This document shows positions 1 through 64,000 of a stretch of 64,000 nucleotides of DNA, piece after piece. Every line of letters starts with the position of its first letter. The first letter of the stretch is position 1. The translations under genes and the position numbers were made by a program. The notes beneath the pieces are model-generated. The model was not told the origin of the DNA. It ran no database searches and saw nothing but the letters and a program-made list of their open reading frames with translations. Origin of the DNA: Bacteroidota bacterium (GTDB taxonomy: Bacteria > Bacteroidota > Ignavibacteria > Palsa-1295); NCBI GenBank assembly GCA_021324685.1, contig JAJPIQ010000005.1, positions 62,001-126,000 on the forward strand. Reading direction: 5' to 3'.

Positions 1-146
1 AGGACCGACGTGAACCCATTGGCAAAACCGGAAGCAAGCGCAGCATGCTCCTGGCGCCGCCTAAGCTGCGCAAGACGAGATACGAGTTCGGAGTAAAATT
101 CCTGAGGCAAGTTCGGAGTCCCCGGCCGTGACCAATGGCCGCTCAA
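1..146 (-). CDS. Possible 5' end of an unknown gene leaving the left edge
   Basis: On the minus strand an uninterrupted frame of about 48 codons runs from a TTG near 146 to the window edge; an in-frame stop lies just upstream of that TTG. The predicted peptide begins MSGHWSRPGTPNLPQEFY and continues into an Arg/Gln/Leu-rich helical stretch. Its composition resembles real protein more than random translation, but I do not recognise it, the start codon is weak, and such a short frame can be chance. Treat it as a hint only. Confidence 0.2.
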   Translation of the reverse strand, partial: MSGHWSRPGTPNLPQEFYSELVSRLAQLRRRQEHAALASGFANGFTSV

Positions 147-262
147 AAACTAACTCTGGCCTTGTTCAGGCCGTTCCTAAAAGGGAGCCGCACGCGTTTT
201 CGGTTAAGGGAGCTTCATTGGAAATCCCTATATTGCTGCTTTTTTATACTTTTGCGCTCTTT

Positions 263-1678
263 TCATTCTTTGACGATCTTTTTTACTAGCATCCCTTCTG
301 CGGTCGCTATTTGTGCATAATAAACGCCCGGCGGCAGATCGGTGAGATCGATCTGAATGGATGGGGAGACGATGCCTGGCTTATTTTGCTCGAGTACCCG
401 TTTGCCCACCACATTCAATATCTCGATGAACGACCGACTGCCGTCCCCATTCGGCTGCATGCCGGATATGGTTATCGTGCCGGCCGTTGGGTTGGGAAAA
501 AGGGAAACATTCCCGGTCGATAATTCTGGCTGCTGGACTGACGATTGTGGCCAGATTTCTTCGTAAAGGCCTAAGCCCTCGTAGCCATATCCCGTATCGC
601 CGGTCATCGCGGCGTAAGTTACGCCTTTACCTGCATAAAAGATGTGGCTTTCCCCATCGTTTAAATCATACCCAGGGCCACCGTCGTCAAACCAGGTTGC
701 CCCCGAGTCGGTCGAGACAAACATATTGCCACCAGGGATTCCTTCCGGAACGTATGAATTTTGAAGATACAATCGTGAAAAATTCCCCGCCATATAACCC
801 GTGCTGTGTGCGTTTCCGGGCAACGTGCCTACCTGACGCCAGTTCCTGCCAAAATCGTCACTGCGAAAAATAGAATTGCCGATCGTACCCAAACATGTCA
901 AGCTACCCTGCCTCGTGACCGGGGCCAATCCTTCGTCCGTCGGTAGACCCTGGGGAGCAACTGTATCCCAAGAGACCCCACCATTACTTGTCACAAGAAA
1001 TAGAAACCCTGTAGATGTATCATGTTCAATATCATAAGCTCGATTAGCAGGAATGATCCAATGCAGCGAATCGGAGTAGGAATATCCGTATGCCCGAAAA
1101 GGTAATGAGTCTGTCCAGGAATTTCCGAGGTCCGTAGAAATTCTTATCTTCGTAACACAACTGAGAAACAACCGGCCTGAAGTAGCATTGTAAGAAATGC
1201 CGAAGGCACCCCATGTACTCCATGGAAGAGAGTCACGAGGAACCATTAGTTGACGCCAGTTCAACCCTCCGTCTGTTGTTTCATAGCATTTGCCATCCGG
1301 ATAATTACCGTTAAAAACTGACATCCACCCTGTGAGGCTATCTTTGAAGCAAATTCCAGAAATATAAAAAAAATCCCCAGTGACACCAGTATCCCATACG
1401 CCTGCCCAGGTTTTCCCACCGTCCGAAGTTCGAAATAATGAGCATTCGGTACCGACAAAACCAATGCGTGGAGGCCCCGGCAAATCCAGGAAATAGATAT
1501 ACGTAACCGGTTCGCCAAGCGTCATGACGCCATTTGACCCACTAAAATCCGTTATGTGCCGCCATTGTGCCCGTAAGGGGGAATGGCAGCACAAAGTGAA
1601 GCAAATCGTCACAAGCCCCGCAAGCGCAAGAAATACTCGCGGACATTCATGGCGATCAATCCAATTAATAGACTGCAT
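263..1678 (-). CDS. T9SS-sorted BNR/photosystem-assembly-like repeat protein
   Basis: Secreted protein of 471 residues. A signal peptide (hydrophobic stretch at about residues 15-30, cleavage after LRAQ) is followed by beta-propeller-type BNR repeats, seen as recurring LFRTSDGGKTW, CYETTDGGLNWRQL and FRSDDFGRNWRQ motifs (Asp-box type). The last 80 residues form a type A T9SS sorting domain: LFPNPTAGTITISG, then LNVVGKRVLEQ, then LPPGVYYAQI. Such proteins are exported by Sec and attached to the surface or released by T9SS. The ligand is unknown. It resembles the cargo at 31617-33605 in plan. It is divergent from the glycosyltransferase at 1915, with about 235 bp between them for both promoters. 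Confidence 0.9.
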   Translation of the reverse strand: MQSINWIDRHECPRVFLALAGLVTICFTLCCHSPLRAQWRHITDFSGSNGVMTLGEPVTYIYFLDLPGPPRIGFVGTECSLFRTSDGGKTWAGVWDTGVTGDFFYISGICFKDSLTGWMSVFNGNYPDGKCYETTDGGLNWRQLMVPRDSLPWSTWGAFGISYNATSGRLFLSCVTKIRISTDLGNSWTDSLPFRAYGYSYSDSLHWIIPANRAYDIEHDTSTGFLFLVTSNGGVSWDTVAPQGLPTDEGLAPVTRQGSLTCLGTIGNSIFRSDDFGRNWRQVGTLPGNAHSTGYMAGNFSRLYLQNSYVPEGIPGGNMFVSTDSGATWFDDGGPGYDLNDGESHIFYAGKGVTYAAMTGDTGYGYEGLGLYEEIWPQSSVQQPELSTGNVSLFPNPTAGTITISGMQPNGDGSRSFIEILNVVGKRVLEQNKPGIVSPSIQIDLTDLPPGVYYAQIATAEGMLVKKIVKE

Positions 1679-1914
1679 ATCCTAATGTTGGTGCTATAGC
1701 TCCCCATCGTTACCACAATGTGATAGGTTCCGGATGTTGAGGCGCGGTAATTGGAAGTAGGTCCCAAACATGCCTAAATGAGAGCTAACCCACAAATCTT
1801 GGCGGCCTAATGCGCAACTTCCGCGCTGATGCTGTACCTCCGATAGCCGGTCCAAGATCGTCTAAAAGAAAGAACCCTGCACCTTGAACATCCTTCAAGC
1901 GTATTTTTGCATCG

Positions 1915-3258
1915 ATGAATATCGATCTTCTCGAACCGGGAGCGCCACCGGGTCTCAATGTGCTCGTTATTGCCTATTATTTCCCTCCGATGGGTCTTTC
2001 CGGGGTTCAGCGAACGCTCAAGTTCGTGAAATATTTGCCGGAATTCGGGTGGCGGCCGATCGTGCTCACGGCCGGGGAAACGCCTTACTATGCGCACGAT
2101 GAATCGCTGTTGCAGGAACTTGACCCGCTTATTGAACAAGGTTATGTGAAGATCGTACGAACGCCGGAAACCGGCGTCCCAAAGCAATCTAAAAAGGATG
2201 GCCGAACGCTCAAGCTTCCGAGCGCGCGGTACCAGCGCCTACGCTCGAAAATCATCCAAACGTTTTATCAACCGGATAGCCGCATTCGATGGAAAGCACC
2301 GGCGCTTCGTATTGCAGAACAAATTTTGAAGGAAGAGCGCATCGATGCCATCTATGCCACGGCACCGCCTTATACCGATTTCCTGATCGCGAGGGAGCTC
2401 TCGAAAAAGCATCGCATTCCATTCCTCATGGACTATCGGGACGCCTGGGTCGCAAATAAAGCACTCAATTTCTATGCAACCCCATTTCATAAAGCGTACG
2501 CAAGAAAGTTAGAAGACGCGTGCCTTAGAAGTTCCAGCGCCATTACGGTCGTCGGTCGGAGAATGAAAGAATCGCTCCTCGAATCTTATCCCTTTCTTCG
2601 GCATGACGACATTACGATCTTACCGCATGGCTTCGATCCCGAGGACTTTTACTCCGCCCTTACGATGGTCGATCGAGTACGCGAGTCTGAAAAATTTCGA
2701 ATGACCTATGGCGGGGCCTTTTACGTCGGATACCCGGGCCGATCTCCTGTCCCCATGTTGGAAGCCATGAAACTGGCAATGAAAAAAGAGCCCGCACTCG
2801 AAAACGATCTGGAAATTGTTTTTGCGGGTATTCTTCATAAAGAGTATGCTCGCGCCATAGAAAAAATGGGTCTCACGAACCAGGTGAGGATCATGGGGTA
2901 CCTGCCGCATCGAGAAGAAATTGCGCTCCTGCTTTCGAGCGATGTCCTTTGGATGATCGCGGCCGATCCGCTTAGCACGCCTGGAAAACTCTATGAATAT
3001 CTGGGCACGCATAAGCCCATTTTGGGACTGGTCCAGCCCGGAAGTCAATCGGAAAAAATCCTGAAGGATTATGGCGCCGGAATAACCGTACCTCCAAAAG
3101 AAATTCCCATGATCGCCGAAGCGATCATCGATCTTCATCGGCGTTGGAAAAAAACGCTATTGCCTCACAACGTAAATCTCCCCTTTGTGCAGTCGTTCGA
3201 CCGCCGTGCGCTCACGAAAGAACTGGCAAGGCATCTCGGCATGATGCTGAATCCATAA
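1915..3258 (+). CDS. Family 4-type glycosyltransferase
   Basis: 447 residues. The N-terminal Rossmann half begins LNVLVIAYYFPPMGLSGVQR, typical of GT4/GT-B enzymes with the acceptor-domain Gly loop. The C-terminal half carries the donor-site pattern TPGKLYEYLGTHKPILG, which matches the E-x7-E-like region of GT4 enzymes. It probably adds a sugar to a lipid-linked or surface polysaccharide in the cytoplasm; donor and acceptor cannot be read from sequence. It heads a plus-strand run that reaches the polysaccharide export genes further on. The ATG at 1915 is preceded by no clear ribosome binding site, which is common in this group. Confidence 0.85.
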   Translation: MNIDLLEPGAPPGLNVLVIAYYFPPMGLSGVQRTLKFVKYLPEFGWRPIVLTAGETPYYAHDESLLQELDPLIEQGYVKIVRTPETGVPKQSKKDGRTLKLPSARYQRLRSKIIQTFYQPDSRIRWKAPALRIAEQILKEERIDAIYATAPPYTDFLIARELSKKHRIPFLMDYRDAWVANKALNFYATPFHKAYARKLEDACLRSSSAITVVGRRMKESLLESYPFLRHDDITILPHGFDPEDFYSALTMVDRVRESEKFRMTYGGAFYVGYPGRSPVPMLEAMKLAMKKEPALENDLEIVFAGILHKEYARAIEKMGLTNQVRIMGYLPHREEIALLLSSDVLWMIAADPLSTPGKLYEYLGTHKPILGLVQPGSQSEKILKDYGAGITVPPKEIPMIAEAIIDLHRRWKKTLLPHNVNLPFVQSFDRRALTKELARHLGMMLNP

Positions 3259-3318
3259 CGAGATCGGAGCCACACAGGATCGGAGCAATGAACGCCTTCA
3301 CGGTGTTATAGATCGCCA

Positions 3319-4671
3319 ATGATCATTCGAAGTTCAATACTTAGTATTCTCGTTCTTTTTACCTCTCATGCCCATGCTCAGGAAGCAGCCCAGATCGGAG
3401 GACTGCCCGAGTCGCATGCCGAACGGTTGTTCAAGCCGGCACGCTTCGAACAAGATACGATGTATCGCCTCGATGAGGCACGTACCGTGCTTCAGATGGA
3501 CGCATTGCCGGACGCTTCCCACTGGTATGTCATCGACGAGTTCGCACACTGGCAATACATCACGATCGATGGACATCCATTTTCGGAACGGTTCCATGAG
3601 ATCTCCTCGACCGGAACCCGTTTAAGTCCCAATGGAGATTTTTTGGTCTGGACCGGTTTACTCCATGCGTTCACGCAGCGTGGATTCGATTCGACGATGG
3701 CGTATCTCTATAAAGATACGACCCTGATCCTAAAAAATGTTGGCGATTATCCTTCCATCGAGTTTTCTCCCAGCGGAAAACATTGGACCGCGATGCTGCC
3801 GGCGGCATATAATGGTCAGGACGAGCCGCGAGATCTTGTCGTCGTCGACGGCGCTGTCGTTCGAAAAAATTTCGACATTACTACCAATCCACAATTCTCA
3901 TTTTCCCATGATGAGCAGCATTGGGCTTATCGCTCGGTAAAGGGACTGGATGAAAAATTGGTTACCGATCGGTCGGACTCGGCGATTTTTCTGTATCGAT
4001 GGCCGACGCCATCGCAAACATCCTCATACGATGCTACGGTCTGGCGATACACGCCGGATGTTGTCAGCATTCGCCACCGACTCGAAGGCCGCGATTACGA
4101 TTACGGCTTTACCCATGTCGCAAAAGTGAATAAGACAGCGTATTCCTCGCTCGCGGCGGATACCGCTCGTGTCTATGTCAATTTCGACGGTAAAAACGAG
4201 GGGCTGTATCGATGGACCTCTCAACTGCTGATGGATGATTCCGGGCGGCATCTTGCGTACTTTGCCTGCGATCCACACGTAACAGAAAAAGGCGGCGATG
4301 AACGAAGAGGCGTTGTCGTCTATGATGGGAAGGTCTATGCCGGCCCGTTTCCTGGCGTGACGGTACTCTTCCTGAGTCCGAGCGGTAAGCACCTGGCGTA
4401 CTCGCTCGATCAGACGTCATCGAAATTTTATTTGGACAAGAAAGTTTTGGCTCATACCAGCGCCGTCCTGGACGCTAAATGGTCTCCCGATGAATCGCAA
4501 CTGGCGTTTGTAGCAGCCGGCGAGCATGGAAAGTTCTTTGTCGTCGCGAACGGGAAGCGTTCCCCGCTCTTCGAATATATCGGCCGTATCGGCTGGACGG
4601 ACAATGGCCGAGCGGTCGAGTTTGTTGGAATCAGTAATGGACGCGTCATCCACGTGAAACAATGGCTCTGA
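3319..4671 (+). CDS. Periplasmic WD40-like/TolB-type beta-propeller protein
   Basis: 450 residues with a clear signal peptide (MIIRSSILSILVLF, cleavage after HAHAQ). The mature part contains repeated blade-like segments with the PD40/TolB signature, for example LSPNGDFLVWTG, FSPSGKHWTAM, LSPSGKHLAYSLD and WSPDESQLAFV. No catalytic motif or C-terminal sorting tail is visible, so it is probably periplasmic. Function is unknown; propellers of this kind usually mediate protein contacts. It lies 60 bp after the glycosyltransferase and 73 bp before argD. Confidence 0.75.
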   Translation: MIIRSSILSILVLFTSHAHAQEAAQIGGLPESHAERLFKPARFEQDTMYRLDEARTVLQMDALPDASHWYVIDEFAHWQYITIDGHPFSERFHEISSTGTRLSPNGDFLVWTGLLHAFTQRGFDSTMAYLYKDTTLILKNVGDYPSIEFSPSGKHWTAMLPAAYNGQDEPRDLVVVDGAVVRKNFDITTNPQFSFSHDEQHWAYRSVKGLDEKLVTDRSDSAIFLYRWPTPSQTSSYDATVWRYTPDVVSIRHRLEGRDYDYGFTHVAKVNKTAYSSLAADTARVYVNFDGKNEGLYRWTSQLLMDDSGRHLAYFACDPHVTEKGGDERRGVVVYDGKVYAGPFPGVTVLFLSPSGKHLAYSLDQTSSKFYLDKKVLAHTSAVLDAKWSPDESQLAFVAAGEHGKFFVVANGKRSPLFEYIGRIGWTDNGRAVEFVGISNGRVIHVKQWL

Positions 4672-4744
4672 TCGAAGCTCAGCCGTTCGGGATAAATTTT
4701 GGGTTTCCCTCGGTTTATCACGCTCTTATTGTCTTTTCTAACTC

Positions 4745-5926
4745 ATGACGAACCTTGCAGAGCGCGAGCGAAATGCGCTTTTTCCAACGTACGACCGATT
4801 GCCCATTGGGGCTGTCACCCAAGCCGAGGGCGTTTATATTACGACGGAAGCCGGGACTCGATATCTGGATGCGATCGCCGGACTCGGTGTCAATGCATTG
4901 GGGCATTCCCATCCTGCGGTAGTTCAGGCCATTCGAGAACAAGCCGGAAAATACCTTCATCTCTCGAACCTGTACCTTCAGGAACCGCAGGTTATTCTCG
5001 CCGAGAAACTGGAACGAGCTTCCGGTTGGGAACGAACCTTCTTTACGAACTCCGGTACGGAAGCCGTTGAAGGAGCTATTAAGCTCGCCCGGAAAGTATT
5101 TTCGGATGAAACGAAAACAGAAATTTGGGGCATCGCGAATGGATTTCATGGCCGTACCTTCGGTGCGCTTTCTGTCATGGATAAAGGAAAATATCGCGAC
5201 CATTTCGGTCCGTTCGTGGCCGATGCATCCACGATTGCCGGATACGACCCTGCCGCGCTCGAAGAGGCGGTTTCTTCACGAACCGCGGCGATCATCGTGG
5301 AACCGATCCAGGGGGAAGGCGGCATCGTTGAAATGCCAGCCGAGTTCGCTCAGGCACTTTCGGAACTGCGTACAAAACATCACTTCCTTATAATTGCCGA
5401 TGAAATTCAATCCGGCATTGGCCGCTCCGGACGGTTTTTTGCCTATGAACATTATGGACTAAAGCCGGACATTGTCGTTTGTGCCAAAGCGATCGGCGGA
5501 GGGTTGCCACTTGGCGCTATCCTCACTCGGCGCGATCTCGCAGAGGCGCTGCGTGCGGGCGTGCACGGAACGACGTTCGGCGGCAATGCACTTGCGTGTG
5601 TCGCAGGCGCGGTCGTACTCGATCTCGTCGATAAATCATACATGGACAATGCCGCGCATGAAGGCGATTATCTTAAACGATCGCTGGAGGAAATTCGGCA
5701 ACAGCATCCGCATTCGATTCGCGAAGTGCGTGGAAAGGGTTTGATGATCGGGATCGAGTTTACCGCACATGCCCGAGAGGTTCAGAAAAAGCTTTTCGAA
5801 CGCCAGATTATCACGAATGTCACGGCTGGCGAAGTCCTTCGCCTTCTGCCACCCCTTATTTTCGAGCGCAAGCATTCCGACGAACTACTTGGTGCCATCC
5901 AGGAAGCCGTCGAAACGATGGACTGA
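4745..5926 (+). CDS. argD: Acetylornithine/class III aminotransferase
   Basis: 393 residues, usual length for ArgD. Class III PLP fold: substrate and PLP segments include LGVNALGHSHPAVV, TNSGTEAVEGAIKLARK, the IIADEIQSGIGRSGRFFA block with the PLP-ring Asp, and the Schiff-base lysine in CAKAIGGGLPLGAIL. ArgD converts N-acetylglutamate 5-semialdehyde to N-acetylornithine using glutamate as amino donor, in cytoplasmic arginine synthesis. No other arg genes are nearby, so a related class III aminotransferase (for example for ornithine or 4-aminobutyrate) cannot be excluded. Followed after 60 bp by the flippase-like genes. Confidence 0.85.
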   Translation: MTNLAERERNALFPTYDRLPIGAVTQAEGVYITTEAGTRYLDAIAGLGVNALGHSHPAVVQAIREQAGKYLHLSNLYLQEPQVILAEKLERASGWERTFFTNSGTEAVEGAIKLARKVFSDETKTEIWGIANGFHGRTFGALSVMDKGKYRDHFGPFVADASTIAGYDPAALEEAVSSRTAAIIVEPIQGEGGIVEMPAEFAQALSELRTKHHFLIIADEIQSGIGRSGRFFAYEHYGLKPDIVVCAKAIGGGLPLGAILTRRDLAEALRAGVHGTTFGGNALACVAGAVVLDLVDKSYMDNAAHEGDYLKRSLEEIRQQHPHSIREVRGKGLMIGIEFTAHAREVQKKLFERQIITNVTAGEVLRLLPPLIFERKHSDELLGAIQEAVETMD

Positions 5927-5986
5927 TCGTCAATTTTTCCTTTTCAGGCATGCGGTTGGCACAGCGGATGAGGTAAACGTATCGCT

Positions 5987-7075
5987 GTGAAACATCCCGC
6001 AATCCGGCTCAGCATAACCGTACTGATCAGCGTCGGCGCGCTCTACCTCGCCTTTCGAGGAGTGGACTTAAAGGCGCTCCTGGCAGAGCTCGCCAAAACG
6101 AATCTGGTGCTGATCTTTGCCGGTGTTTTGCTTCTCTTTTGCTCGCACATCTTTCGGTCCTGGCGCTGGACCGTCATCGTTCGTCCCATGAAAGCACGAA
6201 CGAGCATCGTCACTGGCTTCAAAGCGATCATGGGAGCCTATGCCATGAACAACATTATCCCGCGCTCCGGAGAACTCGTTCGGCCCTATATTTTTGCCAA
6301 GCATGAGCACGTGTTTATGAGCGGCACTATTGCAACGATATTAATCGAACGCGTGATCGACCTTGTGGCGAACATTATCTTTATTATGGTCGCCATTATC
6401 GTTTTTCCGCGCGAAATTGCCCATGGGTTCCCATCGCTTGCCGGATCGACGATGACCATTAGCCTTGTGCTGATCGTCGTCCTTGCGCTTGTTATCGTGA
6501 TGATCTTCAGTGCCGGCAAAACCGAGCGTGCGATCCACAAAGTGACGGCAAAATGGCCTGAAAAAATTCGAGCTCCCATTTATCGCGCGGCTTCAGAATT
6601 TGCGAGCGGCCTTCGGGGCGCACGCGCGAGCGGAGCGATGCCCGTAGCGATCGGAACGGCAGGAATTTGGGTCTTTTATGTGCTCAGCATGTTTGCGTGG
6701 CTCTTCGCGTTCCCGGAACGTTCCATTGTGGCCGTGGGAATTGTCGGTGCCTTTTTTCTTCGTGTGGTCTCCGGAATTGCCTTTCTGATTCCGACGCCGG
6801 GCGGCGTTGGATCGTATCACTATTTTATCAGTCAGGCCTTGTTTCGGATTTTCGGCGTGCCGCTGGCCTCAGCCATTGCGTATGCAACCGTCACGCATGC
6901 GGCCTTCGATATTCTTACCACCGTTGTGGGCCTCGTGATCGTTGCGACCGAGGGAATCTCGTTCAAGAATTTCAAAGAGGTGGTCCGCGCTTCGGAAGAT
7001 CGTTCTCCCGAAGAACTTGCCAGGGCACTACACGAACCGCTCGTGGAACTGAGCGATCTTGGAGTGGAACGATAA
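5987..7075 (+). CDS. Flippase-like integral membrane protein, paralogue 1
   Basis: 362 residues starting at a GTG, with about eight hydrophobic segments. It belongs to the UPF0104/AglD-like family, related to the membrane part of MprF (lysylphosphatidylglycerol synthase TM region). Family motifs: MNNIIPRSGELVRPYIFAK near residue 90 and LIPTPGGVGSYHYFISQALF near residue 265. Members are proposed to move lipid-linked molecules across the inner membrane; the substrate here is unknown. It is the first of three tandem paralogues, and its stop is two bases before the next start, which implies co-translation. Confidence 0.85.
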   Translation: MKHPAIRLSITVLISVGALYLAFRGVDLKALLAELAKTNLVLIFAGVLLLFCSHIFRSWRWTVIVRPMKARTSIVTGFKAIMGAYAMNNIIPRSGELVRPYIFAKHEHVFMSGTIATILIERVIDLVANIIFIMVAIIVFPREIAHGFPSLAGSTMTISLVLIVVLALVIVMIFSAGKTERAIHKVTAKWPEKIRAPIYRAASEFASGLRGARASGAMPVAIGTAGIWVFYVLSMFAWLFAFPERSIVAVGIVGAFFLRVVSGIAFLIPTPGGVGSYHYFISQALFRIFGVPLASAIAYATVTHAAFDILTTVVGLVIVATEGISFKNFKEVVRASEDRSPEELARALHEPLVELSDLGVER

Positions 7076-7077
7076 TT

Positions 7078-8124
7078 ATGCTCAAGCACCCCTTGATTCG
7101 TTTCACGCTGGCAATCGCGATCGGCGCGGGCGCATTATATCTGGCATTCCATAAGCAGCACCTGCACCGGCTCGGTCAGGAAATTTCTGGCGCGAACCTG
7201 TTCGTGATCGTCGCCGGAACTCTTGTAATGTTCCTTTCACATCTGGTGCGGGCCTGGCGCTATAAAATGTTCCTGCGCCCGATCGCCCCCCATACGCGCT
7301 TGTTTTCCGCGTTTCGCGCGCTGATGGCCGGCTATGCAACGAATAATTTCATCCCTCGCGGCGGCGATATTGTGCGTCCGGTTCTTTTCTCGAAACGAGA
7401 AAACATTCCCGTTTCTTCATCGGTCGCCGTGCTTCTGATCGAGCGGCTCTCCGATTTGATTGGCCTTAGCGGACTCTTGTGTGCCATCATCATGGTCTTT
7501 CACGAAAAATTATCTGTTGAGTTCCCGTCGATGGAAACGCTATGGATTCCCCTCGCCGCTCTTTTTGCGGTCCTTTGCACCGGAGCGCTTCTCGTGCTGT
7601 TAAGCGAACGAAAAACTCGAAGGGTTCTTGAAATTCTTGCTCGGGGGCTTCCACGCCGCTTTCGGAACGCCGTGGAACAAGCCGCCGCGCGCACCGAAGA
7701 GGGGCTTCGGGGGATCCGTGAAGGTACTGCTCTCCCCGCGCTCATGGGTACGCTCGGAATTTCCGTGCTTTATACAGCCTCGATGTTCGTTTCGACGCTC
7801 GCCTTCCAGGGCACCGGCCTGGCACACGTCGGTATTGCCGGTTGCTTCCTGCTTCAGTCGATGTCCGGCATTGCATTCATCCTTCCGACGCCGGGAGGGA
7901 CGGGCACCTACCACTTTCTCATTAGTCAGGCCCTGGCTGTAATGTTCGGAGTTCCGCCCGCCCTTGCCATTGCTTTTGCAACGCTAACCCATGCTTCGAA
8001 TTACCTGCTCACGACCGTTACAGGAATTGTCTTTATGATGGCAGACGGTATCTCGCTGACAAGTGCACGATCGGAAGCCCACCGGATTCCCATCGTTCCC
8101 GTCCGGCCGGCGAAGGCGCACTGA
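7078..8124 (+). CDS. Flippase-like integral membrane protein, paralogue 2
   Basis: 348 residues from the ATG at 7078. The open frame extends far upstream, but that extension lies antiparallel in meaning to paralogue 1 and gives Cys/Arg-rich nonsense, whereas MLKHPLIRFTLAIAIGAGA aligns with the start of paralogue 1. Same family motifs: TNNFIPRGGDIVRPVLFSK and LPTPGGTGTYHFLISQAL. The conserved S in the first motif has become G. Presumably a lipid or lipid-linked sugar transporter-like protein in the inner membrane. A 72-bp gap separates it from paralogue 3. Confidence 0.85.
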   Translation: MLKHPLIRFTLAIAIGAGALYLAFHKQHLHRLGQEISGANLFVIVAGTLVMFLSHLVRAWRYKMFLRPIAPHTRLFSAFRALMAGYATNNFIPRGGDIVRPVLFSKRENIPVSSSVAVLLIERLSDLIGLSGLLCAIIMVFHEKLSVEFPSMETLWIPLAALFAVLCTGALLVLLSERKTRRVLEILARGLPRRFRNAVEQAAARTEEGLRGIREGTALPALMGTLGISVLYTASMFVSTLAFQGTGLAHVGIAGCFLLQSMSGIAFILPTPGGTGTYHFLISQALAVMFGVPPALAIAFATLTHASNYLLTTVTGIVFMMADGISLTSARSEAHRIPIVPVRPAKAH

Positions 8125-8196
8125 GTGCACCATACATAGGGACATGATGAGTGGGTAAGAAACGGGTTGTTCATTCCGTGGGTTTGGAAAGAACGC

Positions 8197-9255
8197 GTGA
8201 AATCCCCTATACTGAATTATCTACTCATTGCTCTTGCAACCGTAGGGTTACTCTATCTTGCATTTCACGGCCAGGACCTCTCTAAAGCGTGGGAAGCAAT
8301 TGGCTCCGCTCGGCCGCTTCCCCTGCTCTTCGGCATCCTCATTATGTTCGCTTCGCATGGTGTTCGTGCGATGCGCTGGCAAATCGTTTTGCGACCACTG
8401 AAGCGAAAAACGAGCCTCTGGGCGGCTTTCAAAGCGACCATTGCAGGCTACGGCATGAACAACCTTATTCCACGCTCAGGGGAGATTCTTCGACCCTATA
8501 TGATGTCGCGACGAGAATCCATCCCTCTGGCTGGAACCCTTGCCAGCGTCGTGGTCGAACGGCTTACGGACGTCCTTGCGCTCGCCGCGCTTATCGTCTT
8601 TTCCCTCCTTTCCTTTGAAAGACGGGTCACGACGGTTTTTCCGATGTTCTCAGGCGATGCCATCGTCATCCTTGCCGTTATCCTTGCCGTTCTCGGAGGG
8701 TTCATCCTCATGTTTTTTAGCGAGCAGCGAACGGAACAGTTCCTAAAACTGCTTACGCGGCCTCTTCCGAAAGGAATGGCGCTGAAGATTTCGCAGATCG
8801 GCCGTGACTTTTCGACCGGCTTGCGAGGGCTCGAACGATCTTCGATTCTGCCACTCGTTATCGGGACAGCGGGAATCTGGATGCTTTATGGAATCTCGAT
8901 GTACGTTTCTCTTCAGGCCTTTCCAGAGCGTTCGATGGCTGCCCTTACGCTTCGCGACGCATTCCTGCTGCTGACACTGTCCGGTATTGCCTTTACGATC
9001 CCCACTCCAGGGGGGACCGGCTCTTATCACGCACTTATTACAACCGGTCTTTCGGCCATTTTCGGAGTCGCGCCAAGTACCGCCCTTGCCTATGCGGTAG
9101 CCACGCATGCGCTAAGTTATATCGCTACGACACTGTTTGGCCTTCTCTTTTTAGTAAGAGAAGGGCTTTCGTTCAGTTCGGCTCGTCAGATAAAAACATC
9201 TTCTGAAGAGCTTCCTTCTGCAGCATACATTCCACAACCTTCCGACGGTGGTTGA
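8197..9255 (+). CDS. Flippase-like integral membrane protein, paralogue 3
   Basis: 352 residues if started at the GTG at 8197. An in-frame TTG at 8167 would add ten residues, but the GTG has a purine-rich GGAAAGAA upstream and aligns with the starts of the two paralogues. Motifs: MNNLIPRSGEILRPYMMSR and IPTPGGTGSYHALITTGL. About eight membrane segments. Its 3' end overlaps the start of the phosphatase gene by 8 bp, which ties the flippase trio to the capsule/exopolysaccharide regulators downstream. Confidence 0.85.
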   Translation: MKSPILNYLLIALATVGLLYLAFHGQDLSKAWEAIGSARPLPLLFGILIMFASHGVRAMRWQIVLRPLKRKTSLWAAFKATIAGYGMNNLIPRSGEILRPYMMSRRESIPLAGTLASVVVERLTDVLALAALIVFSLLSFERRVTTVFPMFSGDAIVILAVILAVLGGFILMFFSEQRTEQFLKLLTRPLPKGMALKISQIGRDFSTGLRGLERSSILPLVIGTAGIWMLYGISMYVSLQAFPERSMAALTLRDAFLLLTLSGIAFTIPTPGGTGSYHALITTGLSAIFGVAPSTALAYAVATHALSYIATTLFGLLFLVREGLSFSSARQIKTSSEELPSAAYIPQPSDGG

Positions 9256-10075
9256 TATCCATTGTCATATCGTTCCTGGCGTCGACGATGGAGCGGCTTC
9301 GCTCGAAATGTCGCTTGCGATGATCGAGGACGCTCGACGGTCCGGTGTGACTTCCATCCTGACGACACCGCATATTCGCGGATGCATGGAAGACGCCTTC
9401 GTTCACGAACTTCATAAGCAGGCCTTCCAGACCGTGCTCGATGCAAAGCCGGCCATGGACCTCCATTTAGGGGGTGAAGTCCGTGTGACTCCTGAAACTC
9501 ATCGCGTTACGGACCGCCCCGAATTCACGGCCGACGAACGATCCAAATATATTCTCCTCGAACTGGAGTTCGACAAAGTTCCATCGTATTTCAGTCAGGT
9601 ACTCTTCGAATATCGCTTGCACGGTATTACTCCCATCATTGCACATCCGGAACGCAATGTCGGCATCCTCAAAAATCCGGAATATGCCCTGGATTTCGTT
9701 CGTCAGGGAGCGCATCTTCAAGTTACGACCGGCTCTATCCTGGGGGAGTTGGGAGAAAGCTTCGAGCAATGCGCTCATTTGCTGCTGGAATGCGGTCTGG
9801 TAAGTATGCTCTCGAGCGATGCCCATAATACGACGACCCGGCCGTTCACAAACTGGCCCGGCGCCTATGAATTTATGCAAGAATTCGAAAAAAAGGGCAA
9901 TTTTATTCGTCCGATTACTGCCAATGACGTCTGTACAAACAATGCGGCGGCAGTCTGTAACGGCACCCCCCTTGCGCCGGTCGACCTGGACGAAAACGCT
10001 ATTTCTGCCATTCGCGCCCGGCTTTCCCAAATTACCCCATCGACCGTGAAACGAAAGCGATTCTTCCTGTTGTAG
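9248..10075 (+). CDS. PHP-family tyrosine phosphatase, CpsB/YwqE type
   Basis: 275 residues beginning at a GTG that overlaps the preceding gene. The N-terminus MVDIHCHIVPGVDDGA is the metal-binding motif of PHP phosphatases; further metal ligands are in TPHIRG, in the EVR segment, in IIAHPERN and in LSSDAHN. In Gram-positive and many Gram-negative systems this enzyme removes phosphate from the tyrosine tail of a BY-kinase and so tunes polysaccharide chain length. The kinase is the next gene, 74 bp downstream, which supports this role. Confidence 0.9.
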   Translation: MVDIHCHIVPGVDDGAASLEMSLAMIEDARRSGVTSILTTPHIRGCMEDAFVHELHKQAFQTVLDAKPAMDLHLGGEVRVTPETHRVTDRPEFTADERSKYILLELEFDKVPSYFSQVLFEYRLHGITPIIAHPERNVGILKNPEYALDFVRQGAHLQVTTGSILGELGESFEQCAHLLLECGLVSMLSSDAHNTTTRPFTNWPGAYEFMQEFEKKGNFIRPITANDVCTNNAAAVCNGTPLAPVDLDENAISAIRARLSQITPSTVKRKRFFLL

Positions 10076-10149
10076 TAGAATAGGCGAACGATTCCCCGAT
10101 CATTGCCTATCTTTAGTTTATTGCCCCGTTCATCGAAAAAGCAGTTTTT

Positions 10150-12747
10150 ATGGCCTCGCTAAATTCCAATGGTTCACCTTTCAACGAGGACCCGCTCCCC
10201 GGTGGTAATGGACGAGTGGATGCAAACTCTTTTGGATTTTCGAAATTAACGCCATCCGATGGCGCTTTTCGTTCCGCTCCCAAAGCAGCCATTCCTTCCG
10301 GGGTGATGCCAAAACGGCGGAAGCCCGTCGAGCGAAAGTTCAATATTTCGGAACTTATCAAGGTCATGTATCGTGGCCGCTGGATCATCCTGGCCACGTT
10401 CATTGCTGCCTTTGCCTATACGGTATATTCAACCTATTCGAAACCGTATATCTACGGATCGTCGGCGCGTATGTTCCTGGACAAGCCACCGGGAGGTTCC
10501 CAGGTCGCCCAGATCATTGGTGCTCCCACACCCGAGGACCATACGATCTCGAACGAAATGCAATTTTTCAAATCGCATATCGTCAGCGGCCACGTCGCCC
10601 GTCTATTGTACGATTATGCCGAGGGACGCTGGCAGGAGACCGATTCGCTTTTCCGCGATGCATTCGGCAATTCGAAAAGCCTTCCACCGGACCCGAAGCA
10701 ACTCACGGTGCTCCGCATCGTCGATAATCCGAAGCTTCCAAAAGTTCCAGGTATTGCCGATACGGCCACGCTGGAAGCACGCGCTTCGGCTGCGGTCAGC
10801 ATTGCTCCCGATCCTTCCAACGATTATTTGATCGTCAGTTCCGAGGCCTATTCCCCCCTCGATGCCACATTCCTCGCAAATTTATACGTCGCCTGTTTTA
10901 TCAAAGACAACCAGGAACGCGTCCGCGCCAATTCGATCGCACTCAAACAATATCTCTTCGCACAAAAAGAGAGAAGTTTCGATACACTGAAAAATGTCGA
11001 GAACAAATTGCGGGAATATCTTGGCGAAACAAACGGCATGAGTGCCGAAGAAATCGCCCAACACCTCACGACACAATATGAGGACATGAAGCAAAAGCGA
11101 CAGTTGGTCGAGATCGATCTCGGACTGCGCAAACAAATGTACCGCGATTATACGGCAAATTTGGACACGGTCCAAAAAACTTATTATGAGAATATTACGC
11201 TCGAACCGTATATGAATATGCTTCAAAAGGAAGCGACCGAGCAGCAGTTCGATATCGAGAGTATGGAAATGGCTTCGAGCGTGATGGACCCCCGAACCAA
11301 GAAATATTTTAAGGACGAACTAGAGGCCAAGAAAGATAAATATGCCGAAGTGCTTGCCAAATTAAAAGAGACAACGCAAAAATATTTGCAGTCACAGATC
11401 GTTGTGGCCGGGGAACCGAGTGAAAGCGATCAGGGAGTGGCCGGAGAAGTGACCTATTCTACCAAAGGAAGTTCGGTAGGAACCATTACGAGCCTTCGGC
11501 AAAGTATTTTGAACACTCGGATGCGGATCGGTCAGGACTCCACGCTGCTCAATAATTACGATGCAAAACTGGCCGAGCTTCACGACGAAGCGAGTTCGAT
11601 GCCGGAAAAGATCATCGAGACGTCCTCCCTGAAACGGGCGCAGTCCATTGCCGAAAAAATGTATGAACAGCTCGAAGATCGGTATCTCGAAGCATGGATG
11701 ACGGAAGAATCCGTGTTCGGGAACGTACGTGCGGAAGACCCTGCGGGACTCAACGCCGTTCCCATTCGACCGAACCGTCAATCGAGTATGCTCACCGGCT
11801 CCCTGCTTGGCTTGGCGATCGGTATTGGCATTGTCGTATTGCTTTCGTTTATGGATTCAACGATCCGTACGCCGGAAGAAGTCGAGTCGCACAATATCTC
11901 GCTGCTGGCAACGATCCCGGTCATTAATCATCCGTCTCAACCGCTCATGATCGATCCCGAACGCCTCGCGACCGGGAACCCAGCAACGGCGAAGTTTATG
12001 CCGCATCGCGCTGCCCACCTCGATCCGCGATCGTCGGTTGCGGAAGCGTATCGAAGCCTCCGAACGACGATCCTCTTCGCCGGCCTGGACCGGGAAATTC
12101 AAGTCCTGGCGCTCTCCAGTTCTGCTCCTCAGGAAGGGAAATCGACAACGTCCGGTAATTTAGCCATTGTCATGGCCCAGATGGGAAAGAAGACGCTGCT
12201 CATCGATGCCGATCTCCGAAGGCCCGTTCAGCATTCTGTCTTCGGCATCGATCGGGAACCGGGACTTACGAACCTGCTATTTGAACGTGCAACGTTCGAA
12301 GAAGCCATCAAGCCGACCGATATTCCAAATCTCTTTGTACTTCCATGCGGAATCATTCCGCCCAACCCGGCGGAATTACTCGGTTCACAGCGCATGACCC
12401 AACTCATTGAAAAGTTGCGAGAACGATTCGATATTATTCTCCTCGATACTCCACCCGTCGTTGCCGTAACGGACGCCCTGCTGCTGGGGCATGTTGCCGA
12501 TGCAACGCTGCTTATTGCACGAGCCGATGTTTCCCGGATCGATGCGGTGCTCCGTGCGATGGATTCTGTGGAACGTTCCGGCGCCAAACTGTTGGGTGTC
12601 GTCCTCAATAACTTCAATGCTTCCAACGCATACGGTTCGTACTATAAATATTATCAGTACTATCATTATTACTCGAGCGGCCCGTCGAAGCAAAACCGGT
12701 GGGACGTTCGGCGTTTTATTCGCCGACGACGACCGGAAGAAGTATAG
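10150..12747 (+). CDS. Wzc-type polysaccharide co-polymerase and tyrosine autokinase
   Basis: 865 residues, inner-membrane BY-kinase. A disordered cytoplasmic start of about 60 residues is followed by a Wzz domain: TM1 near residues 76-95, a long coiled periplasmic part, and TM2 near 545-565. The cytoplasmic kinase has Walker A with Lys664 (PQEGKST), Walker A' with Asp686 and Asp688 (LLIDADLRRP) and Walker B with Asp766 (IILLDTPPV). The tail holds nine tyrosines between Y828 and Y841, the usual autophosphorylation cluster. It controls polymer length and export together with an outer-membrane channel not present in this window. Partner phosphatase is directly upstream. Confidence 0.95.
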   Translation: MASLNSNGSPFNEDPLPGGNGRVDANSFGFSKLTPSDGAFRSAPKAAIPSGVMPKRRKPVERKFNISELIKVMYRGRWIILATFIAAFAYTVYSTYSKPYIYGSSARMFLDKPPGGSQVAQIIGAPTPEDHTISNEMQFFKSHIVSGHVARLLYDYAEGRWQETDSLFRDAFGNSKSLPPDPKQLTVLRIVDNPKLPKVPGIADTATLEARASAAVSIAPDPSNDYLIVSSEAYSPLDATFLANLYVACFIKDNQERVRANSIALKQYLFAQKERSFDTLKNVENKLREYLGETNGMSAEEIAQHLTTQYEDMKQKRQLVEIDLGLRKQMYRDYTANLDTVQKTYYENITLEPYMNMLQKEATEQQFDIESMEMASSVMDPRTKKYFKDELEAKKDKYAEVLAKLKETTQKYLQSQIVVAGEPSESDQGVAGEVTYSTKGSSVGTITSLRQSILNTRMRIGQDSTLLNNYDAKLAELHDEASSMPEKIIETSSLKRAQSIAEKMYEQLEDRYLEAWMTEESVFGNVRAEDPAGLNAVPIRPNRQSSMLTGSLLGLAIGIGIVVLLSFMDSTIRTPEEVESHNISLLATIPVINHPSQPLMIDPERLATGNPATAKFMPHRAAHLDPRSSVAEAYRSLRTTILFAGLDREIQVLALSSSAPQEGKSTTSGNLAIVMAQMGKKTLLIDADLRRPVQHSVFGIDREPGLTNLLFERATFEEAIKPTDIPNLFVLPCGIIPPNPAELLGSQRMTQLIEKLRERFDIILLDTPPVVAVTDALLLGHVADATLLIARADVSRIDAVLRAMDSVERSGAKLLGVVLNNFNASNAYGSYYKYYQYYHYYSSGPSKQNRWDVRRFIRRRRPEEV

Positions 12748-12748
12748 C

Positions 12749-13288
12749 TTAGTTTAGCTTCAGGTACTTTTTAACTCGGTCATAGCGCGTCTGACCGAAA
12801 CCATGAACATTCATGAGCTCGTCGAGCCGGCGAAAACCACCGCGCTCGGACCGATATTCCATAATAAGTTCTGCGGTCGCCGGGCCAACGCCTGGAAGGC
12901 GCGTAAGATCTTCCTTGGATGCTAAATTGAGCGAGATCGAATGTAGTCGTAGTCCTTCTTCCTTAGAATGATGCTCCGATCGATTTCGCACGGAGGGCGG
13001 CATCAACGAATCCTCCGGAAGTGAGAAAAAGAGCGAGTCTCGTGTATTTGCGGCAGCGCTCAGCGCAAAAAACAGGCTATCGGCCCGGTGGCCCTCGGCG
13101 AGCGTTCTGGGATCCTGTCGTTCTGGGAACCAGGTGAAATATTGTCGCTTCCCAAATCGAAATAAGAGAATGGCGAAACCAATTCCCAGGAATATCAAGA
13201 GCGCTCGAATCTCCCTCGGAGTGTAAAATTGCGCGGCGAACTCGTTACCTCGCTGCCACCACCTTCGAGCGGTATCGCGGACGTTCAT
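12749..13288 (-). CDS. Membrane-anchored helix-hairpin-helix (ComEA-like) protein
   Basis: 179 residues. One membrane segment near residues 28-45 (IRALLIFLGIGFAILLF) precedes a polar spacer. A C-terminal helix-hairpin-helix pair follows: LNLASKEDLTRLPGVGPATA and GFRRLDELMNVHGFG. ComEA-type proteins bind double-stranded DNA in the periplasm during DNA uptake, but isolated HhH proteins of this shape have other or unknown roles. It lies 18 bp downstream of dnaJ on the same strand and its stop is one base from the stop of the convergent kinase gene. Confidence 0.8.
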   Translation of the reverse strand: MNVRDTARRWWQRGNEFAAQFYTPREIRALLIFLGIGFAILLFRFGKRQYFTWFPERQDPRTLAEGHRADSLFFALSAAANTRDSLFFSLPEDSLMPPSVRNRSEHHSKEEGLRLHSISLNLASKEDLTRLPGVGPATAELIMEYRSERGGFRRLDELMNVHGFGQTRYDRVKKYLKLN

Positions 13289-13306
13289 CCCGCGAAAATA
13301 CGAAGC

Positions 13307-14506
13307 CTATGAAAAGATGCTTCGAATATTTTCGAAAAGGCCCGATTCCATTTCGGCTGCTTCCCGGCCCTTGGAGCTCTTCACTTTAGGTTGGGATGGC
13401 GCAGCGGCCGCTGGGCTGCGAAAGTGCTCCAGTTTCGAAAGGCGCTCCAGGAGCTCTCGTTCCTCCTTCGTGAGCTTATTCGGCGTAAGAATTTGGATGC
13501 GAACAAGCTGATCGCCACGGCCACTCTGTGCAAGATGCTGGATCCCTTTACTGCGCATCCGAAGCAACGTTCCGGCCGGCGTTCCGGCCTGGACTTTCAA
13601 TATCGAATGGCCTGTCAACGTCGGAACTTCGATTTCAGCACCTAGAAGGGCCTGGGGAATGGTGATCTCGAGATCGAACACGACGTCGTCGCCATCGCGA
13701 ATAAACTGTTCATGCGGAAGCTCCTGAACGACAACGAGGGCGTTCCCAGCGGGTCCGCCTCGTCGCCCGGCGTGCCCCTGACCGGAAAGCGTCAGGTAAT
13801 TCCCCTCCGTAACTCCCGCCGGAATGTTAACTTTAAGTGTCGTTTCTTCCTGCACGCGGCCCTCTCCATGGCAGACTTCGCACCGTTCGCGGATCGCACG
13901 GCCGGCTCCCTGGCAGGTCGGGCATACGGTTACATTGACAAACTGTCCAAAGCCCATGGACCGCACTTGCCGCAACTGACCGGAGCCGTGGCAGGTAGGA
14001 CATGTTTCGACGGCCGTCCCGTCCTTCGCACCGATTCCCGAACAGGCCGCGCATTGCTTCAGATGACGGACCTTGATTTTCTTTTCAACGCCATCGGCAA
14101 TTTCTTCGAGGGTCAGCGCGATTGGAATTTGAATATCCGCTCCGCGTTCCGGTCCGTTTGGGTTCCGGGACGTGCCACCACCAAAGAACTGTTCGAAAAT
14201 GCTTCCTCCCCCCATACCGCCAAAAATATCGGCGAAATGAGAAAAGATATCGTTGGCATTTTGATAATGACCGAAATCGTTGGCACGGACCCCCTGATGG
14301 CCGAACCGGTCGTAGCGCGCGCGCTTGTCTGAGTCGCTCAGGACTTCGTACGCTTCCGTTGCTTCCTTGAATTTCTCTTCGGCCTCTTTATTATCCGGGT
14401 TGCGATCCGGATGGAACTGCAAGGCAAGCTTTCGATACGATTTTTTAATCTCGTCGAGGGAGGCCGTTCGTTCGACGGCAAGAATTTCGTAATAATCTCG
14501 CTTCAT
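13307..14506 (-). CDS. dnaJ: Chaperone DnaJ
   Basis: 399 residues, full-length type I Hsp40. J-domain at residues 1-70 with the HPD triad at 32-34; a Gly/Phe-rich region with [16 protein letters not shown]; four zinc-binding CxxCxGxG repeats ([32 protein letters not shown]); then the client-binding C-terminal domains. It stimulates DnaK ATPase and delivers unfolded clients. Its ATG overlaps the grpE stop by 4 bp, so the two are translationally coupled. dnaK itself is not in this window. Confidence 0.97.
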
Positions 14507-15045
14507 GAGTTAGAATTGTTCCCTTCTTCTTCGCTCTTTTTTGACACGAAGACTTTTGCATGGCGAAGGATGGCATCGTGAATAAAATAGCCTCTTTGAA
14601 TTTCGCGCGTCACCATCCCGGGCCTGACATCGTCACGCGGCTCTTCCAGCAATGCCTCGTGCTTCATAGGATCGAAGGCTTCTCCCAGGGTCTGCATGGG
14701 TCGAACTCCATACCGCTCCAGTGTTTTCAAAAAACTTTTGTAAATAAGCTCGATGCCCTGCGTCATCGGGTCTTTTACTTCGCTGGCATGTTCGATCGTC
14801 CGTTCGAGATCGTCAACGATGCTAAGCAGATCGAGAATAAGGCGCTTGTTCGCATCGAAAATAAGCTGCTCTCGCTCCTGTTGATGCCGCCGCCGCATAT
14901 TTTCCAGCTCTGCGGTGCGGCGCAAAAGCTGGTCGCGCAGCGAGCTAAGTTCCTGCTCGAGTTCCATAAATTGGTGGTCTCCATCGTTTTGCATATTGGG
15001 GTCCGCGCGTTCCAGGATAGTGCTGTCTGAAGTAGGGTCTGACAT
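14503..15045 (-). CDS. grpE: Nucleotide exchange factor GrpE
   Basis: 180 residues. The N-terminal half is a long coiled coil ([20 protein letters not shown]). The C-terminal beta-domain carries the family signature [20 protein letters not shown] and the [17 protein letters not shown] end. GrpE releases ADP from DnaK. It sits 12 bp after hrcA and overlaps dnaJ, in the standard hrcA-grpE-dnaJ heat-shock order. Confidence 0.96.
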
Positions 15046-15057
15046 GATCGATAGTAT

Positions 15058-16170
15058 CTATTTTGCTGAAAGAACGCCGGACATCGAACGTGCCACATAT
15101 TCCACAAGGGGGGCGATGCGGCCATAGTCCATTCGCTTCGGACCAATGAGTCCGATAATCCCGCGTTCTCCGGCAATCTGATATTTGGTACAAATAAGAC
15201 TGTAACCGGTCATATTCCGGTCTTCGAGTTCGCTGCCAATTCGAATCGCAATGTCGCCACGATCGCGGTGTTCGTTCCAGGTCGAGCGTTCGAGGACGTG
15301 AATGACGACTTCCTCATTGTCGATGAGTTCGATAATACTTTGGAACTCTTCGTCCTTGGCAATATCGCGGCGCTGGAATTCAGGTTGTGAAAAAATATTT
15401 TTTGCGCCACTGATCTTCACCCGTTCCGCATGGCTATCGTCGAATAGTTTTTCGGGTGCATCGATAAAGAGGCGTAACGTGGAGCGATGGTGCTCGGGAA
15501 GATCCCGCAACCGTTCACGAAATGTCGCTTTAATCTCGCGAAACGTGCGTCCTGCCAGGCGCTCATTTAAAAGCACGCGCAATTCATCGAGCTTTGCCTG
15601 CGCAAGGGAGGTTTCGGTTTCCAGCGTGACCGTCCTAACGCGCCCGCTGGACGTCGCCAGCACAATCAGCATGCGATTGGACGAAAGCTGGGCGATCTCT
15701 ACTCGCTCTAAAATTCCCTCGTCGAGCGCGGGAAGCAATACCATGGAAAGTTGCCTGGAAAGTTTCGCCAGTATTTCGGAAGATGCGGCCAGCACATCTT
15801 CAGCGGTTATCGCCTCCGCAAGCGACCGTGCGACGGCCTTGCGGTCGGCGGCGGTCACATGCTCGCGGGCCATCAAATCGTCGACATATAACCGATAGCC
15901 CTTGTCCGTCGGCATGCGACCTGCGCTGGTATGCGGATGATCGACATACCCATAATATTCGAGATCGGCCATCACATTTCGCGTTGTTGCATCGCTCAGT
16001 CCGAGGGAACTGACGCGAGCCAGATACCGCGATCCGACGGGATTTGCCGTTAGCACGTAGTGCCGCACGATCAGGCGAAGAATTTCGCGCTGCCGTTCCG
16101 TCAATTCTGCGCCGGAAATGGGGCGATTTCCCGCCGCCGCTACATCGTGCATCTTAAGACCGTCATTCAT
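15058..16170 (-). CDS. hrcA: Heat-inducible transcription repressor HrcA
   Basis: 370 residues. N-terminal winged helix with ELTERQREILRLIVRHYV and the signature PVGSRYLARVSSLGLSDAT; the GAF-like dimerisation region follows, ending IGLIGPKRMDYGRIAPLVEY. HrcA represses heat-shock genes by binding a CIRCE element. I see no TTAGCACTC-N9-GAGTGCTAA site in the 146 bp upstream of this operon, so autoregulation is either absent or uses a diverged operator. First gene of hrcA-grpE-dnaJ. Confidence 0.95.
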   Translation of the reverse strand: MNDGLKMHDVAAAGNRPISGAELTERQREILRLIVRHYVLTANPVGSRYLARVSSLGLSDATTRNVMADLEYYGYVDHPHTSAGRMPTDKGYRLYVDDLMAREHVTAADRKAVARSLAEAITAEDVLAASSEILAKLSRQLSMVLLPALDEGILERVEIAQLSSNRMLIVLATSSGRVRTVTLETETSLAQAKLDELRVLLNERLAGRTFREIKATFRERLRDLPEHHRSTLRLFIDAPEKLFDDSHAERVKISGAKNIFSQPEFQRRDIAKDEEFQSIIELIDNEEVVIHVLERSTWNEHRDRGDIAIRIGSELEDRNMTGYSLICTKYQIAGERGIIGLIGPKRMDYGRIAPLVEYVARSMSGVLSAK

Positions 16171-16252
16171 ACCTGAAACTACGTGGCAATTGCGGAAAAC
16201 ATTCGATTTCGTGAAGCAAGTTTCGTGAGACGGGATTCACCCAGGTTTTTAG

Positions 16253-16290
16253 AAAAAAAACCGGCCCGGACGATTTCCCGTCCGGGCCGG
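16253..16290 (-). terminator. Rho-independent terminator of the 1841-residue cargo gene
   Basis: A perfect 12-bp GC-rich inverted repeat (CCGGCCCGGACG and its complement) with a 6-base loop spans 16261-16290. On the minus strand it is followed at once by eight T residues (16253-16260). It lies 27 bp after the stop of the minus-strand gene ending at 16317 and so closes the long surface-protein operon. Confidence 0.9.
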
Positions 16291-16316
16291 CAATTAACTT
16301 CTAACTCTGAGAACGC

Positions 16317-19300
16317 TTATTTCTGGATCGTAAGCTTCTTCGAGAGAGTGATGGTCTGTCCATCCGAACCCGTCGCTACGAGTTCGTACACATACGAACC
16401 GCTCGTGAGCGAACTGAGATCGAGCTGAACGGCCTGCTGACCGGCATCGAACGAAGCGTTCGTGACGTCGGAGTTGACGACCTTACCCGTCACGTCGAGA
16501 ACACGCACTGTTACGTGCGAAGCTTCCGGAAGCGTGAAGGAGATCTGTGTCATACCCGAAGTCGGGTTTGGATAGTTCTGGCCCAGCGTGAAGCCGAGGT
16601 TCGAAGCATCCGGACCGAGCTCGACATTATTCGAGTAGGTCTTCGCACCGCTCTTATCGACGGCCGCAATGCGGAACGTATAGCTCTGCGCTGCATCGAT
16701 ATTCGTCGCAGTGAACGCATAGTTGTTCAAGTTATCGACGGCATTGACCGAACCGATCTTCGTCCAGGTTGGCTGACCGTCAACAACAGAGGCCTGCTGT
16801 TCGACATCGTATTGCGCTACATCCTTCTGACCGGAGACTTCCCAGGTCACAGCCGCCGTATTGGCGCCCGAATGATACGCATTTTCGTTCACGAACTCGA
16901 CACCGAGGATCGTACCGGCATGGCTCTCGAAGAAGGAGAGTGCACCTGCCAGCACACGGGTGACGCCGCTCGTGGTGTCGCCAGCGCCGGCCGGCGTTGT
17001 CATATATGGATTCGACCAGTCGAAACCATAGAAGACGGTATTGACCAGGTTGTCGTAGTAGGTCGTTCCGGCACCGCTATCGTTCGGCGTAAGCGGATGG
17101 GTCGCATAGCTATAGGCAAAGCCCGTAACTTGCGGACCGACCGCCGGCGTGAAGAACGACGGCTTGACCACGTCCGGCGAAGCGGAGTTGATGCTGTCCG
17201 GGAACTTCCAGTATGCCGGCTGCTGACCTACGATCTTACCGATATAGGTGCCGCTGACAGGAGAATTCGCAACGAACATCGTGTGCATCGTGCCCTGGAG
17301 CCACGCTGTATCCGTGACCGCATTGTTCACCTGAACGAAGCCATTCCAGTAGGCGATGTTCTGACCAGCAATGACAAGGTTCTTCTTCGCATAGCTTAAG
17401 CCCTGCGAGAGATACCGATTGATTTCATCGGTCTCCTTGAAGCTAAGTCCTGCCTGACCTGTCGGCTGACCGGCCACCGGAGCAATCGTCGGATCGCCGC
17501 TTGCCCAGACCAATGTCCACCACGGACGATAGTCAACATCCGTCGTAGCCGCAAGGCCGTTCGGAGCATTACGATCGATCGAGTCGTACGGAATGCCGAG
17601 GTTATTAAGAGCGGTATGAACTGCCGCGAGGTTCGCAAGGCCCGCCGGAGTCGCACCGTTATAGGAAACGATGACCGCCTGCGTCTTCAGAATAATGCTG
17701 AATACCTTGACCTGCGAATTATTCGGATTGTTTTGATCGCTCGGTACACTGACCGTTAACCGGAAGACGGTATTCTTCACAAGATTCGGTGTAAGTGCCG
17801 GACCCTGGAAGACCACATTCTGCGCCTGGTTTACGTCCCATGTCATCGGAGCAGTCGTCGAGCTGTAGATCGTCGACCACGGACCGCCATTGGTCGCGGC
17901 TTCGACTTTAGCCGTGACGGAGCGATTGAAGACCGCCTGGCTCGACAGGTTCTTAACCGTCGCATTGATCCAGAGCGGGCTCTCCGTCGTCACAAGCGCC
18001 GTGTCGCTGCTCTGCGAAGCACCGGCTGGCTGGTTGATCGACAGGACCGCAAGGTCGTTGGTGTACTGGAAGCCATCCCATTCGTCGGCACCGATATCCG
18101 GCGTGAGGTTACCCTGCAAGCGGAGCTCGCCATCGAAATCGCGCTGCTGCGTAGCCGTTCCAAGCCAGAAGCCGTTGTTCGAAGCCGGGGACTCGATGTA
18201 GGTCAGAGCCGGCGGCATGTGCAACGAATCGGTTCCCATCGCCGGGCTCGCGAACATCGGATCGCCCGTAAGCGAATGCGTGTCCTGGCCAAGGTAGGTG
18301 CGCCAATCGTTCAGGCGGCGGAACGTACGGGTCTGAATGACCGTGCCATAACGCACATCGTACTCCGTAACGCTTGCGAACGTATTCGTACCGCGGAGAT
18401 CGAACAGGTTGTAATCCGAACTGATCGAACTTGCATACGGACGGGGTACTTCGAGCACATAGTTCGTGTACGGTCCCGCGCTCGTATTCTGGAGGATGTT
18501 GTTCCAGAGGAAGGCATGCTTCTCGAAAATCATCGAGATGTTCGCCGTAGCGTTCTTCGTCGAGATCGAGTTGTTAAAGACCGAATCGAGATCTGCCGAA
18601 TAAGCTGCGCCCGCCGTATTCATATAAATCGGATAGACGTTGCCACTCGAGCGGAGATCGAAGATCATGTTGTTCGTCACGCGGTTTTGCGTGATGACCG
18701 GAAGCGACGAGTGTACCGCATTGACACCCTGCCCGACACCGTAAATCGTAACGGCCTGCTGGATCGCAATGCCATACGTATTACCCGTGTTCGAGTGGAT
18801 GTTGCGAATACGGTTCGCATCGATCCAGACGCGTACCACGTTACCGGTGTCGCCGTTAAGGACCGGGAACGGAAATCCTCCGATATACGAAGCCGGACTC
18901 GGCGATTCGATACCATAGGCATTCCAGCTCGAGCCTGTGGCGCCGGCATTCGCGACGTCCACATTCGAAATCTCATTATGAGAGATCGTCAGGTCCTGTT
19001 CATTATTGAACTGGATACCGGCATAGGAAATCGGGTTCGCCGCGGTACCGATCGTATTGCGCGTAATCAGGTTGCTGTTGTTGCGCCACACGATGAACTT
19101 CGACTGGCCGATATTGAACTGGTCGTGCAGACCGTGATCGTACAGACCGTACTTCGCATTACCGATTTCACAATTGTTAATCGTGATATGATTGATCGGT
19201 ACGGTATCGCGGACCTGCTGGAGGAAGATCGTCATGTTGTGCTCATTATAGATACGCACAACCGCGCTCGAATCGTCCGTAAAGTTTCCATTGCCATGGA

Positions 19301-21842
19301 TGATAAGGTCCTTGAGCGTAATATGGCTCGCACCTTCTTCGATGTCGAAGACCGGTCCGGGAGTCGTCTCGTTATCGACGATCGTGATGCCGCGCTTATT
19401 GGGCTCGGCCGTGAGCTTGTCCGGAATCGGTACACCGAGCGGGTTATAACCTTCGAAGGTCATATAGCCGCCGAACAGGTCGCCAAAGTAGAAGCACGAT
19501 GGCTCGCTGCCGGTGAACGTAATCGTCGGTGTCACGCCAGGATACGGAACCCACGAAACGGTATTCGTCGCCGAAACGCCGTTGATACCGCGCATATCGA
19601 GTGCGCCAAAGGGCGACGCGACGCGCGACGTACCATTCTCCGTATAATTCGCATCCTTGAGGATCAGGCGTAATGGACCGCCAACGCCGCGGAACCTCAT
19701 CGAATCGACGGCCGCATGGATCGTCTGGAAACGCTGGCCGACGCCGACATAAATGTCGCCGCTCAGCTTGCTGATCACAGAGAATTCAGAGCACGCCGTA
19801 TCGTTCGAGTGATCTCCATCCTGCGGATACTTTGCGATCGCGCAGATCGTATAACATCCTGGCTGAATATTCGAAATATGGTACACGCCCGCGTCCGACG
19901 GGAAGTAGAAGCGTACCAGGTTCTGATCGATGTTAAGTTCAGGAATCGACGAGTCGGCAAGGAAGACAAGTCCTCCATCCGAGCAACGACGAATCTGCAC
20001 TTCGACCGGTACGTCGAACAAGTCGGTCACACCCGTCGATTGGAAGAGTGCGGCCGGCTGCCAGGAAATACCTGTCGGCTTTTCTTCGTCCGGTTGCGGA
20101 TTCACAACAGAATTCGCAGCAGCATCGTAGATCGGTCGCACGAGCACCGGTCCGCAAACGGTATCGTCACCACGGAGCTGATCGGTCGCCATAATAGCAA
20201 TACCGCAGACTTTGTGGGTACCGACAACCGCCGGAGTAAACTGTGCGAACGACGTATCGTAATACGCACCCTTACCCGGACCCTGGCCGGCATTAGAGTA
20301 ATCGGCCGATCCATCGGAGTTACCACCCGTTGGGCCTGCAGGCCAGTAGGGGATAATAACCGTATCCCGATATACCACGGTACCGGATGGATCGCGGATC
20401 ACGGCTGTGATCGGCACGTTCGTTTGGTCGGCCGTTCCTAAATTTCGGAACCGAATATCGACCGGGCTCGCGATGGCAAGCGGGGTACGGTTCGCGGAAC
20501 CCGTTCCGACAGACGGACTGAGGATCTGCACAGCCTTAATATCGTTCGGCGGAGCGCAAATCCACTCGTTCGTCGTCGTATTGTTGGAAGCGTCCTGGTC
20601 GGCCGTAGGCTGCAAATTGAAGACGATCGCCGTATCTTCATAAATATTATAGCCCGGATAGGTCACTCCATTGATCGTGACATTCTGCGGCGTAAAGGCC
20701 GGGAATGAAACAGTCTGCGAAGTAAACGCTCCTGGCGGCGTCGTTACCGTAACGGTCTGGTTATAGACCTGCGGACCGTTTAAGATCGACATCGTCAGAT
20801 TGACCTGCAACGAGGTCGGAGTATTGCGACCCTGGTTGGTAATCTGAACGGTCGGAGTGAACGGGGTATTGATCGGCTCCGGAGCTTCGTTCGGAGGATT
20901 CGTAATCTTATCCGCCGAGAAATCGTAGTTCCATGCGATAAAGACGCGCCATCCCGAAAGCGGCAGGTGGGCCGTCGTATCGTTATTGTTCGGGCCGCTG
21001 TTATAAGAAACGACAGGCTGGCGAGTCTCGTCCCAGCCATTGGCATTCCAGCCGATGGAGACGTAGTTGTTACCGGTTGCTTTGACTGCCGTGTAACCGC
21101 CATAGGTGTATTGGTAGGAACCGCCGTTATAGAAGTAACCCCAGGACTGGCTGAAGTTTCCGGAAGTCGTTCCGTAATTAAACTGGAAATTCGAAATACC
21201 GCCTTCGTAAACGACCGTCTGCCAGTCGCCTTTGAGGCCGGCAGAAGGACCGTAGGCGTAAGCGCCGACGCCCTTGGCCGTAACGACCAATTCGCGCGTC
21301 GGGGCCGATCCAACAACGGCCCATTCGATATCGGGATTCACAGCTCCATAGCCACCCGATTCAAAACCTTCGAAGGGACACAGTTTATAATTCGGATAGT
21401 ACGAGTAGCCGTACGGATAGTCAATTTCGTTGTCGATGAGACCGTACGCATAACTATAAACGTAGCCGTAATAATATTCCCAGAACCAGTAGTATCCGCC
21501 GTAATCGTAGCGGGCAGAACTGGGCCAGTTGGGGCTGAAGATAACGGAACCGTACGAATTGACTTCGAACGTCCCGGACGTCGTGATCTGCTGGTTCAGG
21601 AACCGGAAATTAAACGGAACCTGATAGCCCTGCGAGACCCATTCGCCATAGTAATCGCTGGCGCCAACGTTCGTGCCGGTTACGGCACTGAAGTATGGGC
21701 CCGATCCCAAACCCTGTGCGTCGGGTGCATCGATCTTCCGCACGAGGTAATCGGTAATGGCGTACGTCTGCGCACGAGCGACCTCGGAGGAGATCACGCC
21801 CAGCGCGACGAGCACCATTAAAAATGAGTAGAGTTTTTTCAT
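16317..21842 (-). CDS. Giant T9SS-sorted surface protein with parallel beta-helix
   Basis: 1841 residues from the ATG at 21842. The frame stays open 66 codons further, but only the internal start gives a signal peptide (MKKLYSFLMVLVALGV, cleavage after ARAQ). Features in order: a Tyr-rich stretch at 112-152; CARDB/Ig-like repeats; from about residue 700 a right-handed beta-helix region of pectate-lyase type (many short NN-x-I and HNEISN-like turns); a flavodoxin-like segment with AVIVSYNG; a fibronectin-III-like domain; and a sorting tail with LGQNYPNPTSGMTQISF and LDVTGKVV. No catalytic residues are obvious; adhesion or glycan binding is likely. Last gene of sigma module 1, 181 bp after its neighbour. 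Confidence 0.9.
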   Translation of the reverse strand: MKKLYSFLMVLVALGVISSEVARAQTYAITDYLVRKIDAPDAQGLGSGPYFSAVTGTNVGASDYYGEWVSQGYQVPFNFRFLNQQITTSGTFEVNSYGSVIFSPNWPSSARYDYGGYYWFWEYYYGYVYSYAYGLIDNEIDYPYGYSYYPNYKLCPFEGFESGGYGAVNPDIEWAVVGSAPTRELVVTAKGVGAYAYGPSAGLKGDWQTVVYEGGISNFQFNYGTTSGNFSQSWGYFYNGGSYQYTYGGYTAVKATGNNYVSIGWNANGWDETRQPVVSYNSGPNNNDTTAHLPLSGWRVFIAWNYDFSADKITNPPNEAPEPINTPFTPTVQITNQGRNTPTSLQVNLTMSILNGPQVYNQTVTVTTPPGAFTSQTVSFPAFTPQNVTINGVTYPGYNIYEDTAIVFNLQPTADQDASNNTTTNEWICAPPNDIKAVQILSPSVGTGSANRTPLAIASPVDIRFRNLGTADQTNVPITAVIRDPSGTVVYRDTVIIPYWPAGPTGGNSDGSADYSNAGQGPGKGAYYDTSFAQFTPAVVGTHKVCGIAIMATDQLRGDDTVCGPVLVRPIYDAAANSVVNPQPDEEKPTGISWQPAALFQSTGVTDLFDVPVEVQIRRCSDGGLVFLADSSIPELNIDQNLVRFYFPSDAGVYHISNIQPGCYTICAIAKYPQDGDHSNDTACSEFSVISKLSGDIYVGVGQRFQTIHAAVDSMRFRGVGGPLRLILKDANYTENGTSRVASPFGALDMRGINGVSATNTVSWVPYPGVTPTITFTGSEPSCFYFGDLFGGYMTFEGYNPLGVPIPDKLTAEPNKRGITIVDNETTPGPVFDIEEGASHITLKDLIIHGNGNFTDDSSAVVRIYNEHNMTIFLQQVRDTVPINHITINNCEIGNAKYGLYDHGLHDQFNIGQSKFIVWRNNSNLITRNTIGTAANPISYAGIQFNNEQDLTISHNEISNVDVANAGATGSSWNAYGIESPSPASYIGGFPFPVLNGDTGNVVRVWIDANRIRNIHSNTGNTYGIAIQQAVTIYGVGQGVNAVHSSLPVITQNRVTNNMIFDLRSSGNVYPIYMNTAGAAYSADLDSVFNNSISTKNATANISMIFEKHAFLWNNILQNTSAGPYTNYVLEVPRPYASSISSDYNLFDLRGTNTFASVTEYDVRYGTVIQTRTFRRLNDWRTYLGQDTHSLTGDPMFASPAMGTDSLHMPPALTYIESPASNNGFWLGTATQQRDFDGELRLQGNLTPDIGADEWDGFQYTNDLAVLSINQPAGASQSSDTALVTTESPLWINATVKNLSSQAVFNRSVTAKVEAATNGGPWSTIYSSTTAPMTWDVNQAQNVVFQGPALTPNLVKNTVFRLTVSVPSDQNNPNNSQVKVFSIILKTQAVIVSYNGATPAGLANLAAVHTALNNLGIPYDSIDRNAPNGLAATTDVDYRPWWTLVWASGDPTIAPVAGQPTGQAGLSFKETDEINRYLSQGLSYAKKNLVIAGQNIAYWNGFVQVNNAVTDTAWLQGTMHTMFVANSPVSGTYIGKIVGQQPAYWKFPDSINSASPDVVKPSFFTPAVGPQVTGFAYSYATHPLTPNDSGAGTTYYDNLVNTVFYGFDWSNPYMTTPAGAGDTTSGVTRVLAGALSFFESHAGTILGVEFVNENAYHSGANTAAVTWEVSGQKDVAQYDVEQQASVVDGQPTWTKIGSVNAVDNLNNYAFTATNIDAAQSYTFRIAAVDKSGAKTYSNNVELGPDASNLGFTLGQNYPNPTSGMTQISFTLPEASHVTVRVLDVTGKVVNSDVTNASFDAGQQAVQLDLSSLTSGSYVYELVATGSDGQTITLSKKLTIQK

Positions 21843-22023
21843 AGCTTGATTGGAAAGTAAAGTATCAACTTTATTTTGACACCGCTTTCGCAGTGCCCCG
21901 CTGGAAAATTTCACTGGCTGAATAACAAAATGTTGCCCTTCAGACGACTGGAATTTACCTACGTATTTACTCGACACCGGAAAACCGCCAAAAGTTACAT
22001 TGGGTTCACCGATTTTTTTTCGT

Positions 22024-25000
22024 TCATCGATCGACCACAAGGGGTACCAAAGCCTGCCAACCCGCCGAATTTACGCTGAAAATGTACTTTCCGGAAGGGA
22101 CGTCCGAAAGCGGAATCGTCAGTCGGTACGTCCCGCGGGCAACGTCCTGTGCGATGACATTCTCGACGATTTTTCCGGTCATGTCGTAGATCGAACCGGC
22201 CAGGAAACCGTCATTTCCGAGTTCGAGTGTAACCCGCGCCTCGGCCGATGCCGGATTTGGCATAATATTGCTCATCGAGTATGGGCCGCCGGAGGCGAAA
22301 TTGCCATTTAGCCCCGTGCAATCGGTCACACTTACAGAACCTTCGGAAACCGTGACATTGACAAATGTATCGGTCGAGACCGTACACCCTATGCGTGAAA
22401 TATTTCGCGGACCGACCAGCGTATTCCATTCGATCGACTCTAAAAATCCCGGAGTTCCAAAGTTGAGCACATCACTAAACATCACTGAATTCTCCGAGTT
22501 TTGGGAGATCGCGAATGGAAATCCTGAAATCGGGAGCAGGACCGCCGGGTCGTAGGAAACCGTGATGCTGGCGGGATGGCGTCCTGAAAGCGAGGAGGAA
22601 TCGAGCACGATACTCGTCACGGCGATGCTATCGGCACGGACCGAGGTATCGGTAATTGTAACATGAGCCCTCGGCGCTGCCTCCACAACTCCGGTCCCGG
22701 AAAGTACCGCGCGGAGCGGAGGAGCGAACCGTGGATAGATCACGACACTATCGATTACGAGCCCCGCCTGGGATGGACAGAAGCGGACGAGAAGGGAAGC
22801 ATTCCCATGGGCCGGGACCGTGTCCGGCAGTGCGGAAACCAGCGAAAACGGAGTATTATGAAACTGGACCGAATCGACGATCGCGGCCGGCCCGCAGGGA
22901 ACCCCGATAAACAACGTATCGTCCTTGCATTGCCCCGCCGGGACGGCACCGAAGTCGACCGGTTCCGACGCAAGGCCGCTGTCGATGCCTGCGCCTTCGA
23001 TCACGATCGTCAAAAGAGAATCGCAGCCCATCGTGGTGGCGAGGAAACGAAGCGTATCCGATCGAGGACGGGTGTCCGGCGGACAAAACGCGAGCCGCAA
23101 GATCGCACTTTGCGCCGGCGCGATCTGCTTTGCCGAATCGACCAGAGCAAACGCGGTGGAATCGGAAAACGCATAGTTCGAAAGCGCGACCGTATCGGTC
23201 CCATTGGAATGAAGCGGCACATCGATCGAATCGCACGCACTTACGCAAACAAAATGAAATGGAACGATAGAATCGAACGCCATGGAAATGCCCGCCACGG
23301 TATAATCGAGAACGGTGAGGAGCATTGTATCGGCAAGCTGGAAACGAATGGTATCGGCGTTCGGTCCGAGAGAATCGATCGTCATGGGGATGGGAACGAC
23401 TCGACGAGAAAACGGCGGAAGGACCGTTCCGATCGGATGGAACACATTCCGGTCATCGCTCCATCCAACAAGCGTGATCGTATCGTTACCGAGGTTCGAT
23501 ATCGTATCGAAATAGGTCAGGACGGCATCGTGACATACGGTCCCAAGATTTTTACGTTCCACACTTTCCGCGAGACGCCGAACGGCGTGTCCCAGAACGA
23601 TCACGGAATCGCCGCGCTCATCGAGGAACTGCGTAAGCAGATTGTTTCCAGTGTCGGACGGGCAATAGGTCACAATGAGTTTTGCCACGGCGTTCGGAGG
23701 CAGCGCGGTATCTTGCGGGACCAATTGCAGGGTATATGGCGGATCGCTCCAGCGGCTCGAATCGAGAAAGAGCGTATCGCTTCCAACGGAACGCACGCCG
23801 ATCGTATCCCGAATACAATCCCCGACTACGACTCGTGGAAACACGATTCGATCGCTCGTTAAAAATTGAAGCGCATCGTTTCGAGCGAGGGCATTCCCCA
23901 AAAGCATGACGTTGGCGGCCGTATCGTTGGAAGCGAAGGTCAGGTCTGCCTGCCCAGGACCCGAAACGGTCGGGCAAAACTCGACCCGAAAGGTGTCCGT
24001 CGTATACGGAGCAATAATGCGAATCGAATCGGGAACGATCGTGAACGCGGAAGAGCCAGCAATGCTGCCCGGTTGAAGGACGAGCGGTTCCTCGCCTTCA
24101 TTACGGACGCTCAGTTCCAGCGTTTTGCAGCGTCCCACACGCACGGTCCCAAAATTCAGCGTATCGACGGTCACCAGAAACGGACTTGCGGCATGCCTCA
24201 CGATCGAAAGTCCGGCAGAAGACATCACCCACGGCGGCTCGAAGTCATGCATCGCCCGGTCCGACGCCGGATCGTTCACGGCGATCATCGAGGCAACAAA
24301 GAGGAGCGAATCGTGCGGCAATACGACCCACTTTGTCCAGAAGCCATTTTTGTTCCGGACCGTATCGACCGATTGCCACAGCGTGTGCCTCGTCCGGTAA
24401 AAAATTCGAACGGTGTCGAGCATGTCGATCGTGTCCGGCGAGGACCCATGCAGGCGGACGTATCCTTCCGCCGGTGCCGATGCGGTCGGAGCAAGAGAAA
24501 TTCCATTCGTCCATACACCGGCAGGATTGGGAACAAAATTAGACGGGCCATCCAGGCGAACTCGACCGACGCCACCACTTCCTCCCGCAAACCCCAGGAT
24601 CGCGCCGGACGTGTCGAGCGTTCGGCCGCCCCCTGCTCCGCCCGAGACCGCAACCTGAGTATTTATTTCCTGAACGGCCACCGGACTGGCAAGATAAATT
24701 CCTCCTCCGGAACCTCCGCCGCCGCCCGCCGCTATCATGGCGCCCGTCGTCCCCGAGTCACCGCGAGCCGAGAGTGTCGAGCGGTCGAGCACGATGGAAT
24801 CGAACGCAATCAGCGCGAGAGCACCACCGCCGCCGCCGCCGGAGCCTCCCATCGTAGAATCCCCGAGATCGACCGAGTTCCCAGCTCCGCCACCGGACCC
24901 TCCGGCGATGGGGACCAGGAACCTGCCGCCATTCGGATTCCCGCCATTGGGCGCTGTAGCGCCGAGTTCCCCTCCGCCCGCGCCAGCCGTTCCAAATCCA

Positions 25001-26019
25001 CCGCCGCCGCCGCCAAACTCGATGAACGGGTTGACCGCCTCGCCGCCGCCCGATCCGCCGCCAAAGCCTCCGTTGCGCGAAGCCGAATCGCCTACGCCGG
25101 CCTGCCCACTGGTTCCGAACGGCGCGCCGGTCGCGCCGCCGCCGCCCTGGTCGCTCGGATCGTTTGCTCCGCCCCGGACCCCTGTTGCCGCGCGTCCGCC
25201 GGCTTCCAGCGTGGCCGCCGAATCGGAACCATCGTTCCCGAGCGAATCGCTGGGACAACTTCCGCCGCCCGTAAACCCGCTGCCGCCGGGGCCTGGGAAC
25301 CCGTGTCCGCCTCCACCGCCGCCGGGGCCCCCGTTCACTCCATTCGCATCGATCGACATCCGTGCATTCGTTAATCGGACCGGCCCTTTCGAGAGGACGA
25401 TCACCGGGAGCCGCCGTGGGTTTGCCGCAAGCGAAGTATCGGGCGGATCCGTCGCGAATTGCACACTCGCATTTTGCACGATCAAAGAATCGACAAGGAT
25501 CGTGTTCGATGCCGAAAAGCGGCCGAAATTCCCGCCGAGCGTCACGTCGTGCGTGATCGTTCCCAAATGCTGGAGCGTATCGATCGTAAAAAAGAACGTA
25601 TCCGAATATCGCTCGGGCAACCGGCTGAAGATCGAAAGCGGGACGCGCCCCAGCGGCGCCCCGGGTAATATAAAAACGGGGACCTGTAATAACCTCCCAT
25701 CCCAGCTTGCTTCCGTCGGGCCGATCACCAGACGCTCGCTATCGCCCGGATCCACAAAGAAAACAGAGGAGCCGGAATTCAGGCCGTCGTACCCAAACGA
25801 TTTCGTATAATTGGTATCGGTCAGAATTTCGAGGACAACATTCATTCCCGGCGCCGCACAATCCGGACGTACGGTCGCAATATGGATCTGCTGCGCACAA
25901 ACAGGGACCGAATTCCAGAGGAAATAAGCAATGACGAATAAGAAATGACGCGCGGCAAACAAAGAAGCATTTTCCTTCTTCCGTTTAGCCTTCATCATTC
26001 GTAATTCGAAATGTGTCAC
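22024..26019 (-). CDS. Gly-rich, Hydin-like (choice-of-anchor D) T9SS cargo
   Basis: Up to 1331 residues. GTG at 26019 overlaps the OmpA-like stop (GTGA); an ATG pair at 25998/25995 gives a neater signal peptide (MMKAKRKK, hydrophobic core, cleavage after VCAQ). Residues about 220-480 are extremely Gly-rich, with GGPGGGGGGHGFPGPGG-like runs resembling the glycine-rich cores of surface adhesins. From about 600 to 1130 come several ASPM/SPD-2/Hydin-like Ig repeats (FGTVRVGRCKTLELSVRNEG, FGAVPAGQCKDDTLF). A short cohesin-like part and a sorting tail (MPNPASAEARVTLELG, IYDMTGKIVE, VPSGKYIFSV) end it. Likely a large cell-surface protein. Fourth gene of module 1. Confidence 0.9.
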   Translation of the reverse strand: MTHFELRMMKAKRKKENASLFAARHFLFVIAYFLWNSVPVCAQQIHIATVRPDCAAPGMNVVLEILTDTNYTKSFGYDGLNSGSSVFFVDPGDSERLVIGPTEASWDGRLLQVPVFILPGAPLGRVPLSIFSRLPERYSDTFFFTIDTLQHLGTITHDVTLGGNFGRFSASNTILVDSLIVQNASVQFATDPPDTSLAANPRRLPVIVLSKGPVRLTNARMSIDANGVNGGPGGGGGGHGFPGPGGSGFTGGGSCPSDSLGNDGSDSAATLEAGGRAATGVRGGANDPSDQGGGGATGAPFGTSGQAGVGDSASRNGGFGGGSGGGEAVNPFIEFGGGGGGFGTAGAGGGELGATAPNGGNPNGGRFLVPIAGGSGGGAGNSVDLGDSTMGGSGGGGGGALALIAFDSIVLDRSTLSARGDSGTTGAMIAAGGGGGSGGGIYLASPVAVQEINTQVAVSGGAGGGRTLDTSGAILGFAGGSGGVGRVRLDGPSNFVPNPAGVWTNGISLAPTASAPAEGYVRLHGSSPDTIDMLDTVRIFYRTRHTLWQSVDTVRNKNGFWTKWVVLPHDSLLFVASMIAVNDPASDRAMHDFEPPWVMSSAGLSIVRHAASPFLVTVDTLNFGTVRVGRCKTLELSVRNEGEEPLVLQPGSIAGSSAFTIVPDSIRIIAPYTTDTFRVEFCPTVSGPGQADLTFASNDTAANVMLLGNALARNDALQFLTSDRIVFPRVVVGDCIRDTIGVRSVGSDTLFLDSSRWSDPPYTLQLVPQDTALPPNAVAKLIVTYCPSDTGNNLLTQFLDERGDSVIVLGHAVRRLAESVERKNLGTVCHDAVLTYFDTISNLGNDTITLVGWSDDRNVFHPIGTVLPPFSRRVVPIPMTIDSLGPNADTIRFQLADTMLLTVLDYTVAGISMAFDSIVPFHFVCVSACDSIDVPLHSNGTDTVALSNYAFSDSTAFALVDSAKQIAPAQSAILRLAFCPPDTRPRSDTLRFLATTMGCDSLLTIVIEGAGIDSGLASEPVDFGAVPAGQCKDDTLFIGVPCGPAAIVDSVQFHNTPFSLVSALPDTVPAHGNASLLVRFCPSQAGLVIDSVVIYPRFAPPLRAVLSGTGVVEAAPRAHVTITDTSVRADSIAVTSIVLDSSSLSGRHPASITVSYDPAVLLPISGFPFAISQNSENSVMFSDVLNFGTPGFLESIEWNTLVGPRNISRIGCTVSTDTFVNVTVSEGSVSVTDCTGLNGNFASGGPYSMSNIMPNPASAEARVTLELGNDGFLAGSIYDMTGKIVENVIAQDVARGTYRLTIPLSDVPSGKYIFSVNSAGWQALVPLVVDR

Positions 26020-28331
26020 GGTGCTCGCTCGATCGTAATAGTAACCGTTCTTGAGAAAAATCGTCCCTCTGGCAATCGATTATCGTAGAGCAGATCGTGC
26101 GACCCTTGGCCTTCGCTATGAATATCCGTGGGCAGGGACGATCCCCGTTCCTGCAGCATCGCTTCCAATCGATCCCGGACGGCCGCCGCGCGAGCTTCGC
26201 TTAACGCATCGTTGTGGGCCGGGTCCCCCGTTTCGTCCGTATAGCCCTGGATCAATACTCTTCGAACCGGAATCTTCGGTACCATTTCGGCGGCACCGCG
26301 AATCGCACGATCGTTCCCCGGCATCACATTCGCTTCATCGAAGCCGAACAGGATAAGGCTGAACCGCTCGACGCGCTCCGGACGATCCGACGAGACATGC
26401 ACCACTTCGAGCGGGATCGTCGCGTGAGCATGCGCATGGTTCCCGGCGCTGTCCCAGACATCGTACTCGATCGCAAGCGAGTCCTTCAGTTTTTTCAGCG
26501 TTTCTTCGGATGGCGCCCAGATCTTTTCGGCGCTCACGTTCCTGGCATCTCCCTGAAAGGTCTGCAGTTCCACGCCACCGGCACGGATCGAGGCATAGGT
26601 CCGAAGAATGCCCGCCTGGGTTTCGACGGAGGGAATAAGATCGATCCGGTCCGGGGTCGCAAGGTGCTCGATGTTAGTAACGATAACAGGGTCGGTCACG
26701 CGCTCGTCCTGGATCCGGAATTCGACCCGCCGGTCTTCGGCCCGACCGTCTTCCGTCGTCGTCGGGCTCGGTTTTGCGGGCAGAATCGAAGCGGCGATCG
26801 TGAGCCGGTCGGGATCGATCTTCCACACCGCAATCAAATAATTTCGCACCGCCTCGGCCCGCGTTCGCGCTAACGCCAGCAATTCCGCATCGGAACCATT
26901 CTTCAGTCCAGCCCGGTCGTCGGTGTTGTCGGTACTGCCGACAAGGAGGACCGTGGCCTTTGGATATTTCCTGAGCCGATCGCCAAGGATATTGAGGACT
27001 TCCCGATAGAGGTCCATGAGTTTGATATCGTGCCGCTCCGTCGAACCCTGGAATTTTCGCTCCGCCTCGGGCGGGGTCGCGTACGTAACATAGCGTGAAG
27101 GGAACTCCGCAGAAGCGGGATCGAAAAAGATATAGCTCAGAACGGGGTCCGCATTGCGCGTCCGAATTTCCTCGACCGTCATGCGGACGACCGGCGAAGG
27201 GGTCCCGTTCGATGGAATCGCGACGGCACGGATCGACGCGCTCAATTTCGGCCGTTCTTCCGGAGGACGCTGAACGGGTACCGGGACTTCTCGCTTGACA
27301 TACACCGGAACGACTTCCGACCGAGGCGTCAGATCGAACAGAAGCGCGAGCGTCGCCTGCACTTCGATGCCGCGCCAATAACTCATCCCTCCAAAACGCC
27401 AGTTTTGCTGCCCCGCCAGTTTTTGGCCGCCCACCGGAAGCGAAAGTTCCAATCCGGGTTCTGCCCGGAGACGGGTCGAAAGTGGCGCTTCGTAATTCAG
27501 GGCCACGAGGAGCGAAGGAAGCGTCGCGATACGCTTCGAAAGCTTTCCGGACGCCGTTGTCGTGTCGCGAGTACGGTCATAAGAAAAAAGCGGACCCGGT
27601 TCCACCCGGTGCAGGGATGCCTCGTAGGTCTGATCAAAAACGATCCCGAGATTTGCCCCGAACTCGGCCCGCCATCGATCGGCAAATGCATAATCGATCG
27701 CCATCGCCACGCCCGCATCGTCCAGCGTCGTCGAAAGAAGATGCCGAATGGTAAATGGCTGGTACGAATTGGAGTCATAGGTCCGATAGGGACCCTGTAA
27801 CCATTCGAAGGAAGGCGCCTGGAACTCCGCATATACACTCGGCCGCAACGTCCAGGCCGAATTATCGCCCCAGAGCGGCAGATCGGCGAGCAACCGAAGG
27901 CCAAAGATCTTTCCCGTTCCCATCGAATATTGATCGCAGCCGATCTGCTGAATGCCGGCCGGAAACGAAGCATCGTAATACCGACCCCAGCCATAACTCG
28001 CCTGGAACCCGGCCCGCAGGGGTGTATGCTCGATCGTATAGCGGCTTTCGACCAGGGTGTCGCGCAGGACAATGGAATCTTTTCCATTCACCGGCTGGGC
28101 ACGAAGCCCTTCCGAACCGAAGGCGAGAAGAAGGAATATTACCGCAGAGACCACCGCGCATAGTAACGGGTGACCCGATGGATAATTTCCCGTTCGTCCG
28201 TCCGATGCACAATTTCCCCTTCGTCCGTCCGATCGATAATTTCCCGTTCCCCAGCCCGATAAATAATTTCCCGTTGGTGCGGAAAAGAAGCTCGCCCTGC
28301 GGCGGGGTGAGGTCTCTCTCGGCCTCATCAT
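26016..28331 (-). CDS. Outer-membrane protein with two OmpA-like domains
   Basis: 771 residues as drawn. An unusual Arg-rich leader with a 9-residue repeat (GNY-x-S-x-G) precedes the hydrophobic signal core at about residues 59-72 (cleavage after LRAQ); a GTG at 28154 is an alternative start. Residues 80-330 look like a beta-barrel (alternating pattern, many aromatic ends). Then come two OmpA-like peptidoglycan-binding domains: about 400-550 (VLLVGSTDNTDDRAG, ARAEAVRNYLI-type helix) and 655-771 (VLIQGYTDETGDPAHNDALS, ARAAAVRDRL). It would tie the outer membrane to peptidoglycan. Third gene of module 1, 49 bp after the anti-sigma gene. Confidence 0.85.
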   Translation of the reverse strand: MMRPRETSPRRRASFFSAPTGNYLSGWGTGNYRSDGRRGNCASDGRTGNYPSGHPLLCAVVSAVIFLLLAFGSEGLRAQPVNGKDSIVLRDTLVESRYTIEHTPLRAGFQASYGWGRYYDASFPAGIQQIGCDQYSMGTGKIFGLRLLADLPLWGDNSAWTLRPSVYAEFQAPSFEWLQGPYRTYDSNSYQPFTIRHLLSTTLDDAGVAMAIDYAFADRWRAEFGANLGIVFDQTYEASLHRVEPGPLFSYDRTRDTTTASGKLSKRIATLPSLLVALNYEAPLSTRLRAEPGLELSLPVGGQKLAGQQNWRFGGMSYWRGIEVQATLALLFDLTPRSEVVPVYVKREVPVPVQRPPEERPKLSASIRAVAIPSNGTPSPVVRMTVEEIRTRNADPVLSYIFFDPASAEFPSRYVTYATPPEAERKFQGSTERHDIKLMDLYREVLNILGDRLRKYPKATVLLVGSTDNTDDRAGLKNGSDAELLALARTRAEAVRNYLIAVWKIDPDRLTIAASILPAKPSPTTTEDGRAEDRRVEFRIQDERVTDPVIVTNIEHLATPDRIDLIPSVETQAGILRTYASIRAGGVELQTFQGDARNVSAEKIWAPSEETLKKLKDSLAIEYDVWDSAGNHAHAHATIPLEVVHVSSDRPERVERFSLILFGFDEANVMPGNDRAIRGAAEMVPKIPVRRVLIQGYTDETGDPAHNDALSEARAAAVRDRLEAMLQERGSSLPTDIHSEGQGSHDLLYDNRLPEGRFFSRTVTITIERAP
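28181..28285. repeat. 27-bp tandem repeat, four copies, in frame
   Basis: Four units with the core AATTTCCCGTT begin at 28184, 28211, 28238 and 28265, a constant period of 27 bp. On the minus strand this encodes a 9-residue repeat (GNYLSGWGT, GNYRSDGRR, GNCASDGRT, GNYPSGHPL) at the very start of the OmpA-like gene. No spacers differ in CRISPR fashion; it is a simple tandem array. Confidence 0.85.
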
Positions 28332-28379
28332 CCGGTCACAAAGCGAGCTTCGAGATGAGATGTGTTCTGTCGAACGCTT

Positions 28380-29099
28380 TTAATGCTGGTCCGTATTCGG
28401 CGTATGGATCGTCGGAGGTTCCATGGTCACCGCGCCGCCACCCGTCGTCCGGTCGATCGCCGTGTTGTCCGGTTTCGCGGAGGCCGGCTGTTTCGCGGTG
28501 TGCTTCAGGGCCATCCGGTTTGCCGTATGAGTCGCTGCCGGCTGGACCGGAGTAGCGGCACTCACAGTGGGAACATTTTGCACGCCCGAAGGTGCGACCT
28601 GCGAAGGTGCGATTTCCGAAGGCGCCGCTTGCGAAGGCGTCATGTCCGAATGCGACCGTGGCGCCTGGTGCACCGTTGCGACCGTTTTCACGGCCGCCGG
28701 TCCGCTCTCGGAATGGACGACGGCATGCACGCCATATCCGGCCAATGCCGAAACCGAAATTCCCGCTGCCGTAATGAGCGCGTTCACTTTCGTCGCGAAG
28801 AACGCTTTGAGCAGCCCGCGTCCGGCCACGTTGCCCGCCTGTTGCGCCGCGCTCGCCTTGGAACTATTGCCGGCGACCCCGATCCCGCCGAGACCGAGCG
28901 TCGTGAATACGGCCGTCCGGAGCCGGTGCGATGGCGTCGTCACCGATTCGTCCCGATGGAGCACTTTTTTGAGCACGAGCTCGGAACGAAAGGATTTTCG
29001 GAGCCCTTCGCTCGCCGCCAGCGAGATCAGGAACTCCTGCTCCTGCTCGGTGCTCAGCTCATTGTCGATGTAGGAACTAATACGTTCGTCGTGTGTCAT
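28380..29099 (-). CDS. Membrane anti-sigma factor (non-zinc type), module 1
   Basis: 239 residues from the ATG at 29099; an upstream ATG at 29135 would overlap the sigma gene by 11 bp and add 12 residues. Residues 1-50 (ERISSYIDNELSTEQEQEFL) resemble the helical anti-sigma domain but have no Cys, so the HxxxCxxC zinc site is absent. One membrane helix lies at about 107-128. The periplasmic part is low-complexity, with five APS-x-x units and Pro/Thr/His-rich sequence. Its place directly behind an ECF sigma gene is the main argument for function: it should hold the sigma factor at the membrane until an envelope signal releases it. Confidence 0.7.
   Translation of the reverse strand: MTHDERISSYIDNELSTEQEQEFLISLAASEGLRKSFRSELVLKKVLHRDESVTTPSHRLRTAVFTTLGLGGIGVAGNSSKASAAQQAGNVAGRGLLKAFFATKVNALITAAGISVSALAGYGVHAVVHSESGPAAVKTVATVHQAPRSHSDMTPSQAAPSEIAPSQVAPSGVQNVPTVSAATPVQPAATHTANRMALKHTAKQPASAKPDNTAIDRTTGGGAVTMEPPTIHTPNTDQH
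28587..28661. repeat. 15-bp tandem repeat in the anti-sigma periplasmic segment
   Basis: Five units with the core CGAAGG begin at 28587, 28602, 28617, 28632 and 28647, with a period of 15 bp. They encode the APS-x-x pentapeptide array in the extracytoplasmic part of the module 1 anti-sigma factor. Confidence 0.75.
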
Positions 29100-29124
29100 A
29101 AAATTTCTTATTCGCTTTTCCTGC

Positions 29125-29802
29125 CTATTCGCCATGTTTCAGATCGAGCCACGCTCCGATCATTTTGCGAAGCCGTTCGCGCCCGCGCCAGGCTCGTGTT
29201 TTCGCCGTCACCATGGCCGCTCCGGTAATCCCGGCGATCTCCTCGTAGGAGTACCCGAAATACTCTCGTAAAATGAAGGCCTCTCGCTGGGCCACCGGCA
29301 GCCGCAGCAGCGCCCGCTCGAGCATGTCCCGCAGATCGGTCTCTTCGACGTCGTTCGACCGGATCCCTTCGAACTCCGAAGGGACGTCCTCCACCGATAC
29401 GCCCGGAAGCTGTTTGCGGTCCCGGATCGCATTGATCGAAAGATTACGGGCGATCGTAAAAAGGAGGCCCGAAAATTTCCGGACGACCTTCATTTCGCCG
29501 CGAAGGCGGTACATCCGCGTCCAGACCTCCTGAAAAATATCCTCGGCGTCGCTCTGCGAGCCGACGAGGCGCAAAATGTATAAGTAGAGCGGCCGCTCGA
29601 ACGAATCGTAGAGCGCCCGGAACGCTTCGTCGCTCCCGGCAAGGAACCGGGCAAATACTTCGGTGTCGGCGTCCAGCGATGGCGGAGGAGCCGGAGGCGT
29701 CTGGCCTTCAAAGGCCACGACCGAAAACGGCTCGTCCTGAACCGCAGTGGCCGCACCCGAAAGGCCTTCAAACACGCTACCCGTCTTGCCTGGCATCTTC
29801 AA
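29125..29802 (-). CDS. ECF-family RNA polymerase sigma factor, module 1
   Basis: 225 residues. Region 2 spans about 50-120 (FARFLAGSDEAFRALYDSF, then DAEDIFQEVWTRMYRLRG and the -10 contacting FTIARNLSINAIRDRK). Region 4 spans about 155-215 (LLRLPVAQREAFILREYFGY, SYEEIAGITGAAMVTAKTRA). There is an unusual Pro-rich N-terminal extension of about 45 residues. It should direct RNA polymerase to envelope-stress-type promoters, probably including its own operon of anti-sigma, OmpA-like and two surface proteins. Confidence 0.93.
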   Translation of the reverse strand: MKMPGKTGSVFEGLSGAATAVQDEPFSVVAFEGQTPPAPPPSLDADTEVFARFLAGSDEAFRALYDSFERPLYLYILRLVGSQSDAEDIFQEVWTRMYRLRGEMKVVRKFSGLLFTIARNLSINAIRDRKQLPGVSVEDVPSEFEGIRSNDVEETDLRDMLERALLRLPVAQREAFILREYFGYSYEEIAGITGAAMVTAKTRAWRGRERLRKMIGAWLDLKHGE

Positions 29803-30173
29803 AAAGAACTCCGTACGCCTTGTTTTCGCGCCCGTGACTTGCCGATATCCGATATTTTCCGATATCCGGAGCTTGCTTATAACCGAGCGACACAGTAAAC
29901 GACCCGAATGTTACAGATGGGATAAAAATAGACCTGGGCTCCAAGGGTAAGCTTTCTTCCGGAAAGGAAATTTTGCGCGGGGATTATTTTTCATGAATTC
30001 GATGCTTTTTTTCATGAAAACCATCCGGCGCTCCTGGGAAATTTCGCACATTTATGCTGGCTATATAAATAACTTTCTCAAAGACACAATTTATTAAAAA
30101 ATTTCGAAAAAGTTGAACATATCATTTACAAAAATAGTTCCGAATTTCGTCGCTTTTTTTAGTTATGGTATGA
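29803..30173. other. AT-rich intergenic control region upstream of sigma module 1
   Basis: No gene is apparent between the sigma start and the terminator of the next operon. The stretch is richer in A/T than the flanks and must hold the module 1 promoter. It contains two copies of a TTTTTCATGAA repeat (listed separately) and several A/T tracts. I cannot place -35 and -10 boxes with confidence. Confidence 0.6.
29987..30018. promoter_or_regulatory. Candidate operator: two TTCATGAA palindromes 21 bp apart
   Basis: TTTTTCATGAA occurs at 29987-29997 and 30008-30018. Each contains the 8-bp palindrome TTCATGAA, and the start-to-start distance is 21 bp, two turns of the helix. The pair sits about 190 bp upstream of the sigma gene in otherwise gene-free DNA. 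A dimeric regulator could bind here; this is inference from spacing and symmetry. Confidence 0.4.
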
Positions 30174-30201
30174 AAAAATCCCGCTGGCGAGCGGGATTTT
30201 T
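30174..30201 (-). terminator. Rho-independent terminator of the module 2 operon
   Basis: A perfect 12-bp inverted repeat (AAAAATCCCGCT, loop GGCG, complement) with A-runs and T-runs at both ends, so it could work in either direction. It lies about 70 bp beyond the stop of the minus-strand gene ending at 30270 and separates the two sigma modules. Confidence 0.9.
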
Positions 30202-30269
30202 CTTTTGAACGTCTTTTCCTTTGTAATCAAAATCTATTCGGTTACGACCGATTTTACACGTCCGGCATT

Positions 30270-30800
30270 TTACAAGCCGACATTGAGTCCTGCGACGGCG
30301 CCCCATCCGGCGATGGGCTGAACGGAATTCGCTTCGCCGATATAGTTTACGCCGACACCCGCCGTAATGAACCCCGAAACGATATTGAACTGGTACATCG
30401 CCTGCGCTTCATACAGGAAGCTCGTGTAGTTTTGCACGGCCGGGAGTACTCCGGCTGAAGCCGGGGCCTGGTACGTCGCCGAACCGACACCGACCGCTCC
30501 GGAGAGCATGAGGTTGAACAGCGAAAAGTCCATGCCGCCTAAAAAACCGTTGTCGTTAATGTAGGCATCGCTTCCGCCCCAGTTCGCATGGCGCATCTCC
30601 CCGAAAAATCCGGAGAAGCCGCCGCGGACCGCATAAAAATTTCCGGATCCGATCCCGGCCACATTCGAGCTTTGCACGCCACCGAGCGCGCCGGCGCTAA
30701 CGATCGCCCCGGGCACCTGTGCGCGTGCCGCACCCGCCGGCGCGAAATTCAACAATAGACTTGCGATGGCAATCAGTGAGAACCCTAAAAGCTTTTTCAT
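30270..30800 (-). CDS. Small outer-membrane barrel-like protein, unknown function
   Basis: 176 residues. Signal peptide MKKLLGFSLIAIASLLLNF with cleavage after ARAQ. The mature part is rich in Gly, Ala and aromatic residues in alternating beta pattern (FYAVRGGFSGFFGEMRHANW, YQFNIVSGFITAGVGVNYIG) and ends in GLNVGL, which suggests a small outer-membrane beta-barrel. I do not recognise a named family. It is 140 bp from the gamma carbonic anhydrase gene and is followed by a strong terminator. Confidence 0.7.
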   Translation of the reverse strand: MKKLLGFSLIAIASLLLNFAPAGAARAQVPGAIVSAGALGGVQSSNVAGIGSGNFYAVRGGFSGFFGEMRHANWGGSDAYINDNGFLGGMDFSLFNLMLSGAVGVGSATYQAPASAGVLPAVQNYTSFLYEAQAMYQFNIVSGFITAGVGVNYIGEANSVQPIAGWGAVAGLNVGL

Positions 30801-30897
30801 TCAGATCAGAGAAATATATTCAATACTACTTCTCTGACCAAGAAACGCGCCGAATGTTTCGAGAAAACGGCGGGGAGCGAATTACTTCTTTATCATT

Positions 30898-30949
30898 CTC
30901 GCCCTGCCACGTATCACAGCTCCCTCGACCTGCCCGCGTATTACAGTCC
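30898..30949. repeat. 26-bp imperfect tandem duplication at a stop codon
   Basis: Units at 30898-30923 and 30924-30949 are alike (CTCG-x-CCTGCC...GTAT-x-ACAG). The second unit contains the stop codon of the gamma carbonic anhydrase gene (30941-30943, minus strand) and its last codons. Confidence 0.6.
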
Positions 30950-31588
30950 CGCAAAACTTCCCGCGTCCCAGCGCTTCGGCGAATGCTCCCCGCGGTAATG
31001 CCGGACGTACATCAGGTAGTTTGCAGAGCCGTCGAGGACCATCTGCCGTTCTTCCGGGGTCAGGGGACGAAGAACTTTTGCGGGAACTCCGGCGACGAGC
31101 ATTCCGGGGGGAACGACCGTTCCTCCCAGGACCACCGCTCCGGCGGCCACGAGCGATTCTTCCCCGATCACGGCACGGTCCAGCACGACAGCCTTCATGC
31201 CGACGAGCGCGCGGTCTTTGACCGTGCAGCCATGGAGCACGGCGCCATGGCCGACCGTCACCGCTTCGCCGACCCACGTCGGGTTCGAAAAATGGGTCAC
31301 ATGAATGGTGACGTTGTCCTGAATATTCGTGTCGCGGCCGATGCGGATCCGCTCGACATCTCCGCGAATGACCGTATTGAACCAGACGCTCACGCGCTCG
31401 GCCAGTTCGACATCGCCGATGACGCGCGCGCCGGCGGCCAGGAACACGCTCTCGTGGACGTTCGGAACTTTGCCGTCGAACGCATAGAGCGCGCCGGACT
31501 CGACGGTGGATTCGATCGGAAGTAATTCGACTTCGTGCATACGGTCGTGAACACCAGGAATAAAAACTAAATTGCCACGTCCTATCAT
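30941..31588 (-). CDS. Gamma carbonic anhydrase-like hexapeptide-repeat protein
   Basis: 215 residues from the ATG at 31588. A TTG at 31630 would run into the neighbouring gene, and an ATG at 31540 would give a length nearer typical family members. Left-handed beta-helix repeats cover most of it (FLAAGARVIGDVELAERVSV, IRIGRDTNIQDN). The three zinc-ligand histidines of the gamma carbonic anhydrase family are present in NVTIHVTHF and VTVGHGAVLHGC. Members are trimers that may hydrate CO2, though many homologues have other or no activity. It sits within sigma module 2, just after a surface protein, with no obvious functional link. Confidence 0.85.
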   Translation of the reverse strand: MIGRGNLVFIPGVHDRMHEVELLPIESTVESGALYAFDGKVPNVHESVFLAAGARVIGDVELAERVSVWFNTVIRGDVERIRIGRDTNIQDNVTIHVTHFSNPTWVGEAVTVGHGAVLHGCTVKDRALVGMKAVVLDRAVIGEESLVAAGAVVLGGTVVPPGMLVAGVPAKVLRPLTPEERQMVLDGSANYLMYVRHYRGEHSPKRWDAGSFAGL

Positions 31589-31616
31589 AGCCGCGTCTTG
31601 ACTAAGACGAGTGTTG

Positions 31617-33605
31617 TTAGTATTGAACAAGGACCGGAATATTCTTTACAATGGAATTTGAACGAACATGAAGGTCGTACGCGCCGGGCGGAAGATCGAG
31701 CGAAAGCGATATCGGAACGTGCCCGGCAACGGAGACTTCGAATGCGGCGCGTTGGACCCCGAGCATATCGCAGACTTCGATCGCGGCCGTGCCGAGATCT
31801 TCCGAGGACTCGATCCGGACCTCGCCCCGCGTGGGATTCGGGCGGACGGTAAGCACTGGTTCCTTCCTGAGATGGATCCACTGCGAGAGCATTTGCGTGC
31901 CGCATCCCGAAAGCGGAACGATCGTCGCCGTCGCGCGGGGTGGCGGCAGGTATTCGCACGGGGCCGCAACATTGGGAACGGTTACCGAGTCGAAGGTCAC
32001 CTGCGGATCGTAATTCGTATCGCTGAAGACGAGGAACCATGCGTAGGCAGCGACCCTGCCGGGAGTATCGCTCACGACGAACAGCTTCGAACGCCCCAGC
32101 CCGGAGTCGCCCGGAAGATCCAGCCGATTTCCGGACCGGTCGTAGGAACCGAGATATTCGAGATCGGCGAGCGGGTAATGCAGGGTCAGCTCGATATCCT
32201 GAGGGGAAAGAAGCCCATTCAGGGTAATGGGGACCCTTACCGTATCGCCGATGGTATCGGTCGATACCGTATCCGAAGTGACGCCGAACGAAAGCGCGCG
32301 CGGCGAGGCCCCGAAGCCCAGGAGCGCGATCGTATCGGCGGAACCATCGGCCAGCGTGACCACCATTTCTGCATGAAGATCGCCGGAGTGCGCCGGCACG
32401 GACTCTACCGCAATGGAATCGTCATTATACCCTGCGATGCGGAAGCTCGCGGAATCGGGTCCGGTGATACGATAGCCCGAAGGCATGGGCGGATTGCATC
32501 CGCTCTCCGAAACATAAATAGGAGCCACGGATGAATTGCAGGTAAGCGTATCGCCGGCAAACAGCGTGTCGGCAGAGAGCGTGACGCTTCCAATAAAAGG
32601 TCCCAACGTCGAGACCGAATCGCCGCCGCCATTCGCCGTCATCCAGATGCTGCCCAGGTCGTCCATCGCGAAGACGGTGTTCGCGTCGACCGCGGCCAGG
32701 TTACGCGTGTCCGGGCCGGTCGAAGGCCCACCGATGGAGTTCCAGGTCGCGCCGCGATCGGTCGAGCGGTACGTACCTTCCGTCCGGTTGTTCAGGGTTC
32801 CCAGAAAGAGGGCGGCCCGCGTTGTCGTTAGCGCGCCGGAAAAGAAGAGCGAGTGGTGCGAAAACGTCGTCTGCCAACTCGCGCCGCCGTCCATCGAGAG
32901 ATAGAATTGCGCAATAGAGTCGCTTGGGTCATACACTTCCTCGTTCACGAGATAGAGCCGTTTTGCGTCGCAGGAATCCGTGGCGATGGTGTAACAGTCG
33001 CCATCGACCGTCCCGGACATCGCCGTCCAGGTCTTACCCAGGTCGATGGAACGATAAATCTGCGCCGCATAGGGGCTCGTGCGTTCGTCCGAGGCATCGA
33101 CATAGATCGTTCCATCCGGGGCCGCGGAGAACGAGCGGCAATTCCGATTGGCAATGTTGTACGTTGACCATGTTGCACCGCCATCTCCGCTCGCATACAT
33201 AAATCCGCCGACGTCCAGCGCGAAGGCCTGGGACGCATTGGTCCCAAACGATACTTTCCAGTATTCACCGGAGGGGAGGGTCGCCTTCCATGTCAGGCCG
33301 CCATCGGACGTGCGAAGGACCCCGTTTGTTGTGGCGACCAGTCCCGTATGACGATCGAAAAATACGATGTCTTTAATCTCTCGGTTTGGGAATGATTTGG
33401 ACCGTTGCCAGGTCACGCCATAATCGGTCGAGCTCCACAACGGTCCCCCTCCGGCCCAGATCACGCCGTCCCGAAACTGCATCGCGCCAAAAAAACCGGT
33501 TCCCTGCACGAGCCCCGGGGCAACGTTTCGCCACTGCGCGTGCACACCGTTCGAAACGAGAACGACCAGCAGAACGAGCACGGACCTGCGGATGAACGCT
33601 TTCAT
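31617..33605 (-). CDS. BNR/sialidase-like repeat protein with T9SS sorting tail
   Basis: 662 residues. Signal peptide MKAFIRRSVLVLLVVLVSNG, cleavage after VHAQ. Asp-box repeats recur: LRTSDGGLTWKAT, MYASGDGGATWS, YRSIDLGKTWTA, LSMDGGASWQ, YRSTDRGATWNS. This implies a beta-propeller. A Hydin-like and a cohesin-like domain follow (VPITLNGLLSPQDIELTLH), and the tail is a sorting domain: VRPNPTRGEVRIESS, CDMLGVQRA, LPPGAYDLHV. No sialidase catalytic arginine triad is evident, so binding rather than hydrolysis is likely. Cargo of sigma module 2. Confidence 0.9.
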   Translation of the reverse strand: MKAFIRRSVLVLLVVLVSNGVHAQWRNVAPGLVQGTGFFGAMQFRDGVIWAGGGPLWSSTDYGVTWQRSKSFPNREIKDIVFFDRHTGLVATTNGVLRTSDGGLTWKATLPSGEYWKVSFGTNASQAFALDVGGFMYASGDGGATWSTYNIANRNCRSFSAAPDGTIYVDASDERTSPYAAQIYRSIDLGKTWTAMSGTVDGDCYTIATDSCDAKRLYLVNEEVYDPSDSIAQFYLSMDGGASWQTTFSHHSLFFSGALTTTRAALFLGTLNNRTEGTYRSTDRGATWNSIGGPSTGPDTRNLAAVDANTVFAMDDLGSIWMTANGGGDSVSTLGPFIGSVTLSADTLFAGDTLTCNSSVAPIYVSESGCNPPMPSGYRITGPDSASFRIAGYNDDSIAVESVPAHSGDLHAEMVVTLADGSADTIALLGFGASPRALSFGVTSDTVSTDTIGDTVRVPITLNGLLSPQDIELTLHYPLADLEYLGSYDRSGNRLDLPGDSGLGRSKLFVVSDTPGRVAAYAWFLVFSDTNYDPQVTFDSVTVPNVAAPCEYLPPPRATATIVPLSGCGTQMLSQWIHLRKEPVLTVRPNPTRGEVRIESSEDLGTAAIEVCDMLGVQRAAFEVSVAGHVPISLSLDLPPGAYDLHVRSNSIVKNIPVLVQY

Positions 33606-33744
33606 ACCCTCGATAACAAAAGAAGCGAAGCTGCTTTAGACCCATCCCCCTTAAGGCGAATGCTGCCTTTGACCAAATACACCGTAAAGGCGGCAGCTTA
33701 GACCGAATCCTTTTTTTGTAATATACGAAGGACGGGGAAGAGAC

Positions 33745-34428
33745 TTATGGAACGACCATTCGGCGTTCGAACGGCCGGGAATAGGAAGGACTCGAAGAAA
33801 ACGCCGAACGGTCGAACATGATCGGCCCAATGCCGCGAGCGTAATAGACGACCCAATACGGGGCCGCCGCCGAATCGACGGAATGGTTCGCTCCCTTCTC
33901 GTGGGCATAGCGTACGACCAGGACATCCGCGAAGGAGGCGTTCCCGATATCGAGCGAATCGAGCCGTGCCAGCAGCCGCGCTTCGACCGCAAACGCTGCA
34001 TAATTGTTCCCATTCATGATCGTTCCCGCCCGCCACGAGGAATCGGCCGTGGGGTTGGACCGTAACAGAACGAGGCCGCCCGAATGCCAGGGCCCCGGCG
34101 TCGTCGTATCGCCGTCGCGAAACTCCCATTTGTCGGGGAGATCGATAACCGTTCCCGGCCGGAACTCCTGCGCCTGGACCGTATCCGCAGAAACGCGGCA
34201 TACTAACGTCGTCACGACGTGGCTGGTCCTGCCCGAATCGGAAATATAAAGCATCCCGCCCGAGTCGCGGCCGGCGATCTTCTCGGAATCGAGCGAGAGC
34301 CGCGTGGTCCCGTTCCAGAAATAGGCCGTCATGTCGCTCGAAGCGACATTGTTGAGCGGGGGCGTAAGCGTATTCGAGCAGCCGGCGAGGGCAGCCAACA
34401 CGAGCGATAAAAAGATCGGGTATCGCAT
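33745..34428 (-). CDS. Lipoprotein of unknown function
   Basis: 227 residues with a lipobox LAALAGC, so Cys17 should be lipidated and the protein anchored in the outer membrane or periplasm. The mature part has a beta-rich look (YFWNGTTRLSLDSEKI, YWVVYYARGIGPIMF) and no motif I recognise. It starts 4 bp after the anti-sigma/barrel gene stops and is therefore co-translated with it, which suggests a partner role in the same envelope signal pathway. Confidence 0.8.
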   Translation of the reverse strand: MRYPIFLSLVLAALAGCSNTLTPPLNNVASSDMTAYFWNGTTRLSLDSEKIAGRDSGGMLYISDSGRTSHVVTTLVCRVSADTVQAQEFRPGTVIDLPDKWEFRDGDTTTPGPWHSGGLVLLRSNPTADSSWRAGTIMNGNNYAAFAVEARLLARLDSLDIGNASFADVLVVRYAHEKGANHSVDSAAAPYWVVYYARGIGPIMFDRSAFSSSPSYSRPFERRMVVP

Positions 34429-34432
34429 GGTC

Positions 34433-36160
34433 TTAGGGATGGAATACGACGCCGGCCGAAAAACCGATCGCGCTCGAATAACTTCGCGATCCCGATACGG
34501 ATTGGACCGAAATGCCGGACGGGGCGGAAGAAGTTCGGGAACCGGAAGTTGAGGAACTTAAAAGGACCGCATTCGGGGTCCATTCGCCATCGAACGACGC
34601 TCCCACCCTCAGGGAGAGATGGTCGTTCATGGAATAGAGGCCGGCCGCTTCTGCCAGGAGCATCGGAGAGAACCCGGTCAGGAATACACTGCCGACCCCG
34701 ACGGTAAGGTCCGCCTGAAGCCGGGAAGCCGGGTTTGGCGTCACGGTCGCGGAAAGGCAGCCCCATCGCTCGAACGGGTCCTGGAGGACGGTCTCGGTCA
34801 CGGTCCGGGTAATATATCCCAGGACTTCGGAATGGCTCACCGATTCCTGCTGGACAAAGCGCCAGTCCCCGCCACGGACGCCGACGGCAATCCATGGGCT
34901 TACTTCATAGTCGATCCCGGCTTCCACGCTGGGAACGAATAACGACGCGGACCACATGCCGTTGGGAACGCCGAGCGCGTAGTTCGAAGCATTCGCCTGC
35001 GGGCTAAACCGGAGCAGGCGGTCATTCTCGCTGACAACGATCCGCAGGGGCGTGTACGATCGCGTCTCCTCTTCTTCGATGGGAATTTTTATTGCCGCCC
35101 GCGCGCGTACGCCGGCAACCGCCGGGGAAGTAATATCGAGCGGCTTCAACACGAGGGGACGGAGGTCCTCCTCGGGTGCATTCCGGCTCGCGGCATTCGC
35201 GTTACCGGAATTCGGCTGGACGACTGCGGCCGGAGTTTCGATTGAGGTTTCGGCCGGGACGTCCCGCTGGGCGAGCGGCACGACGGGCACCGGCCCGTTC
35301 GCTGCCTGCGGAGTGCTATGTTCCGAATTTCTATTCGCCGGACTTTGATCTTTCGCCGGACTTTGATCTTTCGTCGAACTTTGATTCTTTGCCGAACTCC
35401 GGTCCGCAGGATTCCGGTCCGCAAGGCCCCGCCGTGCCGTGCCGGCGTTGGGACGATTAGCGATATTCAGGTTCCCAGTGTTCGCGTTCCCATTATTCGG
35501 GTTCCCACTACTCGGCGGCCCGGCATTCGCATTCGATCCGTTTGCCGCTGCCCGCGTGCTCCGCATGGCGGAACGCGCCGCGTGAGCGTTGGAAGGATTA
35601 CGGACCGCCGAACGCGCGGAGGCACCGGGGTTCTGGCCACCGTGATCAGCTGCGGTTCCGCTCGACGCGGAAGCCGGCCCGGAAGAATTCAAAAGACCAG
35701 GAGTTCCAGAAGTCGAAGGGCCGGGAGATCCCGAATTGGAAGGAACCGTGCTGTTCGCGGGGCCATTCACAGAAGTTCCCGAAGCGGCATGATGAACGGC
35801 ATACCACACTCCGCTCGCAAGCAGCGCGGCGAGTACGAGGAGCATTGCGTTCGCTTTCCACGAGCGCAGCGACGAGAACCAGGCGAGGACCGCCCAGCGG
35901 CGGCGTTTTTCGGGCGTGGCAAGATACGGGAGCTTCGCGGCGAGAATGGGAACTTCAAGCGCGAGCTTCCGCTGGACGGCCAGCGGCGCGCCGATCGGCC
36001 TGGCGACGAGACCGTACAGCTCCTCGAGCCGAAGGTGCGCGTTCACGAGCCGGCGGGCCGGCGCGTCCCCTTGGGCGAACTGCCGGGTAAGCGCCTCCCG
36101 CTCGCCTTCCGTAAGCGAGTCGTCCAGATAAGCCAGAATATGTTCTTCAAGCGTTGCCAT
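34433..36160 (-). CDS. Anti-sigma factor fused to a barrel-like C-terminal domain
   Basis: 575 residues from the ATG at 36160, chosen because AACGAGGAACGACG gives a ribosome site and the upstream extension is Arg/Ser nonsense. Residues 1-70 resemble a helical anti-sigma domain (EEHILAYLDDSLTEGEREAL) without zinc Cys residues. A membrane helix lies at about 105-124. Residues 125-370 are a low-complexity Asn/Ser/Pro/Ala linker with hexapeptide repeats (KDQSPA). Residues 400-575 alternate in beta fashion and end in a hydrophobic SAIGFSAGVVFHP, as outer-membrane barrels often do. It overlaps the sigma gene by 14 bp. It could reach from cytoplasm to outer membrane. Confidence 0.75.
   Translation of the reverse strand: MATLEEHILAYLDDSLTEGEREALTRQFAQGDAPARRLVNAHLRLEELYGLVARPIGAPLAVQRKLALEVPILAAKLPYLATPEKRRRWAVLAWFSSLRSWKANAMLLVLAALLASGVWYAVHHAASGTSVNGPANSTVPSNSGSPGPSTSGTPGLLNSSGPASASSGTAADHGGQNPGASARSAVRNPSNAHAARSAMRSTRAAANGSNANAGPPSSGNPNNGNANTGNLNIANRPNAGTARRGLADRNPADRSSAKNQSSTKDQSPAKDQSPANRNSEHSTPQAANGPVPVVPLAQRDVPAETSIETPAAVVQPNSGNANAASRNAPEEDLRPLVLKPLDITSPAVAGVRARAAIKIPIEEEETRSYTPLRIVVSENDRLLRFSPQANASNYALGVPNGMWSASLFVPSVEAGIDYEVSPWIAVGVRGGDWRFVQQESVSHSEVLGYITRTVTETVLQDPFERWGCLSATVTPNPASRLQADLTVGVGSVFLTGFSPMLLAEAAGLYSMNDHLSLRVGASFDGEWTPNAVLLSSSTSGSRTSSAPSGISVQSVSGSRSYSSAIGFSAGVVFHP
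35337..35408. repeat. 18-bp tandem repeat in the anti-sigma linker
   Basis: Four units with the core GCCGGACTTTGATCTTTC start at 35337, 35355, 35373 and 35391, period 18 bp. They encode the repeated six-residue KDQSPA/KNQSST motif of the periplasmic linker. Confidence 0.75.
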
Positions 36161-37076
36161 CGTCGTTCCTCGTTGGACGTGCCGTGCGCGGCGGGTCCGT
36201 TCCCTGTGCCGGATCCAGTACGTCCGCCGGACCTTCTTCGACCAGGTCCGATAATTGTTCCCGCATCGCGAGCTTCGCGCGATAAATTCGTTGACGGACC
36301 GCGCCGAGCGTGATCGATAATTGGTCCGAGATCTCCTGATACGAAAGGCCGTCGAACTCCCGCAGGACGAACGGTTCCCTGATCTCGATCGGGAGGCTGC
36401 CGACCGCGGCCTCGACCCGTTCGCGGAGCGTCGATTGCTCTTCGCGGAACTCCGGCGCGAGCGTCCGGTCCGTCGAAGCGAGTTCCGAGGCGGCATCTTC
36501 CAGCCCCACGAGCGGCCGCCGGCGCTTGTGGTTCAGGTAGGTCGTCTTGACGATCGTATAGAGCCAGCCGAGAACATTCGTTCCCTCGCGGAACGTATGC
36601 GCTTTGCGGTAGACCTTGATAAAGGTCTCCTGAAAGAGATCGCTCGCAAAGTCGCGGTCGCCCGCGGCGAGCCGGAGCGCGAACGTGAACACTTCGGCCT
36701 GGCGGCGAAGGTAAAGTTCCACATATCCCTCCTCGTCGCCCTGTTGAAACCGTTGAAGCAGCTCATGGTCCGGAACTTCTTTCGGCGGACGGACCATGTT
36801 GATCGTGTGCGGAACGCCCCGCTCGTCTTCTTCCTGCCGACCGGCGCCCCGCGGACCCGTGCCCGGTGACGTCGTGCCATTCGTTCCTGACGAACCGTTC
36901 GTTCCGGGCGTACCATTTGTCGATCGAGCCGTTCCGAATCCGGCGGCCGTTACCGTCTCGACTTTTTCGAGCGCCGCTTTTGCCGCATGGAACAGCATGC
37001 TGGCGCCAGCCGCAACCTTCGGGCGCGCGCCACCTGTCCGGGCCCTCTTCAGAGCGAACGATGCGATCGACATCAT
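36147..37076 (-). CDS. ECF-family RNA polymerase sigma factor, module 2
   Basis: 309 residues as drawn. Region 2 begins near residue 100 (DHELLQRFQQGDEEGYVELY, then FASDLFQETFIKVYRKAH and LYTIVKTTYLNHKRRR); region 4 is at about 215-275 (SLPIEIREPFVLREFDGLSY, QEISDQLSITLGAVRQRIY). The first 93 residues are an odd low-complexity extension with TNG-x-x-G hexamers; an internal ATG at 36797 would give a normal-length ECF factor. Directly followed by its overlapping anti-sigma gene. It probably controls the module 2 envelope genes. Confidence 0.92.
   Translation of the reverse strand: MMSIASFALKRARTGGARPKVAAGASMLFHAAKAALEKVETVTAAGFGTARSTNGTPGTNGSSGTNGTTSPGTGPRGAGRQEEDERGVPHTINMVRPPKEVPDHELLQRFQQGDEEGYVELYLRRQAEVFTFALRLAAGDRDFASDLFQETFIKVYRKAHTFREGTNVLGWLYTIVKTTYLNHKRRRPLVGLEDAASELASTDRTLAPEFREEQSTLRERVEAAVGSLPIEIREPFVLREFDGLSYQEISDQLSITLGAVRQRIYRAKLAMREQLSDLVEEGPADVLDPAQGTDPPRTARPTRNDDGNA
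36874..36927. repeat. 18-bp tandem repeat in the sigma factor N-terminus
   Basis: Three units of 18 bp start at 36874, 36892 and 36910 (core CCATTCGTTCC). On the minus strand they encode the TNGTPG, TNGSSG and TNGTTS hexapeptides in the N-terminal extension of the module 2 sigma factor. Confidence 0.7.
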
Positions 37077-37254
37077 TTTCTTAACACAGCCGAAGGAGAA
37101 GAATCACAGGCAGGGCAGCAATAGAGAAACATACCGGGCAGGAACAGGGAAAAAGTGACGAATTATGACTGTTTTGAAGGATTCTCGCCTCCCGATTTTC
37201 CCTTCCCATCGATTTTTCCTTTCCGGGTTTCAAAGCGGGCCGAGGGATGCAGGG

Positions 37255-38511
37255 TCAGTGCACCACCGCGATCCGCCTCACCTCCCGCGCACCGCCCGCC
37301 TGCACCTCCGCGAAATAGACGCCGGCCGGGAGCGAGGTGAGATCGAGATCGAGCGAATTCACGCCACTCTGCACAAGAACGTCCGCACCGAGGAGGTTCA
37401 CTACACGCATGTCAATCGGTCCCACGTCGGAAACAGCCAAAAGATGATCGCCCGATACATGCATGCGCAGCAACGAAGAGGAGATGGCGTTGTTGACGCC
37501 ACTGGATAAGACTTGGGAATAATCGAACGTCAGGCCGGGAACGAAAAAAGTGTCGATGGCAATTCCCGCATCAGAATCGTGGACGAAAATTTCTGCCTGG
37601 CGCTCCCAGGAAAAATTCCCGCTGTCCGGACGATGATAGATTAGATGCGGAGCTCCGGGTGCGCCGCTCGCAAATCCACCCGGCTCGACATAGATCGTAC
37701 AGTGAAGGAACGGAGTGACAAACGAGCCACCGGTCTGCACCCACACCTCTGAATCGGATGGACCGCCGGTAATTTGTCCCATGGAAGCCGTAATAATCCT
37801 CGCGTTCTTCGGGATCGTCGGATGAGCGGAAGGAATATAAAAATGCCAGGACGACCCTCCCTCACAGATATTCGGACCCGACATCGAGAGCGTCACCGTC
37901 TTATAACCCGGCGTCGTAAATATCACGGTGGCACTGCTATCGAACGAATGCAAACGCACGGCATCGGACGGAAATTGGAATTGATAGCTCGCCGATCCGA
38001 GAATATCCCATGGAGGCGTCGCAAACGTCAGGGTGTCCCCCACGAGTCCGGCGCAGGGGCTGTACAGGTTCGAGCCTTCGAGCGGGGAAATATTATAAGG
38101 GTCTCCCACCTGCGAGTTCCCATAATAATTTCCGCTCGCACGACGATAGTCCCAGATCGGTGGCGTGGGATGTTCCAGGATCGTGACGGCACCACTCGTA
38201 TCCGAAACAACAAACGGGCTTACCGAGGTAATCTGCACGCGCATCCCGGAAGAAAATTGGAGTATGGGAATGACGCCATTCATCGATGTGCTCTTCCCGA
38301 TGAGCGTGAAATTATCAAACGAACCGTTTGCATCGGAAACCCGCGCCATAAAATAGTTGCCATTGGCGAACGTCCCACTCGCTTGATACGGGACGAACAT
38401 TGTATCCAACTGGCCCGCACAATAGGTGGTCCTGACGGCGCCGAGCACAATCGACTGCGCGCTCGCGGAAAATGGAAGGATTAAAAAGAAAAGCACTCGA
38501 ATCATCTTCAT
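37255..38511 (-). CDS. Secreted protein with divergent T9SS-like tail
   Basis: 418 residues from the ATG at 38511, which has GGAGCGAACG upstream and yields a signal peptide (MKMIRVLFFLILPFSASAQ). The mature part has PKD/Ig-like segments (QFPSDAVRLHSFDSSATVIF, GYKTVTLSMSGPNICEGG). The end resembles a sorting domain in its middle and last parts (DMRVVNLLGADVLVQSG, TSLPAGVYFAEVQ), but the usual PNP signature at its start is missing. Function unknown; probably surface-exposed. It stands between sigma module 2 and clpP, 178 bp from the sigma start. Confidence 0.82.
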   Translation of the reverse strand: MKMIRVLFFLILPFSASAQSIVLGAVRTTYCAGQLDTMFVPYQASGTFANGNYFMARVSDANGSFDNFTLIGKSTSMNGVIPILQFSSGMRVQITSVSPFVVSDTSGAVTILEHPTPPIWDYRRASGNYYGNSQVGDPYNISPLEGSNLYSPCAGLVGDTLTFATPPWDILGSASYQFQFPSDAVRLHSFDSSATVIFTTPGYKTVTLSMSGPNICEGGSSWHFYIPSAHPTIPKNARIITASMGQITGGPSDSEVWVQTGGSFVTPFLHCTIYVEPGGFASGAPGAPHLIYHRPDSGNFSWERQAEIFVHDSDAGIAIDTFFVPGLTFDYSQVLSSGVNNAISSSLLRMHVSGDHLLAVSDVGPIDMRVVNLLGADVLVQSGVNSLDLDLTSLPAGVYFAEVQAGGAREVRRIAVVH

Positions 38512-38657
38512 CGTTCGCTCCGGATTTATTTGTAAATATAAGACAAGTTCTCTCTCCGACCTTAAAAGATCAATACACCACGCCTCAACTCCCGCGCGCC
38601 TACACCTCCTCGAAAAAGACGATTCAATTGGCCGTGGCACATTCTTTCAAAGACAGC

Positions 38658-38687
38658 AGAGCGCCGGAACCTCGCGGCCGGCGCTCT
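38658..38687 (-). terminator. Hairpin downstream of clpP, possible terminator
   Basis: A perfect 10-bp inverted repeat (AGAGCGCCGG with its complement) and a 10-base loop lie 36 bp beyond the clpP stop. The minus-strand sequence after it (GCTGTCTTTG) has only a weak T-run, so it may end transcription inefficiently or protect the 3' end. Confidence 0.45.
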
Positions 38688-38722
38688 GAAACAACTTCGG
38701 TTTTTCGGTTTTGTTACACCCT

Positions 38723-39475
38723 TTATTTCTCCTTGTTCTCTTCGCTTGGCTTTTGTTCGGGCGCCGGTGCCTGGCCGGAGTCGATCTTTTCGCCGAGCGT
38801 CTGGACGGCGCCGGTGAGCGGCATCTGGGAACCGTGACCGAGTTCTTTCATCATCGACTTCGTCATGATGTTGTCGATGAGCCGGTATTCCTTCGCCTGT
38901 TCGGGCGACATGTAGTTATCGCGCTCGGCGTCCTTGGCGATCTGCTCGACGGACTTGCCGGTGTGGTAGGAATAGATCCGGTAGAGTTCCTCGCGGATGC
39001 GGAGCATCTCGCGGGTGTATATTTCGATGTCGGTCGCCTGGCCCTGCGTGCCGCCGAGCGGCTGGTGGATCATGATGCGCGAGTGCGGCAGCGAGGTCCG
39101 CTTTCCGGCCGCGCCGCCCGCGAGCAGGAGCGACGCCATCGATGCTGCCATGCCGAGGCAGATCGTGGCGCAGTCCGGCTTGATGTACTGCATCGTGTCG
39201 TACACAGCGAGCCCGGCCGAGACGGAACCGCCGGGGGAATTAATGTAGATATTGATGTCGCGGTCCGGGTCCTCGGACTCGAGAAAAAGGAGCTGCGCAA
39301 TGAGGAGCGAGGAGACGTTATCGTCGATCGGCGTGCCGATAAAGACGATACGCTCTTTGAGCAAGCGCGAATAAATATCGAAGGCCCGTTCGCCGCGCGG
39401 CGTCTGCTCGACGACCATAGGAACGAGAGCCATGTGCGGTTGGAATATCGAGGGTGAACTATCGAGGATCGGCAT
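38723..39475 (-). CDS. clpP: ATP-dependent Clp protease proteolytic subunit
   Basis: 250 residues. Catalytic triad intact: Ser112 in GMAASMAS, His137 in RIMIHQP and Asp186 in AERDNYM, with the same spacing as in E. coli Clp[16 protein letters not shown] is the strand/handle region. ATGs at Met15 or Met20 would give starts closer to the usual [11 protein letters not shown]; a short propeptide is removed in many ClpP proteins anyway. The C-terminus has a Pro/Glu/Lys-rich tail of about 20 residues. Here it lies downstream of tig, in the common tig-clpP order, with 267 bp between them; clpX is not in this window. Confidence 0.95.
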
Positions 39476-39742
39476 CTTCAGTGAGAATTACGAATTTCAA
39501 AAATGAGGAATCACGAATTTCAAATTACGAATCGCAAAAAGTGTTGACGCAATACGGTAGAGATTATTGTGCCAATGGAAAACAAAGGTGAGAACGGCAA
39601 AAATTCACGGCCCCGCCCGAACGATGTAGCCAGTTTGGCAGGGCAGAACTGAAAAGCCTGTCAAAATTGGGCTCTCCGCCGGCATTATTCCACGTATGCC
39701 CAGGCCATTACATCACCCGCGGAGAGCTCTACACTAATCGGT
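39476..39742. other. Intergenic region between tig and clpP with AATTACGAATTTC repeats
   Basis: No gene is seen. At about 39485-39534 the words AATTACGAATTTCAAA, ATCACGAATTTCAAATTACG and ACGAATCGC overlap in a short A/T-rich repeat cluster close to the clpP start. Near the tig end, GCTCTCCGC (39671-39679) and GCGGAGAGC (39719-39727) form a 9-bp inverted repeat with a 39-base loop, without a T-run. The clpP promoter should lie here. Confidence 0.5.
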
Positions 39743-41047
39743 TCAGACGATCTTCACGCTCTCCTTCAGCTTTACGCTCTCCTTCAGCTTTACGCTCTCT
39801 TTCAGCTTTGCCGAAAGTTTATCGCTCACGATGCGGTTGCGAACGGTATCGTGCTTATGATAATACTTGAGCAGGTTCTCTTTCGGAAGGCCGTACTTCG
39901 CGGACTCTTCTTCGGCCAGTTTTTCGAGGTCCTCATCGGTCGCTTCGATGGCGAAATGCTCGAGCAATTTATCGCGCAGCAGCACCCACTTCCCACGCGC
40001 TTCCGCGATCGGGAAATTGCGCTCTCGAAATTCCTTTTCGTCGATGCCGTAGTTCGCCGGGAACCCGCGGCGGACGTTCTCCTGCTCGCGCTCTTCCATC
40101 ATCTGGCCGATGATCGCGTTCGCGATCGTGCGCGGCACTTCGAAGGGATGCATTTCGAGCAGTTTCGTCACGATCTTTTCTTCCAGGTCCTCCTCCATTC
40201 GCTTGGCGGCCGATTGTTCGAGGCCCGTCTTGATTTCGTTCCGAAGTTCTTCTTCGGTCGACAACTTATCTTCCGAGACTTTTTTCACGAAGGCTTCGTC
40301 CACCGCCGGCAGCGTGACCTTCTGCGCTTCGACGACCGTTACTTCGACCCGGCCAATCTCTTCCTTCATCAAGTCCGTTCCCGGCTCGCGATGGCGGTGC
40401 GGCAGTTCGATGACGGTTTTGCCGCCGACTTCCGTTCCGATCAACGCTTTTTGTAATTCCGGAATGATCTCCGGATCGCCCAGGTAAATTTCCGTCTCTT
40501 CGGACTTCCCCGGTTCGCGGTCCTCGGCGACATCGAGCTCCGCCATCTGGATCTTGACGATCGTATGGATGTCTTCGACCTTCGCAACCGGTTCGCGCTC
40601 GGCGAGGCCGAAACGAAGGCGTTCGATCCGCTCGGTCACGTCCCGCTCGGTGATCTCGATCTTTTTCTGTTCGATCTCCATGCCGGAAAAATCCCTGATC
40701 TCGATCGGCGGCTGGACCTCGTACATGATCCGGAAATGGGCGCCTTCGCCCGGATGGCGATGCAGGTCGGTCATGACCGGCGAGCCGAGCGGCTCGATCT
40801 TATACTCCTCCGCGGCTTCGCGGAACTTTTCCTGCGCGAGTTTTTCGAGCGCGTCGCCCTCGATGGCGTCGCCATGCATTTTTTTGACAAGCCCGATAGG
40901 GGCCTTGCCCGGCCGAAATCCCGGCAGGTTCAGCCGCGGCCGCATGGTCCTATACGCTTCGTCGAAAGCCGCCTGAAGTTCGGCCTCGTCGACCTTGATT
41001 TCCAGCTCGCGGGCGACCTGGCTCTTCTCGTGTATGGTAGAAGTCAT
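39743..41047 (-). CDS. tig: Trigger factor
   Basis: 434 residues from the ATG at 41047; the frame continues upstream into the tRNA gene, which rules out the longer start. The N-terminal ribosome-binding domain carries a variant of the signature (PRLNLPGFRPGKAPIGLVKK). A PPIase-like middle and helical arms (VPRTIANAIIGQMMEEREQE) follow. It binds nascent chains at the ribosome exit. The extreme C-terminus is odd: three copies of KLKESV, encoded by an 18-bp tandem repeat, followed by KIV. Confidence 0.95.
   Translation of the reverse strand: MTSTIHEKSQVARELEIKVDEAELQAAFDEAYRTMRPRLNLPGFRPGKAPIGLVKKMHGDAIEGDALEKLAQEKFREAAEEYKIEPLGSPVMTDLHRHPGEGAHFRIMYEVQPPIEIRDFSGMEIEQKKIEITERDVTERIERLRFGLAEREPVAKVEDIHTIVKIQMAELDVAEDREPGKSEETEIYLGDPEIIPELQKALIGTEVGGKTVIELPHRHREPGTDLMKEEIGRVEVTVVEAQKVTLPAVDEAFVKKVSEDKLSTEEELRNEIKTGLEQSAAKRMEEDLEEKIVTKLLEMHPFEVPRTIANAIIGQMMEEREQENVRRGFPANYGIDEKEFRERNFPIAEARGKWVLLRDKLLEHFAIEATDEDLEKLAEEESAKYGLPKENLLKYYHKHDTVRNRIVSDKLSAKLKESVKLKESVKLKESVKIV
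39756..39809. repeat. 18-bp tandem repeat at the tig 3' end
   Basis: ACGCTCTCCTTCAGCTTT is present three times, at 39756, 39774 and 39792 (the third with one change). It encodes three KLKESV hexapeptides at the C-terminus of trigger factor. Confidence 0.9.
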
Positions 41048-41140
41048 TCCAATAGTGGAGCACGTGCTTTCGCTCGTGCCGATGATACGTGTGCTTATGA
41101 TTCGTGAGCGCAAGCGGAAGCATGCGCTACCGTGCGATCG

Positions 41141-41222
41141 TGCCGGAGACAGGACTTGAACCTGCACATCTTGCGATACGAGATCCTAAGTCTCGCGCGT
41201 CTGCCAATTTCGCCACTCCGGC
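41141..41222 (-). tRNA. tRNA-Leu (anticodon UAG)
   Basis: 82 bases without an encoded CCA. Acceptor arms GCCGGAG and CTCCGGC pair fully, D-stem GCG/CGC, anticodon stem CGAGA/TCTCG with loop CTTAGGA (anticodon TAG, reading CUA and related Leu codons), a variable arm of about 13 bases as expected for a class II tRNA, and T-arm with TTCAAGT loop. It sits just upstream of tig on the same strand. Confidence 0.95.
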
Positions 41223-41421
41223 CAATGATTTTATCCGCAGCCGGGCCTCAACACAACTCGAATCGTTCGGGTTTACCTCGCGATCGCAAGCTCCACAGGG
41301 TGCCACGTTCAACGCGAACGTAATAATCGCCGGTCGTCTGCGCCCCTAGATCGCCACAGATCCCATATTGCTGAGCTTGTAATTCCGCATCGCGCCGATG
41401 TGTCAATCATTATAATCACCA

Positions 41422-41428
41422 AAAGGAG
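41422..41428 (+). promoter_or_regulatory. Ribosome binding site fixing the first cupredoxin start
   Basis: AAAGGAG ends four bases before the ATG at 41433. It decides against the in-frame ATG at 41400 and leaves a normal signal peptide. A TATAAT at 41411-41416 is just upstream but too near the start codon to be a convincing -10. Confidence 0.7.
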
Positions 41429-41432
41429 TTTT

Positions 41433-41804
41433 ATGCTGAAAATCCCAACCGTTGTGGTCAGAATTGTAACCGTGTTCGCTTTTATTGTTCTTGCGTTTGG
41501 CGCGGCGCATGCGACGAGGCACGTCATCACCTTCGGCGGGTCGCTCGGCGATGGCTATGCCCCGGAATCGCTCAAGGTTTCGGTCGGAGATACGATCGTC
41601 TGGAGCGGTAATTTTTCGGAGCACCCGCTCACACTCACAAAAGCTCCGAAAGGCGCGGCAGCCATTACGCATATTCATTCCGGCAAGAGCTATCAGTACG
41701 TCGTCACCGTTGCCGGCTCCTACGAATACCAATGCGATAAACACGTGGACGAAGGCATGACCGGCGCGTTTACAGCCTTTCCACCCGCCGCGAGTGGAAA
41801 ATGA
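41433..41804 (+). CDS. Secreted cupredoxin (type 1 copper protein)
   Basis: 123 residues. Signal peptide to about residue 30 (VFAFIVLAFGAAHA). The mature domain is plastocyanin-like: the first copper His lies in NFSEHPLTL and the rest of the site is C-x2-H-x4-M in YQCDKHVDEGM. It likely carries electrons in the periplasm or outside. It is followed 44 bp later by a second cupredoxin that has a surface-sorting tail. Confidence 0.88.
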   Translation: MLKIPTVVVRIVTVFAFIVLAFGAAHATRHVITFGGSLGDGYAPESLKVSVGDTIVWSGNFSEHPLTLTKAPKGAAAITHIHSGKSYQYVVTVAGSYEYQCDKHVDEGMTGAFTAFPPAASGK

Positions 41805-41848
41805 TTATCTTTGACACACTGAGTTTATTCACACACTTTGGAGAACCT

Positions 41849-42484
41849 ATGAAACGTTCATACCCGATTTTTCTCATCTTATTCCTTGTCGTTGCCGGAA
41901 GTGCCAAAGCAACGACGCACGTCATTATGGCCGTCTTCGGCAGTAATGGGTTTGTCTACTCGCCTTCTGCTCCCTTCACTGTGAACGTTGGAGACACGAT
42001 TGATTGGCAAATGAATTTTAGCATACATACATTAAAAGTTACATTAAACGGCAATACCGTTGTCGATGACGGAGCCTCGAGTGGAATGCCGCCGGGCGGT
42101 AGCGACGAAAAATATGTAGTTCCTTCCGCTGGTACCTACACATTCCTTTGCACCGTGCACGCTTCTACTATGCATAGCTCCTTTACGGCTGTTGCGGCTG
42201 GAGTCGAAATTCCCTCCCAGACAAATGTCATTATGGAACCCGTCTATCCCAATCCAGCGATGGAGGAAGCGATGGTCCACTTCACGCTCGATAAGCCGGA
42301 GCACGTCACGCTCCGTATCTATAATTCGACGGGCGTGATCGTCCAGACGCCGACCGATGAAAATATGAGTTCCGGTTTCCACATGCTCATGATCGACACG
42401 AAGCAGCTTGCAAGCGGGAGCTATCAATATGTTTTGCAGGCTGGCGATGCCGTGCTCCGGCGCGAAATGATCGTGGTCAAATAA
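41849..42484 (+). CDS. Cupredoxin with T9SS sorting tail
   Basis: 211 residues from the ATG at 41849, preceded by GGAG at good distance. Signal peptide MKRSYPIFLILFLVVAGSAKA. Cupredoxin fold at about 22-120 with His in NFSIHTLKV and the C-x2-H-x4-M site in FLCTVHASTMHS. From about 130 a type A sorting domain: VYPNPAMEEAMVHFTL, IYNSTGVIV, LASGSYQYVLQ. A blue-copper protein sent to the cell surface or medium is implied; electron transfer or copper handling are possible. An inverted repeat at 42503-42526 follows the stop. Confidence 0.9.
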   Translation: MKRSYPIFLILFLVVAGSAKATTHVIMAVFGSNGFVYSPSAPFTVNVGDTIDWQMNFSIHTLKVTLNGNTVVDDGASSGMPPGGSDEKYVVPSAGTYTFLCTVHASTMHSSFTAVAAGVEIPSQTNVIMEPVYPNPAMEEAMVHFTLDKPEHVTLRIYNSTGVIVQTPTDENMSSGFHMLMIDTKQLASGSYQYVLQAGDAVLRREMIVVK

Positions 42485-42544
42485 TCGCTCCGATTTTGTA
42501 TGGCACCGGGAATATATTTCCGGTGCTATGCGGTTGCTTTCGCC

Positions 42545-44257
42545 ATGCTATCGGAAGCAATCCTAAAAAAAATTGAACAGGCGCGCAGGACCGGCGCCGC
42601 CCCCGCCGCGGGACAGCCATCCAGGGCTGTCCCGGAGTATCGGAACATCGGCGAGTTACTCTTTAAGCAGGCGCGCCAATACGATACCAAACCCTATCTG
42701 ATTTTTTACGATCTGGCCGGCGCGCGGAGCGAATTTTCGTACAAGGATTTTTTTACGCTCGTCGGGAAATGCGCCAATGTGTTGCACCGTCACGGCGTGC
42801 GCCGCGGCGATCGGGTTGCGACGATCAGCCACAATCATTCCGATACGGTCATCCAGTATTTTGCCGCCTGGCTCATGGGCGCGTGCATCGTGCCCGTAAG
42901 CCTCTCGGAAGACGATCACCGCATTCGTTTTATTCTCGAAAACAGCCGCGCAAAACTGGCTTTTTTGAGAAAAGACTATGAAGAGCGAATCTCTCCGATC
43001 GTAAAATCGCTCGCCTCCGACCTACGGGTCATATCCTGCAGCAAACGATTCGAGGACGAGCTGCGCAATGCTTCTGCTATGTTCTCGAGCGAAGAAGCCG
43101 TGACGATCGAAGACGAAGCCCTGATCGTCTATACCAGCGGCACCACGGGAAATCCGAAGGGCGTCGTCCTGACCCAACATAACCTTCTGGCCGATGCCAG
43201 GGGCATTACCGACTGGCACGCGATGACGAACCGCCAGCGGATGATGTGCGTCCTTCCGATCCACCATGTCAACGGAACCATTGTGACGCTCGTGACGCCG
43301 ATGTATTTCGGAGGCACGGTCGTGCTCAACCAGAAATTCCAGTCGGAACATTTTTTTGAAAGAATAGCAAAGGAGAGAGTGAATGTCGTCAGTGTCGTGC
43401 CGACGTTGCTTGCTTTTCTCATAGAGTATTATAAGGATCGCAAAATGGCGAGTGGCGATTCACCCCTCGCCACTCGCCACTCGGCGTTCGCCACTCTAAG
43501 GCACCTCATCTGCGGGGCCGGACCGCTCACGGTCGAACTCGGCGCGCAGTTCGAGGAGATGTTCGGCATTCCGATCGTCCATGGTTACGGACTCAGCGAA
43601 ACGACCTGCTATTCGTGTTTCCTTCCCATCGACCTGACTCCGGAAGAGCATCGCCATTGGATGCGGGACTTTGGCTATCCTTCGATCGGCGTCCCGATCC
43701 CGCAGAACGACATGATGATCGCCGACGAGAACGGGAACGAACTTGCGGCCGGGGAAAAAGGCGAGATCGCGGTCCGCGGCGAGAACGTCATGAAATACTA
43801 TTACGAGAACGAGGAAGCGAATGAAAAGACGTTCCGATACGGATGGTTTCGTTCCGGCGACGAGGGCTTTTACGAACGGGACGAACGCGGCAGGACCTTT
43901 TTTTTTATTACGGGACGCCTCAAGGAACTTATTATTCGCGGCGGAGTGAATATTTCCCCGCTGGAGATCGACGAAGTCCTCGCTCGGTGTCCCAACGTAA
44001 AGGCCGCGATCGCCGTCGGGTTCGAGAACGATTTTTATGGCGAGGAGGTCGGCGCCTACGTCCAGCCGGTCGAAGGGGCCGTGCTGACGGAAGCGGAAGT
44101 GCTCGCGTATTGCCGCGAACGGCTGCCGTTTTCGAAAACGCCCAAGGCGGTGGTCTTTGGGAATGATATTCCGGTAACGAGCACCGGAAAATACCAACGA
44201 AATAAATGCAAGCCGCTCTTCCTCGAGTGGAAGCCCGTGCAGTTCCGTAAGCCGTGA
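42545..44257 (+). CDS. AMP-forming acyl-CoA synthetase/ligase family enzyme
   Basis: 570 residues from the ATG at 42545; the frame opens at 42500 inside a hairpin, so the later ATG is preferred. Adenylate-forming family motifs: P-loop-like VYTSGTTGNPKGVVLTQHN at about 195-213, YGLSETTC near 347, FITGRLKELIIRGG near 455, and the C-terminal catalytic Lys in STGKYQRNK near 548. It activates a carboxylic acid as acyl-AMP and probably transfers it to CoA; substrate unknown. Residues about 301-318 (MASGDSPLATRHSAFATL) look like an in-frame insertion of a palindromic repeat. Confidence 0.9.
   Translation: MLSEAILKKIEQARRTGAAPAAGQPSRAVPEYRNIGELLFKQARQYDTKPYLIFYDLAGARSEFSYKDFFTLVGKCANVLHRHGVRRGDRVATISHNHSDTVIQYFAAWLMGACIVPVSLSEDDHRIRFILENSRAKLAFLRKDYEERISPIVKSLASDLRVISCSKRFEDELRNASAMFSSEEAVTIEDEALIVYTSGTTGNPKGVVLTQHNLLADARGITDWHAMTNRQRMMCVLPIHHVNGTIVTLVTPMYFGGTVVLNQKFQSEHFFERIAKERVNVVSVVPTLLAFLIEYYKDRKMASGDSPLATRHSAFATLRHLICGAGPLTVELGAQFEEMFGIPIVHGYGLSETTCYSCFLPIDLTPEEHRHWMRDFGYPSIGVPIPQNDMMIADENGNELAAGEKGEIAVRGENVMKYYYENEEANEKTFRYGWFRSGDEGFYERDERGRTFFFITGRLKELIIRGGVNISPLEIDEVLARCPNVKAAIAVGFENDFYGEEVGAYVQPVEGAVLTEAEVLAYCRERLPFSKTPKAVVFGNDIPVTSTGKYQRNKCKPLFLEWKPVQFRKP
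43448..43477. repeat. Palindromic repeat inserted in the ligase gene
   Basis: GCGAGTGGCGA (43448-43458) and its exact complement (43467-43477) flank an 8-base loop. Further CGCCACTC words follow up to 43496. The encoded SPLATRHS segment is a known translation of small dispersed palindromic repeats in various genomes; here it keeps the frame open. Confidence 0.7.
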
Positions 44258-44356
44258 GATTATTCTGCTTCGGCCCCGAGGTTATTCTGCTCCGGCCCCG
44301 AGGTTATTCTGCTCCGGCCCCGGGATTATTCAGAATCGGCAACGAGGTTATTCGGC
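44256..44356. repeat. 22-bp tandem repeat, four to five copies
   Basis: Units resembling GAGGTTATTCTGCTCCGGCC begin at 44256, 44278, 44300, 44322 and 44344, constant period 22 bp; the fourth and fifth are diverged. The first unit overlaps the stop codon of the ligase gene and the last contains the stop of the small minus-strand frame ending at 44348. Confidence 0.85.
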
Positions 44357-44605
44357 GTCGCGCACAAAAACGCCCAGATCCCCTTCATATTCACGGTTCG
44401 AGCGGACCAGCATCGGGAAAAGTTGTTTGCTGTCCGTAGAGCGCCGGTCTTCGAACTCGAGACGTATGTAGCGATCGAGCCAGTCCCGAAGGCTACAGAC
44501 CTCGCTAAAATCGAGGCGGCGAATATCTCGTGAAAATTGGCTGCCTTCTGAACGGTGGAATTCCATAAGATTTTTGAAAAAAGGACGCTTCGAAAACACA
44601 TTCAT
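44348..44605 (-). CDS. Possible small hypothetical protein
   Basis: 85 codons, starting MNVFSKRPFFKNLMEFHR. The predicted peptide is charged and aromatic with a natural-looking composition (DIRRLDFSEVCSLRDWLDRY), but I do not recognise it and there is no clear ribosome site. It lies alone between two plus-strand genes in a gap of 561 bp, and its stop is inside a tandem repeat. It may be a real small gene, a decayed remnant, or chance. Confidence 0.35.
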   Translation of the reverse strand: MNVFSKRPFFKNLMEFHRSEGSQFSRDIRRLDFSEVCSLRDWLDRYIRLEFEDRRSTDSKQLFPMLVRSNREYEGDLGVFVRDAE

Positions 44606-44818
44606 TCATAAATCATTCGAATTCATGCGAGCTTTTCTGGAGGAATAATAGTATATGAATTCTTTGTTATGAAGTGATAACTTCGGAGTTTCACCATTTC
44701 CGGATTGCTCTTCGCTTCACAATAAGAATTTAGTGTGTCGGCGAGTCTGAAATCCACAAACGACGTACCCCACATTCCTTTATTCATGCGACGTACCCCA
44801 CTTTCCTTTATTCGTACC
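44606..44818. other. AT-rich leader region before the large cargo gene
   Basis: Noticeably lower G+C than the flanking genes. Apart from the 28-bp duplication at its end I see no gene or RNA. It should hold the promoter of the cargo gene starting at 44819. Confidence 0.5.
44761..44816. repeat. 28-bp tandem duplication just before a start codon
   Basis: Two units (core CGACGTACCCCAC, then TTCCTTTATTC) begin at 44761 and 44789. The second ends two bases before the ATG at 44819, so the duplication forms the 5' leader. Confidence 0.8.
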
Positions 44819-47446
44819 ATGATGTTCTGTTCTTCCCGCTTATTCCTTTCATCTGTTTTAGCGACTGCCGCGCTCCTGCTTAGCGCCCCGCTCGCGACTG
44901 CCCAATGGGCCTCCGATTCGACGACGAATACGGTGGTCTGCGATACGGTCGGACAGCAGGATTATCCCAAAGGCTGCACCGATGGCGCCGAAGGCGCGAT
45001 CTTCGCCTGGGAAGACGGCCGCAATGGCGTTTTCCAAATTTACGCCCAGCACCTCGATGCCAGCGGCCGAGCGACATGGAAAAGGAATGGCGTAAAAGTC
45101 TGCACCCAGACCGGCAGTGCAAGTCCGCAAACGATGCCCATTATTACTTCCGATGACAGCGGTGGGGCCTATATCGTTTGGTCGGATGCTCGCTTCGCGG
45201 TCCAATTCGGGACCTGCCTTTTTGCTCAGCATATTCTCTCCAATGGTACACTCGCCTATCCGGATAGCGCCCTTCCAGTCGCCATTGGAATTAACGGCTG
45301 CAACAATCCGACGATCTGCGACGATGGCCGTGGCGGCGCGTACGTGGCATGGGAAGATAACCGCACGAACATTACCGGGTCCCGCCCGGATATCTGGATG
45401 AACCGCTTATGGCGTAATGGAGTCAAATTCGGGCTTGCAACGACCGGTACGAAGGGAACGATTACCACGATCAATATCGGGACGCATAGTCATCCAAAGT
45501 ATATCACCTACTTCCACGATTCCGCCGCGCATTTTAAGCCATATATGATCAATCTTTCCCTGACCATTGTCGGGAAAGGGTCCTTCAGTATTGCCGCCGT
45601 AACAAGCGATACGCAACTGGACCTTAAGTCGTATCCGGGCGAGGGAACCTATTCTTATTATGTGCAATCGCTCCTCGGCTTGCCCGTCGATACGTTCCAA
45701 AATAAACAAACAGGCCCGGTCCTGACGAACGATGGCCTGGGCGGGTGCTTCCTTGCCTGGACAAGTAATGCGAGCAATCCGAATGGAATTTATGCGACCC
45801 ATATCGACTCGAACGGTGTCCAGCTTTGGGACCCGGCGCCCAATCCCGGCTTTCTGATCTACGCGAGCGAAAACACTTCCAATCCGTCGAAAAATGTTTC
45901 GATCAACCGAGATAGCAATGAGTTGATGTTAACGTGGGAAGTCACAAACTCCAGCACGGGACATCAGGAGGTCTATGCACAGCGAATGAGAAATAATTCG
46001 CTCACCGATACGGTGTTCGAATGGGCCCGTGCGATCGAAGTATCCGCAGATGGAATTACGGACCAGATGAATCCTCGAATTTTTAGCGACGACTCGAGTG
46101 TACTCGGTGCGCGAGGCGCCGTCATCCCGTTCATTTTTACACAGCCAGGTTCTGCTTCGGACTTCGATGTTGCAATGCGCAGGATCGAAGGAGACGGCGG
46201 CACTCTTTTGCCTCCCGCCGGCAACGGACCATGGTTCGTCGAACAAAAGCCGAATGGTCAAATGGGAATGAAATCAGTGAAACTTGTCGATCCGGACCCA
46301 ACACGTACCGGCATCCTCGCCGTTTGGAACGATGCCTGGGATGGGCAAGATACGATGATCTTTGCACAGCGGATCGACCGGAATGGGCGGAAGTATTTCC
46401 CAACGCCCGGTACATCGAGCAAGTGGGGGCTCGCAATTTCTGGCGATTCGGGTAGTCACCCATGGAATGCTAAACAGGTCACGCTGGTTGCGCGCGATAA
46501 CGGCGCGATTGCCGCCTGGACCGATTTCCGAAATGGCAATGCCGATATCTATGCGCAGCTTATCGTTGGCGACGGCTACCCGGCGAGCACGATCGATCTG
46601 AGCCCACCGATTACATCGGTCCTTTCGACAGAAGGAAGCGTCGATAGCGTGAAGATGCCATGCAATGCGCGGTGCACCGAAATTCTCGCGAAGGACACCG
46701 GTGAATTTGCCTCGGGCATTGCTTCCATCGCAGCAATGACGCTCACCAATATGAAGTTTTCCGGTTCGAGCTTTACGCCTGGAGCGGCCTCCGCTCAATT
46801 TGGCGTCTGCGTGATCGATTCGATGCAGAATGGTTTTGCGTCGGTCAATATCAAGGACGTCTCCGGCAATAATAAAATGGAAACGGTGACCTACTGCACG
46901 ATCGCCGATACGCTCGCCCCCGCCGTCACGTGGGATTCGATCCCGAACGGATTCATTCTTCATTTCCGGGACAATCGCGCCTGGGACCGCGGACTGCTTT
47001 CGGTGCAGGCGGCCAGTCCCATGAACGTCAATTTCAGCCCGCAGCTCTCCACGCTGAAGCCCGGTGCGAAGAGCTTCGATGTTACTGTAACACAATTCGA
47101 TACGACGCAGCCGGCGAGTTTTTCGATCCAGGCCTCGGATACGGTCGGAAACACAACGGCATCCTATTCCTTCGCGCTCGGAGCGACGGCGGGAGTGACG
47201 GCGAACGGCATGGCTCCGGTCTCGGTAAGCATTCTTCCTAATCCTGTAAGCGGCTCGGCGCTCTTCGAACTACAAGGTGCTCCGTCCGCCGAGGTCTCGA
47301 TCTTCGACGTTCTTGGCCGCGAAGTCGATCGGTTCCATATCGAAGGCGCTTATGAATGGAATGCAGCGGGTCTAACGCCGGGTACGTACGTCGTTCGTAT
47401 CAAGACCGGGACGACGGTCCTCGAGCGGCAGTTTATCCACGAATAA
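44819..47446 (+). CDS. Large T9SS cargo with WEDxRNG repeats, paralogue A
   Basis: 875 residues from the ATG at 44819 (signal peptide with hydrophobic LFLSSVLATAALLLSA core, cleavage after ATAQ). The mature part repeats a blade-like motif: IFAWEDGRNGVFQIYAQHL, YIVWSDARFAVQFG, YVAWEDNRTN, IAAWTDFRNGNADIYAQL. This fits a beta-propeller. A beta-sandwich part follows (DTLAPAVTWDSIPNGFILHF, DNRAWDRGLLSV), then the sorting tail: ILPNPVSGSALFELQG, FDVLGREVDR, LTPGTYVVRI. Surface or secreted; ligand unknown. The next gene is a close paralogue. Confidence 0.9.
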   Translation: MMFCSSRLFLSSVLATAALLLSAPLATAQWASDSTTNTVVCDTVGQQDYPKGCTDGAEGAIFAWEDGRNGVFQIYAQHLDASGRATWKRNGVKVCTQTGSASPQTMPIITSDDSGGAYIVWSDARFAVQFGTCLFAQHILSNGTLAYPDSALPVAIGINGCNNPTICDDGRGGAYVAWEDNRTNITGSRPDIWMNRLWRNGVKFGLATTGTKGTITTINIGTHSHPKYITYFHDSAAHFKPYMINLSLTIVGKGSFSIAAVTSDTQLDLKSYPGEGTYSYYVQSLLGLPVDTFQNKQTGPVLTNDGLGGCFLAWTSNASNPNGIYATHIDSNGVQLWDPAPNPGFLIYASENTSNPSKNVSINRDSNELMLTWEVTNSSTGHQEVYAQRMRNNSLTDTVFEWARAIEVSADGITDQMNPRIFSDDSSVLGARGAVIPFIFTQPGSASDFDVAMRRIEGDGGTLLPPAGNGPWFVEQKPNGQMGMKSVKLVDPDPTRTGILAVWNDAWDGQDTMIFAQRIDRNGRKYFPTPGTSSKWGLAISGDSGSHPWNAKQVTLVARDNGAIAAWTDFRNGNADIYAQLIVGDGYPASTIDLSPPITSVLSTEGSVDSVKMPCNARCTEILAKDTGEFASGIASIAAMTLTNMKFSGSSFTPGAASAQFGVCVIDSMQNGFASVNIKDVSGNNKMETVTYCTIADTLAPAVTWDSIPNGFILHFRDNRAWDRGLLSVQAASPMNVNFSPQLSTLKPGAKSFDVTVTQFDTTQPASFSIQASDTVGNTTASYSFALGATAGVTANGMAPVSVSILPNPVSGSALFELQGAPSAEVSIFDVLGREVDRFHIEGAYEWNAAGLTPGTYVVRIKTGTTVLERQFIHE

Positions 47447-47467
47447 AAAGGGAAATCTATTTTTTGG

Positions 47468-47490
47468 CATCGTTATTTCGCGTAACGATG
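47468..47490. other. Stem-loop between the two paralogous cargo genes
   Basis: CATCGTTA (47468-47475) and TAACGATG (47483-47490) form a perfect 8-bp stem with a 7-base loop. It ends 10 bases before the ATG at 47501, close to the AAGGA ribosome site. With no T-run it is not a good terminator; it might affect translation or processing between the cistrons. Confidence 0.45.
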
Positions 47491-47500
47491 TTATCAAGGA

Positions 47501-49849
47501 ATGTTTTCCCGATCCCTTTTGATCTGCGGCATGCTCGCCGCGGTGTGTGCGCCGCTGCGAGCCCAATGGTATTCCGATTCCACTCGCAATACTCCGGTCT
47601 GTACGCTGGCCGGGAGCCAGCACACCATGCCGGCAATGTGCTCCGACGGCGCTAACGGCGCAATTATCGCGTGGCAGGACACGCGCAACGGCGGCACCAC
47701 GAATATCTATGCGCAGCGCCTCGACTATTCCGGCCATCCGGTGTGGACGATGAACGGAGTTCGGCTTGCGGCGCCGAGCACGAACGCCGCACAGACGAAT
47801 CCCATCGTCGCTTCCGATGGAAATGGCGGAGCGTATGTCGTCTGGCAGGACGCGCGCAATTCCTCGACTTCCAACGGGATCGATCTGTATGGCCAGCATA
47901 TCATGGCCGACGGTTCTCTTGCCGGCGGCGCTGCCGGGTTCGCCGTCTCCACGGGAACTCGAAATCAGATCAATGCGGCGATCTGCTCCGATGGCCGCGG
48001 CGGCGCTTTTGTGGCGTGGGAAGATTACCGCGATCCGAAGTCCCAGCGTCAACCCGATATTTATTTCAATCGTCTCTCCGGCGGCGGAGCGAGCTTTGGC
48101 AATTCCGGTACGATCGCCGATACCGGCGGCGGCGGTCAGCGTCGCCCGGCGATCTGCGACGACGGTAACGGAGGATGTTATATCGCCTGGGAAGATGGTT
48201 CCGTACTTCCCATTGCGGTCCGGGCCAATCATTTCAGTTCCGGCGGAAATGCGTATTGGGGTCTGCACGGGTTTCAGGTCTTTCAGGAAAACTGCGGTTC
48301 CTGCTATACCGCGAATGCGACCCATATCTCCATGCGCCGCGATGGCCAGGAAGTGATGCTGGCCTGGGAAGTGACGAGTGTCACCGGATTTGGGCAGGAT
48401 ATTATGGCGACGCGGATCCGCGCGGCCGATCCGTTCGATTCGACCATGGTCTGGGGGCAAGCGATCAACGTGACCGGCGATATGCTCTACGACCAAACGT
48501 GGCCACAGATCTTTTCCGACGATTCCGCGATCGAGGGCCTGCCGGACGACCGCGGCATTTTAGTTCCATTCGAGAACCAGAAACCGGGCAGTACCGATAA
48601 TGCGATCTCGATGGTCCGAGTGCCGGCGACCGGCAACCAGCCACGCCCCGGCGGCGGGACGGCATACGATATCGTGCGGCAATCGAACGGGCAAGTGGGA
48701 TTTCAGGCGGCGGCTTTCGATACGACGGTCCTCGCCGTCTGGAACGATGCTCGATTCGGCGCGACCGGCGGCCCGGACACCTGTATTTATGCCCAGCGTA
48801 TCGATAAATCTGGGAACCGTTTTTGGCCCACCTATCGGACGAAGAGTACCTGGGGCGTTCCCGTTTGCAACACCGGAAAGACGGCAAAACAAGTCGCCAT
48901 CGTCCCCCGGACCGACGGGATTATCGCCGCGTGGACCGATTACCGAAATGGAGTGAGCAACGCCGCGATCTATGCGCAGCTCCTGCTGCTCGATGGGTCG
49001 CGTTCGGCCGACCATGCCGCTCCGCTCTCGACCGTCGAGTCCCGGACCGGAAGTTTCGATGGAAGCGATTGCAACTCCCATTGCACGAACATGCTCGCGA
49101 CCGATACCGGAGTCGATCGTTCCGGAATCGATTCGATCCGCGCGATCGCGATGGCGAACCTGCAACTCACGGCAAGTTTTCAATCGGGATCGGATTCTGT
49201 TGCATATTCCGTCTGTGTCCTCGATACCATGAAAACGGGGGTGGGAACCGTCGAAATGAAGGACATCGCGGGCAATGCGTCGACCGCCGATTTTTATTAC
49301 TGCCCGCTGCCCGATTCGCTCTCGCCGGTGATCACGTGGGACAGTACGTCGAACTGGCTCGATCTCCACGTGCGGGATAACCGTCCGTGGGACCGAGGGC
49401 TTCAATCGATTACGATCCTGGATTCCTCGAATGTCTCGCTGTTCCCTTCGCTAACGCTTTTAAATCCGGGAGCCAAATCGTTCGACCTTTTGATCGCTCC
49501 GGTCGATCCAACGCAGCCTTCCACGTTTTGCATCGAGGCGGCCGATACGGCCGGAAACACTACAAGCCAGTATTGCTTTACGCGATCGCTTTCCACCGTG
49601 TTGGAAGTGACTTCGGTGCCGTTTTCCATTTCCATCGTTCCCGGCATCGTTACGGAAAACGCGACCTTCGAACTGCAGGGCGCCGATCGCGCGGATGTTA
49701 CCGTGCTCGATCTTCTCGGCCGGACCGTGGACCGATTTTCCGTCACCGGCCTCTATGAGTGGGAGGCCGGTTCCCTGCCGCCGGGGATGTACCTGGTCCG
49801 CGCGACGTACGGGAACCGCGAATCGATCGCCCGGTTCGTCCGCGAATAA
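47501..49849 (+). CDS. Large T9SS-like cargo with WxDxRNG repeats, paralogue B
   Basis: 782 residues. Signal peptide MFSRSLLICGMLAAVCAPLR, cleavage after RAQ. Same plan as its neighbour: IIAWQDTRNGGTTNIYAQRL, YVVWQDARNSST, FVAWEDYRDP, IAAWTDYRNGVSNAAIYAQL; then the beta-sandwich with DNRPWDRGLQSI. The end aligns with the paralogue's sorting tail (LDLLGRTVDRFSV, LPPGMYLVRA), but the diagnostic LPNPVSG is replaced by VPGIVTE. Tandem duplication with divergence is evident. Stop abuts the stop of the convergent gene. Confidence 0.88.
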   Translation: MFSRSLLICGMLAAVCAPLRAQWYSDSTRNTPVCTLAGSQHTMPAMCSDGANGAIIAWQDTRNGGTTNIYAQRLDYSGHPVWTMNGVRLAAPSTNAAQTNPIVASDGNGGAYVVWQDARNSSTSNGIDLYGQHIMADGSLAGGAAGFAVSTGTRNQINAAICSDGRGGAFVAWEDYRDPKSQRQPDIYFNRLSGGGASFGNSGTIADTGGGGQRRPAICDDGNGGCYIAWEDGSVLPIAVRANHFSSGGNAYWGLHGFQVFQENCGSCYTANATHISMRRDGQEVMLAWEVTSVTGFGQDIMATRIRAADPFDSTMVWGQAINVTGDMLYDQTWPQIFSDDSAIEGLPDDRGILVPFENQKPGSTDNAISMVRVPATGNQPRPGGGTAYDIVRQSNGQVGFQAAAFDTTVLAVWNDARFGATGGPDTCIYAQRIDKSGNRFWPTYRTKSTWGVPVCNTGKTAKQVAIVPRTDGIIAAWTDYRNGVSNAAIYAQLLLLDGSRSADHAAPLSTVESRTGSFDGSDCNSHCTNMLATDTGVDRSGIDSIRAIAMANLQLTASFQSGSDSVAYSVCVLDTMKTGVGTVEMKDIAGNASTADFYYCPLPDSLSPVITWDSTSNWLDLHVRDNRPWDRGLQSITILDSSNVSLFPSLTLLNPGAKSFDLLIAPVDPTQPSTFCIEAADTAGNTTSQYCFTRSLSTVLEVTSVPFSISIVPGIVTENATFELQGADRADVTVLDLLGRTVDRFSVTGLYEWEAGSLPPGMYLVRATYGNRESIARFVRE

Positions 49850-50644
49850 TCACAGCGTTCCCGCGCGGGCGTCTTTTATTCGTTTCCAATCGACCAGCGG
49901 CGTCATCGTATGCTCGTGCATATGGGTGGCAACCCCCGGGACCGGTGAAAGGCAGAGGGCCCGTCCCTGGAACCTATCTCCGGCGTAGATCGCGCGGCTG
50001 AGGAGGCCATCGTCCGCCCCGTGCGAAGCCCGTTCGAGCGCGGAGCGGTAGGTGTGAACGGTCGAACCCTGCAGGAGGAACGAAAACGTCGTGTTCGTCA
50101 CCTGCCGCCAGTGGCAATACTGCGAAACAAAAAGATAGGAAGGTGTTCGCTCACGCGGTTTATACCGGTCCGGATAATCGGGCAGATGAATAACGAGCGG
50201 CATCGTATGTAACCGGCGGCGATGATCGTTCGGAATGAAACGCCGCAGGCCGCGACGGCTCCGGGTCAAAAGAATCGACTCGCGGTGTTCGATGAGGTCG
50301 TTCGTCCACTCAAACGCGTGCGGCGCGTGAAGATAATCGTCCTCGCAGAAATAGATCCAGTCGGAACGGTCATACCCGAGCGCCAGGCGAAGGCTGGTGC
50401 GGAGCGATTCATCGTTCCCAAAACTCCCTTCCGTCATCGTGACCGGATACGACCGAAAAAAATCGCGCAGTCCGTCCGAGATCCGATCGGCAACAATATG
50501 GACGCTATGCGGGAAGCGCTCGACCGCGTTCAGAAGACTCCGAAAACAGGTCTCGATCGTTTCCCGTTTGCTTAAGCCGAAGGGCCGGGCCGCACCGTGG
50601 AGGGAACTGACGGCATCGCACGTACGAACAATGATCCGGTACAT
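49850..50644 (-). CDS. Putative glycosyltransferase (GT-A like)
   Basis: 264 residues from the ATG at 50644, two bases after proS ends; the longer frame overlaps proS. MYRIIVRTCDAVSSLHG opens a possible nucleotide-binding fold, and a metal-binding type acidic motif is seen in WIYFCEDDYLHAPHAFEW. A GNDESLRTSLRLAL helix precedes it. This pattern suits a family 2-like transferase, but other GT-A signatures are weak, so the assignment is tentative. Co-transcribed with proS, probably without functional link. Confidence 0.7.
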   Translation of the reverse strand: MYRIIVRTCDAVSSLHGAARPFGLSKRETIETCFRSLLNAVERFPHSVHIVADRISDGLRDFFRSYPVTMTEGSFGNDESLRTSLRLALGYDRSDWIYFCEDDYLHAPHAFEWTNDLIEHRESILLTRSRRGLRRFIPNDHRRRLHTMPLVIHLPDYPDRYKPRERTPSYLFVSQYCHWRQVTNTTFSFLLQGSTVHTYRSALERASHGADDGLLSRAIYAGDRFQGRALCLSPVPGVATHMHEHTMTPLVDWKRIKDARAGTL

Positions 50645-50646
50645 GC

Positions 50647-52137
50647 TCAATATGCTTTTGCCCAGACGACCTCGTGCTTCGACGAAGTGCCGCACACGAT
50701 GCAGTGCGAAGGCCGGGTCGCGCTTTGGAACTCGGGGAATGGGATCACCCGGATCGTCGCCTTGGTCTCTTCTTTGACCGTTGCTTCGCACTCCGCGGAG
50801 CCGCACCACCCGGCATAGACGAAACCGGCATCGCGGTCCACGAGTGTTTTCATTTCGCCGTAATCGGTCACGCCCCGGTAACTATTCGCTTCGCGGCGGG
50901 CCATCGCATTTTCGAAGAGCTGCGTCTGAAGCTGTTCGAGCAGGGACCGAACGCGTCCGGCAAGTTCGGCCCGGGCGATGAAGAGCTTTTGCTTGCGTCC
51001 GGGTTTCGCGGGTTCTTCGGAGTCGAGCGAAATTCTGGGAACGATGACAACGGAATTGTTTTGTACGTCCTTGGGTCCGAGTTCCATGCGGAGTGGAACG
51101 CCTTTCGTTTCCCAATCGAAGAATTTCGCGCCGGGGCTCAGGCTGTCCCGATCGTCGAGCTTGACGCGAACGCCCGCCGCTTTCAGTTCCCGGAACACCG
51201 CTTCGGCCGCTTCCATGACCGTACGCTGCTCCGCATCGGATTTGAAAATGGGAACGATGACGAGTTCGAGCGGCGCCACGCGAGGTGGGGTCACAAGGCC
51301 GTCGTCATCGGAGTGCGTCATGATAAGACCACCGACCATCCGCGTCGATACTCCCCAGGAAGTATTCCAGGCGTATTCCAACTCTCCCGAACGACCCTGG
51401 AATTGCAATCCAAAGACTTTTGCAAAATTCTGACCGAGGTTATGGCTCGTTCCGTTTTGAAGCGCTTTATTGTCCTGCATCAGAGCTTCGGCAGAATAGG
51501 TCCGGAGCGCGCCGGCGAACCGCTCGCTTTCGGTCTTGAGGCCCGTCAGGACAGGCATCGCGAGATATTGCTCCATAAACGTACGATAGACGCCGAGCAT
51601 CCGTAAGGTCTCCTCCTCGGCTTCCTGTTCGGTCTCATGGGCCGTGTGCCCCTCCTGCCACAGGAACTCCATCGTGCGAAGGAAGAGCCGGGTACGCATT
51701 TCCCACCGGACGACGTTCGCCCACTGGTTCATGAGGATGGGAAGATCGCGGTACGATTGTACCCACTTCGCGTACATCGAGTAAATGATCGTCTCGGACG
51801 TGGGCCGAACGACGAGCGGTTCTTCGAGATCTTTCCCACCGCCTTTCGTCACGATCGCGAGCTCCGGAGCAAAACCTTCGACGTGTTTCGCCTCTTTCGC
51901 AATGAACGAAAGTGGAATAAAAAGTGGAAAGTAGGCATTCTGGTGGCCGGTCTCTTTGAACATCCGGTCGAGTGCCTGCTGCATGAGCTCCCAGATACCA
52001 TAACCGTTCGGACGGATCACCATGCAGCCGCGCACCGGGCTGTGCTCCGCCAGCTCCGCCCGGGAGACGATCTCGTTATACCATGCGCTGAAATCTTCGC
52101 TGCGTTTAGGTAAGGGTGATTTTTTGTCCTCGGCCAT
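50647..52137 (-). CDS. proS: Prolyl-tRNA synthetase, archaeal/eukaryotic-like type
   Basis: 496 residues, class II synthetase without the bacterial editing insertion. Motif 2-type segment NVVRWEMRTRLFLRTMEFLW, VVRPTSETIIYSMYAKW for ATP and Pro binding, and motif 3 region SWGVSTRMVGGLIMTHSDDD. An anticodon-binding domain and a ProS C-terminal domain with Cys residues (WCGSAECEATV, HCIVCG) follow, probably binding zinc. It charges tRNA-Pro. This short form is common in Bacteroidota and relatives. Confidence 0.96.
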   Translation of the reverse strand: MAEDKKSPLPKRSEDFSAWYNEIVSRAELAEHSPVRGCMVIRPNGYGIWELMQQALDRMFKETGHQNAYFPLFIPLSFIAKEAKHVEGFAPELAIVTKGGGKDLEEPLVVRPTSETIIYSMYAKWVQSYRDLPILMNQWANVVRWEMRTRLFLRTMEFLWQEGHTAHETEQEAEEETLRMLGVYRTFMEQYLAMPVLTGLKTESERFAGALRTYSAEALMQDNKALQNGTSHNLGQNFAKVFGLQFQGRSGELEYAWNTSWGVSTRMVGGLIMTHSDDDGLVTPPRVAPLELVIVPIFKSDAEQRTVMEAAEAVFRELKAAGVRVKLDDRDSLSPGAKFFDWETKGVPLRMELGPKDVQNNSVVIVPRISLDSEEPAKPGRKQKLFIARAELAGRVRSLLEQLQTQLFENAMARREANSYRGVTDYGEMKTLVDRDAGFVYAGWCGSAECEATVKEETKATIRVIPFPEFQSATRPSHCIVCGTSSKHEVVWAKAY

Positions 52138-52379
52138 CCTATGTTTTCCTTAGAAAGAGCTTGATAATAGCGGAAATACGAGATTTGTTCATATTTATCG
52201 CAAAAAATGAAATTATTCCGGCGGCTCGAACAATTTTCGCTTGCCGTTAATTAAAGTTCGTCTTTTTTAGTTTACAGGTTTTCTATTTTTGCAGGCCAAA
52301 CGCCACGCCCGGCAAGATCGGGCTGTCCTGACGGACGATCGTCGCGTTTTTGGCTACTCTCCGGACCATTATCGACTCT

Positions 52380-54332
52380 ATGCAGGACGAACTCCAGATC
52401 CAACCCGAACCAGGCCAAGAGCCATCAGCCGAGGAAACTTCAAATACGGACTCACTCACACCCTCCGGCTCGAACGTTACAGAACCTGCAAGTCCCTCTC
52501 CTGCCCGCGTTCCGGCTGCGACGGCGAGTTCGTATCGCGATATCATCGCGGAACGCCTTGCCAGAAAATCGGGCGACCAAACGACTTCCGCGCCCCTGGC
52601 GCATTCTTCCGACGTCGAGCGAGCTGCGAAGCACACGGCACCGGTCGAACCCTCGGCCGCTACCGGCGAGATCGCTCCGGAAATAGAGATAGGAACGAAA
52701 CGCCAGGAGATTTCCGCCGAAGAGTCTCCTGCCACTGACTCCTCGAGCGACAATCGCTCGAACGAACTTGGCAGCCGTGAACGCGCACGGCTTCGACAAC
52801 AGGAACGCGCGGCACTTCGAAGAGGAGGCCCGCGGCAAATCCAAGCCGAATCCGAAGAACCCATGCAGGGAGAAGAGCCTTCTTCAGAATCGAGCGAACC
52901 GCAGAGACCACAGCGAGAAGATGTCATTGCCGAGCGGATGACCCGCCAACAGCCCGGACGTCCGCAACGCCCCGAGCGTCCGCGGGAAGAACGTAGGTCC
53001 GACCGCCCCGAACGAGAACGCACGCCTCGAACTGCGCAGGAGCAGCCGGCTCTCGTCATTCCTGCGGCTTCCCGAACGGAGCGGCCCGTCAAAGAAGAGC
53101 GCGCCGCGGAACCCCGGCGAGCGGAGCCGATCCTTGCGCGCCGGTCAGAAGTTCCCGCAGAACGAGCCCCTCGCGGGGAGGAACGAATTACTCGAAGCGA
53201 GGACCGCACGGCCCGGAGTGAGGAACGAGTGCCGCGTCCGGACGAGCGCGTGACTCCGGCCTCGGCTCAAAACCTCGCCACGAAACTCGGGATATCCGTT
53301 GTCGTGCCGCTTTATAACGAGCAGGACTCCCTGAGGGAACTTACTGCGCTCGTCAAACAGCAATGCTCGCGCCTGGCCGGGCCGAAGTACGAAATTATCT
53401 ATATCAACGACGGTTCAACGGACCGCTCGGGTGAAATTCTCGAAGACATTTTGGCAACAAGCTCCCGCGTAACGGCACTCACGTTCCGGCGGAACCTTGG
53501 AAAATCGTCCGCACTGGCCGCGGGATTTGCGGAAGCGCAATATGGCATTGTGATCACGATGGACGCCGATCTTCAGGACGATCCCCGAGAGTTCGTAAAC
53601 CTGATCGGGAAACTCGCAGAAGGATACGACCTCGTAAGCGGATGGAAAAAGAAGAGGCACGATCCAATGAGCAAAACGGGCCCCAGCAAATTCTTCAACT
53701 GGGTCACCAGTTTCTTCAGCGGGATCCGGCTACACGATTTCAACTGTGGCCTTAAAGCCTATCGCAAGGAAGTGACCGACAGCCTCCAGGTCTATGGAGA
53801 ACTTCATCGCTATCTTCCGGCGCTCGCCTATTGGCAGGGATTCCGGGTAACGGAAATTGTCGTTACGCATCACCCTCGCAAATTCGGCAAATCGAAATTC
53901 GGGTCCAGCCGGTTTTTTAAAGGGTTCCTGGACCTCATGAGCATTGTTTTTACCAACCGTTACGGCAAGCGGCCGCTCCACCTTTTTGGAACGATCGGGA
54001 CGCTCATGGCGATCGCGGGATTTGTGATCGATATTTGGCTTACCGTCCAATGGGCGTTAGGTCAAACTTCGCTCTCCAATCGTCCGCTGCTTCTTCTCGG
54101 ACTATTACTCATTCTCGTGGGCGCACAACTCATCTCCATCGGCTTGCTCGGTGAGATGATCGTCAAGAATGCAGCGACGCGCTCGCCCGGAATTTCGTAC
54201 CAAACGCAGAAAGGCCGGCCTTCGGCGGAAGCCCGCGAACGGCGCGCTTCGCGTGCGGCACGCATCACGCGAACCGGCGCGGGTCGCCCGGGTATGCGGC
54301 CCGAACGGCGAGGTCAGCCCCGGTCCCGTTAA
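52380..54332 (+). CDS. DPM1-like family 2 glycosyltransferase with disordered N-terminus
   Basis: 650 residues from the ATG at 52380 (a TTG at 52350 is also in frame). The first 300 residues are predicted to be disordered: Arg/Glu/Pro/Ser-rich with two related short motifs, DIIAERLARKSG and DVIAERMTRQQPG. The GT2 domain follows: ISVVVPLYNEQDSL, IYINDGSTDRSGEIL, metal-binding TMDADLQDDP, and acceptor segment HHPRKFGKSKFG. Two membrane helices near the C-terminus (FGTIGTLMAIAGFVIDIWL, LLLLGLLLILVGAQLISIGL) mark the dolichol/undecaprenyl-phosphate sugar synthase group. It should make a polyprenyl-phosphate sugar at the inner membrane. Confidence 0.9.
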   Translation: MQDELQIQPEPGQEPSAEETSNTDSLTPSGSNVTEPASPSPARVPAATASSYRDIIAERLARKSGDQTTSAPLAHSSDVERAAKHTAPVEPSAATGEIAPEIEIGTKRQEISAEESPATDSSSDNRSNELGSRERARLRQQERAALRRGGPRQIQAESEEPMQGEEPSSESSEPQRPQREDVIAERMTRQQPGRPQRPERPREERRSDRPERERTPRTAQEQPALVIPAASRTERPVKEERAAEPRRAEPILARRSEVPAERAPRGEERITRSEDRTARSEERVPRPDERVTPASAQNLATKLGISVVVPLYNEQDSLRELTALVKQQCSRLAGPKYEIIYINDGSTDRSGEILEDILATSSRVTALTFRRNLGKSSALAAGFAEAQYGIVITMDADLQDDPREFVNLIGKLAEGYDLVSGWKKKRHDPMSKTGPSKFFNWVTSFFSGIRLHDFNCGLKAYRKEVTDSLQVYGELHRYLPALAYWQGFRVTEIVVTHHPRKFGKSKFGSSRFFKGFLDLMSIVFTNRYGKRPLHLFGTIGTLMAIAGFVIDIWLTVQWALGQTSLSNRPLLLLGLLLILVGAQLISIGLLGEMIVKNAATRSPGISYQTQKGRPSAEARERRASRAARITRTGAGRPGMRPERRGQPRSR

Positions 54333-54354
54333 GGTTTTCAGCACTGCGCGCCCC

Positions 54355-55497
54355 GTGTTACCGATCGTCCACTCCAATTGCCGACACTTTCGTGGCGATA
54401 TTCCGTGCGTTCCGAACAAACGCGAGGGTGTGGTCTGCGATGGCTGCCCGTACTACGATCCGGTCAAAGAGAACATCCTGATCATCAAGCTGGGAGCGGC
54501 CGGAGATGTCCTCCGTACCACGCCCCTGCTGCATGTTCTAAAAACAGACCATCCCCATGCACGCATCTGGTGGCTCACCCAGACGCCAGAATTAGTTCCC
54601 GGGTCGCATGTCGACCGGATCCTTTCCTGGAAAACGGAGAACCTCCAGACGTTACACGCGGTCCATTTTTCGCGGCTGATCAATCTCGATAAAGATCATT
54701 ATGCCTGCGCGCTCGCTTCCACGCTCGAGGCCGATCGAAAAGAAGGATTTATTCTCGGGCCGTTTGGCGAATCCCAACCGGCTAATTCCCGCGCGCAGGA
54801 AAAATTCGTTACCGGCGTGTTCGATGCCGTGAGTCTCGAGAACCGAAAAGATTATCCTACGGAACTATTCGAAATCTGCGGCTACGCCTTTCACGGGGAG
54901 GAATATATTCTCAATCTTCCTTCCCATGAGGTCTTTCCGGGTCTCGACATTTCCCGGCCCCTGGTGGGACTCAATACCGGCGCCGGTGCGCGTTGGACCT
55001 CCCGTCTCTGGAGCATCGAACACTGGGCTTCCCTGGCGGAACAACTCCTTCAAAGCGGCAAAAATGTATTGCTCCTGGGGGGTCCGGACGAGGACGCCCG
55101 CAACCGAGAGATCCATAGAATCACCAAAGGACGCGCACAGTACCTCGGATTTTTCGAACTTCGGCAGTTTATTGCCCTTATGCAGCACTGTGAACTGATC
55201 GTGACCGGCGTTACGATGGGCTTGCACATTGCGATCGCACTCAAAAAGAAGATCGTTCTTATCAATAATATTTTTAATCCGTATGAATTTGGCGATCTCT
55301 ATGGACTGGGAGAGATCGTCCAGCCGGACGCGCACTGTAAGTGCTTTTTCCGAGGGACCTGTATCAATCCCGATTATTTCTGCTTAGACCGCCTGCCCGT
55401 AAAAAAAATCTTCGATGCCGCGGAGCGCGTTTCACACACGGCACGCGGCGAGCACCATCAGGACGTACTGACGGTGCCCGAAGCGCTTTCTCTATAG
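54355..55497 (+). CDS. Family 9 (heptosyltransferase-like) glycosyltransferase, Cys-rich
   Basis: 380 residues from a GTG at 54355, 22 bp after the preceding stop; the frame is open further upstream but only in the overlap with the GT2 gene. A Cys cluster opens it: C9, C18, C28 and C31 (CRHFRGDIPC, CDGCPYY). The GT9 fold follows: ILIIKLGAAGDVLRTTPLL, then VGLNTGAGARWTSRLW for the donor site and GVTMGLHIAIALKKKIV. A second Cys cluster (CKCFFRGTC, C in DYFCLDRL) is near residues 325-345. Likely adds heptose or a related sugar to lipid A core or another glycan. Confidence 0.88.
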   Translation: MLPIVHSNCRHFRGDIPCVPNKREGVVCDGCPYYDPVKENILIIKLGAAGDVLRTTPLLHVLKTDHPHARIWWLTQTPELVPGSHVDRILSWKTENLQTLHAVHFSRLINLDKDHYACALASTLEADRKEGFILGPFGESQPANSRAQEKFVTGVFDAVSLENRKDYPTELFEICGYAFHGEEYILNLPSHEVFPGLDISRPLVGLNTGAGARWTSRLWSIEHWASLAEQLLQSGKNVLLLGGPDEDARNREIHRITKGRAQYLGFFELRQFIALMQHCELIVTGVTMGLHIAIALKKKIVLINNIFNPYEFGDLYGLGEIVQPDAHCKCFFRGTCINPDYFCLDRLPVKKIFDAAERVSHTARGEHHQDVLTVPEALSL

Positions 55498-55520
55498 AGC
55501 AATAGCGCTTCCCGTCCCGA

Positions 55521-57794
55521 TCAAAGCACCTTCAGGTTCGCAAACTTGAGCATCAGGTTCTTGCGGCCGAATTTTGGGAACTCGACGGTCGCTTTCGCTT
55601 TATCCCCCTGTCCGGCCAGCGCAATAATTCGGCCTTCGCCAAAGGTCTCGTGAAAGACCCGTGAGCCGTTGTGCAGGTTCGAGGTCTCTTCGATCTGCGA
55701 ATAGCTCGCGCGCGGTTCTTCATCGAGCGAGATCGTCCGTTCCTTCCGTTTCCGAGAAAAGGTGCGGCCGTTGACGACTGGCGAGCCCGCAAACAGATGG
55801 GAAATTTGCTGCGCGCGCTCGCTGTAACTTTCCCGAACGCGAGGTTTCGTTCCAAAGCTGGTAACATGTTCGGTCGCTCCGGAGCGCTCGATCTCTTCCA
55901 GGAATCGCGACGGCATGGCCCGCACGGTCTCGCCGAAGCGCAGCCGTTCGAGCGCGTAATAGATATAGCAGCGCCGCATGGCGCGCGTGATGCCAACGTA
56001 AAAGAGCCGCCGCTCCTCTTCCAGGTCTCGCGGCTCACGATCGCTCTGCACGGGTTGGCTCGGGAAGAGTCCGTCCTCCAGCCCCGTAATACACACGACG
56101 GGGTATTCCAGCCCTTTCGCCGAATGAAGCGTCATGAGGGTCACAGCATTTTTCGTTCCGTCGGACTGATCGACTTCGCTTAAGAGCGAGATCTCTTCGA
56201 GGAACGACTCGAGTGTGGCGTCCGGCTTTTCGTGAAAATAATCGGTGATCCCGGAAAGGAATTCCTGAATGTTCTCCCGCCGGGAAAGCGCTTCCATCGT
56301 GTTCTCGAGTTTCAGTTCCTGCAAGATCCCGGTCGCATCGATCAGCGCGCGCATGAGTTCGCTGGGCGACATCTTGTCGCGAAGGGATGCATATTTGAGC
56401 AATAGTTTGGTGAACTCGTGGATCCGCTGTACGGCGCGGCTTTGGATGCCGGGAACGAAGTCGATCGCTTCGAGCGCACCCATCAGGCTCTTATTATGGT
56501 CTCGAGCATAGAGCGCGACGTGCTCCATCGTCGTTGCACCGATGCCCCGCGGCGGTGTATTGATCACACGCAGGAGACTTTCGGAATCGTTGGGATTTAC
56601 CAGCAGCCGCACGTATCCCAGCACATCTTTAATTTCCTTTCGCTTATAGAATGCGGTACCGCCCACGATCGTGTACGGAATGCCCTGCCGGCGTAAGCCA
56701 TCTTCGATCGCGCGGCTTTGAGCATTCGTACGGTACAGGATGGCAAAATCTCGGAGATCGAGCTTCGCGGAACGAATCTCTTCCTCGATCGTCCGAACGA
56801 CCGAGCTGGCTTCGTCTCGCTCGTCCATGCATTGCGTAATACGCACGGGCTCGCCGCGCATATTCTCGGTAAATAGGGTTTTCGGGATCTGGCCTTTATT
56901 ATTCTTGATCAGCTCGTCCGCTGCGGCAAGGATCGATTTTGTGGAACGATAATTCTGCTCGAGACGAAACACGGTCGTCCCCGAGTAATCGCGCTCGAAA
57001 TCGAGAATATTCCCGATGTCGGCACCGCGAAACGCGTAGATCGACTGTGCATCGTCCCCCACGACCGTAAGATTGCTGTGCTGCTCTGCCAGGCGCTTAA
57101 TGATCGCATATTGGGCGCGGTTCGTATCCTGATATTCATCGACAAGAATGAAACGAAATTTTTGCTGATATTGCGAAAGCGTCTCTTTGTGGGTATCGAA
57201 GAGTTCGATGGTCTTGAGGAGAAGATCGTCGAAGTCCATCGCATTGGCCAGTTTGAGCGAACGTTGGTATTCAGGATAAATCCGCGCGACCTGTTCTGAA
57301 AAGATATCGCGCGCCAGGCGTTCATATTCCTCCGGCGAGACCATCTGATTTTTTGCGCTCGAAATCTTGGACCGCACCGCGTTCGGATTGAACTGGTCTT
57401 TCGAAATCGAGAGCGCATTCATCGCCTGCTTAACCGCATTGAGGGAATCGTCGCTGTCGTATATCGTAAAGCTCGAGGTATAACCCAATTCGCTTGCATG
57501 GCGGCGAAGAATGCGCGCAAAGATCGAGTGGAACGTACCCATCCAGAGATCGCGAGCCAGCGTTGGCGAAACGAGGAACGAAATGCGTTCTTTCATCTCG
57601 CTCGCCGCTTTGTTCGTGAACGTGAGTGCGAGGATTTCCCACGGACGATTCCCTTCCTCGAGTAAGAGCGCAATACGATGGGTCAGGACGCGTGTTTTTC
57701 CAGAACCCGCACCTGCCACGATCATAACCGGTCCCGTTAATTGAGAGACGGCGGCCCGCTGGGCCGGATTTAGTCCGGCCAGTATTTTCGACAT
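55521..57794 (-). CDS. pcrA: ATP-dependent DNA helicase PcrA/UvrD
   Basis: 757 residues, superfamily 1A helicase, 3'-5' polarity in the family. Q-motif LNPAQRAAV, Walker A at 27-34 (AGAGSGKT), motif Ia TFTNKAASEMKERI, Walker B LVDEYQDTN, motif III VVGDDAQSIYAFRGAD, motif IV RLEQNYRST, motif V LMTLHSAKGLEYPVV and motif VI RRLFYVGITRAMRR. The C-terminal Tudor-like part (GSRVFHETFGEGRIIAL) is as in PcrA. Acts in nucleotide excision repair and replication restart. A 186-bp divergent gap separates it from the next plus-strand gene. Confidence 0.96.
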   Translation of the reverse strand: MSKILAGLNPAQRAAVSQLTGPVMIVAGAGSGKTRVLTHRIALLLEEGNRPWEILALTFTNKAASEMKERISFLVSPTLARDLWMGTFHSIFARILRRHASELGYTSSFTIYDSDDSLNAVKQAMNALSISKDQFNPNAVRSKISSAKNQMVSPEEYERLARDIFSEQVARIYPEYQRSLKLANAMDFDDLLLKTIELFDTHKETLSQYQQKFRFILVDEYQDTNRAQYAIIKRLAEQHSNLTVVGDDAQSIYAFRGADIGNILDFERDYSGTTVFRLEQNYRSTKSILAAADELIKNNKGQIPKTLFTENMRGEPVRITQCMDERDEASSVVRTIEEEIRSAKLDLRDFAILYRTNAQSRAIEDGLRRQGIPYTIVGGTAFYKRKEIKDVLGYVRLLVNPNDSESLLRVINTPPRGIGATTMEHVALYARDHNKSLMGALEAIDFVPGIQSRAVQRIHEFTKLLLKYASLRDKMSPSELMRALIDATGILQELKLENTMEALSRRENIQEFLSGITDYFHEKPDATLESFLEEISLLSEVDQSDGTKNAVTLMTLHSAKGLEYPVVCITGLEDGLFPSQPVQSDREPRDLEEERRLFYVGITRAMRRCYIYYALERLRFGETVRAMPSRFLEEIERSGATEHVTSFGTKPRVRESYSERAQQISHLFAGSPVVNGRTFSRKRKERTISLDEEPRASYSQIEETSNLHNGSRVFHETFGEGRIIALAGQGDKAKATVEFPKFGRKNLMLKFANLKVL

Positions 57795-57980
57795 GAATAT
57801 GCTTAAACTTATCGCAAACCGATCAGAAGATCCCGAAGCAAACCGTTACGAACCTCTGAAGACGAGTCCAAAAATACGATCTTCCCACTGCATTCGGTCG
57901 AAAACGCATGGTCTTTACACGTTTTCTAATTTCCTCGCCGACTAAACCAAAATAAGCAAGGTTTGGGTTTACCTTTTAGA

Positions 57981-58271
57981 ATGAATCCGAGCCCTGTTCT
58001 TCACACTTCGAAACCGTCCGACATAGAAACTGCCAATACTGGCACCGTTGGACCGGATCGTACCGGAATTGAGCGCGCTTTCGACGTTATTCGCAATCAC
58101 ACCGTTCATACGAAAGGCTACGTGATGACCGCGCTCAAATTCATTGAAGAGTTTGGAAACTCCACCGACAAAGCGATGCTCACGGACCTGTTACGTGAGA
58201 AAGACCAGGCTTCGTCACTCGCAACTTCGAGTCCGCCCGGCGTTAAGAAAAAAAATTCGAAAAAAAAATAA
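57981..58271 (+). CDS. Small hypothetical protein with Lys-rich end
   Basis: 96 residues from the ATG at 57981. A polar start is followed by a likely helical segment GIERAFDVIRNHTVHTKGYV, then TALKFIEEFGNSTDKAMLTD, and ends in KKKNSKKK. No family recognised. The composition is natural and it stands alone between divergent pcrA and convergent lptC (3-bp gap), so it is probably real. The basic tail could contact nucleic acid, but this is conjecture. Confidence 0.6.
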   Translation: MNPSPVLHTSKPSDIETANTGTVGPDRTGIERAFDVIRNHTVHTKGYVMTALKFIEEFGNSTDKAMLTDLLREKDQASSLATSSPPGVKKKNSKKK

Positions 58272-58274
58272 GAT

Positions 58275-58931
58275 CTACTTCTTAGGACGTAACGAATCGC
58301 GCAGGATTGGGACCGGCGTAGCCTGCATCGCCCCTGCCCCTGGAACGGTTTGAACCGGCGGCTTCAATGCATTTCCGGAAGAAGGACCCGTGAGCGATCC
58401 CGTCGGCGCAACGATTGTCGGTCGAAGAATGTGATAATGTTCGAGGTTCTGATCGCTTTCAAAACCGATCCCATCGGTCGTCCGCCCATTTTTTTCGACA
58501 ATATGGACCGCGGCATCGGAATGGATGAGTTGGACTTTATTTTCCCATTCGAGCGAGTCGGTATCGACCGTCGTCCCCGAATCGCTTACGATATGAACAT
58601 GTCCATAGGCCGTCATATCGTTCGTCACCGAGTTTACCTTCGCACTTTGCGACATCATGACGCTGGAATGATGACCGAGCTTATCGTAAAAATCGACTTT
58701 GACTCCGCTATCCAGCCATGTATATCGTTTGGCTTCGAATGTTTCGACACGGCCGGCATGAAGGATCGCGCGGAGCAGACCATCGGACGAAAAATTCATT
58801 GACGTGTTAAAGCTGACCTGAGCCGGTTTATCGGCTCCCAGTTCAGGAGCGGCGGTCGTGCTCGGCATGACCTTGGGACCTTCGTCACAGCCAATGCCGA
58901 CAAGGAGAACAAATAATAGAACGGTCTTCAT
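58275..58931 (-). CDS. lptC: LPS export protein LptC-like lipoprotein
   Basis: 218 residues. Short hydrophobic start with a lipobox-like VGIGC (Cys15; the -3 residue is not ideal). The LptC/OstA-like beta-jellyroll follows: GRVETFEAKRYTWLDSGVKV, DFYDKLGHHSSVMMSQSAKV, DMTAYGHVHIVSDSGTTVDT, which is the typical family signature. LptC receives LPS from LptB2FG and hands it to LptA. A Pro-rich C-terminal tail is additional. Its ATG overlaps the kdsD stop by 4 bp, which ties it to Kdo synthesis. Confidence 0.85.
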   Translation of the reverse strand: MKTVLLFVLLVGIGCDEGPKVMPSTTAAPELGADKPAQVSFNTSMNFSSDGLLRAILHAGRVETFEAKRYTWLDSGVKVDFYDKLGHHSSVMMSQSAKVNSVTNDMTAYGHVHIVSDSGTTVDTDSLEWENKVQLIHSDAAVHIVEKNGRTTDGIGFESDQNLEHYHILRPTIVAPTGSLTGPSSGNALKPPVQTVPGAGAMQATPVPILRDSLRPKK

Positions 58932-59920
58932 CCGCTGATCCCCGCTTTTACAATATCGTGCATATGGATAATTCCTTCGAGCGATCCATCGCGACCGACG
59001 ACGAGCAATTGCATTACCTTCGGGAGCGGTTCTTCCATCGCTCGTAACGCTTCGATCGCAAGGGCACTCGAAGGGATCGTCCGTGGCCGGAGCGACATGA
59101 GGTCTTTCGCCATTACCGAATGCGGATCGATCGATGTGTGCGATCCGAAATAACGCCGGAGGTCGCCATCGGTAATGATTCCGGCGAGGCGCTCATGATG
59201 AAGAACGGCGGTGGCTCCAAAACGCTTCCGTGACATTTCCATCATGACTTCATTCATGGTCGCGGTTTCAGAAACCCGGGGAACGGCTTCGCCACGCGCC
59301 ATAAGGTCGCTCACGGAGAATGTAAGCTTGCGTCCAAGGGCACCGGCGGGATGAAGGCGTGCAAAATCAGAACTCGAAAAATTTCTTGCTTCGAGCAGTG
59401 CCATGGCAAGCGCATCGCCGAGCACGAGCATGGCCGTCGTGGAAGCGGTCGGGGCAAGATCGAGTGGGCATGCTTCTTCCTCGCAATGGATGAGAAGCAC
59501 TGCTCCTGAACTTTCGTGTGCACTTTGAGCAAGTTTCGATTCTGCCGCGCAGGTGATCGCGATAATCGGAACTCCGATCCTTCGCAAAGAAGGCAGCAAA
59601 ATCAAAAGCTCGTCCGACGCGCCACTTTTACTCAGCACAATGACCGTATCATCGCGCTGGACCATCCCCACATCCCCATGCGCCGCTTCGGCCGGATGAA
59701 GAAAAAAGGCGGGTGTTCCGGTAGAAGCGAGTGTCGAAGCGATCTTATTCGCAATATGACCCGACTTGCCGACTCCGGTCACAATCACGCGACCGGTCGC
59801 GCGAAGAATGATCGAACACGCTTGTTCAAAAGCGCGCGCGTCGAGATGCGCTTCCGTCGCCTGAACGGCACGCGACTCCAGTTCAAACGTTTTTTTTGCA
59901 CTGGTGAGAAAAGAGTCCAT
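58928..59920 (-). CDS. kdsD: Arabinose-5-phosphate isomerase
   Basis: 330 residues from the ATG at 59920, five bases after the kdsA stop (the open frame runs longer into kdsA). SIS domain at about 15-170 with VTGVGKSGHIANKIASTLAS and STTAMLVLGDALAMALLE; two CBS domains at about 200-325 (MNEVMMEMSRKRFGATAVLH, GIITDGDLRRYF). It interconverts ribulose 5-phosphate and arabinose 5-phosphate, the first step to Kdo. Between kdsA and lptC in a lipopolysaccharide operon. Confidence 0.93.
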   Translation of the reverse strand: MDSFLTSAKKTFELESRAVQATEAHLDARAFEQACSIILRATGRVIVTGVGKSGHIANKIASTLASTGTPAFFLHPAEAAHGDVGMVQRDDTVIVLSKSGASDELLILLPSLRRIGVPIIAITCAAESKLAQSAHESSGAVLLIHCEEEACPLDLAPTASTTAMLVLGDALAMALLEARNFSSSDFARLHPAGALGRKLTFSVSDLMARGEAVPRVSETATMNEVMMEMSRKRFGATAVLHHERLAGIITDGDLRRYFGSHTSIDPHSVMAKDLMSLRPRTIPSSALAIEALRAMEEPLPKVMQLLVVGRDGSLEGIIHMHDIVKAGISG

Positions 59921-59924
59921 GGTA

Positions 59925-60767
59925 TTATTCCTGACGTGCGGCAATGTCGCGAATTCGAAGCACGGATTCGAGGAGCGATTCCAATTCGGCAAGAGGCCAT
60001 TGAGTATCCTTATCGCTCAGCGCTTCCGGCGGGTTTGGATGCGTTTCGAGGAAAAGGCCATCGATGCCAATGGCCGCGGCCGCGCGCGCAAGCGGCGCAA
60101 TAAACGTCCGTTCCCCTCCGCTTACGCCGGCCTGGCTGGGCCGCTGGACGGAATGCGTTGCATCGTAGACGACCGGCGAACCGAACGCGCGCATCCGCAC
60201 AAGGGAACGGAAATCGACGACGAGGTCGCCATAACCGAAAAAGGTACCACGCTCGCAAAGCAAGACGTTTCGGTTACCGGCGCGCTCGACTTTTTCTTTT
60301 GCAAATCGCATATCGTCCGGTGCCATGAACTGTCCTTTTTTTATTTGCACAGCACGGCCCGTCGATCCGGCCGCCATCAGGAGTTCCGTCTGCCGCGAAA
60401 GGAATGCCGGAATTTGAAGGATATCGCAGGTGGTCGCAGCAAGCGAACATTCCTGCGACGTATGGACATCGCTTAAGATCGGGAGATCGTAATCGTTCCG
60501 AATCGTTTCAAGGAGGGCCAGGGCCCGCTCCATCCCAATCCCCGAAAAACTTTCGGCACTGGTACGGTTCGCCTTGGTATAGGACGACTTAAAGACAAAA
60601 TCGACCGGTAACCTATTTTGAATTTCAAGGAGCCGCTCCGCAACGGTCCGTAATAGCTTCTCATTTTCAACGACGCATGGCCCGGCGATGACCGCAAAGC
60701 GTTCGGTTGGCCCAAACGTGACTTGGCGAGCGCCCGAAGGGGACGGTATTGTTAGGGTGGTAGTCAA
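59925..60767 (-). CDS. kdsA: 3-deoxy-8-phosphooctulonate synthase
   Basis: 280 residues, normal length. It joins arabinose 5-phosphate and phosphoenolpyruvate to give Kdo 8-phosphate. Substrate motifs: FVFKSSYTKANRTS, LPILSDVHTSQEC, KKGQFMAPDDM and YDATHSVQRPSQAGVSGG. The N-terminal FAVIAGPCVVENE has Cys where E. coli KdsA has Asn, so this is probably the metal-dependent class, as in Aquifex. kdsD follows with a 4-bp gap. Confidence 0.95.
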   Translation of the reverse strand: MTTTLTIPSPSGARQVTFGPTERFAVIAGPCVVENEKLLRTVAERLLEIQNRLPVDFVFKSSYTKANRTSAESFSGIGMERALALLETIRNDYDLPILSDVHTSQECSLAATTCDILQIPAFLSRQTELLMAAGSTGRAVQIKKGQFMAPDDMRFAKEKVERAGNRNVLLCERGTFFGYGDLVVDFRSLVRMRAFGSPVVYDATHSVQRPSQAGVSGGERTFIAPLARAAAAIGIDGLFLETHPNPPEALSDKDTQWPLAELESLLESVLRIRDIAARQE

Positions 60768-60805
60768 AAGAACAGTTTACCTAACAGGCAGCGCTGCCGT
60801 TTGGG

Positions 60806-61582
60806 TCACTTTTTGGGGCGACGAAATTCGGCCAGGACCACGGCGACGCTTGCGCTCACATTAAGCGATTCGACCGGTCCAAACTTTGGGATAACGATTC
60901 GGTCCTTCACGATTTCGAGCAATTCCGGCCGGATCCCCCGCGCCTCGCTCCCAAACAGGAATAACGCTTTTTTCGGGTATTTAAAGCTGAATACCGGCTT
61001 TGCTGTTTCTTCGACCGTTGCCGCAAGAACGCTCCAGCCATCGCCAGCAAGGTCCGAAATCCGCCGCATGAGGTCGGAATTGATCTCGAGGCCGACATCG
61101 AAAATCGCACCCTGCGTGCTGCGAACGACCTTCGGCGCGAATGGATCGGCCGTGCCGCTGCCTAAGAGCAAATGTTCGACTCCAAACCAGGCCGCCGTTC
61201 GAATGATCGTTCCCGTATTGCCGGGGTCCTGGACCCCGTCGAGGGCAACGATGGCATCGCCACGGACCTCGCGAACGGAAGGGAATTTGAGCACCGCGAA
61301 CATGCCTTGAGTCTCCTGCGTGTCCGATATTCGTTCCGCAAACTTTTGGGCCAGGGCATAGGCCGGGATTTGCTGCGATGCCGCCCGAGCCAGCAAATGT
61401 TCGTGGTGCATCTCGGCGCGAGATGTTGCGGCAATATACAGGATCAGCTTCGGAGCTTTATCGAGTGCCGCTTCGATCAGATGCGGCCCTTCGATCACGA
61501 ATTCCGAATCGCCGCGACGCGCGCGAGCATTGCGTAATAATTCTCTAATATGCTTTGAACGGACCTCGGTGAGTGGAGTCAT
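60806..61582 (-). CDS. TrmH/SpoU-family RNA 2'-O-methyltransferase
   Basis: 258 residues from the ATG at 61582; a longer frame gives Ser/Arg-rich nonsense. N-terminal substrate-binding part (HIRELLRNARARRGDSEFVI, EGPHLIEAAL). The SPOUT knot motifs are clear: ALDGVQDPGNTGTIIRTAAW, FLFGSEARGIRPELL, and PKFGPVESLNVSASVAVVL. It methylates a ribose in rRNA or tRNA; exact target unknown. 38 bp upstream of kdsA and 65 bp after sdhD. Confidence 0.92.
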   Translation of the reverse strand: MTPLTEVRSKHIRELLRNARARRGDSEFVIEGPHLIEAALDKAPKLILYIAATSRAEMHHEHLLARAASQQIPAYALAQKFAERISDTQETQGMFAVLKFPSVREVRGDAIVALDGVQDPGNTGTIIRTAAWFGVEHLLLGSGTADPFAPKVVRSTQGAIFDVGLEINSDLMRRISDLAGDGWSVLAATVEETAKPVFSFKYPKKALFLFGSEARGIRPELLEIVKDRIVIPKFGPVESLNVSASVAVVLAEFRRPKK

Positions 61583-61647
61583 AGCGAAACTGCTCGTATT
61601 ACTAAGAGAAAAAGGCAACGGCAGGGACTCGATACGAGCCCACGACA

Positions 61648-62067
61648 CTACGGTTTCGCGGGATCGAACGTGAGGATCGTGTTCCATCCCATGGCAACGA
61701 AGATGATCCCTGCGACCACGAGTACGCCGAAGATGCTCAACCCGACGATCGGTTTTAACTTATAGTCGCGGACGATATTCCAAATCCCCTGTAGCCCGTG
61801 ATACATCCCGATGGTGATAAAGCCGAGATAAATTCCTTTAAACCATGGCGATGCGAGTCGCGAAGCCGTTTCGCCATAATCATGACCGCTCTGGGGATTG
61901 TAATGCATGAGGATATAATGGCCCACGGTCAGGACCACCAGCGCCAGGCCGGTAATGCGCTGCAACCACCAGGCTGAGGCACCGCTTTTTCGCGGCCGCG
62001 AATAGCTCCGCATAAAATTGCCGGTTTCCTGCTTTGGCGTTGCCATTGTATGAACGTTAGATTCCAT
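61648..62067 (-). CDS. sdhD: Succinate dehydrogenase membrane anchor subunit
   Basis: 139 residues, three membrane segments. WWLQRITGLALVVLTVGHYI and the heme/quinone-side pattern YHGLQGIWNIVRDY are typical of SdhD. With SdhC it binds heme b and ubiquinone/menaquinone and holds SdhAB on the inner membrane. sdhA and sdhB are not adjacent: next in line is trmH. An internal ATG at 62046 is an alternative start. Confidence 0.85.
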   Translation of the reverse strand: MESNVHTMATPKQETGNFMRSYSRPRKSGASAWWLQRITGLALVVLTVGHYILMHYNPQSGHDYGETASRLASPWFKGIYLGFITIGMYHGLQGIWNIVRDYKLKPIVGLSIFGVLVVAGIIFVAMGWNTILTFDPAKP

Positions 62068-62081
62068 GGTATTGCAAACTC

Positions 62082-62489
62082 TTATTTAGCAAATAATTCG
62101 CTCGAGAAAATCAAAAAGAACATGAGGACCACGACGGCAATACCCGTTACCCATACGGCTCCGAGCAGCTTTTTATGATAGCGGGCACCGTTGGCCAGAT
62201 CGACCAGCGCAATACGAATTCCGTTGAACGCATGGAACATGACGAGCGCCCCCAACAACCACTCTGCCACCTTAAAGGGTGGCGACGTGAACGTCACCAT
62301 TTCTTCGGCAAAGGCCGCGCGACCTTTCGTAAGCGACGATAACGCCCAGATATGGACGAAAAGATAGACGACAAGCCCGATGCCTGTCAGTCGATGGAGA
62401 ATATAGGCCCAGGAACCGGAAAAGCGCCGGTACGCCATGATCAGTCTATTCCAGGCACTGAACGGCTCGCGGGGAGGAATATATGCCAT
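62082..62489 (-). CDS. sdhC: Succinate dehydrogenase cytochrome b subunit
   Basis: 135 residues from the ATG at 62489; the open frame runs into ftsX. SGSWAYILHRLTGIGLVVYL is the S-x-x-x-H-R-x-T-G signature with quinone-site Ser/Arg; MFHAFNGIRIALVD holds the probable heme His. Three membrane helices. Separated by 14 bp from sdhD. Confidence 0.88.
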   Translation of the reverse strand: MAYIPPREPFSAWNRLIMAYRRFSGSWAYILHRLTGIGLVVYLFVHIWALSSLTKGRAAFAEEMVTFTSPPFKVAEWLLGALVMFHAFNGIRIALVDLANGARYHKKLLGAVWVTGIAVVVLMFFLIFSSELFAK

Positions 62490-62532
62490 ACCGCCCCATA
62501 AACAAGATTTATGTATAGAATTGTTGCCAACG

Positions 62533-63438
62533 TTACGAGCGGCGGCCAAAAGATGCCATGAAGACGCCTGCCGCACCGGAAAGGACTCCGATCGCGACAA
62601 GCGCTGCTGCAAGGAACACAAAATCGTGACGGCTCAAATGGAACGATAAAGTTCCTATCGCTTCCCGGGCAATTCTGGTATCGATCACAAATAAAATCAG
62701 GGATCCCACGATGCCGCCCAACGCGCCAGCGAGCATATTCGATAGGGCGATCGGTACGAACATCGCAGTACGAGTCGCGCCTAAGAGTTCCAGCGTTCGT
62801 GTCGTTTCCGTGCGAAGCTCCACGTTATGCCGAGCAGCGAGCACAGAATAAAAAAGAGCGGCAAGGAGCAGCAGAGCGCCGAGGACGACCGCCAAACGGT
62901 TGAGGGAGGTCGAACGAAGTTCCATCGCTCGTAAAACGGGAAGATCGCTACGGACTTCCTGAATTTCCGGGATCGAGCGAAGCAGCGTTTCGAGAGCGGC
63001 CGCCGAATGCATCGTGGGATCCGATAAATAAATCTTTACACTTGCAGGAAGGGGGTTCAGCCCCAGGACCTGCTCGACATCTTCACCGGACATCGTCCGA
63101 TAATCTTCGAGTGCCTGCTCTTTTGAGATCAACGAATACCTCGATATGCCCTCGATCTTCTTTAAATGTTCTTCCGCAATCGAAGCAGCATCGGATGAAG
63201 AGAGCGCCGGATCGAAAAACGCCTGAACGGCGAGATTTTCACGCAGTGACGTCATCGCGGTATGTGCGTTCCATGCCATCCCCGCGAAGAACCCGATAAT
63301 GCACATTGCGATCGCAAATGACGCTACGCTCATGAGCCAGGAGGCCCACGCATATCGAAGAAAACGAACGGTTTCTCGAAGGACGAACACGCTAAAATGT
63401 TTTAGGCCAGTGGGACCGGAGCGTTTCCAGGAACGCAT
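62533..63438 (-). CDS. ftsX: Cell division ABC permease FtsX
   Basis: 301 residues. N-terminal membrane helix (SWLMSVASFAIAMCIIGFF), an extracytoplasmic domain (QAFFDPALSSSDAASI, KIEGISRYSLISKEQALEDY), then three membrane helices ending near 290. The segment RTETTRTLELLGATRTAMFV is typical for FtsX. With FtsE it activates peptidoglycan hydrolases at the septum. The ATG at 63438 overlaps surE by 47 bp; a GTG at 63390 would start right after the surE stop and suit the family length better. ftsE is not visible here. Confidence 0.92.
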   Translation of the reverse strand: MRSWKRSGPTGLKHFSVFVLRETVRFLRYAWASWLMSVASFAIAMCIIGFFAGMAWNAHTAMTSLRENLAVQAFFDPALSSSDAASIAEEHLKKIEGISRYSLISKEQALEDYRTMSGEDVEQVLGLNPLPASVKIYLSDPTMHSAAALETLLRSIPEIQEVRSDLPVLRAMELRSTSLNRLAVVLGALLLLAALFYSVLAARHNVELRTETTRTLELLGATRTAMFVPIALSNMLAGALGGIVGSLILFVIDTRIAREAIGTLSFHLSRHDFVFLAAALVAIGVLSGAAGVFMASFGRRS

Positions 63439-64000
63439 GGTTCGTCAGATCGTAATGGATGGGCGTAATGCTAATTTTGTTTTCTCGGATCGCAATATCA
63501 TCGATCGAAGGATCTTTATCCTCGAGAATATAGCGTCCTTTAAGCCAATAATAAGGACGCTCCTGGGGATCGACGCGCTTTTCGAACTCATCTTCCCAGA
63601 AGGATGCTCCCTGTTTCGTATAAACGATCCCCTCGATCTCATTCGAGGGAACCGCCGGCACATTCACATTAAGCAGGGTCCCTCGAGGAAGTCCAAGGCT
63701 GGCAACGTTCGGAGTGAACCGCTTCATAAATTCCGCCGCGGGGCCAAAATCGGCCTCGGGATGATAACTCGTAAGCGAGACTGCAATGGCGGGAACATCG
63801 AGGACGGTCGCTTCGGTCGCGGCACTTACCGTCCCGGAATAAATGATATTGACGGCGGTATTTCGCCCATGGTTAATGCCGCTCACTACGATATCGGGTT
63901 GTGGCAACCGGCGCTCATCGAAGAATGTCCGCAACGCGAGTTTTACACAGTCGGCCGGGGTACCGCTGACCGCAAAGCCGAAAAATTCCCCATTCTTATG
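63392..64000 (-). CDS. surE: 5'/3'-nucleotidase SurE, 5' end cut by the window
   Basis: About 200 residues are visible, reading in from the right edge without a start (HKNGEFFGFAVSGTPADCVK, then LALRTFF). SurE motifs: VSGTPADCV, VVSGINHGRNTAVNIIYSGT with the metal-ligand Asn, and ITPIHYDLTNH. The N-terminal metal-binding Asp-Asp part is outside. It dephosphorylates nucleoside monophosphates in stress survival. First visible gene of the long minus-strand run to lptC. Confidence 0.95.
   Translation of the reverse strand, partial: HKNGEFFGFAVSGTPADCVKLALRTFFDERRLPQPDIVVSGINHGRNTAVNIIYSGTVSAATEATVLDVPAIAVSLTSYHPEADFGPAAEFMKRFTPNVASLGLPRGTLLNVNVPAVPSNEIEGIVYTKQGASFWEDEFEKRVDPQERPYYWLKGRYILEDKDPSIDDIAIRENKISITPIHYDLTNHAFLETLRSHWPKTF

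Follow-up and report, generated by a model that had tools for sequence, protein, structure and literature searches.

As a rule, ECF sigma factors regulate their own genes. The Dma/Das systems of Bacteroides rely on dual membrane-spanning anti-sigma factors (PMC13088901; Pardue 2024 cited there); deletion of dma2 strongly raises the expression of das2 and its operon, and the dma2 operon is self-induced (PMC13088901). The PorXY-SigP system of Porphyromonas gingivalis ties an ECF factor to type IX secretion (PMC4800418, PMC7712824), and PorA, a T9SS-type surface protein, influences SigP (PMC7712824). The SM6 promoters of Flavobacterium psychrophilum place an ECF-type motif at a sigma/anti-sigma pair and at T9SS genes (PMC9723704). 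The T9SS regulation known so far concerns the machinery rather than the switching of the many cargo genes. In the literature searched, the T9SS of Kapabacteria has one passing mention.

We analyzed a 64,000-nucleotide window (bases 62001-126000 of contig 15) from a 3.47-Mb draft genome, referred to below as G000; the module parts described, and the terminator between the modules, are on the minus strand, in window coordinates. Overall, our data point to two separate ECF sigma/anti-sigma switches, modules A and B, which differ in build and are each predicted to amplify their own expression, and we consider it probable that they work by the mechanism proposed below. An earlier note on this DNA had described two sigma/anti-sigma units following the same plan twice. 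The two units were recovered, as both sigma factors score above the Pfam cut-offs and both anti-sigma genes are present, and so was the strong terminator placed between them (30173..30202; Rho-independent, 13-bp hairpin and U run, -17.6 kcal/mol, z -4.9). However, two parallel copies of one module were ruled out: sigmaA and sigmaB fall in different clades of the sigma tree, and module A has a separate OmpA protein where module B has a fused barrel and a lipoprotein. In most relatives, moreover, the modules sit on separate contigs and the pair is not conserved. The modules are flanked by a heat-shock block (HrcA, GrpE-like, DnaJ-like; 12749-16170), kept on the HrcA side in genome G003, and by ClpP with a trigger-factor-like gene (38723-41167), kept on the ClpP side in genome G005; the heat-shock genes were named from sequence. 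An Rfam search returned a tRNA as its sole match, and a scan for sigma70-type promoters was uninformative (8 sites versus 7.0 expected).

Module A begins with sigmaA (29125..29796), in which sigma regions 2 and 4 are recognized (within 29125-29802; PF04542, 6.8e-13; PF08281, 3.5e-14) and which belongs to an orthologous clade of 13 members (support 98/96). The next gene encodes asA (28380..29099), defined by alignment as a short single-TM anti-sigma factor with an N-terminal sigma-binding domain and a Pro-rich periplasmic tail; conservation is seen in the N-terminal domain and at the C-terminus, where the periplasmic tail closes with a short GGGxVxxxPP-like motif, and the sequence between them drifts. 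OmpA2 (26016..28331; start uncertain, with GTG 28154 as the alternative) adjoins asA across the family and combines an N-terminal barrel-like region with two OmpA (peptidoglycan-binding) domains, matched as two PF00691 stretches. PF00691 was found in 11/11 OmpA2 members and OMP_b-brl_2 in 2/11, so the barrel rests on weak matches. The OmpA2 frame carries at its 5′ end four 27-bp tandem repeats (ACGGGAAATTATCCATCGG...; 28175..28274; 4 matches versus 0.02 expected), which are confined to G000 among the compared loci and may represent a minisatellite or a leader element. The fourth gene of the operon encodes a Hydin/ASH protein with a T9SS sorting tail (22024..26019; PF15780, 8.5e-18; Por_Secre_tail, 6.6e-6) and holds the identical operon position in 11 family genomes. 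Beyond it lies the gene for a beta-helix-type T9SS cargo protein (16317..21842; Por_Secre_tail, 1.3e-10). From the sequence, its start was placed at about 21842 and not at 22040, the limit of the open frame; the beta-helix itself had no Pfam match. This gene follows the Hydin gene only in G000, G003 and G005 and is accessory to module A.

The double-OmpA, Hydin, beta-helix-type and BNR proteins listed in the earlier note are thus all present. Both the Hydin and the beta-helix proteins carry the C-terminal tail of T9SS cargo, and the machinery is represented in the genome by SprA (E 3.5e-24). Since about 144 T9SS tails were counted in G000, a T9SS gene beside a module is weak evidence by itself, and our case rests on conservation and promoter sharing and less on T9SS neighbours. 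The same count, together with the absence of the BNR and beta-helix genes from some relatives, would suit the reading that the genes are chance neighbours in a T9SS-rich genome. That reading is largely refuted by synteny and is very improbable, because the core gene order is kept family-wide and the promoter motif described below is enriched (34 sites versus 4). The order sigmaA-asA-OmpA2-Hydin was found in the window and ten other family genomes, i.e., at least 11/13; in one further genome the four genes are split over two contigs, and another genome, 67% complete, yielded no more than sigmaA-asA. The search for the gene order in relatives that the earlier note had suggested therefore bears out module A and, within the genus, the core of module B, but not the pairing of the two. 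Of the two overlaps it had pointed to, the 4-nt OmpA2/Hydin overlap (26016/26019) recurs at loci L069, L070 and L071 as well as in L097, a paralogous operon, but the sigmaB/anti-sigma overlap (36147/36160) was not seen in relatives. L097 (contig C43 of G000, 3513-12004) is a second full sigma/anti-sigma/OmpA2/T9SS operon in the same genome, and its OmpA and cargo genes overlap by 4 nt.

The regions upstream of sigmaA from seven genus genomes are unalignable save for one bipartite block, YGTAAC-N16-GTGTCG, which in the window gives the predicted sigmaA promoter TGTAAC-N16-GTGTCG (29888..29915, as a footprint). The genomes from other genera of the family (6/6) carry the variants TGTAAC/TGTCAC/CGTAAC-N15/16-GTGTC(G/T/A) before sigmaA, so that the motif, overall YGTMAC-N15/16-GTGTC(G/T/A) and hereafter motif A, precedes sigmaA in 13/13 family genomes (7/7 of the genus and 6/6 others). 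When dyads were counted with at most two mismatches and compared with 25 shuffles per sigma set, the real sigmaA set gave 5/6 partners and the shuffles at most 3; for sigmaB, the corresponding values were 4/4 and at most 2. Exact TGTAAC-N15..17-GTGTCG occurs six times in G000 (control, 0), away from SprA and in several cases at cargo genes. Two of these six sites are in the window: one before sigmaA (29915) and one in the gap between the Hydin and beta-helix genes (21999). The latter is a second exact sigmaA-type promoter (TGTAACTTTTGGCGGTTTTCCGGTGTCG; 21972..21999), and in G003 and G005, too, the beta-helix genes are preceded by this site. The beta-helix protein is accordingly listed as a predicted direct target of sigmaA. 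An independent cargo promoter, which the earlier note had counted against its own proposal, is thus present in form, but it carries the sigmaA motif and therefore extends that proposal.

Across the seven genus genomes, YGTAAC-N16-GTGTCG was found 34 times, compared with 4 for the reversed control pattern. Seven sites belong to sigmaA genes, leaving 27 others. At 11 of the 27, the next gene has a Pfam T9SS tail with E 0.05 or better; two of these are beta-helix genes, that of G000 and that of G003, which was counted on the basis of full-length homology. Three more precede genes with a T9SS tail by NCBIfam, and five lie ahead of beta-helix paralogs truncated at contig ends, including one in the module A of G005. 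One site lies before a BNR secreted protein lacking a tail match, one before a secreted S74 protein, and six have no sensible gene downstream. The binomial probability of at least 11 T9SS genes among 27 is 3e-8 to 3e-4 at a base rate of 5 to 13 per cent, which is an estimate; tail calls below the cut-off are permissive. The link between the module A sigma factor and T9SS cargo in the earlier note thus gains a shared motif, common to sigmaA and the cargo genes, the beta-helix gene of the window included. Its position before both sigmaA and cargo genes marks sigmaA as a predicted T9SS-cargo sigma factor.

Motif A was assigned to sigmaA for a single reason, its presence before sigmaA in every genome. 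It could instead be read by another ECF factor, with sigmaA as just one target in a cascade; about 20 other sigma70-family genes are encoded in G000, and the -35 TAAC element is common to several ECF promoters there. We regard this as decidedly unlikely, given that motif A precedes sigmaA in 13/13 family genomes, distant genera included, that ECF factors as a rule regulate themselves, and that other ECF genes of this genome have different -10 boxes (GTGTTA and GTGTTT). We therefore retain sigmaA as the presumed reader of motif A.

Module B begins with sigmaB (36147..37076; PF04542, 1.6e-12; PF08281, 6.7e-15), whose orthologous clade has support of 100/100. The "anti-sigma/barrel" of the earlier note does have both parts, in one fused polypeptide (34433..36160), as indicated by an AlphaFold model and by matches to outer-membrane barrel folds. 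In the model, built with 16 relatives (whole-model mean pLDDT 60), a helical sigma-binding domain (residues 1-81) and a TM helix within 84-125 are predicted to be followed by a disordered tether of about 240 residues with no confident structure (~126-366) and a ten-strand barrel (372-573). The barrel matched the solved outer-membrane barrels NspA, OmpA, OmpW and AlkL in a fold search. This architecture is conserved in relatives, with tethers that are 112-272 residues long and rich in small and polar amino acids. The sigma-binding domain is homologous to that of asA (hhalign probability 92.6, E 4.6e-7). Further anti-sigma genes with barrel-like C-termini adjoin ECF genes on contigs 74, 75, 44 and 45 of G000. 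At loci L196, L200, L209 and L206 of this genome, ECF genes stand beside long anti-sigma genes with outer-membrane-barrel-like ends; at L206, the barrel-like protein is separate.

Downstream of the fused gene, and following it in the relatives examined, is a lipoprotein gene (33745..34428) characterized by alignments and by a model and fold search of a full-length relative. The window protein has lost the central beta-propeller that most relatives have, and it is also short at L011, L087 and L095. The genus retains the core of sigmaB, fused anti-sigma and lipoprotein, and wider relatives have paralogs. The BNR T9SS-type protein (31617..33605; PF15902, 2.1e-13) has a weak Por_Secre_tail match (E 0.012) and, by synteny, is present in 4/7 genus genomes; its gene is accessory to module B. 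In several genus genomes, a carbonic-anhydrase-like gene and a small barrel-like gene are found downstream of module B; elsewhere these border module A, and therefore they are neighbours and not parts of module B.

The predicted sigmaB promoter (TGTGATTCTT-N11-GTGTTA; 37082..37108) is a footprint found in 5/5 genus loci, where the motif TGTGAYTCTT-N11-GTGTT(A/T) lies a few bases ahead of the ATG. Four paralogous modules (L095, L087, L088 and L090) likewise have a conserved TGTAACT...GTGTTT pair just before the sigma start codon. This position suggests near-leaderless transcripts, which in the four paralogs would be self-regulated, with GTGTTT as a third -10 code. A conserved promoter directly upstream of each sigma gene is the signature of self-regulation, and together with the conserved gene order it agrees with the self-regulation put forward in the earlier note. 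That both switches regulate themselves and that sigmaA has a T9SS-cargo regulon are well-supported predictions. A comparable control of T9SS cargo by module B found no support, as the exact sigmaB motif occurs once in G000 and the BNR gene is found in only 4/7 genus genomes.

The fused anti-sigma factor is alike in build to Dma: in the predicted model it shows the four-part architecture of sigma-binding domain, TM helix, disordered tether and C-terminal outer-membrane barrel, with an ECF gene adjacent. Its promoter footprint would be consistent with induction of the operon on loss of the anti-sigma factor. Nevertheless, the fused protein fails the tests of homology and sigma group. Dma1-like loci (L213 and L214) were found via NigD in two Bacteroidales genomes, and 21 Bacteroidales homologs were aligned. 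Against this alignment, no homology was detected for the sigma-binding domains of modules A and B (hhalign probability 0.3) or for the fused barrel (probability 7). The Das sigma factors, used as reference, form their own clade (support 100/99) apart from sigmaA and sigmaB, which leaves sigmaB outside the ECF21/Das group as represented by these Das factors; the deeper placement in the tree is unsure because of several long branches. Classification of the fused protein as a Dma was thus rejected on the basis of hhalign and the sigma tree. The lipoprotein was likewise rejected as a NigD, since NigD gave 0 matches in G000 and the class sample and since a beta-propeller protein was predicted for the full-length relative. 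A true but far-diverged Dma member, paired with a diverged ECF21 (Das) factor, would explain the identical four-part architecture and the adjacent small lipoprotein gene, comparable to NigD at L213 and L214, but we consider it unlikely: the same sigma-binding domain that scores 0.3 against Dma scores 92.6 against the module A anti-sigma factor.

We propose the following putative mechanism for the two switches. In module A, asA would hold sigmaA at the inner membrane, while its periplasmic tail would be read by the co-encoded OmpA2, located at the outer membrane and peptidoglycan, and perhaps also by the co-encoded T9SS surface protein. A change at the surface or in the secretion route would free sigmaA, which would then act on its own operon via the YGTMAC-N15/16-GTGTC promoters and on T9SS cargo genes scattered in the genome, including that of the neighbouring beta-helix protein. 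In module B, a single chain would place its sigma-binding domain in the cytoplasm, its tether across the periplasm and its barrel in the outer membrane; a change at the barrel or the partner lipoprotein would free sigmaB to act chiefly on its own operon. Computation establishes the anatomy, the conservation and the promoter motifs, including the one shared with cargo genes; the binding of each sigma factor by its anti-sigma factor, the assignment of motifs to sigma factors, the nature of the signal and the release step are what we infer.

The candidate sensors, OmpA2, the cargo protein, the barrel or the lipoprotein, are suggested by operon structure, by the effect of Dma2 loss (PMC13088901) and by PorA (PMC7712824), which makes the feedback of cargo or OmpA/barrel proteins on the anti-sigma factor proposed in the earlier note plausible. 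Alternatively, OmpA2, Hydin and the barrel/lipoprotein may be outputs only, with the anti-sigma factors sensing otherwise, e.g., through cleavage by a general envelope protease. We give this a substantial minority share of our belief: most double-OmpA proteins, of which there are 5 to 20 per genome in the clade, are not beside an anti-sigma gene. However, the module A order is tight, with recurrent 4-nt overlaps, module B joins sensor and anti-sigma factor in one chain, and the C-terminal periplasmic motif of asA is conserved. We therefore keep the sensor reading as our working model. More tentatively still, we speculate that sigmaA is a sigma factor dedicated to T9SS cargo, its activity being set by the OmpA protein and the T9SS-exported surface protein encoded in the same operon; successful export would then feed back on the supply of cargo. 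Anti-sigma factors that span both membranes would, in addition, have evolved in another class without descent from Dma. This fuller picture is possible but doubtful.

With the short promoter code TGTAAC-N16-GTGTCG, candidate targets of sigmaA can be listed directly and tested. A second family of both-membrane anti-sigma factors, seemingly unrelated to the first, would make this design a general means of reporting the outer-membrane state to RNA polymerase and open it to study outside Bacteroides. Among known systems, FecI/FecR surface signalling does not fit, no FecR, STN or TonB domain being found in the module proteins. The modules resemble SigmaE/RseA and the zf-HC2 anti-sigma factors in having a small helical N-terminal sigma-binding domain before one TM helix, but they have no zinc ligands, no RseB in the operon and only Pfam matches below the cut-off: zf-HC2 matched 4/17 anti-sigma members, with 8.3e-4 as the best E and a score under the cut-off for the window protein, and 16/17 have zero Cys within the first 100 residues. 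Dma systems belong to Bacteroidia and have NigD, whereas module B lies outside Bacteroidia and has a lipoprotein that bears a beta-propeller in most relatives. SigP resembles sigmaA in being an ECF factor with a link to type IX secretion, but a two-component system drives it and its targets are machinery genes; sigmaA comes with an anti-sigma/OmpA operon of its own, and the genes marked by its motif encode cargo. Similarly, the SM6 promoters share with motif A the combination of a sigma/anti-sigma pair and T9SS genes, but the SM6 genes encode machinery (GldN, PorU; PMC9723704), whereas those of motif A encode cargo.
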